A stretch of 64,000 nucleotides of DNA from Conchocele bisecta (lineage: Eukaryota > Mollusca > Bivalvia > Lucinida > Thyasiridae): NCBI GenBank assembly GCA_029237695.1, contig CM055272.1, positions 33,056,791 to 33,120,790 of the forward strand, written 5' to 3'. Numbering within the stretch: position 1 is the stretch's first letter; the number at the start of each line of letters is the position of its first letter. Positions 1 to 64,000 of this stretch are shown here, in pieces. The notes under the pieces are model-generated. The model worked only from the letters and a program-made list of their open reading frames with translations. It had not been told where the DNA came from and did not search any database. The translations under genes were made by a program, and so were the position numbers.

Positions 1-668
1 ACCCCAATTTGACCCCACGGGCCACGCCCATTTTTGACCCCGGGGTCACCATTTTAACAACTTTGAAAGAGCATTGTACATCGATCATTCCTACCAAGTT
101 TCGTCGAAATCCAGCTAGCGGTTCATGAGAAGAAGATTTTTTAAGAATTTATGCTATTTTTAGATGGTGGCCATCTTGGATTAGCGATGACCTCCATTTT
201 AACAAATTTGAAAAGGCTTCACCCATGGACCATAACTTTTAAGTTTGGCTACCATGGGCCAAGCGGTTCATGTGAAGAAGAATTTTGAAATCTAATAAAA
301 GAACAACCTTTTGACCTTTCGGCCCATTTTTGACCCCGGGGTTACCATTTTAACAACTTTGAAAGAACATTGTACATCGATCATTCCTACCAAGTTTTGT
401 CGAAATCCGGTTGGCGGTTCTTGAGAAGAAGATTTTTGAAGAATTTGTGCTATTTTTAGATGGCGGCCATCTTGGATTACATAATGACGTCATTTTAACA
501 ATTTTGTAATCCCCCTACCTAAGGACCATGACCATGAAGTTTGGTGACTATAGGCCCAATGGTTACTGAGGAGAAGACGTTTGAAAATGTTCACGGACGA
601 CGACGACGACGGACGACAGACACATTGCGGTAACAATAGCTCACATGAGCTTCGCTCAGGTGAGCTAA
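1..668 (+). mobile_element. HINE (pearl-like), 3' portion; 5' end lies outside the window
   Basis: Two to three direct copies of a core unit are visible. The block containing GTACATCGATCATTCCTACC occurs near 75 and again near 370, each followed by a 'gccatcttggatta' segment. After them come a GAC/ACGG-type microsatellite (about 596-620) and a terminal hairpin at 638-668 with arms TAGCTCAC and GTGAGCTA. This order of core repeats, microsatellite and hairpin is that of bivalve pearl/HINE elements. The hairpin marks the 3' end, so the element is on the + strand. Short open frames here are repeat artefacts. Confidence 0.7.
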
Positions 669-861
669 AAATCACTCATTTGAGCTGCAAAAAGCAAACA
701 ACTAAGTAAACTTTCAACTTTTTGCAGTATTATCACTACTCAATTTGAAAATCACTGCATATTGCTGTGAGTATTTTGTACTCCTACTTTTGATAATCAA
801 TGTGAAGGCCGCTAAAATAATTGTGTAAAATATGCCAATATGTACCCTATCTGGAGCACTG
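669..861. mobile_element. MITE fragment, CTATCTGGAGC-terminus family
   Basis: This matches the right part of the MITE at 53718-54206: TTTGAGCTGC, then 'ttttgataatcaatg', then the terminus CTATCTGGAGCACTG. The preceding HINE seems to have inserted into this MITE, because the matching left half is not in the window. Confidence 0.6.
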
Positions 862-1247
862 TACCTACCTACCTATGTTTGTAAAATAGTCAGTTTTGTT
901 TGTACGGAGCCCCGCAGGGATGTAGATTTTTTTTTTTATTAATTTGTTCCCACGAAATAACAATTTGTTCCCTCAATTTTTTAACAGTTCGTTCCCTCAA
1001 TTTAACAATTCGTTCCCACGAAATAACAATTCGTTCCCACGGGAACGAATTGTTAATTCGTGGCAACAAATAGTTAATTCGAGGGAACGAATTGTTAAAT
1101 TGAGGGAATGAATTGTCATTTAGTGGGAACGAACTGTTGATTTGAGGGAACAAATTGTTATATTGTGGGAACGAATTGTTAATTCAAGAGAACAAATTGT
1201 TAAATTGAGGGAACAAATTGTTATTTCGTGGGAAGGAATTAATAAAA

Positions 1248-1644
1248 ACAAGAAATGAGTCTGTCGAACGCGGATGCCATTTGCAGCATATTTGAGAAAC
1301 TGTGACAAAGTGGTTAACCGAAAAGTGTGACGGACGGACGTACAGACGTACAGACGTACAGACGGACAGACGGACAGATGGACGGACGGACGGACGTTCT
1401 TACATTACTATACTTATGTGGCTTATCACATGTTAAATATTAGCCACATAAAACGATTTTTAGCCACATAAAACGATTTTTTAGTTGGCTAATTGTAACC
1501 AACCCTATCCTTTACCAAGTCCATAACCCTGTGGGGCTAGCCACATAAGTACCCTAATGTGTGCCCGGACGGACGGACGGACGGACAGACAGATGGACGG
1601 TCCAAACACTATATGCCACCCGTTTCTTCGAAACCCGGTGGCAT
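1248..1644 (+). mobile_element. HINE (pearl-like), GATGCCAT/GGTGGCAT class
   Basis: The 5' end is ACAAGAAATGAG. A 5' block GATGCCAT (1273-1280) is complementary to the 3' arm GGTGGCAT of the terminal hairpin (1613-1644), allowing a G:T pair. ACGG/ACAG microsatellite is present twice (about 1328-1395 and 1566-1605). The element is inserted in the palindromic array element. Confidence 0.75.
1411..1551. mobile_element. Small MITE inside the HINE microsatellite
   Basis: Inverted ends TACTTATGTGGCT (1411-1423) and AGCCACATAAGTA (1539-1551) enclose a further internal 'agccacataaaacg' repeat. It lies between two ACGG-type tracts of the HINE, consistent with insertion into the microsatellite. Confidence 0.5.
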
Positions 1645-1672
1645 AAAAATCCATGTCCCCTGTGGGGCTCCA

Positions 1673-1880
1673 TATGTTTGCCTTCCAGTATATACTATTT
1701 GGTGGTCAAGATAAATATATAGGTCAAATATTTGAGATTGCAAACGTGTCAAGGGAATACACTGGCATATATATACAGTAAGGTGAAAGAGCTTAAAGTC
1801 CCAGCAACAGCCAAGGTCATATATAGACTAGGCCTCAGTTTCAAGTCTCGAGCAAAAGACTATAGTGAGTGAGATAGAAA
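1673..1880. other. No recognisable feature
   Basis: This is A+T-rich sequence with a weak match to the 'cagcaacagcyaaggtcat' repeat near 1780-1845. No coding or structured signal is visible. Confidence 0.4.
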
Positions 1881-2015
1881 TTAACCCATTTCAGTCTAAA
1901 GATACAATAATATTTGTCAAAAAAAATCTCACTATTTTGTTAATTCATACATAAAAGTATATGCTGTCGGTTCAAAAAGATTTTTTCTCAAAGGTTTCAT
2001 ACTACTTTAATTGTT
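1881..2015. mobile_element. Degenerate TTAA-type MITE, left half (TTAACCCATT family)
   Basis: It begins TTAACCCATTTCAG and continues into 'aaaatctcactattttgtt' and 'aaaagtatatgctgt', as in the tandem copies at 43017-43625. The central hairpin is degraded to GGTTCAAAAAGA. Confidence 0.5.
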
Positions 2016-2039
2016 TTTACATATATATGTATAATTGTA

Positions 2040-2238
2040 GCTCCAGATCAAATAGCACACTCACGTAGCCTGATAACGATAAGTATTGCTTGTTAGAAAC
2101 CTGACGGGTGTTGCATTGATGCAATGGTGAACGTTGCAGATCCTGATCAGACTGTGCGGATGCACAGGCTGATCTGGATCTACACTGGTCACAAAATCCA
2201 TAAGCCTCATTTCTCCAGTCACAGTGACACAGGAGACA
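2040..2238. repeat. Interspersed repeat Q (GATCAGACTGTGC core)
   Basis: It contains GATCCTGATCAGACTGTGCG, a reverse-complement-like CAGGCTGATCTGGATC, and the tail 'cataagcctcatttctccagtcac'. The same modules recur near 18230, 22505, 26410, 33840, 35690-36200, 36430, 47830 and 63510, in both orientations. The family is not known to me. The core is a foldback, so a MITE is likely. Confidence 0.6.
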
Positions 2239-2240
2239 CA

Positions 2241-2489
2241 CCATGTGGTTTTGTACCTATTAACATGTGCGATACATTTATCTCATGAAAAACATTTACA
2301 AAATTTACGGTATTTTCCGTAAATGGCATCCAAAGTTGACGAAATGTTCACAGCAAATGCGGAATATGATTCCGCATTTGCTATGAAAATTTAATCACCT
2401 TTCTGCATTATTTACAGAAAATATCACAGTTTCTATAAACATTTTTTTCATGAAAACTTGCACATCTTTGTAGGTATAAAATCACATGG
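2241..2489. mobile_element. MITE with CCATGTGATTTTGTACCT termini, copy 1
   Basis: Inverted ends are CCATGTGGTTTTGTACCT (2241) and 'aggtataaaatcacatgg' (2472-2489). The interior is A+T-rich and partly self-complementary (GCGGAATATGATTCCGC). A second copy is at 39927-40131. Confidence 0.7.
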
Positions 2490-2535
2490 CCAAATGGTCT
2501 CATTTACACACTGAACGCCCAAATCCACACCTGGA

Positions 2536-2648
2536 AAACATAGTTACGGGAAGTAACTCTGCAGAATACTCCCGTATTGTCCATACCCAGAGCGGTGCTC
2601 TCCATAGATTTCCCCTGCAAAGTAGCAAATCAGATCTGATTCGCACTT
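2536..2648. mobile_element. Short foldback MITE, family D copy 1
   Basis: It contains TAGTTACGGGAAGTAACTCT, 'attgtccatacccag' and the palindrome AATCAGATCTGATT. The same segments occur in reverse complement at 4917-5038, so these are two opposite-orientation copies of a ~115 bp element. Confidence 0.55.
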
Positions 2649-2656
2649 TTAGGTGT

Positions 2657-3892
2657 TAGTGGAACCCCTCTAAACCGAACACCCTGGGGACAGACTGAAA
2701 AGTTTGGTTTATAGGGGTTTTCGGTTTAGAGGGGTTTTCTATTTCCAGTTAAGGAAATGTATGTTTTCCATCATTAACTCTTGGATTTGTATAGTATATA
2801 CCATTATTACCATATTGAAAGCAAATGAGACGATTCTAAAGCACTCCCAACTTGCCATGTGTATGGAGAAATAAGAAATGTACCCCCAAATTACGCTCGG
2901 CTACCCAGTTGTGTAATTCCAAATAAACAGAGTGCAGATGACATGGGATAAAGGCCCCTAAGTATTTTGTGCCACTGTGGAACTTTCTCGATCAGCTGGA
3001 GCGCTCTTTTAAGACCAGAATGTGTTTTTTTTTATTGACATTGCAAATAGTGCAGATTCGCAAGGGGTATAGCAAATAGTGCAGATTCGCAATGTAATTT
3101 GAGTCTACGGTCTACACTGGTCGCAAAGAGCATATGACACATTTCGCGTGTGCTGTGTAGTTACCGCGAGCTGCTACAATAGCCCACAGGCTAGTCACGA
3201 GTTTACAGCCTCGTTAAGTAATTATCAGATTATCTCAATTAATCGGTCGGTGGGTTCACAAATAATGTGCCGATTATTTTATTTCCGTAATTGTTATGTA
3301 CCACCTACGTGTATAATTAAATTGTGAACCATGCTATTGTAATGAGTTTGTAAAACAGCAAACATGTCTCGTATTTAGGTCGCATGTATTGAATAGATTC
3401 TTAACTTTGTAATGCCGCTTATGACGTTAAAAAACACGCCGCTTAGCGCATTACACGCATGGATAGCGCGTAATTTGATCAATTTTGTTATTTCTTCCAC
3501 ACAAATGTCAAGTTGGGAGTCCGTTCGAATCGTCTCATTCTCGTGGCTCCGCATTTTGGGAACCAGAACAAATACTACCGGGAACCAGTCTATTCTAAAC
3601 ACGGTGTGATTTTGACACCCGCTTGAAACAACAACATTGAAATTGGGCGCGGTGTATTTCTTGGATGACATCCTGACAGGTGACCGTGTTTCCGGTTTTC
3701 CGGGGTTATTTTAACACTGAAATATGGTTTTGGGACTTGAAATGGCGTCCGGATTACGGAGTAGAGGGGTTCCGGAATAGAGGGGTAGAAACTAATGTGT
3801 TTATATAGCAGAATATTCGGGACGTGGTCGTATGTTCGGTATAGCGCGAATTCCGGTATAGAGGGGGTCCGGTTTGGAGGGGTTTCACTGTA
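2657..3892. mobile_element. 1.2 kb TIR element (pogo/Tigger-like ends) with TA duplication
   Basis: The left end is TA then GTGGAACCCCTCTAAACCGA. The right end, reverse-complemented, gives CAGTGAAACCCCTCCAAACC after TA (3891-3892). Subterminal copies of 'tagaggggtt' extend the TIRs inward on both sides. Inside are two halves of another hairpin module: GAGACGATTCTAAAG near 2830 and CGAATCGTCTCATTC near 3523. No transposase domain is recognisable; a ~98-codon minus-strand frame at 3375-3671 resembles nothing I know. The TIR style and TA target suggest the Tc1/mariner-pogo group. Confidence 0.65.
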
Positions 3893-4210
3893 ATTGTGAC
3901 ATATTTTCTGTATTTTTCAATTGAAAGAAATGTCAGTATTGAAAAAGTAAAACAAACTTGTAATTCTGAAATAAATTTTATCATTGTAGTAGGACTAGAA
4001 AATTAAATATTGCCTTTTCAGTAACTGGACCTCAACATAAATTTTACATTCAGATTTTGGTTGCCACTCAACTTCACACAGACTGGGTCTGACTAGAGTC
4101 TAGCTTAAATTTACACAGCATGCAATCTACATCTGTAAATTTATGACAGATCTATTGAAATATATTCATTTGTAATACTGACCTTCATTTCTGTGGAATT
4201 AGAATAGTAA
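3893..4210. other. No recognisable feature
   Basis: A+T-rich single-copy-looking sequence between two transposons. No splice-bounded open frame or hairpin was found. Confidence 0.4.
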
Positions 4211-4214
4211 ATGC

Positions 4215-4898
4215 AGGCGCGGATCTAGCACTGGGTTGTGGGGGTTGCAACCCCCCCCCCCGCCCCCGTTCAGCCACGGAGGTTACGCAAATATGAAATA
4301 TGAACTGATATGAAATTGTCATGATGGTATTCATGATGAACAAACATGGAAATGGACAAGGTTCATCGCTGGTGTCAGGTGAAACCGAGGCTGTTGCTTT
4401 GCTGTTTGCTTATAGTTCACTGGAAGGTTTTGGTGACTGTACTGTAGCCGAATAACGCGGACCATTACGACCATTTTTTGTTGTTTTTTTTTCTCTTTAT
4501 TTTTGAGGTACGGGTGAATCGCATTATAATTGAGATCGCGATACACGATCACGATATAAAGGTGAGTTGCAGTGTATATACTACGGTACCGAGTGTCCGT
4601 TGACGTATAGTCAATGTCATTACATGTACTTATATTTTACGTCAGCTGATTACAGGTATGTGGTTTTGATAATCAGTTAACTTACAAAAGAATATCATCA
4701 TAGAGGTACAAAATATAACAGTTTATTACCAGCTCGAGTAGGATTTTAAATCCCGTAAAACCCAGGAAAATGCATTTCAGGACATCTGTACTTCAATTTT
4801 TTTCCGGGGGGGCATGCACCCGGACCCCTCCTAGCAAACTTGGTCCACTGCGTGCACCTCGACAACCCCCCCGTTCTCAGAAACCTAGATCCGCGCCT
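4215..4898. mobile_element. hAT-like non-autonomous element (GGCGCGGATCTAG termini), copy 1
   Basis: The termini AGGCGCGGATCTAG (4215) and CTAGATCCGCGCCT (4885-4898) are exact inverted repeats. Flanks share 'aaatg', compatible with a short target duplication. The copy at 59168-59485 shares TTCAGCCACGGA and 'cgtaaaac-cag-aaa-tgcattt', but this copy carries about 430 bp of extra sequence between 'gttac' and 'acagttta'. It also has the unfilled GACAACCCCC site (4861-4870) that is occupied in the other copy. The ~139-codon frame starting at 4770 runs through the terminus and is not a gene. Confidence 0.7.
4490..4580. mobile_element. Single-ended fragment of a CACTGCAGCTCCATTATAA-type TIR element
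   Basis: The sequence GCATTATAATTGAGATCGCG followed by 'gagttgcagtgta' resembles the right terminus of the element at 62764-63904. Only one end is visible, within the extra sequence of the hAT-like copy. Confidence 0.45.
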
Positions 4899-4916
4899 AA
4901 AATGTACCATAATCAA

Positions 4917-5038
4917 CAGTTAGAGTGCGAATCAGATCTGATTCGCAACTCTCCATGGGAAACCCATGGATCAGGGCCCCGTAACTCTGGGTACGGACGA
5001 TACAGGATTATTCTGCAGAGTTACTTCCCGCAACTATG
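4917..5038. mobile_element. Short foldback MITE, family D copy 2
   Basis: It runs from AGAGTGCGAATCAGATCTGA through GAGTTACTTCCCGCAACTA. This is the reverse complement of the copy at 2536-2648. The arm AGTTGCGGGAAGTAACTCT resembles the end of the hairpin element at 59351-59446. Confidence 0.55.
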
Positions 5039-5307
5039 GAAAACCCTGATAGAGCACAATGTAACAACTGCACACGTCCTTGCAAAAACCTTTCCAAGCA
5101 TGTACTCCAATCCTCATGCTGAAATTTGGGAACTTTGGTTTGTCGAGGCTGAGTTGAGCTTAGAAGTTGTTTATAATGGGAGTCATTGACAGATTTGCTC
5201 AACAAAATATGCACATTTTTACATTGTTTGTTTTTTGCCAATTTTGGCTTCATCATTTTCTTTGTATATCAGAAATTGTATATCTCAAATGTCCTCAAAA
5301 TAATATT

Positions 5308-5482
5308 GCATCAATGTAGCTTAGAAAATCTCAGCTCTACGGATGTGTTTTACTATTTCATCTGTCTTTTATATTCTCTGTATCCGTGAGATCTCACGGA
5401 TACAGAAAATATAAGACAGATGAAATAGTAAAAGACATCCATAAAGCTGAGATTTTCTAAGCTAGCATCAATGCTGCATTGA
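5308..5482. mobile_element. Palindromic MITE
   Basis: Arms of about 75 bp meet at CCGTGAGATCTCACGG (centre about 5393). The left arm includes TTACTATTTCATCTGTCTTT and the right arm its complement with few mismatches. Two convergent short frames are mirror translations of the palindrome. Confidence 0.7.
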
Positions 5483-5925
5483 AGATGCAGGAATGGTAGC
5501 CCTGGGGCATTAATAGAATACATAAGGCAGGCTTTGAATGTTAACGATCGGAAATGAAAATTTTGCTTTATTTCTATCAAAAATACGTCTTGATGTCACA
5601 GCACAATCATATCCATGTTCTGTCCATACATTTTTCATTGAGACGTGTTGATCGAATTATCAGGATTATGTTAAATAAACCTTTCAAAGCAACAGGTCAA
5701 ATGAATCGAGATATATATATATGATCAATGCAAAAAGGCCAGATAAATTAATTTGCAACTTTTCATCTTCACTCGCCCCTAACATAAATTCCAAGCTAAT
5801 TTTTATTATTTGTATAAAATAATATATCACACAAAAAATAAATTTGTTTTTGCACCGATGTTAACATTAACAATGCTGAATTAAATGTTGTTGTATACGG
5901 TTTATTCTATATTTTACATTCAAAA
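5483..5925. other. No recognisable feature
   Basis: A+T-rich sequence with a short (TA) run near 5711. No repeat match inside the window was noticed. Confidence 0.4.
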
Positions 5926-5998
5926 ACATGGTTTGACACCACTTTATAATCATTTCCAATGGAAATGGAAATGATTATAAAGTGCTGTCAAGCCATGT
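5926..5998. mobile_element. Hairpin module of the e-family (AACATGGTTTGACA)
   Basis: The palindrome AAACATGGTTTGACA...TGTCAAGCCATGTTT has the centre CCAATGGAAATGG. It is the central hairpin of the TTAA MITEs at 9758, 13215, 14959, 17889 and 45482. Here it stands without their TTAA termini. Confidence 0.65.
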
Positions 5999-6375
5999 TT
6001 TCATTGAGTGAAAAGACAAAATATGAAACAACGGCAGATGCAAATTTTCGATTTCCTCATTTCAAGGGTTTAACCAAATTCAATAGAACTAAAACATACA
6101 ATCCTCCCATCCTCATTCCATTTATTAAAACTTATGGATGAGATTGCACTAATTAACTGTCTGTGGCCTAATCCTCTTGCTAAAGCTCCGTGGATTATCT
6201 TCGGTGTGAAAGGCAGAGACGAACAAACTAACGTCAAAAGGTGAGAAACGAGTATCGCCAGTTACTTCTTAGTTGTCCTTTATCCTGGCTTTTCTATTAT
6301 GTATAATTAGCTAAATTATATCATATGTTCTACTTCTCATTATCAGTTCTTTGTCAAACACAAGAAGAGTCTGTT
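5999..6375. other. No recognisable feature
   Basis: No repeats, hairpins or convincing exon signals were seen. Confidence 0.4.
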
Positions 6376-6845
6376 TGTTTATTTGCTGGGGTTTAACGGC
6401 CTATCAACAGCTAAGGTAATTTAAGGCCGGGTCAATGGGTTTAGTACTAAATCCCATATATTACCTGTACAAGTACATGTACATGTTCAAGTACATGTAC
6501 AAATGGTTGGGGAAAATTCCAAAATCAGAACTGAATATTTGCAATAAAACAAATAAAAATATATTCAGCCCTGAAATCAGAATAATCCTGATCTGATGCC
6601 AGGTCCTCTCCACACCAGAATCACTTGACCCCCTCCAAAAAGCAGTAGGTTCATAAATAATCTTACTACTTTTATAATGGGCAATAACCAATTCAACTCC
6701 CAGGTAACAAAAGAGCCAAAGATAAAAACGTACCGGAGGGCCAAACCAGGCAAACCGTGATTCCTATAAGGAGGAACCGCTACCGTTAATTTAAACCATC
6801 GTGTTCGCCCGACCAACCACCCACTAAACAAACACAAGAAGGTGA
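6376..6845. repeat. Interspersed repeat K (AACGGCCTATCAACAGCTAA), copy 1
   Basis: It contains TTTAACGGCCTATCAACAGC, 'aggccgggtcaatgggttt', 'atattcagccctgaaatcag', 'gtgccaggtc' and 'gagggccaaaccagg'. The same ordered blocks recur at 40955-41150, 42148-42690 and 44190-44312. The class is unresolved: no pol III boxes or coding domain were recognised. Confidence 0.6.
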
Positions 6846-7024
6846 AACTGGCTGGTTGCTAGAATACACAAAGATGGCGGCTAAATAATGGCAACTCCAT
6901 GTGCTGTATCTAAGGAGACAGTAACGAGGCAGTGTGCACATACATGTATATGTATATGTTATACATACATGTATATTCATTCCATCACATTTACCAAGCA
7001 ATTATCTTTGAATCAAACAATGAT

Positions 7025-7333
7025 CAGTAGCCTATTTCATCAACATTGCAAAGTAAACTTTACTAGCAAAGTATACTTTGAGGGAGTAATCATTTATTTT
7101 TCCCGAAATGCATTATTTCATATAGAACTAACAAATGCATATATTTCATGATTAAAAGTATGCAGTATTATTATACTGAATTTATTACATTATCACAGCC
7201 ATAATGGCTGTGATAATGTAATAAATTCAGTATAATAAAAATTAATAAATTTATCATAAAATTGAAAATTTCTCCCTCAAAGTATACTTTGCTACTAAAG
7301 TATACTTTGCAATGTTGATGAAATAGGCTACAG
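7025..7333. mobile_element. MITE family h (CAGTAGCCTATTTCATCAAC), copy 1
   Basis: The TIRs CAGTAGCCTATTTCATCAAC and GTTGATGAAATAGGCTAC bound subterminal 'gcaaagtatacttt' repeats. The central hairpin is ATTATCACAGCCATAATGGCTGTGATAAT. Further copies are at 19440, 34996, 39219, 40194, 41785 and 55644. Confidence 0.85.
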
Positions 7334-7348
7334 GTATAGAACGGGTCC

Positions 7349-7609
7349 TTAACCCTTTCAACACGACAGACCGGTATAGCGAGTGGGATTGGCAAAACGT
7401 GTAGATCCAGATGAGCCGGCTCGTGACGAGCCGTCTCATCAGGATCTGCACTTTTTGCAAGTAATTTTCATATTTTTGAGAACAAAAAACACCACCTTTA
7501 CATAAATGGACTAGTCTGAAAATCATTTTGTGACGGTTGGATTGGTTGCAAAATTAACATATCAAAATCCATTCCAGTTACTTATTATAAATAGGGGTGA
7601 AAGCGTTAA
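7349..7609. mobile_element. TTAA-type MITE, CCCTTTCAACAC family, copy 1
   Basis: It is flanked by TTAA on both sides (7349-7352, 7606-7609), with ends CCCTTTCAACACG and GGGTGAAAGCG. The central foldback is GATGAGCCGGCTCGTGACGA. The TTAA target and CCCTTT start fit the piggyBac group. Copies are at 21094-21464 and 34628-34871. Confidence 0.7.
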
Positions 7610-7879
7610 GGCACTGTACATGTGTCTCAGATGATGTCTTATATGCAATATGTGGCTTTTAATTTCACGCACAGTAAATTATCTATATCAAACAATCACA
7701 CCATTTTATTTTGTCAAATTTTCAAAAACATATTTAAGTATTATAATAAAGTAACAGGGGAGATCATTTGGTTTGGCATAATTTAGTGTTTTCACTAATA
7801 AAATATGTACACGTGTCATGCCACCTTTGAATTATAACACACACACTGTCATCTTTTTGCCATGCTTACATAATGCTTA

Positions 7880-8045
7880 TTTATCCCGTTAACACAGTGC
7901 GTACGGTGCCGTGAAACATTTTTGATATCCAGTCAATACTATTTTTGCATTTTACAGCCATTTGTAGGTGTTGACGGGATAAATAGAATAGTAGGTTAGT
8001 GCCGTGAATGGGACAAAATATCTGGCGCGGCACGGAAACGGGATG
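7880..8045. mobile_element. MITE family j (TTTATCCCGTCAACACAGTG), partial
   Basis: It starts TTTATCCCGTTAACACAGTG, then TGCCGTGAAACATTTTTGAT, then 'gaatagtaggttagtgccgtgaatggg'. It ends in half of the CGGCACGGAAACGGGATG hairpin. Fuller copies lie at 16676, 29790 and 47487. Confidence 0.65.
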
Positions 8046-8394
8046 GCGAGGCTATGTACTCATATAACGCATGTCGCGGTCTGAGATCTTGAAAAAATAA
8101 AGATATGTTATGTTATGTTCTGTTCTGTTCTGTTCAGTAAGGAAAATGTGTGAAATTTCTTTAATTTTTGTTGTGAAATTATCATATTATACCACATTTA
8201 GAAATATGTTTTATACCTTTTTACACTAGTTTATTTAATTATTTTAAATAACATAAATTAGCGCCCACTGAATGCAGAAAAAACTACCGGTAGTTATTTT
8301 GCAATATTTGAACATTTTCTTTTACCAATCCCAGATTTTTCTCCAGGCAACTGATTGATACAGTTGGGTTCAGAAATACTGTACAGATCTACAA
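8046..8394. other. Low-complexity TGTTC run, otherwise nothing recognised
   Basis: A short (TGTTC/TATGT)n tract lies near 8104-8135. The rest is A+T-rich with no feature I can support. Confidence 0.4.
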
Positions 8395-8638
8395 TTAACT
8401 CTTTGCATGCTGGGAAATTTGTGGGCTATAAATAGTTCAAAAATAGCAGATGACAATTAATTATATTTTCTTTTATTTCTCCTTATAAATGTCATGAATA
8501 TGTCTTGGAATTTCATTAGAATTGTGTCCTCCGGACACAATTCTAATGAAATTTCAAGACATATTTACAGAGAGAAATAAAACATATACTCCTAATTCGT
8601 TTGGCGGATATTTTCGCCGCTAGCATGCAAAGCGTTAA
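8395..8638. mobile_element. TTAA-type MITE, CTCTTTGCATGC family, copy 1
   Basis: TTAA flanks CTCTTTGCATGC on the left and GCATGCAAAGCG on the right. The central palindrome has arms ATGTCTTGGAATTTCATTAG and its complement, meeting at GTGTCCTCCGGACAC. It is bounded by 'ttatttctc' and 'gagaaataaa'. The arms are the same as in the hAT-like MITE family f, which has different ends. Copies are at 41524 and 54291. Confidence 0.8.
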
Positions 8639-9146
8639 AGTTACATGCCCACTCAGTAGGCGCAAAATGTTCTTTATATCAGAGACGTATTCTGAGACAT
8701 TTTGTGGCAAAATAAACATTCATTCACCATTACCTCGCGTACTGATTGGCATTATTATACATTTTATATCCGACGTAACTTTCCACACTGACATAAGGGG
8801 CGATAACCGTGTTTCCTTAAAATGTTAACGAACATTACTATTTATTCTCTGTATTTATTTTTTGATGTGCAATGATCATACTTTATAATCTGTCGAAAAT
8901 ATTATTTGGTCAGGTGACGCATTTAATTAGTATAAATAATTAAAAAATATCATGCCTCATTTGCATATGAAAATAGCCTGATACCAGCACGCGTCACTAT
9001 CAGTAAAATAAATAATACTAAATAATTATATCTGTATAACGGGCACTCATAATTTTTAGAACTGGTGGAATAGTGACACAATTGTACACTTATTTAATTC
9101 CTATAAAGAACATTTTGTGCCCACTGAGTGGGCATGTACCTTTAAA
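8636..9146. mobile_element. MITE family q (ACATGCCCACTCAGTAGGC), copy 1
   Basis: The TIRs are ACATGCCCACTCAGTAGGC and GCCCACTGAGTGGGCATGT, both followed by 'acaaaatgttctttata' or its complement. It overlaps the TTAA of the previous MITE. Copy 2 is at 24662-25185. Copy 3 runs off the window end and is interrupted (62700-64000). Confidence 0.85.
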
Positions 9147-9189
9147 AACAACTTATCACTAATGATCACTTTCCATACAAATCTGGTGG

Positions 9190-9362
9190 CCGTTTCACTA
9201 AACTTTGTAAGACTAAAATGCTTGTAAGTGCAAAATTATGATAGTCTGTAAATTTCACATTAACAATGTTTTCTTGTAAACAACTGATGGATTTACATGT
9301 GTTGAGCATAGCATATGCAGCCTATGCTCAATAAATCTAAATATACATCAATTGCAATTTCC
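9190..9362. mobile_element. MITE family g (GGCCGTTTCACTAAACTT), truncated copy
   Basis: The left TIR GGCCGTTTCACTAAACTTTG and the central palindrome GCATATGCAGCCTATGC are present. The right TIR is missing where family f begins. Full copies are at 19041, 29036, 36890 and 46212. Confidence 0.7.
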
Positions 9363-9365
9363 AGA

Positions 9366-9757
9366 CCAGGGCTCCAGATAAGGAATTAGTAATTGAGTAT
9401 TGTCACTTCATCATTTCTGAAGCAATTGGGTATTTCAAAATGATAATTGGGTAAAATAAAATCACACTACTGTTTACACATCAAGTATTGTCACTTCATC
9501 ATTTCTGAAGCAATTGGGTATCTCAAAATGTTAATTGGGTGAAATAAAATCACACTACTGTTTACACATCAACAGACAGCAAATATTTAATAGTTTGCTT
9601 CGAAATGAAAACATGTCTTGCATGGCAAGATCTGTTTTCATGGAAAATAAGAAAAATATGCTACATCTGTGGTCTGTTTATTGTTTTCTGCAGCACAAAA
9701 TTTGTATTGCTTTTTGATACTCGCTACTTTTGATTCCAATTGGGTTTTTACGCAAGA
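9366..9757. mobile_element. hAT-like MITE family f, copy 1, truncated
   Basis: It starts AGGGCTCCAGATAAGGAATT. A block of about 106 bp that ends in 'cactactgtttacacatcaa' is repeated in tandem within 9395-9570. The far end (expected CTTATCTGGAGC) is replaced by the TTAA MITE at 9758. Confidence 0.7.
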
Positions 9758-12130
9758 TTAACCCTTAGACCGCTACTCACAGCAATTGTCATCTGCTGTT
9801 GCTTTTATATCTTGCCTTATTTCTCAACAAGAAACGAGGCAAAGCCAAGAAGGCCAGGTTTTTTCCAAGCATAGACACTTGGATAACATAATTTTACCCA
9901 CTTTTTGTAGACTAGATGGCCGTGGCCTGCATATCGCGCCTTGGGGCGAGGCATGGACACTAAAAAAAATAGATATAGTAGATGGAAAAACTTTAACAAA
10001 AAAACTTTAACCGGACACACGGACGTACGGACGGAAGGACGGACGTATGCCAAAATGTCGACGATATTGCGCTTTCCGCAAGCGGGTGCGACAATATGAT
10101 AAACACCCATGTGAAGTATCAAGGTAATGGGTGAAGCAGTTGCAGAGATATAGTACACGAAAAAACTTTAACAAAAAAATTCAAAGTAATTTGACCTTGA
10201 CATTGGGCACAGGGGCCGCACGGTTGGGGATTAGAATGAAAATATGGATGATGATAAACACCCATGTGAAGTTTCAAGGTAATGGGCGAAGCAGTTGCAG
10301 AGATATAGTATAACGAAAAACTTTTAACCAAAAAACTTTAACCAGATGTACGTTAAAAAGTTAACGTTGAAAATGGCTAAGTCAATTACGTGGAAATAAC
10401 AGGTGAAGGTAAAAAAAATGGTCACATGTTGGATAGTTGTATGTGGTAGGCACCCCTTGGTTATGAAGCTGTGAATGTTTGGTGGTCCTAGGTGGTACAG
10501 TACCAAAGAAATGGACTTAAACACGAAAACTTAACATTGTAAACGCGAAAACTTAACATTGAAAATGGCTAAGTCGACTGCGCGGAAAAAATGGGTCAAG
10601 TTAAAAACAAGAAACGAGGCAAAGTCACGAAGGCCAGGTTTTTTCCAAGTATAGACACTTGGATAACATAATTATACCCACTTTTTGTAGACTAGATGGC
10701 CGTGGCCTGCATGTCGCGCCTTGGGGCGAGGCATGGACACTAAAAAAATAGATATAGTAGATGGAAAAACTTTAACGAAAAAAAAACTTTAACCGGACAC
10801 ACGGACGTACGGACGGACGGACGGACGGACGGACATATGCCAAAATGCCGACGATATCGCGCTTTCCGCAAGCAGATGCGACAATGATAATAAACACCCA
10901 TGTGAAGTATCAAGGTAATGGATGAAGCAGTTGCAGAGATATAGTACACAAAAAAATTCAAAGTAATTTGACCTTGACATTGGGCACAGGGGCCGCACGG
11001 TTGGGGGTTAGAATGAAAATATGGATGATGATAAACACCCATGTGAAGTTTCAAGGTAATGGGCGAAGCAGTTGCAGAGATATAGTATAACGAAAAACTT
11101 TTAACCAAAAAACTTTAACCAGACGTACGTTAAAAAGTTAACGTTGAAAATGGTCAATTACGTAGAAATAATAGGTGAAGGTAAAAAAATGGTCACATGT
11201 TGGATAGTTGTATGTGGTAGGCACCCCATGGTTATGAAGGTGTGAAAGTTTGGTGGTCCTAGGTGGTACAGTACCAAAGAAATGGACTTAAACACGAAAA
11301 CTTAACATTGTAAACGCGAAAACTTAACATTGAAAATGGCTAAGTCGACTGCGCGGAAAAAATGGGTCAAGTTAAAAAAAAAGTAAGATGTTGGATAGTG
11401 ATATGTGGTGGGCACCCCTTGATTATGAAGCTGTGAAAGTTTGGTGGTCCTAGGTGGTACAGTACCAATGAAATGGACTTAAACACGAAAACTTAACATT
11501 GTAAACGCGAAAACTTAACATTGAAAATGGCTAAGTCGACTGTGCGGAAAAAATAGGTCAAGTTAAAAAAAAATAACATGTTGGATAGTGATATGTGGTG
11601 GGCACCCCTTGATTATGAAGCTGTGAAAGTTTGGTGGTCCTAGGTGGTACAGTAACAAAGAAATGGACTGAAACACGAAAACTTAACATTGATTGTGGAC
11701 TCCGCCCGCCCGACGCCCGCCCGCCGCCCGCCCACCCGCCGCCCGCCCGCCCGGCTTCCGCCAATCCAATAGCCTGGATTTTTTTCTCAAAAAACCTGGC
11801 TAAAAAAGTAACATGTTGGATAGTGATATGTGGTGGGCACCCCTTGATTATGAAGCTGTGAAAGTTTGGTGGTCCTAGGTGGTACAGTAACAAAGAAATG
11901 GACTCAAACACGAAAACTTAACATTGATTGTGGACGCCGCCCGCCCGCCCGCCGCCCGCCGCCCGCCGCCCGCCAATCCAATAGCCTGGATTTTTTTTTA
12001 AAAAACCTGGCTAATAAAACCATGTTTTGACAGCACTTCAGAATCATTTCCAATGAAAATGATTCTAAAGTGCTGTCAAAGCATGTTGTTAATTATTCTA
12101 AAGTGCTGTCAAAGCATGTTTTTGATGATA
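9758..12130. mobile_element. TTAA-type MITE family e, copy 1, split by a HINE
   Basis: It starts TTAACCCTTAGACCGCTACTC and resumes at 12013 with AAAACCATGTTTTGACAGC and the hairpin centre CCAATGAAAATG. Uninterrupted copies read 'atttctcaataaaaacatgg' across the junction, locating the HINE insertion. The right TTAA end is not present. Confidence 0.75.
9827..12012 (+). mobile_element. Complex HINE, CCAGGTTTTTT/AAAAAACCTGG class, internally duplicated
   Basis: The 5' end ACAAGAAACGAGG with block CCAGGTTTTTT (9854-9864) is complementary to 3' ends AAAAAACCTGGC at 11789-11800 and 12000-12011. A ~779 bp unit is duplicated head to tail (9827-10605 and 10606-about 11370), so there are two 5' ends followed by two 3' ends. 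Each unit contains a smaller HINE with its own cognate ends (ATRTCGCGCC at 9931 and 10711; GCGACA hairpins at 10068-10093 and 10849-10873). CCGCCCG microsatellite precedes both 3' ends (11700-11757, 11936-11973). Confidence 0.7.
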
Positions 12131-12570
12131 ATCAAAGTACTGAAAGTACTGGCTAGCAGGAGACAAGTAGCCACTTGTGAATTTGCATACTCAGAAATTC
12201 CTTGTTAAAAATATATTTGATGTTGATTATTGGATGTACAATCTGCAAATTTGGAGAACTTGATCAGTTACTGGTGTTTGTAAAATACAGCCTGCTCTAA
12301 ACACAAATAGGTTGATGAAGCAAAGGTGCTTTATGTCCAACTAATAAACCGTTTTACGAGGTATATTGCAGACGTATTATGTGAAATCTTTTCAAAATTA
12401 TGACTGGGCGTAGGCCTACATACGTGTATGCTGCATGAACGGCAAAATGTTTTCATGAATTTTGTTTCGCTCACCCAGAGGGTAATTTTTCGAAAATCGC
12501 CCGTAAACCAAACCACAATATGAAAAAGAAATGGCCTTCGACGTCGCATTGCGACTGCGTGGTACACGAT
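12131..12570. other. No recognisable feature
   Basis: The stretch shows no recognised repeat. A ~97-codon minus-strand frame (12331-12624) runs into the next repeat and has no familiar motif. Confidence 0.35.
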
Positions 12571-12571
12571 A

Positions 12572-12986
12572 CGGGGGCGTCTCAATAACAGCAATTTGTT
12601 CTCTTCAAAAGTGAAGTTGGGCATGCCAACTATTTTACACCTAATGTTGAGATTGCCGTTGTATTTAATAACTTGCTTTCTAGTTCACTCGCTGACTTTA
12701 AAAATGTCACCTGACTGTTGTTAATTGCGACGCAAATTTGAGCCTATTTGAGACGTCCCCCGATGAACAGAGAATCACGATCCCAATAGCGATACGGGGG
12801 GCGTCTCAATAGCAGCAATTTGTTCTCTTCAAAAGTAAAGTTGGGCATGCCAACTATTTTACACATAATGTTGAGCATTGCCGTTGCTATTAATAACTTG
12901 CTTTCAGTTCACTCGCTGACTTTAAATGTCACCTGACTGTTGTTAATTGCGAACGCAAATTGAGCCTATTGAGACGTCCCCCGATG
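12572..12986. mobile_element. Tandem pair of GGGGGCGTCTCAATA MITEs
   Basis: Two ~190 bp elements lie head to tail with a period of about 223 bp. Each begins GGGGGCGTCTCAATA and ends 'tgagacgtccccc', so each has inverted ends. They share the interior 'gttgggcatgccaactatttt'. The spacer 'gaacagaga...atcccaatagcg' is also duplicated, so the duplication is segmental and not two independent insertions. Confidence 0.65.
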
Positions 12987-13049
12987 AACAGAGAGCCACT
13001 TCCGAAAGTAGACCTGTGCAAACGGCCAGAATCACGATCCCAATAGCGT

Positions 13050-13142
13050 GGAGACAGTATGTCTCCCGTCAAAAATGGAAAATAGAAAATAAACAGCAGA
13101 CGACAAAAAATTAAGATACCGGTGTAAGGGTTAAAATGTTCT
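13050..13142. mobile_element. Right half of TTAA MITE family e
   Basis: AAAATAAACAGCAGACGACA, then 'gtaagggttaa', match the right end of the e-family. It is preceded by the small hairpin GGAGACAGTATGTCTCC, which resembles a HINE end. Confidence 0.5.
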
Positions 13143-13393
13143 TTTAACAAAAGTCCTTACAGATAAGTGTTTAGCGAATATATATCTGAGACACCATTCT
13201 GTGACACCAGGCCTTTAACCCTTAGACCGGTACACACAACAATTGTCGTCTGCTGTTGCTTTTATATCTTGCCTTAATTCTCAATAACAACATGGTTTGA
13301 CAGCACTTCAGAATCATTTAATTATTCTAAGGAGCTGTCAAAGCATGTATTTGATGATAAAAATGGAAAATAGAAAATAAACAGCAGACGACA

Positions 13394-14794
13394 ACAAGAG
13401 CTGTAGGAGAACAGCATAGCTCGACTACGAGGGTTGTCGATGTACACATAGCTTGACAAGTAATTGAAGAGGAAATGTAGGTCAAGGTCAAATATAGATC
13501 ATCGATGTACATCCCTATGAGAAAAGGTTGTCCAAGTATGGTGTCGGTATGCACAATAGTATTCCATGTACAAGCTTGACTAAAACCTTAAACAAGGTTG
13601 ACTAAAAACGTTAACTAAGGGGAATTAACTAAGTAATGCAAGGTTAAATATAGGTCAAGGTCAAATATAGGTCAGGAGTTGTTGATGTACATCACTAGGA
13701 GATGAAGTTGTCCAAGTATGGTTGGTGTAGGGCCAGGAGTATTCCATCTACTAGCTTGACTAACAAGAATTCCGCCACGGAAGCGGTGTCGCGCCTGCCG
13801 AGGCATTTGACCGTGAACATTACAAGTAAATAAATTACTTTGACCTTCAGAATTTGGATGTGGGGGTGTGCGTAATGAAGCATCATCCGTAGACAAACAT
13901 TGATGTGAAATATTATCAATGTCTGGAAAGGGGTTAAAGAGAAAACAATAACTTTAACGCATTTCTGTTACAAAACCGGTGAACATTACAAGTAAATAAA
14001 TGACCTTGACCTTGAGAATTTGGATGTGGGGGTGTGCGTACTGAAGCATATCTTTAGGAACAAACCATTCCCTAGACAAACATTGATGTGAAATATTATC
14101 AATGTCTGGCAAGGGGTTAAAGAGATATTGTGAATAAAGAATAACTTTAATGCATTTCTGTTACAAAACAGGTGAACATTACAAGGAAATAAATGACCTT
14201 GACCTTCAAAATTTGGATGTGGGGGTGTGCGTAAAGAAGCATCATCCCTAGACAAACATTGATGTGAAATATTATCAATGTCTGGCAAGGGGTTAATGAG
14301 ATATTGTGAAAAAACAATAACTTTAACGCATTTGCCTTACAAAAAAAACGGACGACGCGGACGCGGACGACGCGGACGACGCGGACGAGCGGACGACGCG
14401 GACGACGCGGACGGAAAAAGTTCTGACTATAGTCGCGCCTCTGCTAAAGCAGGCGCGACAAAAACCTTAAACAAGGGGAATTAACTAAGTAATTCAAGAG
14501 GAAAGGTTGTCCAAGTATGGTGTCTGTATGCACAATAGTATTCCATGTACAAGCTTGACTAAAAACCTTAACCAAGGTCGACTAAAAACGTTAACCAAGG
14601 GGAATTAACTAAGTAATTCAAGGTTAAATGTAGGTCAAGGTCAAATATAGGTCAGGGATTGTTGATGTACATCACTAGGAGATGAAGTTGTCCAAGTATG
14701 GTGGGTGTAGGGCCAGGAGTATTGCATATACAAGCTTGACTAAAAACCTTAACCAAGGCGTGGTGACGGTGACGCTGATGCCGGGGTGACTACA
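13394..14794 (+). mobile_element. HINE, ACAAGAGCTGTAGGAG class, split by a second HINE
   Basis: The 5' end ACAAGAGCTGTAGGAGAACA is followed by core units carrying 'aggtcaaggtcaaatata' and 'gatgtacatcactaggagatg' (13470, 13660, 14630). The 3' end is a short GGTGACG-type microsatellite and 'ggggtgactacat'. A matching 3' hairpin is not obvious, so the 3' terminus may be trimmed. The block 'gcttgactaa/aaaccttaa' is split by the inner HINE. Confidence 0.6.
13763..14460 (+). mobile_element. HINE, TGTCGCGCCTGC class, three core units
   Basis: The 5' end is ACAAGAATTCCGCC. Its block TGTCGCGCCTGC (13787-13798) is an exact reverse complement of GCAGGCGCGACA (14449-14460). The terminal hairpin is 14432-14459. 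Three ~177 bp core units contain TTTGGATGTGGGGGTGTGCG. The microsatellite is GACGCG-rich (14347-14412). The empty site GACTAAAAACCTTAACCAAGG is seen at 14553 and 14738. Confidence 0.85.
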
Positions 14795-14817
14795 TAAGAT
14801 AGAGGTGTAAGGGTTAA

Positions 14818-14958
14818 ATGTGTTTTTTATACAAAAGTCCTTACTGGTAAGTGTTTAGCGAAAATACATAATTCAAGTTATCTCCCCTGTTTATCACAGT
14901 TTCTGGTAATATTTACCAGATATTGAATATCTGAGACACCATTCGGTGACACAGGCCT
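14818..14958. repeat. Fragment ending in GAGACACC...GGCCTTTAA
   Basis: It shares 'ttactggtaagtgtttagcga' and 'atctgagacaccattc' with 13143-13214 and 16500-16645. All three follow an e-family right end, so the pair seems to have moved or duplicated together. Confidence 0.5.
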
Positions 14959-15074
14959 TTAATTTTTAGACCGTCACACACAACAATTGTCGTCTGCTGT
15001 TGCTTTTTTATATCTTGCTTTATTTCTCAATAAAACCATGTTTTGACAGCACTTCAGAATCATTTCCAATGGAA

Positions 15075-16335
15075 ACTAGATTGGTCAGTAAGCGAGGCTT
15101 ACGGAATACCCCCCCCCCCCCCCCCCACCCCCGTGGGCCCAGGTACCCCTAAAATATGTAAAAATTTCCAAGTGTGTGGGCTTGTGACCTTGACTCTGGG
15201 ATTAGCGTGAGCGGCATGAACATGAATTTGTCACAGGGTGGTAGAGGTCCATTGGAGCAATGAGTGTGTGAAATGTGAAGCAGATCAGAGCAAGGAAATA
15301 GAAGTTATAACCGATTTCTCTGATGTTAAGTTTTGTAAAGAGACTACAGTATAACCTCGAATTAATGCCCCTGGAAAAAAAATTACCAAGGACCGCCAAT
15401 TTCAAACACAAATAAGGATTTAAGGATTATTTGTGTTTGAAATTGGCGTCATGGGTAAATTTTTATTATTTTTTTTTAAATTTAAAGGGGGGGGGGGGGG
15501 GGGGGGGGGGGGGGGTGGGGGGGCGTTCATTAGGAGGGGGGCGTTAATTCGAGGTTATACGGTATGTATGTGACGTTGACCTCGAGAGCAGCGGGGATTT
15601 ATCACAGCATATGAAATATTAAGAATTTTCAATGAAAGAAATAGAAGTTATAACATATTTCTCTGATGTTAAGTTTTGTAAAGAGACTAAGTATGTGACC
15701 TTGACCTTGGGATCAGCGGGGTTGGACAGTCGTAGATTTTTTTCTCTCATGTTAAGTTTTGTAAAGAGACTAAGTATTTGACCTTGACCTTGGGATCAGC
15801 GGGGGTTGGACGGTCGTGGATTTGGCACAGCATGGTAGTAGAGCCTTACAGGAATGCATGTGTGAAATATTAAGCATTTTAGATGAAGGAAATAGAAGTT
15901 AGAACAATATTTCTCTGATGTTAAGTTTTGTAAAGAGACTAAGTATTTGACCTTGACCTTGGTATCAGCGGGGGTTGGATGGTCGTGGATTTGGCACAGC
16001 ATGGTAGTAGAGCCTTACAGGAATGCATGTGTGAAATATTAAGCATTTTAGATAAGGAAATGAAGGAAATAGAAGTATAAACAATATTTGACTCTGATGT
16101 TAGTGTAGAGATAAGTAGGTTTGACCTTTTGAGAACCTTGGATCTGCGGGGGTTGGACGGTCGTGGATGGATTTGGCACAGCATGTTAGTAGAGCCTTAC
16201 AGGCATGCATGTGTGAAATATTAAGAATTTTAGATGAAGGAAATAGAAGTTATAACAATATTTCGAAGTTTATAATTGATGTTAAGTTTACGGACGGACG
16301 GACGGACGGACGGAGGCGACGGACAACCTGACCCC
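15075..16335 (+). mobile_element. HINE with ~165 bp core units; 3' hairpin reduced
   Basis: It starts ACTAGATTGGTCAGTAAGCG. At least five core units contain 'tgaccttgaccttgggatc' and 'gttggacggtcgtggattt'. (GGAC)n lies at 16290-16320. The end 'acaacctgacccc' pairs only weakly with the 5' GGTCAG, so the 3' hairpin has probably been lost. Confidence 0.65.
15345..15564. mobile_element. TA-flanked palindromic MITE with a long G run
   Basis: TA then CAGTATAACCTCGAATTAA on the left; TTAATTCGAGGTTATACGG then TA on the right. The interior has the palindrome CGCCAATTTCAAACACAAAT and its complement, and a run of about 30 G (15487-15516). The ends and TA target resemble pogo/Tigger-type elements. It is nested in a HINE core unit. 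Confidence 0.75.
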
Positions 16336-16499
16336 AGATTCTAAAGTGCTGTCAAAGCATATGTTTTTGATGATAAAAAAGGAAAATAGAAAATAAACAG
16401 CAGAAGACAACAAAAATAAGATAGCGGTCTAAGGGTTAATACGTTTTCGTGACGTTGCACTGTACTTCTTAAAAAATTAAGATACTGGTGTAAGTGTTA

Positions 16500-16645
16500 A
16501 AATGTTTTTTAACAAAAGTCCTTACTGGAAAGTGTTTAGCGAAATTCATAATTCAAGTTATCTCCCTTGTTTATCACAGTTTATGGTAATATTTACCAGA
16601 TATTGTATATCTGAGACACCATTCTGTGACACCGGGCCTTTAAGC
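16500..16645. repeat. Third copy of the GAGACACC...GGGCCTTTAA fragment
   Basis: It shares ACTGGAAAGTGTTTAGCGAA and 'caagttatctccc-tgtttatcac' with 14818-14958. Confidence 0.5.
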
Positions 16646-16675
16646 GTTAATTACATACATGCCTATATTCAGTAT

Positions 16676-17112
16676 TTATCCCGTCAACACAGTACGTATG
16701 TGCCGTGAAACACGGTGCCGTGAAACATTTTTGATATCCAGTCAATACAATTTTTGCATTTTACAGCCATTTGAAAGTGTCGACGAGATAAATAGAATAG
16801 TAGGTTAGTGCCGTGAATGGGAAAAAATATCTGGCGCGGCACGGAAACGGGATGTGCTCGGCAGAGCCTCGCCCATCCCGTTTCCTGAGCCTTGCCAGAT
16901 ATTTTTTCCCATTCACGGCATTAACCTACTATTCTCTATCTATTTTCTTTATTTCTGAACCAAAATATATGTTGTGACCACTCATTTGAACCGTCTCGGC
17001 GAGACGGTTCAAATGAGTGGTCACAACATATACTTCTGATGAGAAATAAAGAAATTCTTGAGCCTTGTCGGATATTTTTTCCCATTCACAGCACTAACCT
17101 ACTATTCTCTAT
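16676..17112. mobile_element. MITE family j with an inner ACCACTCATTTGAACC hairpin
   Basis: It runs from TTTATCCCGTCAACACAGTA through the palindrome ACGGGATGTGCTCGGCAGAG...CATCCCGT to 'acctactattctctat'. At 16937-17054 it contains a second palindrome (GACCACTCATTTGAACCGTC and its complement) bounded by 'tttatttct' and 'agaaataaa'. The broken j sequence resumes after it with 'gagccttgtcggatat', so the hairpin was added to the j element. Confidence 0.7.
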
Positions 17113-17202
17113 ATTGTGTGCCAGCTGCTACAATGGCAGCGACAGCCTTCAGCAAAATAAGGCCACACAATTGATTTAATTGTGTTCTAACCAATTGACA
17201 AG

Positions 17203-17692
17203 CTACGGAGCCCCACAGGGGACGTGGAATTATTTTTTATTAATTTGTTACCACGAAGTAACAATTTGTTTCCACGAGATAACAATTTGTTCCCATAAAA
17301 TAATAATTTGTTCCCTCAATTTAACAATTCGTTCCCACAAATTAACAATTCACTCCCACAAATTAACAATTTGTTCCCTCAATTTAACAATTCATTCCCA
17401 CGAAATAACAATTCGTTCCCACGATATAACAATTTGTTCTCACTATATAACTGAGGGAACGAATTGTCGTTTCGTGGGAATGAATTGTTAATTCGAAGCA
17501 ACGAATTGTTATATAATGGAAACAAATTAATATTTCATGGGAACGAATTGTCAATTAGAGGGAACAAATTGTTATTTAGTGGGAACAAATTGTTAATATG
17601 AAGGAACAAATTGTTAAATTGAGGGAACAAATTGTTATTTGGTGGCAACGAATTAATAAAAAAAAATCCATGTTCACTGCGGGGCTCCGTAG
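17203..17692. mobile_element. Palindromic element built from ~20-bp tandem units, copy 2 (intact)
   Basis: The inverted ends CTACGGAGCCCC and GGGGCTCCGTAG are each flanked by CAAG, a possible target duplication. The left arm has about ten units of AACAATTTGTTCCCACGAAA type, the right arm the complementary units, so the element can fold over its whole length. It provides the empty-site reference for the HINE in copy 1. Confidence 0.8.
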
Positions 17693-17888
17693 CAAGCAAC
17701 CACAATTTTGAGAAACATTTTGGATCTGTGTTGACATTCAGGGGGGTCGGCTCAAAGTGTTCTGCACTGATTGTGAAATAAAAACTGGCTCAAAATTGAT
17801 TGATTGACTGCAAATGGCGTCTTGCATCGAATTAACAATGGGACATATACAAATGGGAATAAACCCATATTAAGGGAAGGCCACAACT

Positions 17889-18138
17889 TTAACCCTTAGA
17901 CCGCTACTCACAACAACAATTGTCGTCTGCTGTTGCTTTATCTTGCCTTATTTCTCAATAAAAACATGGTTTGACAGCACTTTAGAATCATTTCCAATGG
18001 AAATGATCCTAAAGTGCAGTCAAAGCATGTTGTAAATTATTCTAAAGTGCTGTCAAAGCTTGTTTTTGACGATACAAATGGAAAATAGAAAATAAACAGC
18101 AGACGACAAAAAAAATAAGATAGCGGTCTAAGGGTTAA
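17889..18138. mobile_element. TTAA-type MITE family e, intact reference copy
   Basis: TTAA (17889-17892) and TTAA (18135-18138) bound CCCTTAGACCGCTA and TAGCGGTCTAAGGG. Inner ends are GTCGTCTGCTGTTGC and AAACAGCAGACGAC. The hairpin has arms AACATGGTTTGACAGCACTT and an extra half arm 'attattctaaagtgctgtc'. Confidence 0.85.
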
Positions 18139-18300
18139 CCCATTATATTCGGAATACACCTTCATGGGTATGAAGTATTTTAAATATTCTATTTTTCCTT
18201 TTCTTATTTCTCAATGAAAGTATATGATCTGGATCTACAGCGGTCACAAACCTCATAAGCCCCATTTCTCCGGTCACGGCCATGTATGTGTACCACATGT
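18139..18300. repeat. Half of a TTAACCCATT MITE joined to a Q repeat fragment
   Basis: TTAACCCATTATATTCGGAA to 'tttctcaatgaaagtatatga' equals the right half of the MITE at 45240-45472 in reverse. It then abuts 'gatctggatctacagcggtcac' of repeat Q. Confidence 0.5.
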
Positions 18301-18437
18301 TCAATCTGGTGATTATTATAAAACTTTGTGATTATAAAACTCTCTCAATTATCAACATTTTTTTATACATTTAAACTAACAGCATTTTCAATCAGGCAGT
18401 CAGTTGCATGCGGTTAGAAAACAATACAAATGTACAA

Positions 18438-18752
18438 TTAACCCTTAGAATGCGGTAGACGAAAATTGTCGTCTGCTATTGTTTTATATTTTGCCTAGTT
18501 TCGCAATAAAAACATGGTTTGACAGCACTTTAGAAACATTTCCAGTGGAAATGATTATTATTTTTTTTGTCGTCTGCTGTTTATTTTCTATTTTTATCAT
18601 CAAAAACATGGTTTGACAGAACTTTAGAATAATTTACAACATGCTTTGACAAGTGCTGAAGTGCTGAAGTGCTTTCAAACCATGTTTTTATTGAGAAATA
18701 AGGCAAGATATAAAAGCGGACGGCAAAATTTAATACAGCAGTGTAAGGGTTA
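18438..18752. mobile_element. TTAA MITE, diverged e-family relative
   Basis: It starts TTAACCCTTAGAATGCGGTA and ends 'gtaagggttat'. It has GTCGTCTGCT near both ends and two partial AACATGGTTTGACAG hairpins. It is related to 59733-59938. Confidence 0.6.
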
Positions 18753-19040
18753 TTTTATATTTTTTACTAATCCTCGTCATCACTATCTGTGCTTATCTGA
18801 GACTCACTGCCTGTATGATGTCAACAACATGTCCGGCAAGTTCCAATTTGAGGTTAAAGCCTTAACTAAATAATCTCTAACCCAAAACAAATTACCGTAA
18901 TAGCATCGTGTGTTCGAACACATATTCTGCTAAATAAATATACTTTCTCTGACAATAACGAATTATGGTAATAATAATGTATCTGGATATAATTCATGTT
19001 TATGAAACCCCTATTTTATAGGAGTTCCCCAAAACAACAG

Positions 19041-19287
19041 GGGGTCGTTTCACTAAACTTCCTACGACTAAAATGTTCGTAAGTGCAAAAATATGATAGT
19101 CTGTAAATGTCACATTAACAATGTTTTCTTGTAAACAATTATTGGATTTACATTTATTGAGCATAGGCTGCATATGCAGCCTATGCTCAATAAATGTAAA
19201 TCCATCAATTGAAATTTCCAGCCGATCCTAAATTTTCACTTACGAACATTTTAGTCGTACGAAGTTTAGTGTAACTGTTACGGCCCC
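19041..19287. mobile_element. MITE family g, full copy
   Basis: The TIRs GGGTCGTTTCACTAAACTTC and its near complement 'gaagtttagtgtaac-gttacggcccc' bound 'actaaaatgttcgtaagtgc'. The centre is the palindrome GCATAGGCTGCATATGCAGCC... Confidence 0.75.
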
Positions 19288-19439
19288 GGAGACGCAGTAT
19301 TTTTAATGGCACTGGGTCTCAGATATGTGTAGAAAGTGATGAAAAATATTAAAATGCTTTTTTTTCACAAATATCCTGTAGCCGGCTTCACCAACATTGC
19401 AAAGCATTTTAGTCGTAGGAAGTTTAGTGAAACGGCCCC

Positions 19440-20622
19440 CAGTAGCCTATTTCATCAACATTGCAAAGTATGCTTTTCTAGCAAAGTATACATTGAGGGA
19501 GTAATCATTCATTTTTCCTGAAATGCATTATTTCATATAGAACTAACAAATGCATATATTTGATGATTAAAACTATGCAGAATTATTTTACTGAATTTAT
19601 TACATTATCACAGCCAAATTGGCTGTGATAATGTAATAAATTCAGTACCGTATTCATTCTAATAAACGCCCGGGCGCTGATTAGAATCTTCGGTAAGTCA
19701 CAGGTCGGGGGTGGGCGATTAATAGAGGCAATGGTTTTTGGTCCGAGTAAAAAAGGTCAAAAAGTGAAGAAAACGATTGGATTTGTAAACCTTCCAGACG
19801 TTCTATGTACTCACGGTGTAGTCTTAGCAATTACTACAGTATCGGACGTTTGTATTCGGATAATCTGTATGTTTGGACTGGTCCATTTCTCATAAGAATA
19901 ATTACTTTAGGATCAGTAAGTATTCGGACATACCCCAAATCAGTAAATTTCTCAAAATATCTCAACAATAACAAAGGGACATCACTCTTCGCGTAACATA
20001 TACTATCTGGTCAAATCGTCCCCAGACCAAAATCGTCCCCATACCAAATCGTATTTTTTTATATTTTTGTTGATAATCAAGCAAGCCCATCATCACATCT
20101 GGTTCCCGGTTTTGCTGTACAATATTGTGCGTTAAACCGTGACCGGGTAACGATGGCTGTCAACGACGAATAAGGAAAATGCTAGGCAGCGCTCCAGTTA
20201 AGGTGCGGAACTGGATTGTATATTAGAACCAGATAACGACTATAGTGACTCTGCAATAATTGTTAAACAAGGCGAAACTGTTGTGGGGAGATATCACCCA
20301 GGTGATCGCAGTTACTTCTGGGGAACCGCGACCCTCCTCTATCGGGACATTTGCAAGGGGAGGTGGCCTTGAAATTCCATGTTCCTACAGAATATTTGGA
20401 CGCAAAGAATGAAAGGCACATGTCCGCGCGTTACTAAAAAGGGAAATTTTTCTTTCCAGAGGAGGCCATGGGCGTTTATTAGAGGTCGCAATTTTTTTAA
20501 AATCGGGCAGAAAATGTTCAAAAATGGGGGTGGGCGTTTATTAGATAATGGGCGTTTATTAGAATGAATACGGTATAATAAAAAATAATAAATTTATCCT
20601 AAAATTGAAAATTTCTCCCTCA
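19440..20622. mobile_element. MITE family h, split by a TA-flanked element and truncated
   Basis: CAGTAGCCTATTTCATCAAC to the hairpin TATCACAGCCAAATTGGCTGTGATA is followed by the insertion at 19648. It resumes with TAATAAAAAATAATAAATTT and ends abruptly after TTTCTCCCTCA. Confidence 0.75.
19648..20573. mobile_element. TA-flanked 0.93 kb TIR element in MITE h
   Basis: The TIRs CCGTATTCATTCTAATAAAC and GTTTATTAGAATGAATACGG are exact, each flanked by TA. The empty site TTCAGTATAATAA is present in the other h copies. Subterminal 'gggcgtttattaga' motifs are repeated near the right end. No transposase frame is visible. The TA target suggests the Tc1/mariner group. Confidence 0.85.
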
Positions 20623-21093
20623 AGAGTGTCCGAAGATTGAGCGTTGTTACGGTAGTTTGGTTTTCGGCGAGAATTAATTGACCTCAAATTTGAAGTTGCA
20701 TTTCGAGATCTTGAAGTCCTAAAGGCAATGCATCCCAAAACAACTGGTGTCCGAATATTTAGCGTTATTACCGAATTGCAAGATCTTCACGCGGAGTTTC
20801 TAGAATTCATTGCGCCACGTATTGATCTTGGCTAATATGGGATGTGTCTCAGTTCTGACATCTGTCACGAAACCACAAAAAATGCATTAAGATAGATTAA
20901 ACTCGGCACTAAAATAGACAGTGGCATATTTTTCATGGCAAATGCCTTCCTGCCATCTTGTCGCTCATATCAGCTCAGAAAAAAATTGTATCTTCTTTAT
21001 TTCTACTCTAAAGTATATGCTGTCACAACATATACTTTCCTGCCATCTTGTCGCTCACAATTTGGGAGAAAGCATCGCATCGTGGACCGTTTG
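20623..21093. other. Unassigned sequence with one hairpin stub
   Basis: 'agtgtccgaatatttagcgttatt'-like phrases occur twice (20625, 20748). A stub AAAGTATATGCTGTCACAAC near 21010 looks like a collapsed hairpin of the TTAACCCATT MITEs. Nothing else was seen. Confidence 0.35.
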
Positions 21094-21464
21094 TTAACCT
21101 TTTCAACGCTACAGCCCTCTATAGCAAATAGTGTAGATATACAGATGAGCCTGAGTTGAAGTTGAGCTCATGATGAGCCGTCACATCAGGACCTGTACTG
21201 TTTGCAAGTACTTTTCATATGTTTTTGAAGAAAACAAATATACGCCCCTTTTCATAATAAATGGACTACGGTAGTCTCAAAATCAGTTTGTGACGATTGG
21301 ACTCATTTCTCAACAAAAGTATATATTGTTAGCACTCAAATTGAACCATCATGGCGAGACGGTTCACACGAGTGGTAGCAACATATACTTCTGTGCAGAA
21401 TAAAAAAGAAAACGTAAATTTTTCAGTCAGAAAAAATGTGAATCTTTAGCGCAAAAAGGGTTAA
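21094..21464. mobile_element. TTAA-type MITE (CCTTTTCAACGC) with a GAACCGTCTC-type hairpin inside
   Basis: TTAA at 21094-21097 and 21461-21464. The left end CCTTTTCAACGCTACAGCC resembles 7349-7609. In the right part a hairpin GTTAGCACTCAAATTGAACC and complement is bounded by 'catttctc' and 'agaataaaaaag', a cassette otherwise found in other MITE families. Confidence 0.65.
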
Positions 21465-21616
21465 AGGCACTGTGTCTCGACAGAAAGTAATAAAACAGAT
21501 GAGGAAAACGTAATTATGGATTTGCATCATACTTCGGAATCCAATTCTGTCTATAAAGTGTCGGTGCATGAAGTGAAAAACAACATAATTAATATATCTG
21601 AGACACGGCGTCTTTA
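21463..21616. mobile_element. MITE with AAAGGCACTGTGTCTC termini
   Basis: The left end AAAGGCACTGTGTCTCGA and right end 'gagacacggcgtcttta' are inverted repeats. Fragments with 'ggcactgggtctcagat' occur at 19308 and 7609. Confidence 0.55.
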
Positions 21617-21924
21617 ATTCTCGACTCTGTAATACATCAAATCTTCAAAACGGCTGTCAAACTGAATGCTCCAGAGACCACCCGTTACAAAATGAAAAGA
21701 TAGCCCCGATGCATCGGAAGCAAGTTATTAAGACATGATTTTACTTGATATAAATTAAGTGACAAAAAATTAGTTCTGCACTAAACGTTGAACTCAAGTC
21801 GCTGAGATGTCGTTGATTCTTTAATACTACATTGTATATGCTATAGAAAACGGTCACGTTACACAGAGCTCCAGATAAGTTTGTTATCTAAAAGAGTATT
21901 ATAATACTCCCATATTACAAATTC

Positions 21925-22026
21925 AAATGGTGGTCCCAACATATACTTATAAATAAGAATATCTAAAGAAAATATTTAGGATTTTTCACAAACAAAATGG
22001 TGTATCCTCAGCATGCAATGAGTTAA
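21925..22026. mobile_element. Right half of a TTAA-type hairpin MITE
   Basis: AAATGGTGGTCCCAACATAT to 'gcatgcaatgag-TTAA' corresponds to the right half of the MITE family at 45240-45472. Confidence 0.5.
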
Positions 22027-22059
22027 AAGTCAGTGTGTCCCAGATCATGTGTCAGATGT

Positions 22060-22400
22060 TCAATAAGTTATTGTTCACATATTGGATTTTTAATTAAATG
22101 CGAGGGAGCGCTAAAGACCCAGGGATTCCGCTGGTGATCTTGGTGATAAAAAATTACAATTTTCGAAAAAAAAATAAAAAAAATTTTGTTTCATTTTTTT
22201 TTTTTTTTGTTGAAGTGGCGATTTTTTTATTTTCCCCAGCGGAATCCCTCAAGTTCCTGCAAAATCCAATATATGACCAATAACTTATGTATAGTTCAGC
22301 CAAGTGTACAAAACAATGTCCCATCCAAGTGTTGATTTTCCATTTCCTGTCCAACAGTTAATCATTAAATCTGGTAATATGTAACTTATTTGGGTTAAAC
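22060..22400. repeat. Interspersed repeat M, copy 1, with a GGGATTCCGCTGG MITE inserted
   Basis: It shares 'atgaccaataacttatgtat', 'agccaagtgtacaa', 'gatggg' and 'ttaatcattaaatctggtaat' with the reverse complement of 44455-45015. Here GATTAACTG is uninterrupted (reverse strand), giving an empty site for the TTAA MITE in the other copy. Confidence 0.65.
22120..22249. mobile_element. MITE family dd (CAGGGATTCCGCTGG), copy 1
   Basis: CAGGGATTCCGCTGG and CCAGCGGAATCCCT bound a T/A-rich palindromic interior with 'ataaaaaattacaattttc'. Further copies are 54060-54185, 54653-54838 and a half at 35600-35672. Confidence 0.75.
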
Positions 22401-22682
22401 ATTGCAATATGTAGCCTCCTCACATTGGTGGCTAACCACCATGCATCATTTGAGTAACCTTGACCTTCATGGGTGACCTTAGCCTTCATGAACATCCACA
22501 GTCGGATCAGGTTCTACACTGGTCGCATAACCCATAAGCCCCCATTTCACAACCACAGTCCAAAACTGCTGATGTGGTCTACTATGGCAGCGGAACTGTG
22601 ATGGCTACATGTACATCTCAAATTCCACTAAAGTGGACTAGGCAATTAAGATTGTATCCAGAGCTCCAGATAAGGAATTAGT

Positions 22683-23095
22683 AATCTTTGGCATGACATA
22701 TGTGACTTTCCACGATAAAAGCAATCTTATTGCATTTGTAAACAGTGCGACGTCTCCCATTCAATGAGGTGGAGGGCTGGCTTGATAGTCGAGTGGATGG
22801 TGTGTTGGGCTTCAATACTGAAGGTTGTTGGTTCCACTGAACAACACAACACAGATGTTCACTTGTATCTTGTACTAATACACGTATGCCAGCCTGCAAC
22901 TGCATGTAGGTTTTCTCATACACTGTCTTCTTTTGCAACCATATAGGTCTCTGACAGTTGGCCCTTATAATCGTTGTCATAATAATAACATTAATAGCCA
23001 ATTATCTGTTATCCAATTGTCTATGCCTTGAAGAAAACTGGGTGTTTCTGATCCAAACTGTATACCATGTGAGGTCCTGAAACAATGCAGGATAA
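22683..23095 (-). repeat. Segment of an inverted pair, copy 1; tRNA-like core on the opposite strand
   Basis: It is nearly identical in reverse complement to 25847-26262. It is flanked on the left by a 24-base f-family terminus (22659-22682) and on the right by a full f MITE. On the + strand it reads CTTGATAGTCGAGTGGATGG then, about 30 bp later, GGTTGTTGGTTCCACTG. These resemble pol III A and B boxes around a CTTCAATACTGAAG stem. A ~107-codon minus-strand frame spans it, but the tRNA-like structure makes a SINE-like origin more likely than a protein. Confidence 0.55.
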
Positions 23096-23492
23096 GGGCT
23101 CCAGATAAGGAATTAGTAATCGAGTATTGTTACTCCATCATTTCTGCAGCAATTGGGTATTTCAAAATTTTAATTGGGTAAATAAAATCACACTACTGTT
23201 TACATATCAACAGACAGCAATTATTAAATAGTTTGCTTGGAAATGAAAACATGTCTTGGAATTTCATTAGAATTGTCTCCTTGGAGACAATTCTAATGAA
23301 ATACCAAGATGTGTTTTCATGGAAAATAAGAAAAAATATGCTATATTTGTGGTCTGTTTATTGTTTTCTGCAGCATGGTAAAGGTACCACAAAATTGTTA
23401 TTGCTTTTTGATACTCGCTACTTCCGATTCCAATTGGGTTTTTGGCAATTTTAATTGGGTATTTAAGAAAATACGCAGCTTATCTGCAGTAA
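23096..23492. mobile_element. hAT-like MITE family f, copy 2
   Basis: GGGCTCCAGATAAGGAATTA to AATACGCAGCTTATCTG. The central palindrome TTTCATTAGAATTGTCTCC|GGAGACAATTCTAATG is intact. It sits at the same position relative to the segment as the f copy at 25474-25846. Confidence 0.8.
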
Positions 23493-23591
23493 TGGTGTAT
23501 CAAGTTTGATTGACTAATGGTTTAACAATGGTGATATGTGCATCGCCTATTCCACATCCACAAATGGCCTACAAGACCCAATCAAATAGAA

Positions 23592-24585
23592 ACTAGAAAT
23601 GTGGCCTGTCGGCACACGAATACCCCCACTGGCAGCAAAAGAAAACGAGGCATTTTTGATTATAAGCCATTTAGCCGAGCGTTAAGGTTTCAAACGCATC
23701 AAGTCTGTGACCTTGACCCTGGGCATAGTGTGATAATCCATGCATCGGTGTAGAAGATATAGAGCGGAAGGGAATTTCAATAGGTTTGACCTTTGACCTT
23801 CAACTATGACCTTGACCTTGGATGTAGGTGCGTGGTTATTGATCGCGACACACCTTCTCATCCTGAGAAACATTTGTGCCAAGGCATTTCATAATCCATG
23901 CATCGGTGTAGAAGATATAGAGCGGAATGGAATTTCAATAGGTTTGACCTTTGACCTTCAACTGTGACCTTGACCTTGGACGTAGGTGCGTGGTTATTGA
24001 TTGCGACACACCTTCTCATCATGAGAAACATTTGTGCCAAGCCATTTGATAATCCATGCATCGGTGTAGAAGATATAGAGCGGAATGGAATTTCAATAGG
24101 TTTGACCTTTGACCTTCAACTGTGACCTTGGACGTAGGTGCGTGGTTAGCAATTTGATAATCTATGCATCAGTGTAGAAGATATAGAGCGGAAGGGAATT
24201 TCAATAGGTTTGACCTTTGACCTTCAACTGTGACCTTGACCTTGGACGTAGGTGCGTGGTTATTGATCGCGACACACCTTCTCATCATGAGAAACATTTG
24301 TACCAAGCCATTTGATAATCCATGCTTCGGTGTAGAAGATATAGAGCGGAAGGGAATTTCAATAGGTTTGACCTTTGACCTTCAACTGTGACCTTGACCT
24401 TGGACGTAGGTGCGTGGTTATTGATCGCGACACACCTTCTCATCATGAGAAACATTTGTGCCAAGCCATTTGATAATCCATGCATCGGTGTAGAAGATAT
24501 AGAGCGGAAGGGAATTTCCAACAGACCGACAGACCGACAGACTGACTCCTATATACCCCCAACAAACTTTGTTTGTGGGGGCATA
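23592..24585 (+). mobile_element. HINE, AATACCCCCAC/GTGGGGGCAT class, six core units
   Basis: The 5' end is ACTAGAAATGTGGCC. The block ATACCCCCAC (23620-23629) pairs with GTGGGGGCAT (24575-24584) of the terminal hairpin (24553-24584). Six ~165-178 bp core units (23733 to 24510) contain 'gtttgacctttgaccttcaa' and 'gtgcgtggttattgatcgcg'. The fourth is partly deleted. An ACAGACCG tract precedes the hairpin. Confidence 0.85.
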
Positions 24586-24661
24586 ACTATAGAAGGATTA
24601 ATCGTTTTTCTCTGAGAAGTTACAGTGCAACGTCACTGAACTTGACATCTAGAAAAATTAT

Positions 24662-25185
24662 TAAACGTACATGCCCACTCAGTAGGCACAAAATGTTCTT
24701 TATATCGGAGACATCATCCAAGACATTTCCTGGCAAAATAAACATTCATTCACCATTACCCCACATATTGATTGGCATTATTATACATTTTGTATCAGAC
24801 GTAAATTTGCACACTGATATCAGGGGCGGTAACTGTGTTTCCTTAAAATGTTAACAGACATTACTATTTATTCTCTGTATTTATTTTTTGATGTGCAATG
24901 ATTATACTTTATAATCTGTCGAAAATGCTATTTTGTTAGGCGACGCATTCAATTTGTATAAATAATTAAAAAATATCGTGCCTTATTTGCATATGAAAAT
25001 AGCCTGATACCACCGCGCATCACTATCAGTAAAATAAATATTAATAAATGATTAAATATGACTAAATGATCTGTATAGCGGGCCCTCGCAATTTTTAGAA
25101 CTGGTGGAATAAATACACACTTATACACTTATTTAATTCCTATAAAGAATGTTTTGTGCCTACTGAGTGGGCATGTACCTTTAAA
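24662..25185. mobile_element. MITE family q, copy 2
   Basis: TIRs ACATGCCCACTCAGTAGGCA and TGCCTACTGAGTGGGCATGT. The interior is collinear with 8636-9146, including CATTTGCATATGAAAATAGC. Confidence 0.85.
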
Positions 25186-25472
25186 TCTTAAAGGCAATTT
25201 TGACAATAATATCGCATCATAAAACAGGATTGGGAACAGTTCCAAATGCCAAATCCCAAACATATTTTTTTCACTCACAACTGCGTAGCCGAGTGCTTCT
25301 CATGTTGAAACATTAGTATTTTTCTGCAATTATCAGAAAATTATTAAATATACATCCTGAAAATCCCCAGCCCTCATAAAAGTTCAATTTTGATGGGTGT
25401 CAAGATGATTTATCTCTAATAATGATAATTCTGCTTAAAATTAATTGCAAAGCACACAAACACAGTCATCCT
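25186..25472. other. No recognisable feature
   Basis: Nothing supportable was seen between two MITEs. Confidence 0.35.
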
Positions 25473-25473
25473 G

Positions 25474-25846
25474 CAGTGCTCCAGATAAGCTGCGTATTTT
25501 CGTAAATACCCAATTAAAATTGCCAAAAACCCTATTGAAATCAGAAGTAGCGAGTATCAAAAAGCAATAACAAATTTGTGGTACCATATCATGCAACAGA
25601 AAACAATAAACAGACCACAAATATAGCATATTTTTCTTATTTTCCATGAAAACAAGGAGACAATTCTAATGAAATGACAAGACATGTTTTCATTTCGAAG
25701 CAAACTATTCAATAATTGCTGTCTGTTGATGTGTAAACAGTAGTGTGATTTTATTTTACCCAATTAAAATATTGAAATACCCAATTGCTTCAGAAATGAT
25801 GGAGTAACAATACTCGATTACTAATTCCTTATCTGGAGCCCTTATC
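25474..25846. mobile_element. hAT-like MITE family f, copy 3
   Basis: It runs from CAGTGCTCCAGATAAGCTGC to AATTCCTTATCTGGAGCCC. The flanks 'atcctg' agree on both sides, fitting a target duplication. It lacks the left arm of the central palindrome. Confidence 0.8.
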
Positions 25847-26262
25847 CTGCATTGTTTCAGGACCTCACATGGTATACAGTTTGGATCAGAAACACCCAGT
25901 TTTCTTCAAGGCATAGACAATTGGATAACAGATAATTGGCTATTAATGTTATTATTATGACAACGATTATAAGGGCCAACTGTCAGAGACCTATATGGTT
26001 GCAAAAGAAGAGTGTATGAGAAAACCTACATGCAGTTGCAGGCTGGCATAAATGTATTAGTACAAGATACAAGTGAACATCTGTGTTGTGTTGTTCAGTG
26101 GAACCAACAACCTTCAGTATTGAAGCCCAACACACCATCCACTCGACTATCAAGCCAGCCCTCCACCTCATTGAATGGGAGACGTCGCACTGTTTACAAA
26201 TGCAATAAGATTGCTTTTCTCGTGGAAAGTCACATATGTCTGCCAAAGAATTGGGACAAAGT
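25847..26262 (+). repeat. Segment of an inverted pair, copy 2
   Basis: It is the reverse complement of 22683-23095 with few differences, including a 2-base indel near 26009. The reverse strand carries the tRNA-like A-box and B-box words. It continues past 26250 with sequence absent from copy 1, so this is probably the parental locus. Confidence 0.55.
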
Positions 26263-26399
26263 TCTAGCAAAGTAGGAACAGTTTCCTTTCAGCAGCTTTT
26301 TTATGTTAATACAATTTGCCCGCCATACAATTTTCACGATCCATTTAACGTTGAAAGGAACGAGGTATGGTTGAGCCACTCAATACAATATTAATTATC

Positions 26400-26480
26400 A
26401 TATGTGTGGCCGTGACTGGAGAAATGGGGTTTACGGGTTTTGTGACCAGTGTAGCACACACTCCTGTAGCCCGACAACGG
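26400..26480 (-). repeat. Repeat Q fragment
   Basis: 'gtgactggagaaatggggtt' and 'tttgtgaccagtgtagcaca' are the reverse complement of the Q tail. Confidence 0.5.
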
Positions 26481-26639
26481 TCATTGTCATACCGCAGATA
26501 AGTTTCTCGGCTTTTGATTGGCTAGCTTGCCTGGTCATATATATTATATGACCTGCCAAGGCCGTCGGACATACAGGAATTGCATTTCCCCTCCGGCACC
26601 TCGCCTCCAATGAAGACACATTTTGCAAGCGTCTACCGA

Positions 26640-27210
26640 TTGCGAATTGTATTCCTCACTAAACACAATAAAACCCCGAATTGATCAATACAAGTAACAA
26701 ATTATACACTCAAAACCAGTCTTTATTGTTTATTTTTCCATAAATATTCTTCACTGATCAAAATATGAGCGAAAAATTAGCCAAAATAACGAAAATTGCT
26801 TTTCAAATCTCAACACGCTTGCTTGCCTTCGTGACACGGCTATATTTAGGTCACAAACTATGGGTTCCACGCACGAAACCGCGGCATAGCAATGACAGCG
26901 AATGTTTGGGAACCAGTCGCATTATTCTAGAGGCGCCAAAGGGAGAGCAGATCGATAGAGCAGTGGAATATAAATTAGATTACACGATATAAAAAAACTG
27001 TCATAAAGTCGTTTTCGATGGATTTCTTACTCCATATTTAGTTTGTTTTCGTTTAATAAAAAAACAAAATGTTCATTTACGCCTTTATATTAAGACTGAC
27101 GGTAGAAAATCGAATCTCGGATTATTTTTCTTCCTGAAAAAACGCAAAGATCAAAAGAAGAGATATGTTTATACGGCCAAATACAGGATCTGCGGTATGA
27201 CAAATACATT
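26640..27210. other. Unassigned sequence
   Basis: There are no repeat matches within the window. A 75-codon + frame (26765-26992) has no recognised motif and no clear splice context. Confidence 0.35.
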
Positions 27211-27215
27211 ATTGT

Positions 27216-27378
27216 GATTCTACACAGGCTATATGGTGTAATATTGCCCGTCTGAAGGTATGTTCACCCTCGGCTATCGCCTCGGGTGAACATACCTCCA
27301 GACAGGGGGCTATCGCCTCGGGTGAACATACCTCCAGACAGGCAATATTACACCATATAGCCTGTGTAGAATCACAAT
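27216..27378. mobile_element. Palindromic MITE with a duplicated tip
   Basis: The left arm TTCTACACAGGCTATATGGT...GTATGTTCACCC pairs with the right arm at 27311-27373. The tip CGGGTGAACATACCTCCAGA occurs twice (27279 and 27319), a ~40 bp tandem duplication of one arm. Confidence 0.7.
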
Positions 27379-27446
27379 AACTTATAATATTGCTTGAAAA
27401 AATTATATTATTCCACCCAAATGTTATTGTATAGTTGCCAATTGAA

Positions 27447-28231
27447 ACAAGAAAATGTAGCCTGTCGGCACACGAATGCCCCCGGTGGCAGATTAAAGAA
27501 ACTGTGGCAAAGTTAATTAAACCAAAGTGATAATTATTCACAAGCACATTTATGAAGGTCAAAAGGCGATGGTCATATTAAGGGTAGTGTGGATGTGTGA
27601 CATTTGTCCACAAGTATAATGTATTGAAATATTAAAGTAATCCATCAAGGGATGTAGAAGTTATGACAGAATTGAGAAACTCAGGCAAACTTCTTAATGT
27701 GTTAAAATGTTCAAAGCTGTGAAGGTCAAAAGGTCATATTAAGGGCAGCATGGATGTGTGGCATTTGTCCCCAAATATGATGTATTGAAATATTAAAGTA
27801 ATCCACCAAGGGATATAGAAGTTATGACAGAATTTAGAAACTCCGGCAAACTTCTTAATGTGAATTAAAAGTTCAAAGTTGTGAAGGTCAAAAGGTCAAG
27901 GTCATATTAAGGACAGCATGGCTGTGTGGCAATTATCCATAAGTATTGAAATATTCAAGTAATCCAAGGGATATAGAAGTTGAGAAACTCCGGCGAACTT
28001 CTTAATGAGTGAAAAAGTTCAAAGTTGTGTAGGTCAAGGTCATATTAATGGCAGCATGGATGTCTGGCATTTGTCCACAAGTATGCTGTGTTCTAATTTT
28101 TCGGCAATCCTTCAAGGGATATAGAAGTTATGACATAATTGAGAAACTCTGGCGAACTTCTTAATGTGCTGGACACACGGACACACAGTCCAAACACTAT
28201 ATGTCTCCGGCTCTACTGAGACCGGGAGCAT
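27447..28231 (+). mobile_element. HINE, ATGCCCCCGGT/ACCGGGAGCAT class, four core units
   Basis: The 5' end is ACAAGAAAATGTAGCC. ATGCCCCCGGT (27476-27486) pairs with ACCGGGAGCAT (28221-28231), one mismatch. The terminal hairpin is 28201-28231. About four core units contain 'gaaggtcaaaaggtcatatt' and 'gatatagaagttatgacag'. The host sequence 'ccaaatgttattgtatagttgcc-attgaaa' is repeated beyond the 3' end. Confidence 0.8.
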
Positions 28232-28372
28232 AAAAATATCCATTGAAAAAATCCTATTTTCCCACCCCAATGTTATTGTACAGTTGCCCATTGAAAAAAA
28301 TCCCATTACTTTGTTGAACAAAAATATCTGATTTGCTTAGAAAATTGCATACTCTTTTAATGGTTTCCCGCC

Positions 28373-28440
28373 TAGCCGGTGTCTTAATTTTTTTGTCGTC
28401 TGCTGTTTATTTTCTATTTTCCATTTTTAACATCAAAAAT
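28373..28440 (-). mobile_element. Terminal fragment of TTAA MITE family e
   Basis: GTCGTCTGCTGTTTATTTTC is the reverse complement of the e-family right subterminal region. Confidence 0.5.
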
Positions 28441-28444
28441 TACT

Positions 28445-28746
28445 GATGAAATTCCATCAAATATTGATTTTATTGCAAAAAAAATATTTTCCTATGGGAA
28501 TTTAACATGGGGGCTAAAAATAGATTTTTTAAATATTGTTTTTATTTGTGGACCGATTTTCAAAATCTAACTTTTGTTTTCTTAGTTACATCATTTTTAA
28601 GCTATCTCATCAGATTTCGGAGTCAATTTCCAACATTTTTGGAAAGTTCCAAAACATTTTGGAAATTCAATAGACTCCCCATGTTAAATTCCCATAGGAA
28701 AATCGTTTTTTCGTAATAAAATCAATATTTGATGGAATTTCATAAA
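28445..28746. mobile_element. MITE with ~65 bp TIRs
   Basis: ATTCCATCAAATATTGATTT...TTTAACATGGGG (28451-28512) is inverted as CCCCATGTTAAATTCCC...ATATTTGATGGAAT (28677-28740). The interior has 'attttggaaagttcc' style repeats. Confidence 0.7.
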
Positions 28747-29035
28747 ATAATTTTTTTTCGGGAGGGTGACTTTTGTTATTCATAAAACATGTACTTACTT
28801 TTAAATATAGTTTAGATTTAATGTGTTTAATGACCAAATGTACGTCGGCAGCAAAACGTGGAACAGACAGTAGTTGCTGTTCATCTGTATGGATGGGAAC
28901 ACGGGTGCCCGCTGCAGACTGACAGTCCAGGGAACGCATAATAATATATCAGATACTTTCAACTGTTTATTTAAATATTGTTAAAACAAGAAATATCCAT
29001 GTGACGGTTCAAATGAGTGGCAAGTTTGTACCGTA

Positions 29036-29252
29036 CTATAACATAAAATTTGTACGACTAAAATGTCTGTAAGTGCAAAAAAGTCTGTAAATTCCACATT
29101 AACAACGTTTTCTGATAAACAATTATTGGATTTACATTTACATATGCAGTCTATGCTCAATAAATGTAAATCCATCAATTGAAATTTCCAAACGATCCTA
29201 AATTTGCACTTACGAACATTTTAGTTGCACAAAGTTTAGTGAAACGGGCCGC
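29036..29252. mobile_element. MITE family g copy
   Basis: ACGACTAAAATGTCTGTAAG to 'cattttagttgcacaaagtttagtgaaacggg'. The central stem CATATGCAGTCTATGC is shortened. Confidence 0.65.
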
Positions 29253-29330
29253 AGGAACCTTAAAGCAGGTGAAAAATGCACTATGTTGCTGATAAGTTAA
29301 ATAATGTACAAATGACTGGCCGGACTTAAT

Positions 29331-29654
29331 ATTGGTCTAAATAATAAATAGTTCTTGCAATGACAACAGGAAGTTAATTAGTTTACAGTAAAATTTAGAT
29401 TCATTTTTCTCACGAAATTTGCGTGGAGGTGTAAAAAAACTGTTGTACAGAGAAATGCCATTGTCACAATGGCATTTCTCTGTACAACACTTTTTTTACA
29501 CCTCCACGCAAATTTCGTGAGAAAAATGAATCTAAACTATTATAAGTATATGTAGTGACCACCATTTGAACCGTCTCGCCGAGAAATCTAAATTTTACTG
29601 TAAACTAATTAACTTCCTGTTGTCATTGCAAGAACTATTTATTATTTAGACCAA
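29331..29654. repeat. Large palindrome with one arm interrupted
   Basis: Arms of about 135 bp meet at CCATTGTCACAATGG. The left arm ATTGGTCTAAATAATAAATA is mirrored at 29635-29654. The right arm is broken by 48 bp (29537-29584) flanked by the direct 8-mer AATCTAAA. The insert is half of the GACCACCATTTGAACCGTCT hairpin. Confidence 0.8.
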
Positions 29655-29789
29655 TACTAGTGTACATGTCAATGCTTGGGTTTAACGACGGCACTGGCTC
29701 AATGAATTTGCAAGAAGCGGAGAAAGGAGGACATGGATACAGAGCAAACTGGTCCTAGTGGGCCTATAGCTCTTATTATAGAGAATAGT

Positions 29790-30168
29790 AGGTAGTAGGG
29801 TCTGCCGTGAGGAATGATGACTGCAAGCTGTGGATATTTATCCCATTATAAGTAGGTAATGAGGTGACCACCATTTGAACCGTCTCGCCGAGACGGTTCA
29901 AATGAGTGGTCACAACATATACTTTGGTTCATAAATAAGGAAAATAGATAGAGAATAGTAGGTTAGTGCCGTGAATGGGAAAAAATATCTGGCAAGGCTC
30001 AGGAAACGGATGGGCGAGGCTCTGCCGAGCACATCCGGTTTCCGTGCCGCGCCAACACCTACAAATGGCTGTAAAATGCAAAAATAGTATTGACTGGATA
30101 TCAAAAATGTTTCACGGCAGCGTGTTTCACGGCACATACGCACTGTGTTGACGGGATAAATTAGAATA
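29790..30168. mobile_element. MITE family j with inner hairpin cassette
   Basis: 'tttatcccattata' to TTGACGGGATAAA, with the palindrome 'gaatagtaggttagtgccgtg'. At about 29860-29945 it carries the GACCACCATTTGAACCGTCT hairpin flanked by 'cataaataagg'. Confidence 0.6.
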
Positions 30169-30411
30169 GTCCCCTCTGCCCAGACAATCCTTCGAATCTG
30201 ATACACAGGACCGCCTTTTAAAGTCTAGCGAAATTTCCGTTCCTTTTATAGTAAGGCTGTAGCTATTAAAACAGGCCAGTGGCTGAGAAAATGGGCCAGT
30301 GGCACAAAAATGGGCCAGGCTCGCGCCATGAAATATCACACACTTACTGAACATGCTGTGATACGCGTGCCATGACGTGAATTCATGGTGCATTAAGTAA
30401 TTGCCATGATA
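30169..30411. other. No recognisable feature
   Basis: Short direct motif 'gggccagtggc' occurs twice near 30285-30310. Nothing else was noted. Confidence 0.35.
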
Positions 30412-31746
30412 ACAAGAATTCCGCCACGGAAGCGGTATCGCGCCTGCCGAGGCATTTGACCGTGAACATTACAAGTCAATAAATGACCTTGACCTTGAAA
30501 ATTTGGATGTGGGCGTGTGCGTAATGAAGCATCATCCCTAGACAAACATTGATGTGAAATATTATCAAAGTGTGGCAAGGGGTTAAAGAGATACAATGTA
30601 TTGTGAAAAAACAATAACTTTAACACATGTCTGTTACAAAACCGGTGAACATTACAAGTAAATAAATGACCTTGACCTTGAGAATTTGGATGTTCATTAC
30701 GCATCATCCCTAGACAAACATTGATGTGAAATATTATCAAAGTGTGGCAAGGCCGAGGTTAAAGAGATATTGTGAAAAAAGAATAACTTTAAACGCATTT
30801 CTGTTACAAAACCGGTGAACATTAAAAGTAAATAAATGACCTTGACCTTGAGAATTTGGATGTGGGGGTGTGTGTAATGAAGCATCATCCCTAGACAAAC
30901 ATTGATGTGAAATATTATCAAAGTCTGGCAAGGGGTTAAAGAGATATTGTGAAAAAAGAATAACTTTAAACGCATTTCTGTTACAAAACCGGTGAACATT
31001 AAAAGTAAATAAATGACCTTGACCTTGAGAATTTGGATGTGGGGGTGTGTGTAATGAAGCATCATCCCTAGACAAACATTGATGTGAAATATTATCAAAG
31101 TCTGGCAAGGGGTTAAAGAGATATTGTGAAAAAACAATAACTTTATGAAAGTCTGGCAAGGGGTTAAAGAGATATTGTGAAAAAACAATAACTTTAAACG
31201 CATTTCTGTTACAAAACCGGTGAACATTAAAAGTAAATAAATGACCTTGACCTTGAGAATTTGGATGTGGGTGTGTGTGTAATGAAGCATCATCCCTAGA
31301 CAAACATTGATGTGAAATATTATCAAAGTCTGGCAAGGGGTTAAAGAGATATTGTGAAAAAACAATAACTTTAAACGCATTTCTGTTACAAAACCGGTGA
31401 ACATTAAAAGTAAATAAATGACCTTGACCTTGAAAATTTGGATGTGGGGTGTGCGTAATGAAGCATCATCCCTAGACAAACATTGATGTGAAATATTATC
31501 AAAGTGTGGCAAGGCCGGGGTTAAAGAGATATTGTGAAAAAAGAATAACTTTAAACGCATTTCTGTTACAAAACCGGTGAACATTAAAAGTAAATAAATA
31601 ACTAGACCTTCAGAATTTGGTTGTGGGGGTGTGCGTAATGAAGCATCATCCCTAGACAAACATTGATGTGAAATATTATGAAAGTCTGGCAAGGGGTTAA
31701 AGAGATATTGTGAAAAAACAATAACTTTAACGCATTTGCCTTACAA

Positions 31747-33453
31747 ACTAGATGGCCGCGGCCTGCATGTCGCGCCTTGTGGCGAGGCATGTACACTAAA
31801 AAAAGAGATATAGTATAACGAAAAACTTTAACCAAAATACATAACCAAAAAACTTAACCAAAAAGTTTAACCGGACACACGTACGTACGCCAAAGTGCCG
31901 ACTATATCACGCTTTCCGCAAGCGGGCGCGACAAAAACATTAACCAAAAACTTCAAAGTAATTTGACCTTGACATTGGGCACAGGGGCCGCACGGGAGGG
32001 GGGTAGAATGAAAATATAGATGATGATAAACACCCATGTGAAGTTTCAAGGTAATGGGCAAAGCAGTTGCAGAGATATAGTATAACAAAAAAATTTAACC
32101 AAAAAACTTAACCAAAAAACTTAACCAAAAACTTCAAAGTAATTTGACCTTGACATTGGGCACAGGGGAAAAACTTTAACCAAAAACTTAACCAAAAAAC
32201 TTAACCAAACAACTTAACCTAAAACTTCAAAGTAATTTGACCTTGACATTGGGCACAGGGGCCGCACGGGAGGGGGGGGGGTAGAATGAAAATATAGATG
32301 ATGATAAACACCCATGTGAAGTTTGAAGGTAATGGGCAAAGCAGTTGCAGAGATATAGTATAACGAAAAACTTTAACCAAGAAACTTAACCAAAAACTTT
32401 AACCAAAAAACTTAACCAAAAACTTCAAAGTAATTTGACCTGGACATTGGGCACAGGCGCCGCACGGGAGGGGGGTAGAATGAAAATATAGATGATGATA
32501 AACACCCATATGAAGTTTCAAGGTAATGGGCTAAGCAGTTGCAGAGATATAGTATAACGAAAAACTTTAACCAAAAAACTTAACCAAAAAACTTAACCAA
32601 AAACTTTAACCAAAAAACTTAACCAAAAACTTCAAAGTAATTTGACCTTGACATTTGGCACAGGGGCCGCACGGGAGGGGGGTAGAATGAAAATATAGAT
32701 GATGATAAACACCCATGTGAAGTTTCAAGGTAATGGGCAAAGCAGTTGCAGAGATATAGTATAACGAAAAACTTTAACAACAAACTTTAACCAAAAAAAC
32801 TTAACCAAAAACTTTAACCAAAGAACTTAACCAAAAACTTTAACCAAAAAACTTAACCAAAAACTTTAACCAAAGAACTTAACCAAAAACTTCAAAGTAA
32901 TTTGACCTTGACATTGGGCACAGGGGCCGCACGGGAGGGGGGTAGAATGAAAATATAGATGATGATAAACACCCATGTGAAATTTCAAGGTAATGGGAAA
33001 AGCAGTTGCAGAGATATAGTATAACGAAAAACTTTAACCAAAAAACTTAACCAAAAAACTTAACCAAAAACTTCAAAGTAATTTGACCTTGACATTGGGC
33101 ACAGGGGCCGCACGGGAGATGGGTAGAATGAAAATATAGATGATGATAAACACCCATGTGAAGTTTCAAGGTAATGGGCAAAGCAGTTGCAGAGATATAG
33201 TATAACGAAAAACTTTAACCAAAAACTTTAACCAAAAAACTTAACCAAAAAACTTAACCAAAAACTTTAACCAAAGAATTTAACCAAAAACTTTAACCAA
33301 AAAACTTAACCAAACAACTTAACCAAAAAACTTAACCAAAAACTTTAACCAAAAAACTTAACCTTACAGCTTAACCAAAAACTTTAACCGGACAACGTAC
33401 GTACGTACGCCAAACGGCCGACTATATCGCGCTTTCCGCAAGCGGGCGCGACA
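31747..33453 (+). mobile_element. HINE, TGTCGCGCC/GGCGCGACA class, with AAAAACTTTAACC minisatellite
   Basis: The 5' end is ACTAGATGGCCGCGG. TGTCGCGCC (31768-31776) is an exact reverse complement of GGCGCGACA (33445-33453). About six core units (TTTGACCTTGACATTGGGCA...CAGTTGCAGAGATATAGTAT) alternate with variable runs of the 13-mers AAAAACTTTAACC and AAAAAACTTAACC. The empty site GCCTTACAAAAAAAACGGAC is present in the related HINE at 14334. Confidence 0.85.
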
Positions 33454-33514
33454 AAAAACGGACGACGCGGATGACAACGGACGACGCGGACTATGAAAAA
33501 AGCGCCGAATATAG

Positions 33515-33604
33515 TCGGTGACTCAGAGAAACCACTACAAATTTTGTCGCGCCTGCTTTAGCAGAGGCGCGACAAATATTGTAGTGGTTTCTCTGAGTCA
33601 CCGA
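33515..33604. repeat. 90-bp palindrome centred on a HINE terminal hairpin
   Basis: TCGGTGACTCAGAGAAACCA (33515) is mirrored by TGGTTTCTCTGAGTCACCGA (33585-33604). The centre is the hairpin GTCGCGCCTGCTTTAGCAGA... which is inverted relative to the same hairpin in 14432-14459. Confidence 0.8.
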
Positions 33605-33837
33605 CGCTTCTAATGACGTTTGCAATAGGATGACGTCAACATCAAAACATAGATGCTCTGTCGCACCATTAGGGACGTCATTTGGTACGTCTTCATTTTG
33701 TCTGTTTGGCATAACGTTGTTGCAGGTGTTAATACATGCGTGTACTAACACATTTATGAAATGGGATACACAACACGTGAAAACAAGGTTTTCATGTGAT
33801 AAAGATCGTTATCAGGCTGACACGAGTGTGTTATAAT
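33605..33837. other. No recognisable feature
   Basis: TGACGT-type words recur (33613, 33631, 33674). No repeat or exon could be supported. Confidence 0.35.
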
Positions 33838-33898
33838 GTGATCAGGAGCTACACTGGTCACAATTCCCATAAGCCCCATTTCTCCAGTCACAGCCACA
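33838..33898 (+). repeat. Repeat Q fragment
   Basis: 'gtgatcaggagctacactggtcacaa' and 'cataagccccatttctccag' match the Q family. The next HINE starts directly after it. Confidence 0.55.
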
Positions 33899-33899
33899 A

Positions 33900-34236
33900 A
33901 CTAGAAAATGTGGTCTGTGTCAACGCACTTAGGGCCCCTATTTGAGAAACTCTTACAAAAACATTCAAATAAATACACGGACAGACAGACGGATGTTCGA
34001 TCAGTAGTTAGGGTAATTGTATTAATGTGGAAGGATGTATCGTTACAAAGTAATGCATGTGTGCAATATGAAGATATTAGCTGAAGGAAACAGAAATTAT
34101 GGGTGATTTGAGAAACTCTTACAAAAATTTTCAAAAAATAAACGGACGGACAGACGGACAGACGGACAGACTGACGGATGGACAGACACTCAGGGCGAAA
34201 CCTATAGGGCACTGCCGATTCTCAGCGGGGCCCTAT
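33900..34236 (+). mobile_element. HINE, TAGGGCCCCTAT/GGGGCCCTAT class
   Basis: The 5' end is ACTAGAAAATGTGGTC. AGGGCCCC (33931-33938) pairs with GGGGCCCT (34227-34234). The terminal hairpin ATAGGGC...GCCCTAT is 34204-34236. About two core units end 'tttgagaaactcttacaaaa', each followed by GGACAGAC microsatellite. Confidence 0.8.
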
Positions 34237-34569
34237 TAAGTAATTTTGTTTGTCGGGAACATGCAGGCTAATCTGGGCCTAAACTGATTATTCAATACCA
34301 GCATGACGTATGTTTCTTAATTGTTTGTTCGAATTATGCTTGCTAATAATATAAAGCTACTAGAGAAAGTGGGCAGGGGCTCACATATACATACCCCTGG
34401 CCGCGCCTGGACCGACAAATAAAAACTTTAACGCAAATATTTAAAAATCTTTAACTCAAATTTCTAAGTAATTTCACCTTGACATTGGACATTAAGGCGC
34501 ATGGTTGTGGTACGGAATGAAAATATGGATGATCAGAAGGAAGTATATGGAGTATGCGGTCAATCCGAC
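34237..34569. other. Mixed HINE-core-like fragments
   Basis: 'ctaagtaatttcaccttgacattgg' and 'gtacggaatgaaaatatggatgat' (34460-34530) resemble HINE core units of 10180 and 52700. No ends were found. Confidence 0.4.
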
Positions 34570-34955
34570 TTTCATAATTGCTGTCTGTTGATGACTGTAA
34601 ACAGCAGTGTGATTTTATTTTATCCAATTAACCCTTTCAACACCAATTAAGTAACTTAATAGGATGTTCCATGCCAATGTTTCACGCTATTTCATTAATT
34701 TTGTTCTTTCAAATTATCCCATTCTTCTAAAAGGGTAATCTGTACGACGTTTATAATTATTAACAAACAGTGGAGATCCTGATGAGACGGCTCGTTACGA
34801 GCCGGCTCATCTGGATCTGCACTGTTTGCAAACATTGTCTCTATAGAGGTCTGTGGTGTTGAAAGGGTTAAAATATTGAAATACCCAATTGCTTCAGATA
34901 TGATGGAGTGAAAATACTCAATTACCAATTACTAATTCCTTATCTGGAGCCCGGG
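34570..34955. mobile_element. hAT-like MITE family f, copy 4, split by a TTAA MITE
   Basis: 'attgctgtctgttgatg' to ACTAATTCCTTATCTGGAGCC is the right part of f. It is interrupted at CCAATTAA by 34628-34871. The left terminus is missing. Confidence 0.75.
34628..34871. mobile_element. TTAA-type MITE, CCCTTTCAACACC family, in family f
   Basis: TTAA (34628-34631) and TTAA (34868-34871) bound CCCTTTCAACACC and GGTGTTGAAAGGG, exact inverted repeats. The central palindrome is GATGAGACGGCTCGTTACGA. The empty site CCCAATTAAAATATTGAAAT is present at 25757, so the TTAA is a true target duplication, as expected for piggyBac-type insertion. Confidence 0.9.
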
Positions 34956-34995
34956 GAACCAATCGACTAATGGATAATGTGACCGTAAACCAGTC

Positions 34996-35305
34996 CAGTA
35001 GCCTATTTCACCAACATTGCAAAGTATACTTTTCTAGCAAAGTAAACTTTGAGGGACAAATTTTCAATTTTAGGATAAATTTATTAATTTTTATTATACT
35101 GAATTTATTACATTATCACAGCCATTTTGGCTGTGATAATGTAATAAATTCAGTATAATAATTCTGCATACCTTTCATCATCAAATATATGCAGTCGTTA
35201 GTTCTATATGAAAAAATGCATTTCGCGGAAAAATAAATGATTACTCCCTCAAAGTATACTTTGCTAGAAAAGTATACTTTGCAATTTTGATGAAATCGGC
35301 TACTG
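34996..35305. mobile_element. MITE family h, copy 3
   Basis: CAGTAGCCTATTTCACCAAC to 'gatgaaatcggctactg'. The central hairpin is ATTATCACAGCCATTTTGGC. Confidence 0.85.
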
Positions 35306-35599
35306 GTACAGCTTAGCAATAAGGAGTAAATTCTCAGGACAACGGCATTGTTTGTTATTATTATGACAGAGAGATAAATAAAACAGATGCTGCCGACAGT
35401 GCCAAACAGTTTATTATATCATTTGCATGCTCTACACATGCAGGTAAAATTTTCTGTGAGCGACTTGATGTGGCGGTGAGATAGAGATTTTGAAAGTGAA
35501 AGTAGACGGTTCCGTCAAAAAAGGGGAAATAACTCGCATGACCCCGTGTTTGGCATGGATCTAGAACCGGCTTCGGTCACTGACTCGCAGGTAGTTTGC

Positions 35600-35672
35600 G
35601 ATTTTTTTTTGGCAATTGCTTTATTTTTTTTGAAGTGGCGATTTTTTTATTTTCCGCAGCGGAATCCCTGCT
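35600..35672. mobile_element. Right half of MITE family dd
   Basis: 'tttttttgaagtggcgatttttt' then CGCAGCGGAATCCCTG matches the dd right end. The left end is absent. Confidence 0.6.
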
Positions 35673-35675
35673 TAT

Positions 35676-35975
35676 GGGATTTGTGACCAGTTCCTGATCA
35701 AATATCACACTCCAATTACCTTGTTTGCTAGAAGCATGACCGGTGATTAATTGATGGAATGGCGAACAGTGCAGATACTGATCAGACTGTGCGGATGCAC
35801 AGGCTGATCTGAATATACACTGGTTGCCAAACCAATAAGCCCCATTTGTGACTTTGTAACAGTTGTGACAAGTGTAGCTCCTAATCAAATAGCACACTCC
35901 TGTAACCAGATAACGATCTATAGTATTGCTTGTTAGAAGCAAAATGGGAATTTTATTGATGGAATGGCGAACGGT
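35676..35975. repeat. Repeat Q, two partial copies
   Basis: 'ggatttgtgaccagttcctgatcaaat', then CTGATCAGACTGTGCGGATG, then 'ataagccccatttgtgac'. A second set begins near 35870. Confidence 0.55.
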
Positions 35976-36343
35976 GCAGATACTGATCTGGATATACACT
36001 GGACGCGAAACCTGTAAGCCCCATATCTCCAGCCACAGCAACTATTGTTGGAAATGTCATAAGGTCTCCTTCGTCAGCTGGTAGCCCATATAAAAAAGTC
36101 AAGGGAGCTAATTCACTTATTGCCATATTGTGCCTATATGGGCGCTGTAACAGATATTTGCAGATACTGATCTGGATATACACTGGACGCGAAACCCGTA
36201 AGCCCCATATCTCCAGTCACAGCAACTATTGTTGGAAATGTCATAAGGTTTCCTTCGTCAGCTGGTAGCCCATATAAAAAAGTCAAGGGAGCTAATTCAC
36301 TTATTGCCATATTGTGCCTATATGGGCGCTGTAACAGATATTT
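35976..36343. repeat. 184-bp direct tandem duplication including repeat Q tail
   Basis: Unit 1 (35976-36159) and unit 2 (36160-36343) both run from GCAGATACTGATCTGGATAT to GGGCGCTGTAACAGATATTT, with very few differences, so the duplication is recent. Confidence 0.9.
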
Positions 36344-36419
36344 CCCAGGGGAATTAACAAATAAGAGATTTATGCAAACGGTTAATTTACTAGAGTCTGA
36401 GAAAATGATAATCAGGCTA

Positions 36420-36605
36420 CGCGTGGCTGTGACTGCGGAAATGGGGCTTACGGGTTTTGGGACCAGTGTAGATCCAGATCAGACTGTGCATGCATCTGCA
36501 CAGTCTGATCAGGATCTGCACTATTCACATTCGATGTGAAGCATGGTGGGTGTTTCATTGAAGGAATGGCAAATAGTACAGATCCTGATCAAACTGAACG
36601 GATAC
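36420..36605. repeat. Repeat Q, palindromic full form
   Basis: 'ggctgtgactgcggaaatgggg' leads to GATCCAGATCAGACTGTGCA and its complement TGCACAGTCTGATCAGGATC, meeting at TGCATGCATCTGCA. This shows Q is a foldback element. Confidence 0.6.
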
Positions 36606-36889
36606 ACAAAAAAGGTATATTGTACACATGACTTAGTACTCACGAAATAAGACGTTTTGATACATCTGTCACCTACAGGCTTACCATGAAATATATCTGT
36701 GGATGGAAAGTGAAAAGTGGAAGTGATTGGGTGTAACGTCCAATCAACAGCTGAGGTCATTTAGGGATGTGACCTTGGTTTCAAGTCACATTCGAAAGAC
36801 CATGTATGATGGATACACTATGAACGTATTGTTATTCCTAGCACAGGTATTGAACCCACAACCTCTGGTATTAAAGACCTGGGGCCCGT

Positions 36890-37130
36890 TTCACTAAACA
36901 TCGTACGACTAAAATGTTTGATCGTCAGTGTGAATTTAGGATCGTCTGGAAATTTCAATTGATGGATTTACATTTATTGAGCATAGGCTGCATTATATGC
37001 AGCCTATGCTCAATAAATGTAAATCCAATAAATGTTTACAAGAAAACACTGTTAATGTGAAATTTACCCACTATCACAATTTTACACTTACAAACATTTT
37101 ATTCGTACAAAGTTAAGTGAAACGGCCCCC
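36890..37130. mobile_element. MITE family g copy
   Basis: GGGGCCCGTTTCACTAAACA to 'aaagttaagtgaaacggccccc'. The central palindrome is GCATAGGCTGCATTATATGC. Confidence 0.75.
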
Positions 37131-37425
37131 AGAGCCCTAAGTGCCCTAAGCGCTAGGCCACAACCCATCGCCATCTGTGGATACAATTCAAATGTCAGAT
37201 CGCAGTAATATGATTCTGTTCTGGTGCATGTACACACAAAGAAAAACATTATCAAGGACACAACACCAGTGTTTTCAACACTCACACTATACGCACAACA
37301 AACGTCATGTACAGTTGCTAATTAGACACCACCCTGGCACAAAGTACAGATAACTCAATAATTTTCATCTTAATATAGATGCTGGCCTCACAGTGACATA
37401 GCCAGTGGGGGCAATGGGAGCAAAT
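37131..37425. other. No recognisable feature
   Basis: No repeat or coding signal that I can support. Confidence 0.35.
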
Positions 37426-37431
37426 GTACCC

Positions 37432-38361
37432 CAGAGCTCCAGATAAGCTGCGTATTTGCGTAAATACCCAATATGTACCCCAGAGCTCCAGATAAGCTGC
37501 GTATTTGCGTAAATACCCAATTAAAATTGCCAAAAACCCAATTGAAATCAGAAGTTAAGTGAGTATCAAAAAGCAATGAAAAATGTGTGGTATCTTTATC
37601 ATGCTACAGAAAACAGACCACAAATATAGCATATTTTCTTATTTTTCCATGAAAACACATCTTGGTATTTCATTAGAATTGTCTCCATGGAGACAATTCT
37701 AATGAAATACCAACATGTGTTTTCATTTAGAAGCAAACTATTCAATAAGTGCGGTCTGCTGATGTGTAAACAGTAGTGTGATTCTATTTTACACAATTAA
37801 CATTTTGAAATACCCAATTGCTTCAGAAATGATGGAGTGACAATACTCAATTACAAACTAGAGGATTGTTTATCAGACAAAAACATATGTCTACCCCAAT
37901 ACCACCACTGCATGTTATCAGGACTTGTATTGCATACTTTTGAAGATACGTGCAACACAAGTTGAATATCCCCACTTGTCACTAAGTCAATGGCCATAAC
38001 TCCGTGAATACTGGATTAATCCGCATTTAAAACCCCAGGTGCGCAACTTCACAAGATGACCAGTATTCCTGTAAAGTTTCACGACTCTAACTGAAATACA
38101 TTTAGAGACACGCGTGACACAAGTTGAAAATTCCCACTTTTCACTAAGTCAAGGGCTATAACTCCGTGAATATTGGATGAATCCGCATCTAAAACCCCAG
38201 GTGCGCAACTTCACACGATGACCAGTATTCCTGTAAAGTTTCACGACTGTAACTCAAAAATTTGTGACGGACAGATGGACAGACGGACGGACGGACAACC
38301 AAGCCAAAAACAATATGTCTCCCCATTCATGGGGGAGACATAATTCCTTATCTGGAGCACA
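37432..38361. mobile_element. hAT-like MITE family f, copy 5, split by a HINE
   Basis: CAGAGCTCCAGATAAGCTGC starts twice with a 49-bp period (37426-37523) because the first 49 bp, with flank GTACCCC, are duplicated. The central palindrome is intact. The MITE is cut at 'ctcaattac' and resumes at 38342 as AATTCCTTATCTGGAGC. GTACCC flanks both outer ends. Confidence 0.8.
37857..38341 (+). mobile_element. HINE, ATGTCTACCCC/GGGGGAGACAT class, two core units
   Basis: The 5' end is ACTAGAGGATTGTTTATC. ATGTCTACCCC (37887-37897) pairs with GGGGGAGACAT (38331-38341), one mismatch. The hairpin is 38315-38341. Two ~160 bp core units contain 'ccataactccgtgaatactg' and 'ttaaaaccccaggtgcgcaa'. The insertion site is defined by the intact f copies. 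Confidence 0.85.
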
Positions 38362-38458
38362 GTACCCCACTGGCTATAGTACACATTGTGTACGTCATCG
38401 TCATGTCCAGTTGCTAATTGGATCCCACTCTGTTAATCAGTTTACATGCACCCCACTA

Positions 38459-38662
38459 AGCACAGGTGGAAGACTCGGACCTATGACACAAAAAAAATAC
38501 CTATTAAAAAAATCCCATTACCACACCCACCGAGTATCGTACTGTGCATGGCGTTAATAGAAGATGGTACCGTATGAGACCAAGTGGGTGGGGTAATGGA
38601 TTTTTTTGTAATGGTCATTTTCTTTGTGTCACAGGTCCGAGTATTCCACCGGTGCCCACTAG
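38459..38662. mobile_element. Palindromic MITE (GGTGGAAGACTCGGACC), copy 1
   Basis: ACAGGTGGAAGACTCGGACC on the left and 'ggtccgagtattccaccggtg' on the right are inverted repeats. 'aaatcccattaccacaccca' and its complement form inner arms. Copy 2 is at 61957-62135. Confidence 0.75.
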
Positions 38663-39218
38663 CTATAGTACACAACATATGTCCAGGGCCTGAAAATAGC
38701 ACTGGTCCGAGGTTCTGGACCTGCAAATTTTAATGTTGGACCTTTGTATTTTACAAGCAACAAGTCCGCTGGACCCGTGATAAAATTGAAATTGCAATTG
38801 TAGCCAGGTCATATTTTTCCCCATGCGGATTATATGCTAAGGAAAGTGAAAGGGAGAAGTTTACACGATCATCATTCAGTGGGGATGCTAAATTCGTTCT
38901 GATAATTTATGGTGACACAGTCGAGGATTTACACATTGTGTGACGAGTTATTTTGCATGAAACAGACACATATTTCTACCGCTTTTCTAACGATTATCCT
39001 CTCGGACGTTCAAAAAAGTTCCTCAGACCTTTCACTTTTTTCCTTGTTAGGTCCCAGACTTTCTGGTAAAAGCTGCTATTTTCAGGCCCTGATGTCATGT
39101 ACAGTTATTAATTAGAACCCCTCTGTTCTATCTGTTCTACCGGAGCAATGCTGATGCACAAAGCATAGATGACTCTGTAATTTGCATCATAACATCGCAT
39201 GCGAGTGACGCTGGCCTC
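38663..39218. other. No recognisable feature
   Basis: Unassigned sequence with no repeat match seen in the window. Confidence 0.35.
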
Positions 39219-39520
39219 AGTAGCCTATTTCACCAACATTGCAAAGTATTATACTTTCCTAGCAAAGTATACTTTGAGGGAGAAATTTTCAATTTTAAGA
39301 TAAATTTATTATTTTTTATTATACTGAATTTATTACATTATCACAGCCATTTTGGCTGTGATAATGTAATAAATTCAGTATAATAATTCTGCATAGTTTT
39401 AATGTAATAAATTCAGTATAATAAAAAATAATAAATTTATCCTAAAATTGAAAATTTCTCCCTTATAGTATACTTTGCTAGATAAGTATACTTTGCAATG
39501 TTGGTGAAATAGGCTACTGG
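39219..39520. mobile_element. MITE family h, copy 4, rearranged
   Basis: CAGTAGCCTATTTCACCAAC to GGTGAAATAGGCTACTG. After the hairpin the sequence 'ttcagtataataattctgcatagttttaatg' returns to a second 'aattcagtataataaaaaataa', so the right arm is a mirror copy of the left. Confidence 0.75.
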
Positions 39521-39676
39521 GGAGGTGCAAGGGGACCGAATGCAGGCTACTGGGGAGGTGCAAGGGGACCGAATGCAGGCTACTGGGGAGGTGCAAGGGG
39601 ACCGAATGCAGGCTACTGGGGAGGTGCAAGGGGACCGAATGCAGGCTACTGGGGAGGTGCAAGGGGACCGAATGCA
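39512..39676. repeat. 33-bp minisatellite, five units, seeded on a MITE end
   Basis: Unit GGCTACTGGGGAGGTGCAAG plus 'gggaccgaatgca' at 39512, 39545, 39578, 39611 and 39644, essentially identical. The first GGCTACTG is the terminal 8 bp of MITE h. The 11-codon repeat gives a false open frame on the minus strand. Confidence 0.95.
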
Positions 39677-39926
39677 TCCCTCTAAGTGATGGTCCGGTGT
39701 GAATTTTTACTTTACTTGCATTTTTCTAAGGAAAACAAGTACAAAATATGTGAATATTAACGTGCGTTTATCGGAAAATTATAGTTTTAAAATCACTATA
39801 TAATCCAGGAAATTGAATGCAGAAAGCAATATTGCTCCCGCACCACTTTCCAAATTCGATTCACAATTCGCACACCCTCGGCAAGAACCTGGCTATGCCA
39901 AAGACTCGTAGCTTATATGAGACACG
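39677..39926. other. No recognisable feature
   Basis: Nothing supportable was seen. Confidence 0.35.
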
Positions 39927-40131
39927 CTATGTGATTTTGTACCTTCGGACATTTGCGTAATTTCATTTTTTTGCGTAGTTTACAAAATTTACAATATTTT
40001 GCGTAAATTTTGCGTAAATGGCGTGAAAAGTTGACAACATTTTCAGAGTACATGCGGAATTATATAATTTTGTCCACTTTTGACTTTATTTATGAAATTA
40101 CGCAGATGTCCGAAGGTACAAAATCACATGG
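39927..40131. mobile_element. MITE with ATGTGATTTTGTACCTTCGG termini, copy 2
   Basis: ATGTGATTTTGTACCTTCGGACA and its exact complement TGTCCGAAGGTACAAAATCA(CAT) bound 'gcgtaatttca' and 'tgaaattacgc' inner repeats. Confidence 0.8.
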
Positions 40132-40193
40132 CATGTATCGTATTAGCTGCTCAGGAGTTATATTCAGACTTACATAGAGAGAATACCAGGGGC

Positions 40194-40495
40194 CAACATT
40201 GCAAAGTATACTTTTCTAGCAAAGTATACTTTGAGGGAGAAATTTTCAATTTTAGGATAAATTTATTAATTTTTATTATACTGAATTTATTACATTATCA
40301 CAGCCATTGTGGCTGTGATAATGTAATAAATTCAGTATAATAATTCTGCATACTTTTTATCATCAAATATATGCACTGTCGTTAGTTCTGTATGAAATAC
40401 ATGTAATTCATTTCGGAAAATATAAATGATTACTCCCGCAAAGTATATTTTGCTAGATAAATATACGTTGCAATGTTGGTGAAATAGACTACAGG
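40194..40495. mobile_element. MITE family h, copy 5, left end trimmed
   Basis: It begins at CAACATTGCAAAGTATACTT without CAGTAGCC, then the hairpin ATTATCACAGCCATTGTGGC, and ends 'gttggtgaaatagactac'. Confidence 0.75.
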
Positions 40496-40499
40496 CCAG

Positions 40500-40630
40500 T
40501 GTCTTTGGACATCAAGTTTATCAGGCAAGGCTAGGAAACGAGAAGGAATTCAGAGGCTTGCCGAGGAATTCCTACCGTTCCCGAACCGAGCCGGATAAAC
40601 TTGATATCAAAAGACAGTAGCCTGGTATTC
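40500..40630. mobile_element. Palindromic repeat (GGATAAACTTGATATCAAAAG)
   Basis: 'catcaagtttatcaggcaaggc-aggaaacg' on the left and 'cgagccggataaacttgatatc' on the right are inverted. GAATTCAGAGGCTTGCCGAG forms the tip. A related fragment is at 45885-45962. Confidence 0.6.
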
Positions 40631-40714
40631 TATTTATCAGGTAATGTGTTATGCCATAGATGACGTCGTTATCTATGGACAGAAAGCGGACTTGTTTACG
40701 TTGCGTCATTACAC

Positions 40715-40745
40715 CGTCATGACGTCATTCGGTCATGACGTCATC
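40715..40745. promoter_or_regulatory. Cluster of TGACGTCA (CRE-like) palindromes
   Basis: TGACGTCA occurs twice in 22 bp (about 40719 and 40736), in CATGACGTCATTCGGTCATG. This is the consensus of cAMP-response elements. No promoter or gene start was found nearby, so function is unproven. Confidence 0.3.
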
Positions 40746-40911
40746 CGACCAATGGAACGTCCGTTTTCACTTCGTTGTGACCCGGATGTTTACAATATGT
40801 TATCAGTCTGTACGTATTTGTTCAAAACAGGGCAGGTTACCTGATAATATTATGTCATGTCCATCCTGGAACCCTGGTATTGTTTATAAAGCCGAAGCAA
40901 GCCGATTCCCT

Positions 40912-40952
40912 GTGTTTGTTTGTTTGTTTGTTTGTTTGTTTGTTTGTTTGTT
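40912..40952. repeat. (TTTG)n microsatellite
   Basis: About ten perfect GTTT units. Confidence 0.9.
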
Positions 40953-40954
40953 TG

Positions 40955-41150
40955 CACGTGTTTAACGGCCTATCAACAGCTAAGGTAATTTAAGGCCGGG
41001 GGCCAATGGGTTCGATCGCGTATTCAACTAGCTGCATTGGGGGGAAATCCCAAAATCCGACCGGAATATTAACATAGAAAAAAACAAGATATTCAGCCCT
41101 GAAATTAAGAATAACCTGACCTCCATGGTGCCACGTCCATACCACAACAG
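40955..41150. repeat. Interspersed repeat K, copy 2
   Basis: TTTAACGGCCTATCAACAGC, 'aggccgggggccaatgggttc', 'atattcagccctgaaatta' and 'ggtgccacgtccataccac' match copy 1. Confidence 0.65.
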
Positions 41151-41380
41151 TCACCAATTATGAACCAGCGGCGGAAAATGTTTCCCCATTTGTTTGAAAT
41201 CATTTCATAATAAATATGAAATTCGGTGGTAAAATGCCCCCCCCCCCCACCCTCCTGATTTGTCTGGAATCTTTTCATAAATAGGAAATTAATTCTAAAT
41301 TCTGTCGGAAAAAGCGGCTCCATTTGTCTGGAATCATTTTATAAATATGAAATTCTAAATTATGTCTGATGTGTGTCAGT
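41151..41380. repeat. Three degenerate ~75 bp direct repeats
   Basis: 'atttgtctggaatcatttcataaatatgaaatt'-like blocks occur at about 41190, 41260 and 41320, with a C run at 41240. Confidence 0.5.
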
Positions 41381-41523
41381 TTGATAATCTCCAGTCTCTC
41401 TCATGGAAATATTCTGACTTCCTTTCAGAGAATGATTGCCAATTTCATATTTAGCACAAGCGGAGACATAGTTCCGAAGAAACTCATTGAACCAGGCATG
41501 CACTGTATAAAACAAGTAAGTAC

Positions 41524-41744
41524 TTAACTCTTTGCATGCTATATAGCGGTGAAAATAACATCCAACAAATTGAGTATGTTTCTTATTTCTCTCTGTAAAT
41601 ATGTCTTGGAATTTCATTAGAATTGTGTCCAGAGGACATATTCATGATATTTATAGGGAGAAATAAAAGAAAATAGACTAAATTGTCGTCTGTTATTTTT
41701 TAACTATTTATAGCCCACAAATTTCCCAGCATGCAAAGAGTTAA
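41524..41744. mobile_element. TTAA-type MITE, CTCTTTGCATGC family, copy 2
   Basis: TTAA at 41524-41527 and 41741-41744 bound CTCTTTGCATGC and GCATGCAAAGAG. Only the left arm of the central palindrome (GGAATTTCATTAGAATTGTG) remains. Confidence 0.8.
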
Positions 41745-41784
41745 TTTGTTTACATGTTTCATTGTCATTTATCTCATACGCCAT

Positions 41785-41972
41785 ATATTTCATGATTAAA
41801 AGTATGCAGAATTATTATACTGAATTTATTACATTATCACAGCCAAAAAATTCAGTATAAATTCAGTATAATAAAAATTAATAAATTTATCCTTAAATTG
41901 AAAATTTCTCCCTCAAAGTATACTTTGCTAGATAAGTATACTTTGCAATGTTGATGAAATAGGCTACTGGTG
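41785..41972. mobile_element. MITE family h, copy 6, internally deleted
   Basis: It enters at ATATTTCATGATTAAAAGTA, keeps a half hairpin, and ends GATGAAATAGGCTACTG. Confidence 0.7.
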
Positions 41973-41985
41973 CTCTGGTGTAGCC

Positions 41986-42070
41986 CAGATCAGACAGCAC
42001 AGATCAGACAGCACAGATCGCACAGATCAGACAGCACAGATGATCAGACAGCACAGATGAGCTGTCAGAT
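41986..42070. repeat. ACAGATCAGACAGC minisatellite
   Basis: About five imperfect 14-bp units of ACAGATCAGACAGC. Confidence 0.8.
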
Positions 42071-42147
42071 TTGGGCCCACTCTGTTCGCAATTGGTTCAC
42101 TGAGATAGGCAAGCTTAATGAGCAAATTTATTGGATTCTAATCCTAC

Positions 42148-42690
42148 TGTGTTTAACGGCCTATCAACAGGAAGGTCTTTTAAGGTCGGGCCAAGGGTTC
42201 GATCCCGTATGTATGGTTTTAAAGTTACTCTTTTTATTAAATTTTCCACCACATGGTCTTTATCAAAATAGTGTGATACTGTATGGGCAGTCGTATGTTT
42301 ATTTTTTATTTTCCTTTTCAAAAAACATGTTTTGACAGCACTTGAGAATCATTTCCAATGGAAATGATTCTCAAGTGCTGTCAAACCATGTTTTATTGAG
42401 AAACCTGCTGCATTGTGGGGAAATCTCAAAATCAGAACCGAAAATTTACATAGAAAAAAATAAATATATTCAGCCCTGAAATTAGAATAACCCGACCTGG
42501 TGCCAGGTCCATACCACACCCAAGTCACTTGGCCCCTTTCTCTAAAAAATAATAGGATTAGGTCCGTTACAATTTTATTACTCTCACATACAAGAATGCC
42601 AAAGACGTACCTGAGGGCCAAACCAGGTCTTCGTTCGGGATCACGATCGTCAAATTACCCATCGAATGCTCCCACCTGCCACCCACTATC
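42148..42690. repeat. Interspersed repeat K, copy 3, with an e-type hairpin inserted
   Basis: TTTAACGGCCTATCAACAGG to 'ggttcgatcccgtatg', then non-K sequence with the hairpin 42322-42394 (AACATGTTTTGACAGCACTT and complement), then K resumes at 'gctgcattgtggggaaatctc'. Confidence 0.65.
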
Positions 42691-43016
42691 CTTATATGGA
42701 CTTAGCCCTCTTTTTCGACAGACCCTCTCAATTGTTTTGAATATGGTAAGGTACTTTTTTCAACCACATGGCCAAATACACATTTCCTGAATCTGGGCAG
42801 ATATGTTCAAGACGAGCAAATACGGAATATTGATGAAGGCACTGCTCCCTGACTTTTGTCTCCAATTCAGCACAGATATTCAACAGAATGCAAACTTAAT
42901 TGCATTAGGTTGACACATAATTGCATTAGGTTGATGAAAATCTCTGCCGAGCAAAAGACACAACCAGTTTAGTTAATTTAGTCCTCCCCCAGGATAAAAC
43001 ACAGTATGAATTATCA
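42691..43016. other. No recognisable feature
   Basis: A 12-bp direct repeat 'ttgcattaggttga' occurs twice near 42900. Nothing else was noted. Confidence 0.35.
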
Positions 43017-43625
43017 TGGTAACTAGTTCTAGTGCCATTAATCCATTGAAGTCTGAATGGTTACAATACTTTTTATTGAAAAAATCTCATTATTTTGTTT
43101 ATTTCTCCATAAAAGTATATGTTGTTACCACTCATTTGAACCATCTCGTTGAGATTAGATGGTTCATATGAGTGGTAACAACATATACTTTCGAACAGAA
43201 ATAGAGAAAATTGGAGAGAACAAAATTGACATGGTAACTAGTTCTAGTGCCATTAATCCATTGAAGTCAGTATGGTTACAATACTTTTTATTGAAAAAAT
43301 CTCATTATTTTGTTTATATCTCCATAAAAATATATGTTGTTACCACTCATTTGAACCGTCTCTTCAAGACGGTTCATATGAGTGGTAACAACATATACTT
43401 TCAAACTGAAATAGAGAAAATAGGAGGGAAAAAAATTGACATGGTAACTAGTTCTAGTGCCATTAATCCATTGAAGTCTGAATGGTTACAATACTTTTTA
43501 TTGAAAAAAACTCATTATTTTGTTTATTTCTCCATAAACGTATATGTTGTTACCACTCATTTGAACCGTCTCGAATATGAGTGGTAACAACATATACTTT
43601 CAAACAAAAACAGAAAATAGTGGTG
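43017..43625. mobile_element. Three tandem copies of a ~212 bp hairpin MITE
   Basis: Units begin TGGTAACTAGTTCTAGTGCC near 43017, 43232 and 43442. Each contains GTATATGTTGTTACCACTCA and its complement, flanked by 'tttatttctcc' or 'tttatatctcc'. The three loops differ (CTCGTTGAGATTAGATGG, CTCTTCAAGACGG, and a loop lacking the right tip). It is the TTAACCCATT-type cassette in tandem form. Confidence 0.85.
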
Positions 43626-43755
43626 AAAAAAATCGACAAATTTTCATACAAATGTAATCATACAACGCAACAAGGTCATGTACAGGTACAAATGCACATA
43701 TACAATGGATATAAGGCTGGTGGGGGTGACGGTGGGGTTTTCAGTTCATTACATG

Positions 43756-43984
43756 TTAACCGATTTCATGGTGAGGATACGCCATTTTGTTTGTGGAAAA
43801 TCCTAAATATTTATTTTATATCAGGTCAGAAATAGATTCTGTGGCCAGCATTTGAACCGTTTCGTCGAGACGGTTCAAATGAGTGGTCACAACATATATT
43901 TTCATTGAGAAATAATATTAATAAAAATAAAATATTTAAAATATTTCATACCCGTAAAGGTGTATTCCACATGTAATGGGTTAA
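43756..43984. mobile_element. TTAA-type hairpin MITE, TTAACCGATTTCATG form
   Basis: TTAA (43756-43759) and TTAA (43981-43984) bound CCGATTTCATGGTGAGGATA and 'gtgtattccacatgtaatggg'. The central hairpin is TTTGAACCGTTTCGTCGAGA.... Confidence 0.75.
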
Positions 43985-44029
43985 GCATTGCATTTATAAT
44001 ACCCTTTCCTGCACTGCACATGTCTGAGA

Positions 44030-44146
44030 TGAGTCTCGTCGAGACGGTCCAAATGAGTGGAAACAATACTTCTGAGATGAACTAAAGAAATTTTTTTTCC
44101 TCAAAAGTTTCATACTACTTTTATTTTATCCAGCATATAATGGGTT
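44030..44146. mobile_element. Right part of a TTAA-type hairpin MITE
   Basis: 'gagtctcgtcgagacggtccaaatgagtgg' to 'cagcataTAATGGGTTA' corresponds to the right half of 43756-43984. Confidence 0.5.
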
Positions 44147-44189
44147 ACAACAGCTGTTGCAGCATGGCATTGCAGTTGGCTCGTTTATT

Positions 44190-44312
44190 TGTGGGTATTT
44201 AACGGCCTATCAACAGCTAAGGTCATTTAAGGCCGGGCTAACGGGTTTGATCCTGAATATGTACATCGAAAAATATATATATTCAGCCCTGAAATCAGAA
44301 TAACCTGACGTG
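44190..44312. repeat. Interspersed repeat K, copy 4
   Basis: 'tttaacggcctatcaacagc' to 'attcagccctgaaatcagaa'. Confidence 0.6.
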
Positions 44313-44510
44313 GGCATTGCAGTTGAAAAATTGCGGAGAAAAGGTACCATGTAACACGACAGTTTGTCATTTAGTCATGGAAGTAGCCGTATAGTTCGCC
44401 CTTCTTTCTATTAGCCAATCACTGGACAGTATTGTGCTCCACTTATTTCACATATTGCAACGTTTAACCCCAATAAGTTGTGTATTACCAGATTTAATGA
44501 TTAACCCTTC

Positions 44511-44667
44511 CTACGCTGTTGACGGAAATTGCCGTCTGCTGTTTTTCATTTTTGCTCCAGTGGAGACGATTCTCATGTGCTGTCAAAACCAGGTTTTTGT
44601 CGAGAAATATTGAAAATAAAACATTTCCAGCAGACGACAGCATTTAATTCAGCGTAGTAAGAGTTAA
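44511..44667. mobile_element. TTAA-type MITE, e-family relative
   Basis: TTAA (44511-44514) and TTAA (44664-44667) bound CCCTTCCTACGCTG and CAGCGTAGTAAGAG. Inner GCCGTCTGCTG and CAGCAGACGAC are inverted. Repeat M copy 1 reads GATTAACTG here, so TTAA is a duplicated target. Confidence 0.85.
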
Positions 44668-44672
44668 CTGTC

Positions 44673-44839
44673 CAGGCCCGTAGCCAGGGGGGGTCAGAGT
44701 GGTCGGACGACCCCCTCGCCCAGCCTCGAGGTCTATTGCTTTAGCCTCGAGGTCCACTTTTTTAGACCCCCCTAGATACCTCAGGCCCCTTGGGCCTTCG
44801 AAACGACCCCCCTTTCAAACAGGTCTGGCTACGGGCCTG
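44673..44839. mobile_element. hAT-like MITE (CAGGCCCGTAGCCAG)
   Basis: CAGGCCCGTAGCCAG and CTGGCTACGGGCCTG are exact inverted ends. CTGTC flanks both sides. The interior is C-rich 'gacccccctagatacc'. Confidence 0.8.
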
Positions 44840-45144
44840 CTGTCCGACAGAAAATGGAAACTCAATACGCGGATGGGATATTGCATTATACACTTGGCTG
44901 AACAATCAGTCAGTTACTGTTCACAGATTTTTCAGGTACTAAATTCTGCGGTCGCTCGCACTCCCTCACATTTAATTCCTTAAAAATCCAATATGTGAAC
45001 AATAACTTATACTGACTGTTCAAAGCCAATCGATTGTATCGTAATAGCCGGAAGTATTTGGACACCATTTATGTGGGGAAACACATAAAAGTATATAATT
45101 CCAGCACAAAAATATTTACACAATTCCCTAACATTTGATTGGCT

Positions 45145-45200
45145 CGTAGAAAATAAACAGCAGACGACAAAAGAATTAAGATAGCGGTCTAAGGCTTAAC
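45145..45200 (+). mobile_element. Right end of TTAA MITE family e
   Basis: GAAAATAAACAGCAGACGAC then GCGGTCTAAGGCTTAA. Confidence 0.6.
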
Positions 45201-45239
45201 ATTTATCTGGAGCTTCAGCTATTCATGATTTACAAATGT

Positions 45240-45472
45240 TTAACCCTTTTCATGCTGAGGATACGCCATTATGTTTGTTGAAAATAAATCCCAAATATTT
45301 TCCTTCTATGCGCTCAGAAGTATATGTCGCCACCACCATTTGAACCGTCTCATCGAGACGGTTCAAATGAGTGGTCACAACATATACTTTCACTGAGAAA
45401 TAACAAAAATCAAAATAAAACATTTAATAAATTTCATACCCGTAAAGGTGTATTCTGAAAGGAATGGGTTAA
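45240..45472. mobile_element. TTAA-type hairpin MITE, full form
   Basis: TTAA (45240-45243) CCCTTTTCATGCTGAGGATA on the left; 'gtgtattctgaaaggaatgggTTAA' on the right. The central hairpin GACCACTCATTTGAACCGTC and complement is bounded on the right by GAGAAATAA. Confidence 0.8.
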
Positions 45473-45481
45473 TCAAATGTT

Positions 45482-45731
45482 TTAACCCTTAGACCGCTAC
45501 TCACAACAATTGTCATCTGCTGTTGCTTTTATATCTTGCCTTATTTCTCAATAAAAACATGGTTTGACAGCACTTCAGAATCATTTCCAATGGAAATGAT
45601 TCTGAAGTGCTGTCGAAGCATGTTGTAAATTATTCTAAAGTGCGGTCAAACCATGTTTTTGACGATAAAAATGGAAAATAGAAAATAAACAGCAGACGAC
45701 AAAAAAAATAAGATAGCGGTCTAAGGGTTAA
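45482..45731. mobile_element. TTAA-type MITE family e, second intact copy
   Basis: TTAA (45482-45485) and TTAA (45728-45731) with CCCTTAGACCGCTA and TAGCGGTCTAAGGG. It is collinear with 17889-18138. Confidence 0.85.
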
Positions 45732-45884
45732 GGTACTTTTACTCAGCCAGCTTCCCCGGCAACTAAAGATCACTTCTCCTGTGTCGATTGGCAGCAGCAG
45801 CTGTGTGTATATGACACCATGTGATGATTGCAGGGACAATGCCGTGACAGCTTTTCATAAACCCAGGCTATAAACAATACCTGG

Positions 45885-46020
45885 CTCTTGATGTCAAGTT
45901 AATCAGGCTTGGCTGTGAATGAAACATGTTTCCAAGTGAGTCGGATAAACTTGATATCAAAAGTAGGTCGTCGGACCAGCAATTGTGTGATGGACAGACA
46001 GATAGACGGACCCACAGACA
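45885..46020. repeat. Fragments: palindromic repeat arm and HINE microsatellite
   Basis: 'gatgtcaagttaatcaggc' and GGATAAACTTGATATCAAAAG repeat the arms of 40500-40630. The following 'ggacagacagatagacggac' is HINE-type microsatellite. Confidence 0.4.
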
Positions 46021-46130
46021 AGTACAAATGATATTTCAAATACGGCAGTCATCCGGGGAAAAAACAAATGTTGCAACATCAAAATCCATTGAGCAATGTG
46101 CACGCCCCTTTCAAAGCACAAATGTGACTG

Positions 46131-46206
46131 ATTGAAAAAATAGGGATTATGGGATTATGGGGTGCATCAGCTGATGCACCCCATAATCCCTATTTTTTCA
46201 ATCAGT
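46131..46206. mobile_element. Near-perfect palindrome with a tandem 9-bp duplication in one arm
   Basis: TGATTGAAAAAATAGGGATT is mirrored by AATCCCTATTTTTTCAATCA, centre GCATCAGCTGATGC. The left arm has an extra GGATTATG-type repeat. Confidence 0.8.
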
Positions 46207-46211
46207 CCGCT

Positions 46212-46443
46212 CTGGGTCTGGGGGCTGTTTCACTAAATGTCATACGACTAAAATGTTTGTAAGTGAAAATTTATGATAGTCTGTGAATTTCAGATTAACA
46301 ATGTTTTCTTGTAAACAATTATTGGATTTACATTTATTGAGAGCAGCCTATGTTCAATAAATGTAAATCCATCAATTGAAATTTCCAGACGATAAAAAAA
46401 TGTGCACTTACAAACATTTTAGTCGTAAAAGTTCAGTGAAACT
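46212..46443. mobile_element. MITE family g copy
   Basis: GGGCTGTTTCACTAAATGTC to 'aaaagttcagtgaaac'. The tip is shortened to GAGCAGCCTATG. Confidence 0.65.
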
Positions 46444-46740
46444 CTGGTCACGGCGCTGGATGCCTTTATATATTATCATCCAGCTCCTTTGACATTCTAA
46501 CATACTGCAGGTCCACACCCACAACAACCCACCACCACCCCCCTGTTACTGGTCACACCTACCTATTTATTCTTATAAACACCCTCCAACCCGCCAGGCT
46601 ATGCAAGTTATTAAAATTATTTGACCGTTCTGATATCATTGTATTATTTGAAAAACAGAATATTTTACTGGAAGTATATGTGGTGGGGAGGCTACTATTA
46701 GTGAGATTTTTTATGAGAATAAATATGGTATATGCACAAT

Positions 46741-47379
46741 CAGAGCTCCAGATAAGCTGGGTATTTGCTTAAATACCCAACTAAAATTGCCAAAAACCCA
46801 ATTGAAATCAGAAGTAGCGTCGAGTATCAAAAAGCAATAAATAACAAGAATTCCGCAGAATCAAATGTCTCGCTTTGTTCCACCTTGACCTTGACCCTGG
46901 GGCCTTGACTTTGACCCTGGGACCCCGAGAATAGTCCTATATTCATGTACATATCATAGTAAAGGTATGTATAAAGTTTGATGACGGTAGCTGATAAAGT
47001 GTTGAAGTAATGACCATAACACGAAAACATAACATTGAATGATGATGCCGCCGCCGACTCCGACGACGACGCCGCCGCCGACTCCGGAAAAGCAAAACCT
47101 ATGTCTCGCTTCCGCTTTCGCGGGCGAGACAAAAATACCTTTATCATGCTGCAGAAAACAATAAACAGACCACAAATATATCATATTTTTCTTATTGTCC
47201 AAGGAGACAATTCTAATGAAATGTAAGAAGTGTTTTCATTTCGAAGCAAACTTTTCAATAATTGATGTGTAAACAGTAGTGTGATTTTATTTTACAAAAT
47301 TAAAATTTTGAAATACCCAATTGCTTCAGAAATGATGGAGTGACAATACTCAAATACTAATTCCTTATCTGGAGCCCTG
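46741..47379. mobile_element. hAT-like MITE family f, copy 6, with 8-bp TSD, split by a HINE
   Basis: CAGAGCTCCAGATAAGCTGG (46741) to TTCCTTATCTGGAGCCCTG (47379). The 8-mer TGCACAAT lies directly on both sides, a perfect hAT-type duplication. The body is cut at 'aaaagcaataaa' by the HINE and resumes at 'tacctttatcatgctgcag'. Confidence 0.9.
46844..47131 (+). mobile_element. HINE, ATGTCTCGCT/GGCGAGACA class, compact
   Basis: The 5' end is ACAAGAATTCCGCAG. ATGTCTCGC (46865-46873) pairs with GCGAGACA within GGGCGAGACA (47122-47131). The hairpin is 47101-47131. There is one core unit with TTGACCTTGACCCTGGG, and the microsatellite is CGCCGCCGACTCCGACG-like. Confidence 0.85.
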
Positions 47380-47486
47380 TGCACAATGCTCTCTCACATT
47401 CAGATCAATTTATCTTGCTACTACACACTACTAACAAAAAGCTATTGGTACAGTAGTGATCATGATAATCACAGATGTACAAATAG

Positions 47487-47800
47487 AGAATAGTAGGTTA
47501 GTGCCGTGAATGGGAAACAATATCTGGCAAGGCTTAGGAAACGGGATGGGCGAGGCTCTACCGAGCACATCCCGTTTCAGTGCCGCGCCAGATATTTTTT
47601 CCCATTCACAGCACTAACCTACTATTTTATTTATCCCATCAACACCATACAAATGGCTTTAAAATGCAAAAAATAAAAAATAACCCCAGCCACCGCACAT
47701 ATTCATACGCAGTGATTAGGTCGTATTAACAGGATATCAAAAATGTTTCACGGCACCAATGTTTCATGGCGCATACGCACTGTGTTGACGGGATAAATGC
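47487..47800. mobile_element. MITE family j copy
   Basis: 'gagaatagtaggttagtgccgtg' to TTGACGGGATAAA. The inner palindrome is ACGGGATGGGCGAGGCTCTACCGAGCACATCCCGT. Confidence 0.7.
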
Positions 47801-47883
47801 TATTCCACAGCAATGTCTGATTCATTGAATTGCAACTGTGCAGACTCTGATCAAACTGCACTGATACGCAGGCTGATCTGGGG

Positions 47884-48337
47884 CTGAGCCACAGGCATTC
47901 GGCGTGTTTCGGCTTTCATCGGTATAACTATATATATATGAACAAGGCTTCTAACTTTGGTAGGACACGACCTTGTATCATAACAAATTCCGCGATTTTA
48001 TTAACGCTAATGTGAATATTTTGGTGGAAAGGGCACATGTTCATTTGAGAATTATCGAATTACAGCTACGTTTCCTAGGTCGAACACAACCTCGTATCAT
48101 AACAAATGAAACAATGTGTTTACGGCTCTAACGTCAATATTGTAGTGGCAAGTTCATATGATCATTTGAAAATTATCGTTATCCTGCAGAAATACATAGA
48201 ATGCATAGGAAATTTTAAACCTGTTATTTTGTGTTATCATACGAGGTCGAATCCGACCAAACTTAGAAGCCTTGTTCATATATAAAGAGTTATACCGATG
48301 AAAGCCGAAACATGCCGAATGCCTATGGCTGGGCTGA
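47884..48337. mobile_element. Long-TIR MITE (~110 bp TIRs) with ~9-bp flanking repeat
   Basis: AGGCATTCGGCGTGTTTCGG...GAACAAGGCTTCTAA is inverted as TTAGAAGCCTTGTTCATATA...GCCGAATGCCTA. GGGCTGAGC lies on both sides. Long TIRs and a ~9 bp duplication are typical of Mutator-like elements. It is inserted in a Q-repeat fragment (47825-47885). Confidence 0.75.
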
Positions 48338-48560
48338 GCTAGATGCAAACATCATAAGGTCAATCAATTTTCTCAAACGGCTCTAAGTTCACAAGCACTA
48401 AGTGGCTGGAGATAACCCCATGATGGCATCTTATGTGTCTAGTACAAGTTATGTCCCTTGCACTTATTCTTCTTTATTTCCCATGAATGGCTAACCTTGT
48501 TTACCTATTTAAATTAACCTTTCAGATGTCCATGACACAATTATTGCTTTTTATTTTCTC
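48338..48560. other. No recognisable feature
   Basis: Nothing supportable was seen. Confidence 0.35.
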
Positions 48561-49290
48561 GACAGGTGTCGGGGTCGTTTCGACCATGTTACCTGTTCGC
48601 CCCGGGTTGTTTCGGACCGGGTCGTTTCACCCTGGTCGAAAATGTGGTATATGTATGGTCTGGTCGGGTCGTTTCACCCCTGTTTGAAAACGGGAAATAT
48701 ATATAAATACTTTGTTTGAAATACCGCACATGTTGTGTATTATTCATGTATTCTATAATCATACACTGTAACATGTTCGTTATAAATACACATGTCGTGT
48801 CTCAATTATGTTTCATAGGTATTTTTACCTGATTTATGTTGTGCCCATTATGTCATTACGTGAATGTAACCTTGTAGTTTTTTTGACGTGTTTTAATACC
48901 TTTAATTGAACAGATCGTCGGTGACCCCTTCACTCAGCTTGCGTCCGTCCACGCTTTCGTGCAGATCGATAGATGGTGTGCGGTAGCAGTTCCCGCTGGC
49001 GTTCGCATTGATGTCACGTCGACAGAAGGCGGATACTTAACGTGTTATATTTAATCAGTAATAACTTATTAATTCATGTCATTTATAACACAGATATTCA
49101 TGTTGTCTGTACATGACCTGGTCAGCCTTCCAGCTTCATGTCCGGACGAACAACGACATGGAAGGTACGAGACACTATATATATCAACATGTGTAAATCT
49201 TTATAACAACAATATAAATTATACATATAGCACAACTTTTAAGTCACAAACACTAATATCCTTTATGGTATGTACTCATATCAACTGTTG

Positions 49291-49557
49291 CAGGCTGGCA
49301 CTATCAGATGAATCACCGTGCAGGCCAGGCAGGACTGGAGATCTACAGACTCCATGGTGCCACTACTGTGGCGGGAGGCGGACCTTGTCGACGCGAACGT
49401 CATGGCGGAGGACATCAGCGAGAAGAAGTACGGACAGGCTCTTCGGGGCTTGACACTCGACTACAGGAGGCCTGGAGCCAGTACATGGACAACACCATCT
49501 CGACCACGTCCTTTCTTCATCGCAGTGAGAATCGTAGCTGGTTTGTATCATATTAAA
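49291..49557 (+). pseudogene. Mutator-like transposase C-terminal exon, frameshifted
   Basis: The block follows an acceptor-like 'caactgttgcag' and ends at AAAG|GTAAAT. The first frame reads WHYQMNHRAGQAG. The +1 frame then reads VPLLWREADLVDANVM and SEKKYGQALRG. The first frame then resumes with LQEAWSQYMDNTIST. This order (WH-x-x-N-R-A, a hydrophobic-LHxEA-like helix, a basic EKK segment, a QxxWxxY segment) is that of the region after the catalytic core in Mutator-like transposases of invertebrates. At least two frameshifts make it non-functional. Confidence in the family is moderate because no catalytic residue is visible. Confidence 0.5.
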
Positions 49558-49861
49558 GGTAAATATATTACCTGCACCCGAATCAATTATGAAAGTTGTC
49601 GATATCTTATAAATTATAAATAGTGTACACCAGCAAAATGCACTTTACTAACAAATATTGATTTCTCTAAATAATTATTTATTTATTGTTATCATTTTAT
49701 AGAAACCGCAGTTATCAAGGTATTTATGATAATTGTGTATATTTATTACATTATTGTTACATGGTTTCCGTTGTTTGCACATATGTATATGTGCAAACAA
49801 ATAGCGCGTGCTGTTTGCACATGGCTTTAGGCAATGCTCATTCCGGGTAATGGAAGTGCCT

Positions 49862-49932
49862 TCATGACGTCACTACGCGGAAGTGCCTTCATGACGTCAC
49901 TACTTCATGATGTTCATGACGTTCATGACGTG
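49862..49932. promoter_or_regulatory. Repeated TGACGTCA/TGACGT words
   Basis: AGTGCCTTCATGACGTCACT occurs twice (about 49856 and 49883), followed by two 'catgacgt' words. They are CRE-like sites inside the decayed transposon. A role is speculative. Confidence 0.25.
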
Positions 49933-50677
49933 GCCCCGGAATATGCATACCGAAAATTATCTACGTGAATGGGACGATTTTATAAAAGTACTGAAAATAC
50001 TGAATATAATGCTCAAATTACATCAGTTTTTTGTTGGAAATGTAACAATAACGTTTGATCATGTTATAATGACATATCTAATGGTCTTATTTGTCCAATC
50101 TGATCTTTAACGGCCCTTTTCAGGGCCAATATTTTTGGGCTGGCTTATATGATGCTCATAAAGTATTATATAATATAATATGTATGTTATGTTTATGCTT
50201 ATTTTATGTGCATCACACCTGTCACACCTCCATGTGGTGCCAGCTGGTAACACGATTTCATATAATAATTTTGACTCATTTGAAATCGTGGCGAACGTGA
50301 CAGGATATATTGTATCTGAGTAATACGAATGTGTTACCTATATATTTCTTAGTCACTGAATTATATTTGTTAATGTATTACAATATTTCTATACATTATA
50401 TATATAGGGGCGAAACGACCCGGTGCGAACGGGAATAAGGGCGAAACGACCCGGGTTGCGAACGGGATTATGGGCAAAACGACCCGGGACCTTCTAGACA
50501 CTGATTTTGAAAACCAGCCACACGTTGCATGAATGATGTAGAAACTTGGCAAGAGTAAAATGTGGAATTATTTAAATTTCGAAATAATTATGGGAAGATT
50601 ATCAATATCAGTTTCCAGAAAATGTTCAAATGCAAAAACTTATGAAATCTTATGGAATGGCCTGATTTGTAATGAAC

Positions 50678-50868
50678 AGGGCTCCAGTTAAGGTGCATAA
50701 TTTGACCAACTTGGGGTGAAATTTTGTTATTTCTTCATCAAAAATGGCAAATTGGGAGTCCTTTAGAATCGTCTCATTGAGACGATTCTAAAGCACTCCC
50801 AACTTGCCATTTTTGATGGAGAAACAAGAAGTTTACCTCCAAATTACGCACCTTAACTGGAGCTCTGA
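50678..50868. mobile_element. hAT-like MITE (CAGGGCTCCAGTTAAGGTGC)
   Basis: CAGGGCTCCAGTTAAGGTGC and GCACCTTAACTGGAGCTCTG are inverted ends. The central palindrome is CTTTAGAATCGTCTCATTGA.... with flanks 'tatttcttcatc' and 'gatggagaaacaag'. Its centre is related to those of the TTAA MITEs. Confidence 0.85.
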
Positions 50869-50984
50869 ATTAATCAAGAATTCTTATGAGAGGTGAATGT
50901 AATATGATCATGTAACAATGTAGTATTGTTTTTCTTCCTTCTTAAATAGGGAACAAATGATACAAAATAAAACAAATTAAAAAA

Positions 50985-51256
50985 AAATCTTTTTTGAGCT
51001 GCAAAAATGCAGCTTAACTAAGTAAATTTTCAACTTTATTACAGTATACTTTCAGTACTGAATTTGAAAATCAATGCGTATTTTCACATTGCTGTGAGTA
51101 TTTTGTACTCCCACTTTTGATAATCAATAATAATAATAATAGACTATATTTAATGAGGGTGACTCATTTAGGCAAAGCCTAATCATCCCTCATCAATGCG
51201 TATTCTGCTAAAATAAGTGTATAATATGCCAATACACATGTTATCTAGAGCTCTGG
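50985..51256. mobile_element. MITE family cc copy (CTCTAGATAACATGTGTATTGG end)
   Basis: TTTTTGAGCTGCAAAAATGC to 'gccaatacacatgttatctagagctctg', collinear with the right half of 53718-54206. A ~60 bp extra palindrome (ATGAGGGTGACTCATTTAGG) is present near 51160. Confidence 0.65.
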
Positions 51257-51277
51257 ATATTGTAAGTTAGGACTTAC

Positions 51278-51462
51278 CAGCATCAGGTCGTCAGGGGTGC
51301 TAGACGTTGGCTCCATACTCTGGTCGTCGGGCGTGTACGTACTGGGGCACGGTTGCCACGGCTCGGTGGGCGGTGGTTGGGGTGGGCCCGTCTGCTCCCA
51401 CCCATCAACATCGCTCTGTTTGTGTGCCCCACCGTGATGGTACTCTTCCATTCGTGGTGACC
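51278..51462 (-). CDS. Candidate internal exon of an unidentified host gene
   Basis: On the minus strand a polypyrimidine-like stretch and TTGGTTGCAG precede the exon, and CTG|GTAAGTC follows it; both fit metazoan splice sites. The 185-nt exon is open in one frame: a split codon, then about 61 codons, ending in phase 0. The product is rich in P, E, S, T and D, with segments MEEYHHGGAHKQSDVDGW and TYTPDDQSMEPTSSTPDDLM. Such acidic, proline-rich stretches are often disordered regions of regulatory proteins, but I do not recognise the family. G+C and codon use differ clearly from the surrounding A+T-rich repeats. If real, much of the window is intronic to a minus-strand gene. Confidence 0.6.
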
Positions 51463-51549
51463 CTGCAACCAAGGAGACATATATTATTTTATCTGGTAAC
51501 AAGCTTTGTATTCGCTTAATAATGTACTGACTAATAACATAATGTTGTA

Positions 51550-51720
51550 TCATGTGACCTTAACCCCGGGCTTAGCAGGGGCTGGACGATCATGGATTTG
51601 TCGCAGGGCAGTAGAGGAGCAATGCGTGTGTGAAATATCAAGCAGATCCGTGTAAGGAAACATAAATTTTAAGACATTTACCCGACGTAATTCGGTGGCG
51701 GGCATAATGAGTTTACTGAT
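51550..51720 (+). mobile_element. HINE core-unit fragment
   Basis: 'gtgaccttaaccccgggctta', 'ggctggacgatcatggattt' and 'gtgtgtgaaatatcaagcag' resemble the core units of 15177-16260. Ends were not found. Confidence 0.5.
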
Positions 51721-51722
51721 TT

Positions 51723-52503
51723 CACTAGAAAACGTGTTCATAGAACACGGATGCCCCACATATCGCTTTGATAGTAAACCAGGCCAATTTCCAAGTCCAA
51801 AAGGGGGAGATAATCCATGACTCAGTGTCAAAGCAAAAATAGAAATTTCCTTTGTGCATCTACACACCACAAAGAAGCTACGTACATACCAATCAAGCCT
51901 CCAGCTATTACGGTTTAGAAGTTTTACAAGTTACAAGGCGAAATGGTGAAATTCTAAGTCAAAAAGGGGGAGATAATCCATGACCTGACGGATGAATTAC
52001 AACTCGAAATAAACTTTGCACATCTAGTCATCATAAGAAAGCTACATCCAAGTTTCAGGTCTGTGCTATTACGGTTTAAACGTTTTACGAGTTACAAGGC
52101 AAAAATTGGGATATTCTAAGTCGAAAAGGGGGGAGATAATCGATGACCCGGGGGTCGAATAAAAAATCTAAATAAACTTTGCGCATCTACTCATCATAAG
52201 GAAGCTACATACCTTTTCAGGTCAGTAGCTAGTACAGTTTAAAAGTTTTACGACTTACAAGGCAAAATTGGGAAATTCTACGTCGAAAAGGGGGAGATAA
52301 TCCATGACCAGGGGGTCAAATAAAAAAATTGAAATAAACTTTGCACATCTACTCATCATAAGGAAGCTACATACCACATTTCAGGTCTGTATCTAGTATG
52401 TATGTACGTACTAGATACAGACCTGAAATGTGGTACGTACATACGTACTACGGATGGACTCAATTGTGATCACTGTCTCGCTATCCGCAAGCGGGCTCAA
52501 CAA
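51723..52503 (+). mobile_element. HINE with four ~155 bp core units; 5' and 3' ends not cognate
   Basis: The 5' end is ACTAGAAAACGTGTTCATAG with GGATGCCCCA. Core units contain 'aaaagggggagataatccatgac' and 'gcacatctactcatcataag' (51798, 51964, 52128, 52289). The 3' hairpin is CTCGCTATCCGCAAGCGGGC. The 3' arm does not match the 5' block, so the element may be chimeric. A snap-back palindrome lies at 52378-52435. Confidence 0.65.
52378..52435. repeat. Snap-back palindrome within a HINE core unit
   Basis: CCACATTTCAGGTCTGTATC is followed after ~20 bp by GATACAGACCTGAAATGTGG. The forward half is ordinary core-unit sequence. Confidence 0.85.
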
Positions 52504-52587
52504 AAATCATGAAACCAGCTGGGACAATCAAATGCTGGATATATAGAGGATTCACTCCTTGTAGGTGATTCACCACAGGAATGTGAG
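52504..52587 (+). pseudogene. DIRS RT fragment with degraded catalytic motif
   Basis: The block encodes MKPAGTIKC and, after a frameshift, GYIEDSLLVGDSPQECE. YIED occupies the place of the reverse-transcriptase YxDD box, so one catalytic aspartate is glutamate. It is interrupted directly after this by a HINE. Confidence 0.6.
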
Positions 52588-53510
52588 ACCAGATGGCCGC
52601 GGCCCGATTGTCGAGCCACCGAGGCATTTGATGGTCTCCGAATGTATTTATTTGAAGTTTGAATTAAGGGTTGTGGAGACATACGGTATGTAAAAACTTT
52701 AAAGCAAATTTTAAAGTCATTTGGCCTTGATCTTGGGCATGTGGGCCGCATGGGTGGGCTTTAGAATGAAAATATGGATGATAATAAAAATATATTTTAA
52801 GTTTGAAGTAAATCGGAGTAAGTTGTGTGGAGATTTAAAGTATGAAAAACTTAACACAAATTTGACCTTGACCTTGGGCATGTGGACCACATGGGAAGAC
52901 TATAGAATGAAAATATGGATGAGTAAGGTATGTAAAAACTTCAACGCAGATTTTATAATAACGCAAACTTCGAAGTCATTTGGCCTCGACCTTGGGGCAC
53001 AGGGGCCGCATGATTGGGACACAGAATGAATATATGGATGATGCCCAGTAAGCATACAAAGTTTCAAGCAAATCTGACTTACAGTTACAGAGACGTGAAA
53101 ACTTTAACGCAAATTTTGACAGAAACTTTAACGCAAATTTTGACAACTTTAACGCAAATTTTGACAAAAATTTAACGCAAACTTCTAAGTCATTTGACCT
53201 TGACCTTGGGCACAGGGGCCGCATGAGTGGGACACAGCATGAATATATGGATGATGACTAATAAGCATTATGAAGTGTCAAGTCAATGTGACTTAGGACT
53301 GCAGAGATATAAGGTGGACGGACGGACGGACGGAGACGGACGGACACGGATGGACGGACGGACGGACCAGACGGACGGACGGACGCGGCACGCACACACG
53401 CACACACGCACACACGCACGCACGCACGCACGCATGCACGCACGCACTCATGGACACCCGGACGTTATTGTGATCACTATGTCTCGCTTTCCGCAAGGGG
53501 GCTCGACAAA
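52588..53510 (+). mobile_element. HINE, TGTCGAGCC/GGCTCGACA class, inserted in RT
   Basis: The 5' end is ACCAGATGGCCGCGG. TGTCGAGCC (52609-52617) is an exact reverse complement of GGCTCGACA (53500-53508). The hairpin is 53480-53508. About four ~130 bp core units contain 'tttgaccttgaccttgggca' and 'gaatgaatatatggatgatg'. The long ACGG then ACGC/ACAC microsatellite is 53313-53451. Confidence 0.85.
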
Positions 53511-53717
53511 AAATGTCATTGACACAGTTGATCTAATGACAGATGTCGGCTTCATGATTCATGAAAAGAAATCAGTGTTGAAGCCCACACAATCCATTTA
53601 ATTTTTGGGCAATAACATAAATTCAGTGGAAATGATTGTGACATTGTCCAAAAACAAAGTGGATTTGATTGTTCAAGAGTGCAAAGAGATGTACAAATCG
53701 GCTACCATCACTAGGTC
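53511..53717 (+). pseudogene. DIRS RT fragment (thumb side)
   Basis: The frame reads NVIDTVDLMTDVGF and HEKKSVLKPTQSI, then a stop, then FLGNNINSVEMIVTLSKNK. The pattern 'G-hydrophobic-H-x-E/K-K-S ... FLG' is the usual segment just after the YxDD box in RT. It ends where MITE cc begins. Confidence 0.65.
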
Positions 53718-54206
53718 CAGAGCTCCAGATAAGTTTTATGTCTAAAGCGTACTACACCCCCTGATTTCAAAATCATTGTGTATTTTACTTTTACAAGTGG
53801 ATTATTGATTTTCTTCATTACTAAATAGGGAAAACATGATAAAAAAATATAACAAATTTAAAGATTCACTTATTTGAGCTGTTTGTTTTTTGCAGCTCAA
53901 CTAAGTGAATTTTCAACTTTATGACAGTATTTTCACTACTTAATTTGAAAATCAATGCGTATTTTCACATTGCTGTGCGTATTGTGTACTCCCACTTTTG
54001 ATAATCAATGCGTATTCAGCAAAAATAATTGCGTAAAAAAGGCCAATACGCACCTCAGGGATTCCGCTGGGGAAAATAAAAAAATCGACACTTCAAAAAA
54101 AAAAAAAAATATTTTTTTTTCTCGAAAATTGTAATTTTTTATCGCCAATTGTTTATTTTTATCGATCGCCAGCGGAATCCCTGGCACCTTATCTGGAGCT
54201 CTGTAT
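53718..54206. mobile_element. MITE family cc (CAGAGCTCCAGATAAG), full copy with nested dd
   Basis: CAGAGCTCCAGATAAGTTTT to ACCTTATCTGGAGCTCTG. The interior has inverted 'ttgagctg-ttt-cagctcaa'. MITE dd (54060-54185) is inserted next to the right end. Confidence 0.75.
54060..54185. mobile_element. MITE family dd, copy 2, with GCACCT duplication
   Basis: CAGGGATTCCGCTGGGGAAA to ATCGCCAGCGGAATCCCTG. GCACCT lies directly on both sides. Confidence 0.8.
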
Positions 54207-54290
54207 GTCTTATGGTAGGAATCTAGTTTCTCCGCTGTAGAATTTGCTCCATTACACCATCGCAATATCGAGATGGCAAAAACAAATGCA
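54207..54290 (+). pseudogene. DIRS RT/RNase H connection fragment
   Basis: One frame gives SSFSAVEFAPLHHRNIEMAK. The frame stays open across the following TTAA MITE if that MITE and one TTAA are ignored. Confidence 0.6.
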
Positions 54291-54523
54291 TTAACTCTTT
54301 GCATGCTGGGAAACTTGTGGGCTATAAATAGTTCAAAACTAGCAGACAAGAATTCATCATATTTTCTTGTATTTCTCCCCTTAAATATCATGAATATGTT
54401 TTGGAATTTCATTAGAATTGAGTCCTGATGAAACATGAGTGGGACATATTTACAGAGAGAAATAAAACATATACTCCTAATTCGTTTGGCGGATATTTTC
54501 GCCGCTAGCATGCAAAGAGTTAA
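54291..54523. mobile_element. TTAA-type MITE, CTCTTTGCATGC family, copy 3, in the DIRS frame
   Basis: TTAA (54291-54294) and TTAA (54520-54523) bound CTCTTTGCATGC and GCATGCAAAGAG. The central palindrome is degraded. Confidence 0.85.
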
Positions 54524-54652
54524 AAATGTTGAGAGGCAATGTTAATGATAAAATGGAGGTTACTAGTCCCATGAAGACAGATCTAGAATGGTGGATTGAA
54601 CATCTCGGCAGTCAATGAAGGATAATTGATCATGGTAATGCTGATACAATAA
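54524..54652 (+). pseudogene. DIRS connection/RNase H start
   Basis: The frame reads GNVNDKMEVTSPMKTDLEWW and IEHLGSQ, then a stop. The 'DLxWW' motif is characteristic of the connection ahead of RNase H in DIRS-type polyproteins. Confidence 0.65.
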
Positions 54653-54838
54653 CAGGGATTCCGCTGGCGATCGCCACTTTCGCAATTTGCGATAAAAATA
54701 AACAATTGGCGATAAAAAATTACAATTTTCAAAAAAAGAAATTAAAAAACTTTTTTTTTATTTATTTTTTTTCGAAAATTGTAATTTTTTATCGCCAATT
54801 TTTTGAAGTGGCAATTTTTTTTTCCCCAGCGGAATCCC
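54653..54838. mobile_element. MITE family dd, copy 3, in the DIRS frame
   Basis: CAGGGATTCCGCTGGCGATC to CCCCAGCGGAATCCCTG. AATAA flanks both sides. It is strongly self-complementary. Confidence 0.8.
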
Positions 54839-55018
54839 TGAATAATCGTATCAGACGCCTCACTATCTGGTTGGGGATCAGTTTGTAATGGTCATAAAAT
54901 AGGCGCTGATTGAAAGAAAATGAATCTGACAATCAAATCAATTATCTGAAAATGTTAGCAGCACTACTAGAGTTGAAAGTATTCTGCGGTCATCACCATG
55001 ACACACATGTGCAAATAC
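54839..55018 (+). pseudogene. DIRS RNase H, first part
   Basis: IIVSDASLSGWGSVCNG carries the D-A-S...GWG signature that opens the RNase H fold; LAALLELKVFCG follows. One in-frame stop lies between. Confidence 0.7.
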
Positions 55019-55022
55019 TATA

Positions 55023-55370
55023 GAAATGAATGGCCTTTTTGTGGAATTTATCGGGGTATAAACTTGGAAAAGTCGCGGAAATACTGGACAAAGGTCGGAA
55101 GGCCTCGTCCAGTATTCCCGCGACTTTTCCAAGTTTATATCCCCGATAAATTCCACAAAAAGGCCATTCATTCCTTATAATTCCAGCATTTGAAATAAAT
55201 TCATCAAGAAAATGTGTTTATTTTCCGTTTTCTTAAGAATTATTTTAACTGCGCCTCACGATTACGGAAAATAGTTCGGCGGGAGTTTACTGGGATATAA
55301 ATTTTGGACAGAGACTTGCTACGGGCCAATCAAATGTTAGGGAATTGTGTAAATATTTTTGTGCTGGAAT
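55023..55370. mobile_element. TATA-flanked 348 bp insertion containing a 65-bp-arm palindrome
   Basis: TATA lies on both sides (55019-55022, 55371-55374). The left part is a palindrome: AATGAATGGCCTTTTTGTGG (55025) mirrored at 55153-55172, centre near 55098. The right end segment 'gtgctggaattata' recurs at 45070-45140. Its removal leaves the RNase H frame open. Confidence 0.7.
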
Positions 55371-55640
55371 TATACAGTGATATCACCTGTACCGGTTCAT
55401 ATATTAACAACATGGGCGGGATTAAATCATTGAAACAGTGCAATAACATCGCTGTAGAAATGTGGTCATGGTGTAGAGAACGGAGGATATAGGCTTAGTG
55501 CTGCTCCCATTGCAGGGGTTGATAATGTTGACTACAAATCTAGTAATTTCAATGACAACATTGAGTGGATGCTCGATCCTAGCATATTCCACACAATTAC
55601 CATTATCTGGCCTCAAGGCTCAACAAACAGTTAAATAGTA
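55371..55640 (+). pseudogene. DIRS RNase H, second part
   Basis: SDITCTGSYINNMGGIKSL, then NNIAVEMWSWCRERRI, then stops and shifts; further on NVDYKSSNFNDNIEWMLD is legible. 'AYINNMGG' with a following WxW segment is typical of DIRS RNase H. It ends 'cctcaaggctcaacaaacagttaaatag'; a near copy of this lies at 58479. Confidence 0.7.
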
Positions 55641-55847
55641 TCAGTAGCCTATTTCACAAACATTGCAAAGTATACTTATCTAACAAAAGTATACTTTGAG
55701 GGAGACATTTTAAATTTAAGGATTAATTTATGAATTTTTATTATATTCAATTTATTACATTATCATGCACAGCCAATAATAAATTCAGTATAATAATTCT
55801 GCATACTTTTAATCATCAAATATGTGCAGTGGTTAGTTCTATATGAA

Positions 55848-58377
55848 ACTAGAAATGGACGCTTGTCGACAAGCGCATGTGTATCCCCCTCCCCAGATAC
55901 ACAAGTAGTTTGAAAAAAGGGTGATCGAGTTATGCTCCGGAGACAAAATCGGTGACGGACAAAGGGAGATAACTAAACAATTAGTGATGCAAGAGTTGTC
56001 AATCTTGCGCGACACACCTTTAGGGTCTATGCATGTGTGAAGCTACTGGAGTGCAGAATTATTTGTTAATAGTCCTATATTTATGTACATATATCTATCT
56101 GCACAGGTGCACATAATGCCACAATATTTTCAACACAGTTGACGGAAATGTAATATAGAATGTAAATAAAAAAAATAATGCTCGCTACTGGAGCCGAGAA
56201 TTTTTTTTAATAGTCCTATATTTATCTACATATATCTGCACAGGTCCACATACTGCCACAATATTGTCAACACAGTTTAGGTAAATGTAATAATTTAGCT
56301 GTATAAATTACCTGTAATAAGTTAGTGGTCAGTTAAAAAATTTAAAAAGAATGTAAAAAATTTTTTTTTAAAAAAAAAGTTGAAAAATAAAAAATAATAA
56401 TACTTGCTACTGGAGCCCAGAATTTTTTTTTAATAGTCCTATATTTATCTACATATATCTGCACAGGTCCACATAATGCCACAATATTTTCAACACAGTT
56501 TACGGAAATGTAATATACAAATTTTTTTTTTTTAAATAATGCTCGCTACTGGAGCCCAGAATTTTTGTTAATAGTCCTATATTTATCTGCATATATCTGC
56601 ACAGGTCCACATACTGCCACAATATTGTCAACACAGTTTACGGAAATGTAATAATGTACCTGTATAAATTACCTGTAATAAGTTAGTGGTCAGTTAAAAA
56701 ATTGAAAAAGAATGTAAAAAAAAAAATGGAAAAAAAAATTAAATTAAAAAAAAGAAAAAGAATAATGCTCCCTACTGGAGCCCAGAATGTTTTTTAATAG
56801 TCCTATATTTATCTACATATCATATATACACAGGTCCACATATTCCCACAATATTTTCAACACAGTTTACGGAAATGTAATATAATCATTTACCTGTATA
56901 AATTACCTGTTGTCAGTGGTCAGTTGCACATGCTAGCACATGCACAGGTGAATAGTCTGTATATAGCACTTACCACCTTATGCTACTAGACAAAAATTGA
57001 AAAATAATTTGAAAAAAAAAATGAACAAAAAAAAATGGAAAAAAAAAGTTTAAAAATAATAATGCTTGCTACTGGAGCACAGAATTTTTTTTTAATAGTC
57101 CTATATTTATCTACATATATCTGCACAGGTCCACATAATGCCACAATATTTTCAACACAGTTTACGGAAATGTAATATAATCATTTACCTGTATAAATTA
57201 CCTGTAAGTGGTCAGTGGTCAGTTGCACATGCTAGCACATGCACAGGTGAATAGTCTGTATAAAGCACTTACGACCTTATGCTACTAGACAAAAATTGAA
57301 AAATAATTTGAAAAAAAAAAACAAAAAAAAAAAAAAAAAGGAAAAAAAAAAAAAAAAGGAAAAAAAAAAGAAAAGGAAAAAAATAATAATGCTTGCTATT
57401 GGAGACCAGATTTTTTTTAATAGTCCTATATTTATCTACAAAAATCTGCACAGGTCCACATAATGCCACAATATTTTCAACACAGTACCCAATGTAGTGA
57501 TTTACCTGTATAAATTACCTGGTCAGCAGTGGTCAAGCACTGGACATCTGCACATGCTAGCCCATGCTAGCACATGGTTCTCCCAGTTTTTTTTGTTCTC
57601 TCTACAGGTAAGGTGTACAGAGCACACGAGAAAAGGTGTACAGAGCAGACGAGAAAACAGGTCTTCATGCATTATTGTCCAGTTTGTAGAGTGCGCAAAA
57701 CAAAAAAGGGAGATAACTCAAAAATTAGCTACGCAAGAGTTGTCATTCTTGTGCGCGACACACCTCCGGGTCGTGTCTATGCATGTGTGAGTTTCATGAA
57801 AATATTCCAAAGGGTGGTCGAGTTATGCTCCGGACAGGAAATCAGTGAGCGAAAACAAAAAAGGGAGATAACTCAAAAATTAGCTATGCAAGAGTTGTCA
57901 TTCTTGTGCACGACACACCTTCGGTTCGTGGTCTAATTGAATGTGTTAAGTTTCATAAAAATATTCCAAAGGGTGTCGAGTTATGGTTAATCAGTTGCGC
58001 AAAACAAAAAAGGGAGATAACTAAAAAAATAGCTATGCAAGAGTTGTCATTCTTGTGCGCGACACACCTTCGGGTCGTGGTCTATGCATGTGTAAAGTTT
58101 CATGAAAATATTCCAAAGGGTGGTGGAGTTATGCTCCGGACACGAAATCAGTGCGGGAAACAAAAAAGGGAGATAACTAAAAAATTAGCTATGCAAGAGT
58201 TGTCATTCTTGCGCGCGACACACCTTCGGGTCGTGGTCTATGCATGTGTGAAGTTTCATGAAAATATTCCAAAGGGTGTTCGAGTTATGCTCCGGACAAG
58301 AAGTGTCTGCGGCGGACGCAGACGCGGCGCGCTGTCAAATCCATAGTATCCCCCGACGGAGTCCGGGGGATACAATA
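55848..58377 (+). mobile_element. 2.5 kb HINE, TGTATCCCCC/GGGGGATACA class, with two repeat arrays
   Basis: The 5' end ACTAGAAATGGACGC includes the small palindrome GCTTGTCGACAAGC. TGTATCCCCC (55880-55889) is an exact reverse complement of GGGGGATACA (58365-58374); the hairpin is 58346-58373. Core units of ~150 bp with AAAGGGAGATAACTCAAAAA and GAGTTATGCTCCGGAC lie at 55905-56045 and, four times, at 57700-58300. Between them are seven ~125-330 bp units starting 'gctactggagcccagaattt'. The frames of 97-146 codons here are repeat translations. Confidence 0.85.
56050..57540. repeat. Array of seven units inside the HINE
   Basis: Units contain TCCTATATTTATCTACATAT, 'tctgcacaggtccacataatgccac' and 'acacagtttacggaaatgtaat', beginning near 56062, 56195, 56420, 56550, 56790, 57080 and 57400, with A-rich spacers of variable length (e.g. 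57300-57390). Unit length varies because of spacer expansion and deletion. Confidence 0.8.
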
Positions 58378-58452
58378 ATGCATTTTGGGAAAAATAAATG
58401 ATTATACTCCCTCAAAGTATACTTTGCTAGATAAGTATACTTTGCAATTTTT

Positions 58453-58760
58453 TTGTAAACCAGATGTCGACATGTTTGCCTCAAGGCTCAACAGTTAAAT
58501 AGATTCGTTTCATGGCAACCAGACCCTGAGGCAGAGTCTGTGAATGTGTTTACACGCAGTTGGTCAGGTATCTATTTTTATGCCTTTCCTCCTTTCAGCC
58601 TCCAGGTTGCCAGACTGCCGACGAAACTCGGGGCAGACAGAGGGGAGTGTGTTCTGGTGGCTCCAGTATGGCCCATGCAGGTGTGGTTTACGGCCGGATT
58701 CGAGTCTGACAATCCCAGGATCGGGAAAGAAACATCCATTATCAAACAATCTTAACCTAA
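58453..58760 (+). pseudogene. DIRS polyprotein, region after RNase H
   Basis: KPDVDMFASRLNS, a stop/shift, then SWQPDPEAESVNVFTRSW and IYFYAFPPFSLQVARLP and VLVAPVWPMQVWF. The 'PDxDxFASRLN', 'AFPPF' and 'PxWPxQxWF' landmarks belong to the conserved RNase H-downstream part of DIRS-like elements. Confidence 0.75.
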
Positions 58761-59167
58761 TGGTTTGCCGGCTATCAGGCTCTCATTACAAAACCGAAAC
58801 ATTTCGTCAAAATCTACAGCCATCATCATGGCATCTTGTAGATATTCAACTCAAAAGCAATATTCTGTCTATGTACGAAGGTTTTTTCGCTACTGTGAGC
58901 AATTTTTTTAGTAAAATTCACACAAATCTGAGTGATATTCTGGATTTTCTGACAGAACAATTTGAGGCAGGTGGTTGATATAGCTCGATAAATACGGCCA
59001 GATGTGCCATCAATAAATAGGTTTAGTGATAGATGGATTTTCTGTCAGCTCACACCCATTAGTCGTAAGGGTGTTTTTAATCTAAAGCTGACAAAACCGA
59101 AATACAAGGTACAATGAAACATGGGATGTACAGAGTTTCTAGTATATTGAAAAAATTGTCACCGTTC
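58761..59167 (+). pseudogene. DIRS tyrosine recombinase, N-terminal part
   Basis: TNLSDILDFLTEQFEAGG, a stop, then YSSINTARCAI match the SAM-like, DNA-binding N-terminal domain of DIRS tyrosine recombinases. PISRKGVFNLKLTKPKY follows in another frame. Catalytic R-H-R-Y residues are not visible in the surviving sequence. Confidence 0.65.
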
Positions 59168-59485
59168 AGGGGCGGATCTGGAGGGGGGGGGGGGGGGGGG
59201 GGGGTCTAGGTCTCCCGGAACCCCCCACCCACCCCCATTCAGCCACGGAGTTTACATAGATCACAGTTTACCACCAGTTGGAGTCTGGATTTAAATGCCG
59301 TAAAACACAGGAAAGTGCATTTCGAAGAGCTAGAAAATAGGACAACCCCCTAGTTGCGAACGGTAACTCTTGCAATTACTCCCGTACCGTCCGTAGCTAG
59401 CTACGTACGGTACGGGAGTAGATTGCAAGAGTTACCCTCACAACTAGACAACCCCCTCATTCCCCAAATGCTGGATCCGCCCCTG
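59168..59485. mobile_element. hAT-like element (CAGGGGCGGATC), copy 2, in the recombinase
   Basis: CAGGGGCGGATCTGGA and CTGGATCCGCCCCTG are inverted ends; CCGTT lies on both sides. A G run (about 59182-59203) follows the left end. It carries a nested hairpin element (59351-59446). Confidence 0.85.
59351..59446. mobile_element. 96-bp hairpin element with a perfect 10-bp duplication
   Basis: TAGTTGCGAACGGTAACTCT to 'agagttaccctcacaacta' with centre CCGTAGCTAGCTACG. GACAACCCCC occurs at 59341-59350 and 59447-59456. The related hAT-like copy has a single GACAACCCCC at 4861. A ~10 bp duplication suggests a Mutator-like origin. Confidence 0.85.
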
Positions 59486-59640
59486 CCGTTTGTAACCTAT
59501 CACTAAAACTACTGACTTATATAAATTATTCATGCTTATTGCTCACTTTAGTCAGCAGAACACTGTCCCTTCATTTGATGGAGATACAAAATATCAGGAA
59601 GAATTATACATCATATTATTTGGAATATAGAGGAATTATT
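59486..59640 (+). pseudogene. DIRS tyrosine recombinase, further fragment
   Basis: CNLSLKLLT and SRTLSLHLMEIQNI continue the recombinase after the hAT-like insertion. The frame decays after about 59640. Confidence 0.5.
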
Positions 59641-59732
59641 CTGCGAGGGGTTTTATTTCAGAAATAGCTGTCTGCGTGATTGAATAATGCTGCTAAATTT
59701 GGTATTGTCGAACTCCTGGAATGTTGTCATCA

Positions 59733-59938
59733 TTAACCATTAGAATGCGGGAACCGAAAATAGTCGTCTGCTGATAATTCATATTTTGTCTTTTCTCTCA
59801 GTAAAAACATGGTTTGGCAGCCTTTTAGAATCATTTCCATTGGAAATGATTCTAAAGTGCTGCCAAACCAAGTGGAAAATGGAAAAATAAAAAACATTCA
59901 GCAGACGACACAAATTAATTCAGCATTGTAAGGGTTAA
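59733..59938. mobile_element. TTAA MITE, diverged e-family relative
   Basis: TTAA (59733-59736) and TTAA (59935-59938), inner GTCGTCTGCTG and CAGCAGACGAC, and the hairpin AACATGGTTTGGCAG... around CATTTCCATTGGAAATG. Confidence 0.8.
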
Positions 59939-60089
59939 AAGAAAGACATTGCAGTCGCATTGACTAAAATAATATTTACCTCATAACTCATGCATGCCAC
60001 TATATTATGCAAAACCAAAACAATAGACCACGCAATCCCACACTATGTTGTCAATCTATACTTTTTTCAGTTTCATCAATACAGTGGAA

Positions 60090-60337
60090 CAGAGCTCCAG
60101 ATAAGCTGCGTATTTGCGTAAATACCCAATTAAAATGGCCAAAAACCCAATTGAAATCAGAAGTAGTGAATATCAAAAAGCAATGAGAAGCAAACTATTC
60201 AATAATTGCGGTCTGCTGATGTGTAAACAGTAGTGTGGTTTTATTTTACCCAATTAAAATTTTGAAATACCCAATTAATTGCTTCAGAAATGATGGAGTG
60301 ACAATACTCAATTACTAATTCCTTATCTGGAGCCCTG
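60090..60337. mobile_element. hAT-like MITE family f, copy 7, internally deleted
   Basis: CAGAGCTCCAGATAAGCTGC to TTCCTTATCTGGAGCCCTG; the central palindrome is deleted between 'aaaagcaatga' and 'gaagcaaactattc'. Confidence 0.8.
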
Positions 60338-60366
60338 GAGTATCATATAGGTGAACAAATCTCCAC

Positions 60367-60742
60367 CAGGGCTCCAGATAAGGAATTAGTAATTGAGTAT
60401 TGATACTCCATCATTTCTGAAGCAATTGGGTATTTCAAAATATTAATTGGGTAAAATTAATCACACTACTGTTTACACATCAACAGACAGCAATTATTGA
60501 ATAGTTTGTTTCAAAATGAAAACATATCTTGGAGACAATTCTATTGAAATACCACGATGTGTTTTCATGGAAAAATAAGAAAAATATGCTATATTTGTGG
60601 ACTGTTTATTGTTTTCTGTAGCATGATAAAGATACCACAAAATATTCATTGCTTTTTGCTACTCACTACTTCTGATTTTAATTGGGTTTTTGGCAATTTT
60701 AATTGGGTATTTAAGCAAATACGCAGTTTATCCGGAGATCTG
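60367..60742. mobile_element. hAT-like MITE family f, copy 8, opposite orientation
   Basis: CAGGGCTCCAGATAAGGAAT to GCAGTTTATCCGGAGATCTG. It is head to head with copy 7 at a distance of 30 bp. Confidence 0.8.
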
Positions 60743-60836
60743 ATACTCTAAACTATCATTTTCGCAAGTTAATGAAGGTACGGTACATGTATAAATCTGT
60801 TATTTGGCGTTTATGCAAAAACATGGTTATAATAAC

Positions 60837-61009
60837 TAGAAAATGTGCTCCACATATCGCTTTGATAGTAAACGCAAGGAGATAATCCATGACCCGGGGA
60901 ATGAATAAAAAATTGAAATAAATTTGCGCATCTACTCATTATAAGGAAGCTACATACCAAGTTTCAGGTCTGTAGTTATTACGGTTTAAAAGTGTACGAG
61001 TTACAGTGC
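60837..61009 (+). mobile_element. HINE 5' fragment
   Basis: ACTAGAAAATGTGCTCCACA, 'catatcgctttgatagtaaac' and one core unit as in 51723-52503. The 3' part is missing and the palindrome at 61010 follows. Confidence 0.6.
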
Positions 61010-61193
61010 GATTTTGATATACAAATAGGAAAAAAATTCGCGAGCCAAGGCACAACCGTGTACTAACCGAAATCGTGTTATAGTGAAGCATGTACTAACG
61101 GGGGTTAGTACACGCTTCACTATAACACGATTTCGGTTAGTACACGGTTGTGCCTTGGCTCGCGAATTTTTTTCCTATTTGTATATCAAAATC
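61010..61193. repeat. Near-perfect palindrome, 90-bp arms, 4-nt loop
   Basis: The left arm (61010-61099) and right arm (61104-61193) are complementary with one visible mismatch (GAAGCATG versus GAAGCGTG). The loop is GGGG. The word GTACTAAC is repeated inside each arm. Confidence 0.9.
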
Positions 61194-61956
61194 GTGTTAA
61201 ATTTGAAACACGACTATTGTCAGAAATCGTGTTAAATTTGCGATTCTTTCCCAAATTAGACCCAAAATGGATGATTTTTTTTTTTTTTATGGACGCATAG
61301 CCTCCTTTTATCTCACCGATGTGAATGTGCAGATGATCACGTTTGCACATTTCTTAAATTAATCCGAGCAAACTGGGAATAAGATCAATTATTGGTCCCA
61401 GTAACAAAGCAGTGCTAAGTGTTATGTAAACAATTCCATGCTCGATTTCATTTTTCCAGCATGCGTTCGCGCTCACCATTGGTGGAATATTAATTAGGTG
61501 TAAAGGCTGACCAATCGGAGATCGCGTATCAGTCGCGCAGATTAACTCGACCCATGCAGATTAACTAAATTGTTACAGCACTGCCCACGCCCCCGGCGCA
61601 TGTACACAAATGTGTACGTGACAACTGGCCTTGTTTCGCTACATCATAATTGAGCCAGTGCATGAAATAATCAACTTTATTATATAAATGAGATTTTCGC
61701 CGAGAATGATTTGACTTTTTTCTGCAAATATATCCATATTATCGGAAAGTTGATAACATTTTCAGAGCAAATGCGTAATAATTACTAATTTAATATTCGT
61801 CAACATTCGATATCGTTTACAGAAATTATGTACATCAGATTCTCTTCGTCGAAAATCTCACGTGATAAGCCTGATTACCTCATGAACTGGCGCAATATTA
61901 TAACACGTCGGGCAAAACATGTCTATACAGGTCTGTACTCAAACCCACAGGTTGAA
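61194..61956. other. No recognisable feature
   Basis: 'aaatcgtgttaaatttg' is repeated at 61190 and 61228. Otherwise nothing supportable was seen. Confidence 0.35.
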
Positions 61957-62135
61957 TAGTCGGACGTGTGACACAAAGAAAATGACCATTACAAAAATAT
62001 CCATTACCCCACCCACTTGATCTCGTTCTATTATTAACGTCATGTACAGTACGATACTAGGTGGGTGGGATAATGGGATTTTTTTAATAGGCATTTATTT
62101 TGGTGTCATAGGTCCGAGTCTTCCACCTGTGCTCA
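61957..62135. mobile_element. Palindromic MITE (GGTCCGAGTCTTCCACCTG), copy 2
   Basis: 'cacaggttgaatagtcggac' and GGTCCGAGTCTTCCACCTGTG are inverted; inner 'tccattaccccacccacttg' pairs with 'ggtgggtgggataatggga'. Confidence 0.7.
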
Positions 62136-62555
62136 CTCATATAGTAAACACAGATTGCAACGCACGAGCTTGTCCGTGGCGTTGCAGCTGATGGAACAGG
62201 ATATCGGTCATTGGGTCATTGTGTCATTGTGTCATCATTACTACACTTTTTTCCACACGCGTTTACAATAATGGATTGCACGGACCTGCGTAGATCTACA
62301 TTCTACAGAACATGATGAATAAATAAAACATGACGTTAACAATTCTTGGATTCAATATATTTATTACATGCAAAGATAACAGTGAAAACTTATGGCATAT
62401 TATAGGCATTGGCGACTTCGTTCATTCGCAGTCACAGTGTACAGTGTACATGTATTTTTTGTTGACATTATGACGCGTCTTGTGCGAGAACGGATATAGC
62501 ACGGTTCGGATAAGCAACACGGAAGGTTGTATGTCGCCGGACTTCCGTGTACTAA
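62136..62555. other. No recognisable feature
   Basis: 'cattgtgtcattgtgtcat' near 62217 is a short direct repeat. Nothing else was noted. Confidence 0.35.
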
Positions 62556-62569
62556 CGGGGTCGCACTGA

Positions 62570-62700
62570 ACAAGGTAAAATTGCCAAATTCTAAGTAAAA
62601 AAATGGGGAGATAATTCATTACCCGGGGTTCAAATCAAAATCAAAACTAGAAAATGTGTGCATAGAACACGGATGCCATACATATCGCTTTGATAATAAA
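62570..62700 (+). mobile_element. HINE fragments (core unit and a 5' end)
   Basis: A core-like 'aaaatggggagataattcatta' is followed by ACTAGAAAATGTGTGCATAG and 'ggatgccatacatatcgcttt'. The order core then 5' end shows these are pieces of two elements. Confidence 0.5.
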
Positions 62701-62763
62701 CGAGGCGTATCATACTTTATAATATGAACATATTATTTTTTTAGGTGACGAATTTAGTTAGTA

Positions 62764-63904
62764 CACTGCAGCTCCATTATAACGCGGTGGTCGGGGTCCA
62801 AGATTTCAAACCGCGATCGAATCCGACCGCGTTATAAAATTTCGGGACATGCACGGGTACTGGTACTGCACGAGTTACTGGTATCATCCGCATTTCAATT
62901 ACCAACTATTGTGGGAATTCCATTAGTAACGGACCCATATAAAATCATGTCATTTGAACAGAAGTTAAAGTAATTATTAATAATGCCTATGACATACAAA
63001 CTTGTATTAATGTATTAAACATATGAGTTATTTATAAAATCATGCTTATTACGTTGTATAGTGCTCGCGATAGACAGACGCTTATTACAATGTATACAAC
63101 TCGCGATCAACAGGCGCTTAAAAGGATTAATTGATAATAAATAATGCCTATGGTCACGTGTCCTGCCTATTCATGCGGACGATTAGCTGTTGATACGTGC
63201 ATAATCTGAGGATGTGGGTTCACGTGATCTATTGTTTACGCTGCAACAGTCATATTGATGAATGAAATTTACGATTTAAGCGAGATTGCCGTGGGCTGCA
63301 GTGTAAACAATAGACCACGTGATCCCATACCCAGATAATGCTGAAACACCAGTCTATTTATAGAACGCTAAATATTACACCTGGGAGTAAAGAAAAAGAA
63401 AGGCGATCGAACACGCAACCATTTATTAGCGACAATTATGTGTCAACACAGATACATTGACATTACTTGGTGACAAAAAGCGGTACATTTACGTGACGAG
63501 AAATGGAGCTCATGGGATTTGTGACCAGTGTAGCTTCTGATCAGGTGATACATTGGTCGGCATGCTCCTTTAATACGACCATTACTTCGCGAATACATGT
63601 CAATTGGGATTAAGGTAATTGAAGTGATTAATAAATATGCCTATTAACATGATTACCTGATTAAAGGGATTACATTTGCTAACATACTAATAATAATCCT
63701 TTCAAAGTCTTTGAACTTCGTTGTTTGAATAAACTTACAGAAATCACGAATCAACTAATTACACGATGACTACGACGTCCGACGATTATTTTTTTTTTAT
63801 TTTTTTTTTCTCAATTTTTTTAAACAAAATTTGGGATCCACGAGAGACCCGCGTTATAATGGAGATCGCGCTATACGCGACCGCGTTATAATGGAGCTGC
63901 AGTG
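62764..63904. mobile_element. 1.14 kb TA-flanked TIR element (pogo/Tigger-like ends)
   Basis: CACTGCAGCTCCATTATAAC on the left and GTTATAATGGAGCTGCAGTG on the right, each flanked by TA. Subterminal 'ccgcgttata' motifs occur on both sides. The empty site TTAGTATAAATAATT is seen in q copy 1. No transposase frame was found. A Q-repeat fragment lies inside near 63510. Confidence 0.85.
63214..63331. repeat. Imperfect inverted repeat inside the TIR element
   Basis: 'gggttcacgtgatctattgtttac' pairs with 'gtaaacaatagaccacgtgatccc', separated by about 65 bp. Confidence 0.7.
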
Positions 63905-64000
63905 TATAAACAACTAAAAATTATCGTGACTCATTTGCATATGAAAATAGCCCGATACCACGCGAGTCACTATCAGTAAAATACATATTACTACCGGTAA

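Follow-up and report, generated by a model that had tools for sequence, protein, structure and literature searches.

The end structure of Helitron2 and Helentron elements has been described in several animals. The Helitron2 model, as far as the available text of PMC3627910 sets it out, comprises a 5´ asymmetric terminal inverted repeat (ATIR, equivalent to the subTIR) folded into a hairpin, a 3´ ATIR placed before the 3´ hairpin, compensatory changes and a proposed pairing across the two ends. The accessible parts of later reports describe 11 HINE elements with element-specific subTIRs in the genome of the Pacific oyster (PMC7492417), and seven families with 21 subfamilies in a single mite genome, where identical subTIRs define a family (PMC4067079); what is available of PMC5148889 also supports this reading of HINE anatomy. 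End complementarity, compensatory changes and the coexistence of many families are already published, and the elements described here are new members. An earlier note on this DNA regarded so many classes together as unusual, a view not supported by the family numbers published for oyster and mite.

The DNA analysed here, the window, is a stretch of 64,000 nucleotides from the bivalve Conchocele bisecta. Its elements lie on the minus strand and have ends built like those of non-autonomous Helitron2/Helentron elements (HINEs), which would be mobilised by an autonomous element that encodes a Rep/helicase (endonuclease) and has the same ends. The identification as HINEs made in the earlier note is borne out by the order of the ends on that strand and by their coupling. 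The following features were located, with those at 636–667, 62642–62680 and 30405–33579 being additional to the ten elements listed earlier:

636–667, minus: 5´ module with hairpin TAGCTCACCTG.../...GTGAGCTA; the 3´ end of this HINE lies in the flank left of the window, where a matching 3´ inverted repeat sits 1463 nt downstream.
1245–1646, minus: HINE, ATGCCACC class; 5´ hairpin 1612–1645, 3´ inverted repeat 1273–1280, TTCTTGTT end 1247–1254.
9828–12017, minus: HINE, AGCCAGGTTTTTT class; second set of ends inside (about 10602–11804); short repeat rich in GGCGGGC instead of GTCC.
13758–14465, minus: HINE, TGTCGCGCCTGC class; 40 of 4784 candidate copies scored.
23590–24586, minus: HINE, ATGCCCCCAC/ATACCCCCAC class, carrying 158-bp tandem repeats.
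27445–28232, minus: HINE, ATGCTCCCGGT/ATGCCCCCGGT class.
30405–33457 (modules to 33579), minus: composite; 3´ end 30409–30465, 177–180-bp repeats, second 3´ end near 31755, 5´ modules at about 31937 and 33457 (TGTCGCGCCCG); the grouping of its ends is presumptive.
33896–34237, minus: HINE, TAGGGCCCC class.
37857–38343, minus: HINE, ATGTCTCCCC class; 3´ end CCTCTAGTTT, one mismatch to TTCTWGTT.
46840–47134, minus: HINE, TGTCTCGC class.
52577–53511, minus: HINE, TGTCGAGCC class; CATCTGGTCT end in place of TTCTWGTT; TGTCGAGCC in both end copies and TGTCTCGC in the hairpin arm.
55844–58377, minus: HINE, TGTATCCCCC class, 2.5 kb with long tandem arrays.
62642–62680, minus: probable HINE 3´ end, GGATGCCAT class, with a profile score of only 3.4 bits; no 5´ partner was found.

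The listed elements are approximately 0.3 to 2.5 kb long. Read along the minus strand, each presents a 5´ inverted repeat folded as a 5´ hairpin, a 3´ inverted repeat, a short palindrome and usually a TTCTWGTT end. The earlier note had described ten pairs of complementary blocks, all of which are present within 1 base of the positions it gave, but its strand reading was reversed: its 3´ hairpin marks the 5´ end of the element, and its 5´ block belongs to the 3´ end. Each block pair thus corresponds to a 5´ ATIR, which sits near the 5´ terminus and pairs with its own inverted copy to form the hairpin, and a 3´ ATIR, located upstream of the short palindrome and roughly 15–30 nt ahead of the TTCTWGTT motif. 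Five pairs are exact reverse complements (13787, 52609, 55880, 33931 and 9854), three contain one mismatch each (23620, 27476 and 37887) and the pair at 46865 is exact across 8 bases. The paired ends agree with the roughly 8–15 bp expected of HINEs, with the exception of the 1245–1646 element, where the 1273/1637 pair has only a 6-base core in common (TGGCAT). An exact TTCTWGTT terminus occurs in eight of the ten listed elements, and one lacks it. The minus strand also carries 14 of the 15 TTCTWGTT motifs in the window and all eight GTC-microsatellite clusters. HINEs insert at T-rich sites without target duplication, and T runs or T-rich stretches are found at many 5´ ends here. Two end motifs had no match in viral contigs in either of two scans.

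The co-variation of the two ends claimed earlier was confirmed against shuffled pairings, the comparison on which the claim had been staked. When each hairpin arm of the ten pairs was compared with all ten partner regions, the mean match was 9.0 for own partners versus 5.39 (sd 0.51) for shuffled ones, with none of 100,000 shuffles as good; the own partner gave the row maximum in all ten pairs and the sole maximum in eight. Since these pairs had been selected by complementarity, the test was repeated with independently located ends, using a profile from eleven window elements for the 5´ modules and the TTCTNGTT motif (at most one mismatch) for the 3´ sites. In 264 kb, 33 modules (three of 36 were dropped, two for poor hairpins and one as a palindrome) matched their own partner at 8.24 of 11 positions, versus 7.24 (sd 0.15) after shuffling, and none of 20,000 shuffles did as well. 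When each of the 14 ATIR families was reduced to a single member, in 20 draws, the median number of shuffles as good was 3 of 20,000 and the highest 108. That the ten end matches are chance resemblances between GC-rich blocks is hardly conceivable: several classes are indeed C-rich and the pairs had been picked by complementarity, but shuffled pairings of the same ends score worse.

The further proposal that three arms are kept equal was not supported. In 21 of the 33 modules (ten were dropped by score and two by hand, and one low-scoring element was retained by hand), the end copies matched better than the hairpin arms in 11, equally in seven and worse in three. The cross-end match therefore looks tighter than the hairpin, a difference favoured by the method, as the 3´ site was chosen by best match. 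In 17 of the 21 modules the ATIR:ATIR duplex is predicted to exceed the 5´ hairpin in stability, and the predicted 3´ palindrome is weak (above −1 kcal/mol) in four.

The near-uniform orientation of the window extends over the 264 kb. Among 5´ modules of at least 10 bits, 43 of 45 are on the minus strand and two on the plus strand, or 42 of 43 when a palindrome matching both strands is left out, with one plausible plus module within the 264 kb; all 25 of the 3´ modules of at least 8 bits are on the minus strand. These counts are profile matches rather than independent elements, as some sit within composite elements. The first profiles gave 36:1 and 17:0, the reverse complement produced an exact mirror, and a decoy of reversed sequence yielded one 5´ and no 3´ matches. 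As a control, two unflagged repeats in the same 264 kb are mixed in strand (4 plus, 6 minus and 6 plus, 4 minus). Rows of repeats flagged as palindromes are unusable, because the first match of the palindrome determines which strand is scored; a few seem biased to one side, among them a row of 9 plus, 1 minus. By self-alignment, HINE–HINE bins are 42 direct only, one inverted only and four both, and the other pairs are 337 direct only, 213 inverted only and 768 both. These other pairs also lean towards direct, perhaps through unrecognised HINEs.

All six loci sampled elsewhere that contain at least two modules of one kind have every match of at least 7 bits on a single strand, five of these loci being plus and one minus. 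On C8, one plus and one minus module lie inside 8 kb at 33.70 Mb; a transect of the same contig found nothing at 31.5 Mb, only two TTCTWGTT motifs (minus) at 32.5 Mb and one weak minus match of 9.0 bits at 36.7 Mb.

The strands are balanced genome-wide (2446:2410). On C1, after thinning of matches that followed another member of their family within 10 kb, same-family neighbours at 10–50 kb agree in 17 of 18 pairs and cross-family neighbours below 50 kb in nine of nine, with the second family's own pairs at 10–50 kb being 2:2. Cross-family pairs are 5:6 at 50–100 kb and 9:9 at 100–200 kb; agreement fades by 50–200 kb. In a combined shuffle test the count was 60 of 5000 at 50 kb, but significance was lost at 100 kb (661 of 5000) and 200 kb (1317 of 5000). 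There are 33 strand runs on C1 versus 44.8 expected (731 of 100,000 shuffles equally low). Two families placed by DNA searches were too sparse for this purpose, with same/opposite counts of 2:0 (5–50 kb), 2:1 (50–300 kb) and 2:1 (0.3–1 Mb). In the samples taken, neighbours of several families share orientation below about 50 kb, and in places up to 264 kb, in a genome that is balanced as a whole.

The gene search covered 107 of 299 frames, 106 of 1184 shorter or remaining frames and 61 of 357 frames in other loci. Nuclear receptor exons lie on the minus strand, as do the HINEs there; ATR exons and those of a TRPM-like channel lie on the plus strand, again with HINEs on plus. A KY-like exon, tentative since it falls below Pfam's cut-off, is also on plus with a plus HINE. 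HINEs are sense to the host gene in three of three firm cases and one tentative case (one-sided sign test 0.13 or 0.06). HINEs beyond the recognised nuclear receptor exons are also on minus, so either the gene reaches beyond its recognised exons or something other than transcription is responsible.

A joint explanation, combining minus-strand HINEs, co-varying ATIR ends that pair, common orientation at short range and, less firmly, joining into the coding strand, is considered probable. According to the model of Bao and Jurka (2013), the 3´ ATIR copy would pair with the 5´ copy late in rolling-circle strand displacement, which would open the 5´ hairpin and fix the end point; if the 3´ copy must pair with the 5´ copy, both ends would have to change together. 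Less certainly, transcribed DNA may take up the single transposon strand in its coding (non-template) strand, and elements inside genes would then be sense-oriented. In human cells, Helraiser inserts preferentially at promoters, in gene bodies and in genes with high expression, as the available text of PMC4778049 reports. An asymmetry of T runs was rejected as a cause of the orientation, with 473 T and 506 A runs of at least four outside the elements on the plus strand of the window. In its broadest form, the proposal is that Helentron/HINE insertion in this animal is strand-directed, occurring almost only into the coding strand of transcribed DNA or into the lagging-strand template at co-directional forks, so that orientation along the chromosomes records the direction of transcription or of the fork. 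This stands at about an even chance, ranked below the two insertion readings taken together because it also requires a near-complete bias genome-wide.

IS200/IS605-type transposons use a Y1 transposase and the pairing of guide sequences with cleavage sites. A single-stranded HINE intermediate could likewise be joined into the lagging-strand template, as in IS608 and ISDra2, with the blocks marking fork direction; if genes were co-directional with forks, sense orientation would follow too. The bacterial precedent (PMC5371812, available text), the reach of the minus block past the recognised gene and the genome-wide balance of strands speak for this possibility, which is nevertheless rather doubtful: agreement fades within 50–200 kb, 94% agreement would require an almost fixed fork direction, and composition outside elements is just slightly skewed (AT 0.013, se 0.006; GC 0.002, se 0.008), too little to serve as a fork marker. 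Larger skews near elements in small loci probably reflect unmasked element sequence.

It is unlikely that insertion takes place both ways and that selection removes intronic antisense copies, for instance through harmful splice or polyadenylation signals. Such selection has been proposed for the orientation bias of intronic elements in mammals, but the accessible text of those studies (PMC3517506, PMC1794541) reports an antisense excess, against the few sense cases here, and the local bias is near-complete (42:1 or 43:2) over 14 ATIR families and over element lengths from about 0.3 to 2.5 kb. Local copying, with new copies placed near their parent in the same orientation, or tandem or segmental duplication, is very improbable. 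Tandem clusters do exist (e.g., C1 16.698–16.703 Mb), and at 50–200 kb members of the first family agree with one another more strongly than do members of different families; however, orientation agrees across families, in all nine pairs below 50 kb and over 14 ATIR families in the 264 kb, and the close same-family matches had been thinned out. Among transcription-directed insertion, replication-directed insertion and selection, transcription is weakly favoured.

Through the end pairing, the published model gains natural families of co-varying ATIRs. The orientation carries greater weight, as neighbours facing the same way are more unusual than matching ends: near-uniform local orientation over unrelated families, seemingly following genes, would reveal at what sites and at what time the single-strand intermediate enters host chromosomes, and the pattern can be tested in any annotated bivalve genome. 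No report of such orientation for Helitrons or Helentrons was found among the listed titles and the beginnings of their abstracts, which included few subscription papers or bioRxiv preprints.

In comparison with known systems, the Conchocele bisecta elements share the ATIR arrangement of the Helitron2 group (Bao and Jurka 2013, PMC3627910), but many families occur here in one genome, and the available text of that paper says nothing of strands being uniform locally. With Cg_HINE (PMC7492417) they have in common the subTIR, its complementary inverted repeat, a 3´ subTIR with palindrome, several families, GTCC-type microsatellites in several elements and satellite-like tandem repeats; the accessible part of that report describes integration in both orientations and makes no comparison of neighbours or genes. 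The DINE-1/HINE elements of Drosophila and mites, as available in PMC4067079, likewise display subTIRs, a 5´ inverted repeat and a 3´ stem loop, and their T-rich insertion sites may be paralleled by the T runs at many 5´ ends here. The mite 3´ subTIR lies 38–60 bp from the 3´ terminus, compared with the spacing of roughly 15–30 nt to the TTCTWGTT motif seen here. Finally, the IS200/IS605 family (IS608, ISDra2; PMC5371812, available text) offers a precedent only, in that a single strand is inserted with its orientation set by a directional process at genome scale; those elements are bacterial and use other enzymes, whereas in C. bisecta the direction seems to follow genes.

Nearly all HINE ends (HINEs are non-autonomous Helitron2/Helentron elements) in and around the window lie on the minus strand. 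Across 264 kb (the window and 100 kb on each side), the first profiles, used at 8 bits, matched 36 minus and one plus 5' modules, hairpin ends formed by the 5' asymmetric terminal inverted repeat (ATIR), and 17 minus and no plus 3' modules, which comprise the 3' ATIR, a short palindrome and usually the TTCTWGTT end. The reverse complement of the region returned the exact mirror image of these strand counts. With refined profiles, built from 33 and 21 ends, the 5' modules at 10 bits number 43 on minus against 2 on plus, and the 3' modules at 8 bits number 25 against none. All of these counts are of matches rather than independent elements, some of them within composite elements; with these profiles a reversed-sequence decoy yielded 1 and 0 matches. 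The plus 5' match at region position 133542 is a palindrome also matched on the minus strand, and dropping both matches leaves 42:1; the other plus 5' module, at region 232929, looks real. Within the window, the minus strand carries all eight GTC microsatellite clusters and all but one of the 15 TTCTWGTT motifs. Two non-HINE repeats occur on both strands of the same 264 kb (4 plus/6 minus and 6 plus/4 minus), as do reverse-transcriptase frames.

Several other repeats and frames were recorded. At window 33500-33620 a TGTCGCGCC hairpin lies within an extended palindrome, made up of TGACTCAGAGAAACCACTACAA... with its complement, and the end profile therefore matches there on both strands. Arrays of a 21-bp unit (GGGAACGAATTGTT...) run in both directions at window 1041-1240 and 17242-17654, with a head-to-head junction near 17452, and palindromic MITE-like repeats (TACTGAATTTATTACATTATCACAGCC...) are abundant, with 18 loci in the 264 kb:

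Window 7186, 19601, 35109, 39334 and 40291, also in the flanks: MITE-like repeats (TACTGAATTTATTACATTATCACAGCC...)

Long open frames at L018:3687-5943 (minus), L023:7131-7652 and L024:6153-7683 (both plus) look by eye like one kind of multi-copy protein present on both strands; a Pfam search with four of them, two in L018 and two in L024, gave no match. A further long frame near C8 33.70 Mb (L034:751-1671, minus) matches DDE_Tnp_1_7, a piggyBac-type family.

The window occupies C8:33056791-33120790 in a genome of 1.89 Gb, which was sampled in part for strand agreement elsewhere. In each of the six fetched loci with at least two modules of one kind (L005, L007, L008, L029, L030 and L031), all profile matches of at least 7 bits share a single strand: plus at five loci, minus at the sixth. 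On C8, a plus module and a minus module lie within 8 kb at 33.70 Mb, and at C8 34.7 Mb the modules are on plus, so the minus block ends before there. Genome-wide, the 3' end of the first family is found 2446 times forward and 2410 reverse (reversed control pattern, 0), and the second family 1484 and 1568 times. The first 100 places of the first family, which span C1 0.28-26.84 Mb, were thinned to 88; pairs among them lay on the same strand in 17/18 cases at 10-50 kb, 14/18 at 50-100 kb, 22/26 at 100-200 kb and 35/81 at 200-400 kb. Strand runs numbered 33 where 44.8 would be expected, and 731 of 100,000 shuffles gave as few. The second family (first 100 places, thinned to 90) shared the strand of the first in 9/9 pairs below 50 kb, 5/11 at 50-100 kb and 9/18 at 100-200 kb, and its own pairs at 10-50 kb were 2:2 same to opposite. 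The combined shuffle test for both families gave 60/5000 at 50 kb, 661/5000 at 100 kb and 1317/5000 at 200 kb. At distances under about 50 kb, HINEs therefore agree strongly in strand; this fades by 50-200 kb, and the 264-kb block around the window is a long example of it.

In the frames scanned within the 264 kb, Pfam recognised a single host gene, a nuclear receptor on the minus strand:

Region 36637-36966 (L012:6637-6966, left flank), minus: zinc-finger exon, Pfam
Region 30384-31001 (L012:384-1001), minus: ligand-domain exon, Pfam
Region 24564-25103 and 57559-58053: further putative nuclear receptor frames, assigned by eye only

These exons sit left of the window on the HINE strand, possibly also in the fetched loci L011 and L014. 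Three 5' modules of at least 10 bits, all sense, lie between the Pfam-supported exons, or nine, again all sense, if the by-eye exons are counted. On C6, two plus 5' modules lie between plus-strand ATR exons (35.13 Mb) and one plus HINE between plus-strand TRPM-like exons (35.55 Mb); a KY-like exon on plus at C8:34.70 Mb (24 bits against a cut-off of 27) adjoins a plus HINE. HINEs are thus sense to the host gene in 3/3 firm cases, or 4/4 with the tentative one, a small number in which both C6 loci were selected because a HINE is present there.

Sense insertion fits the entry of a single transposon strand into the non-template strand of transcribed DNA, a reading to which we give a little under an even chance; the strand would be joined there and the element would come to lie in sense orientation. 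Replication would account for the same observation if the transposon strand enters the lagging-strand template in places where forks move co-directionally with genes, with a precedent in IS608/ISDra2 according to passages of PMC5371812, and is rather unlikely. Selection removing antisense HINE copies seems more doubtful still, since the intronic bias reported for mammals in the abstracts of PMC3517506 and PMC1794541 is antisense.

As to the element ends, the earlier note described ten elements in which a 5' block is the reverse complement of an arm of a 3' hairpin. All ten block pairs were found where it placed them; complementarity is exact in five, has one mismatch in three, and is limited to 8 exact bases in one and a 6-base core in another. 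Own pairings exceeded shuffled ones (mean 9.0 vs 5.39; 0/100,000 shuffles as good). Because these pairs had been picked by complementarity, the coupling was retested on 33 5' modules in the 264 kb with ends located by other means, and it held (own 8.24 of 11 vs shuffled 7.24; 0/20,000). When each of the 14 ATIR families was represented by a single member (20 draws), a median of 3/20,000 shuffles were as good, and 108 in the worst draw. In 17/21 elements the predicted stability of the ATIR:ATIR cross-end duplex exceeds that of the 5' hairpin. The two end copies are the better-matched pair, compared with the two hairpin arms, in 11 elements, level with them in 7 and the poorer in 3, a comparison biased in favour of the duplex by picking the 3' site by best match. 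It is settled that the end pairing is of a known kind.

Read on the minus strand, the ten elements begin with a T-rich stretch and an inverted repeat that forms a hairpin with its own inverted copy, followed in most by a GTC-type microsatellite or other short repeat and, in longer elements, accompanied by tandem repeats; near the opposite end come a second inverted-repeat copy and a short palindrome. The TTCTWGTT end is exact in 8/10, has one mismatch in element 37857 and is lacking in element 52577. This part order is that published for Helitron2 and HINEs, so the supposed 3' hairpin is the 5' end. Helitron2, in passages of PMC3627910, has a 5' ATIR hairpin, a 3' ATIR upstream of a hairpin and compensatory changes, and pairing of the two ATIRs opens the 5' hairpin in the model proposed there; the elements described here share its 5' ATIR hairpin and the 3' ATIR before the palindrome. 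Oyster HINEs, in passages of PMC7492417, have the same end parts, together with GTCC-type microsatellites and satellite-like arrays.
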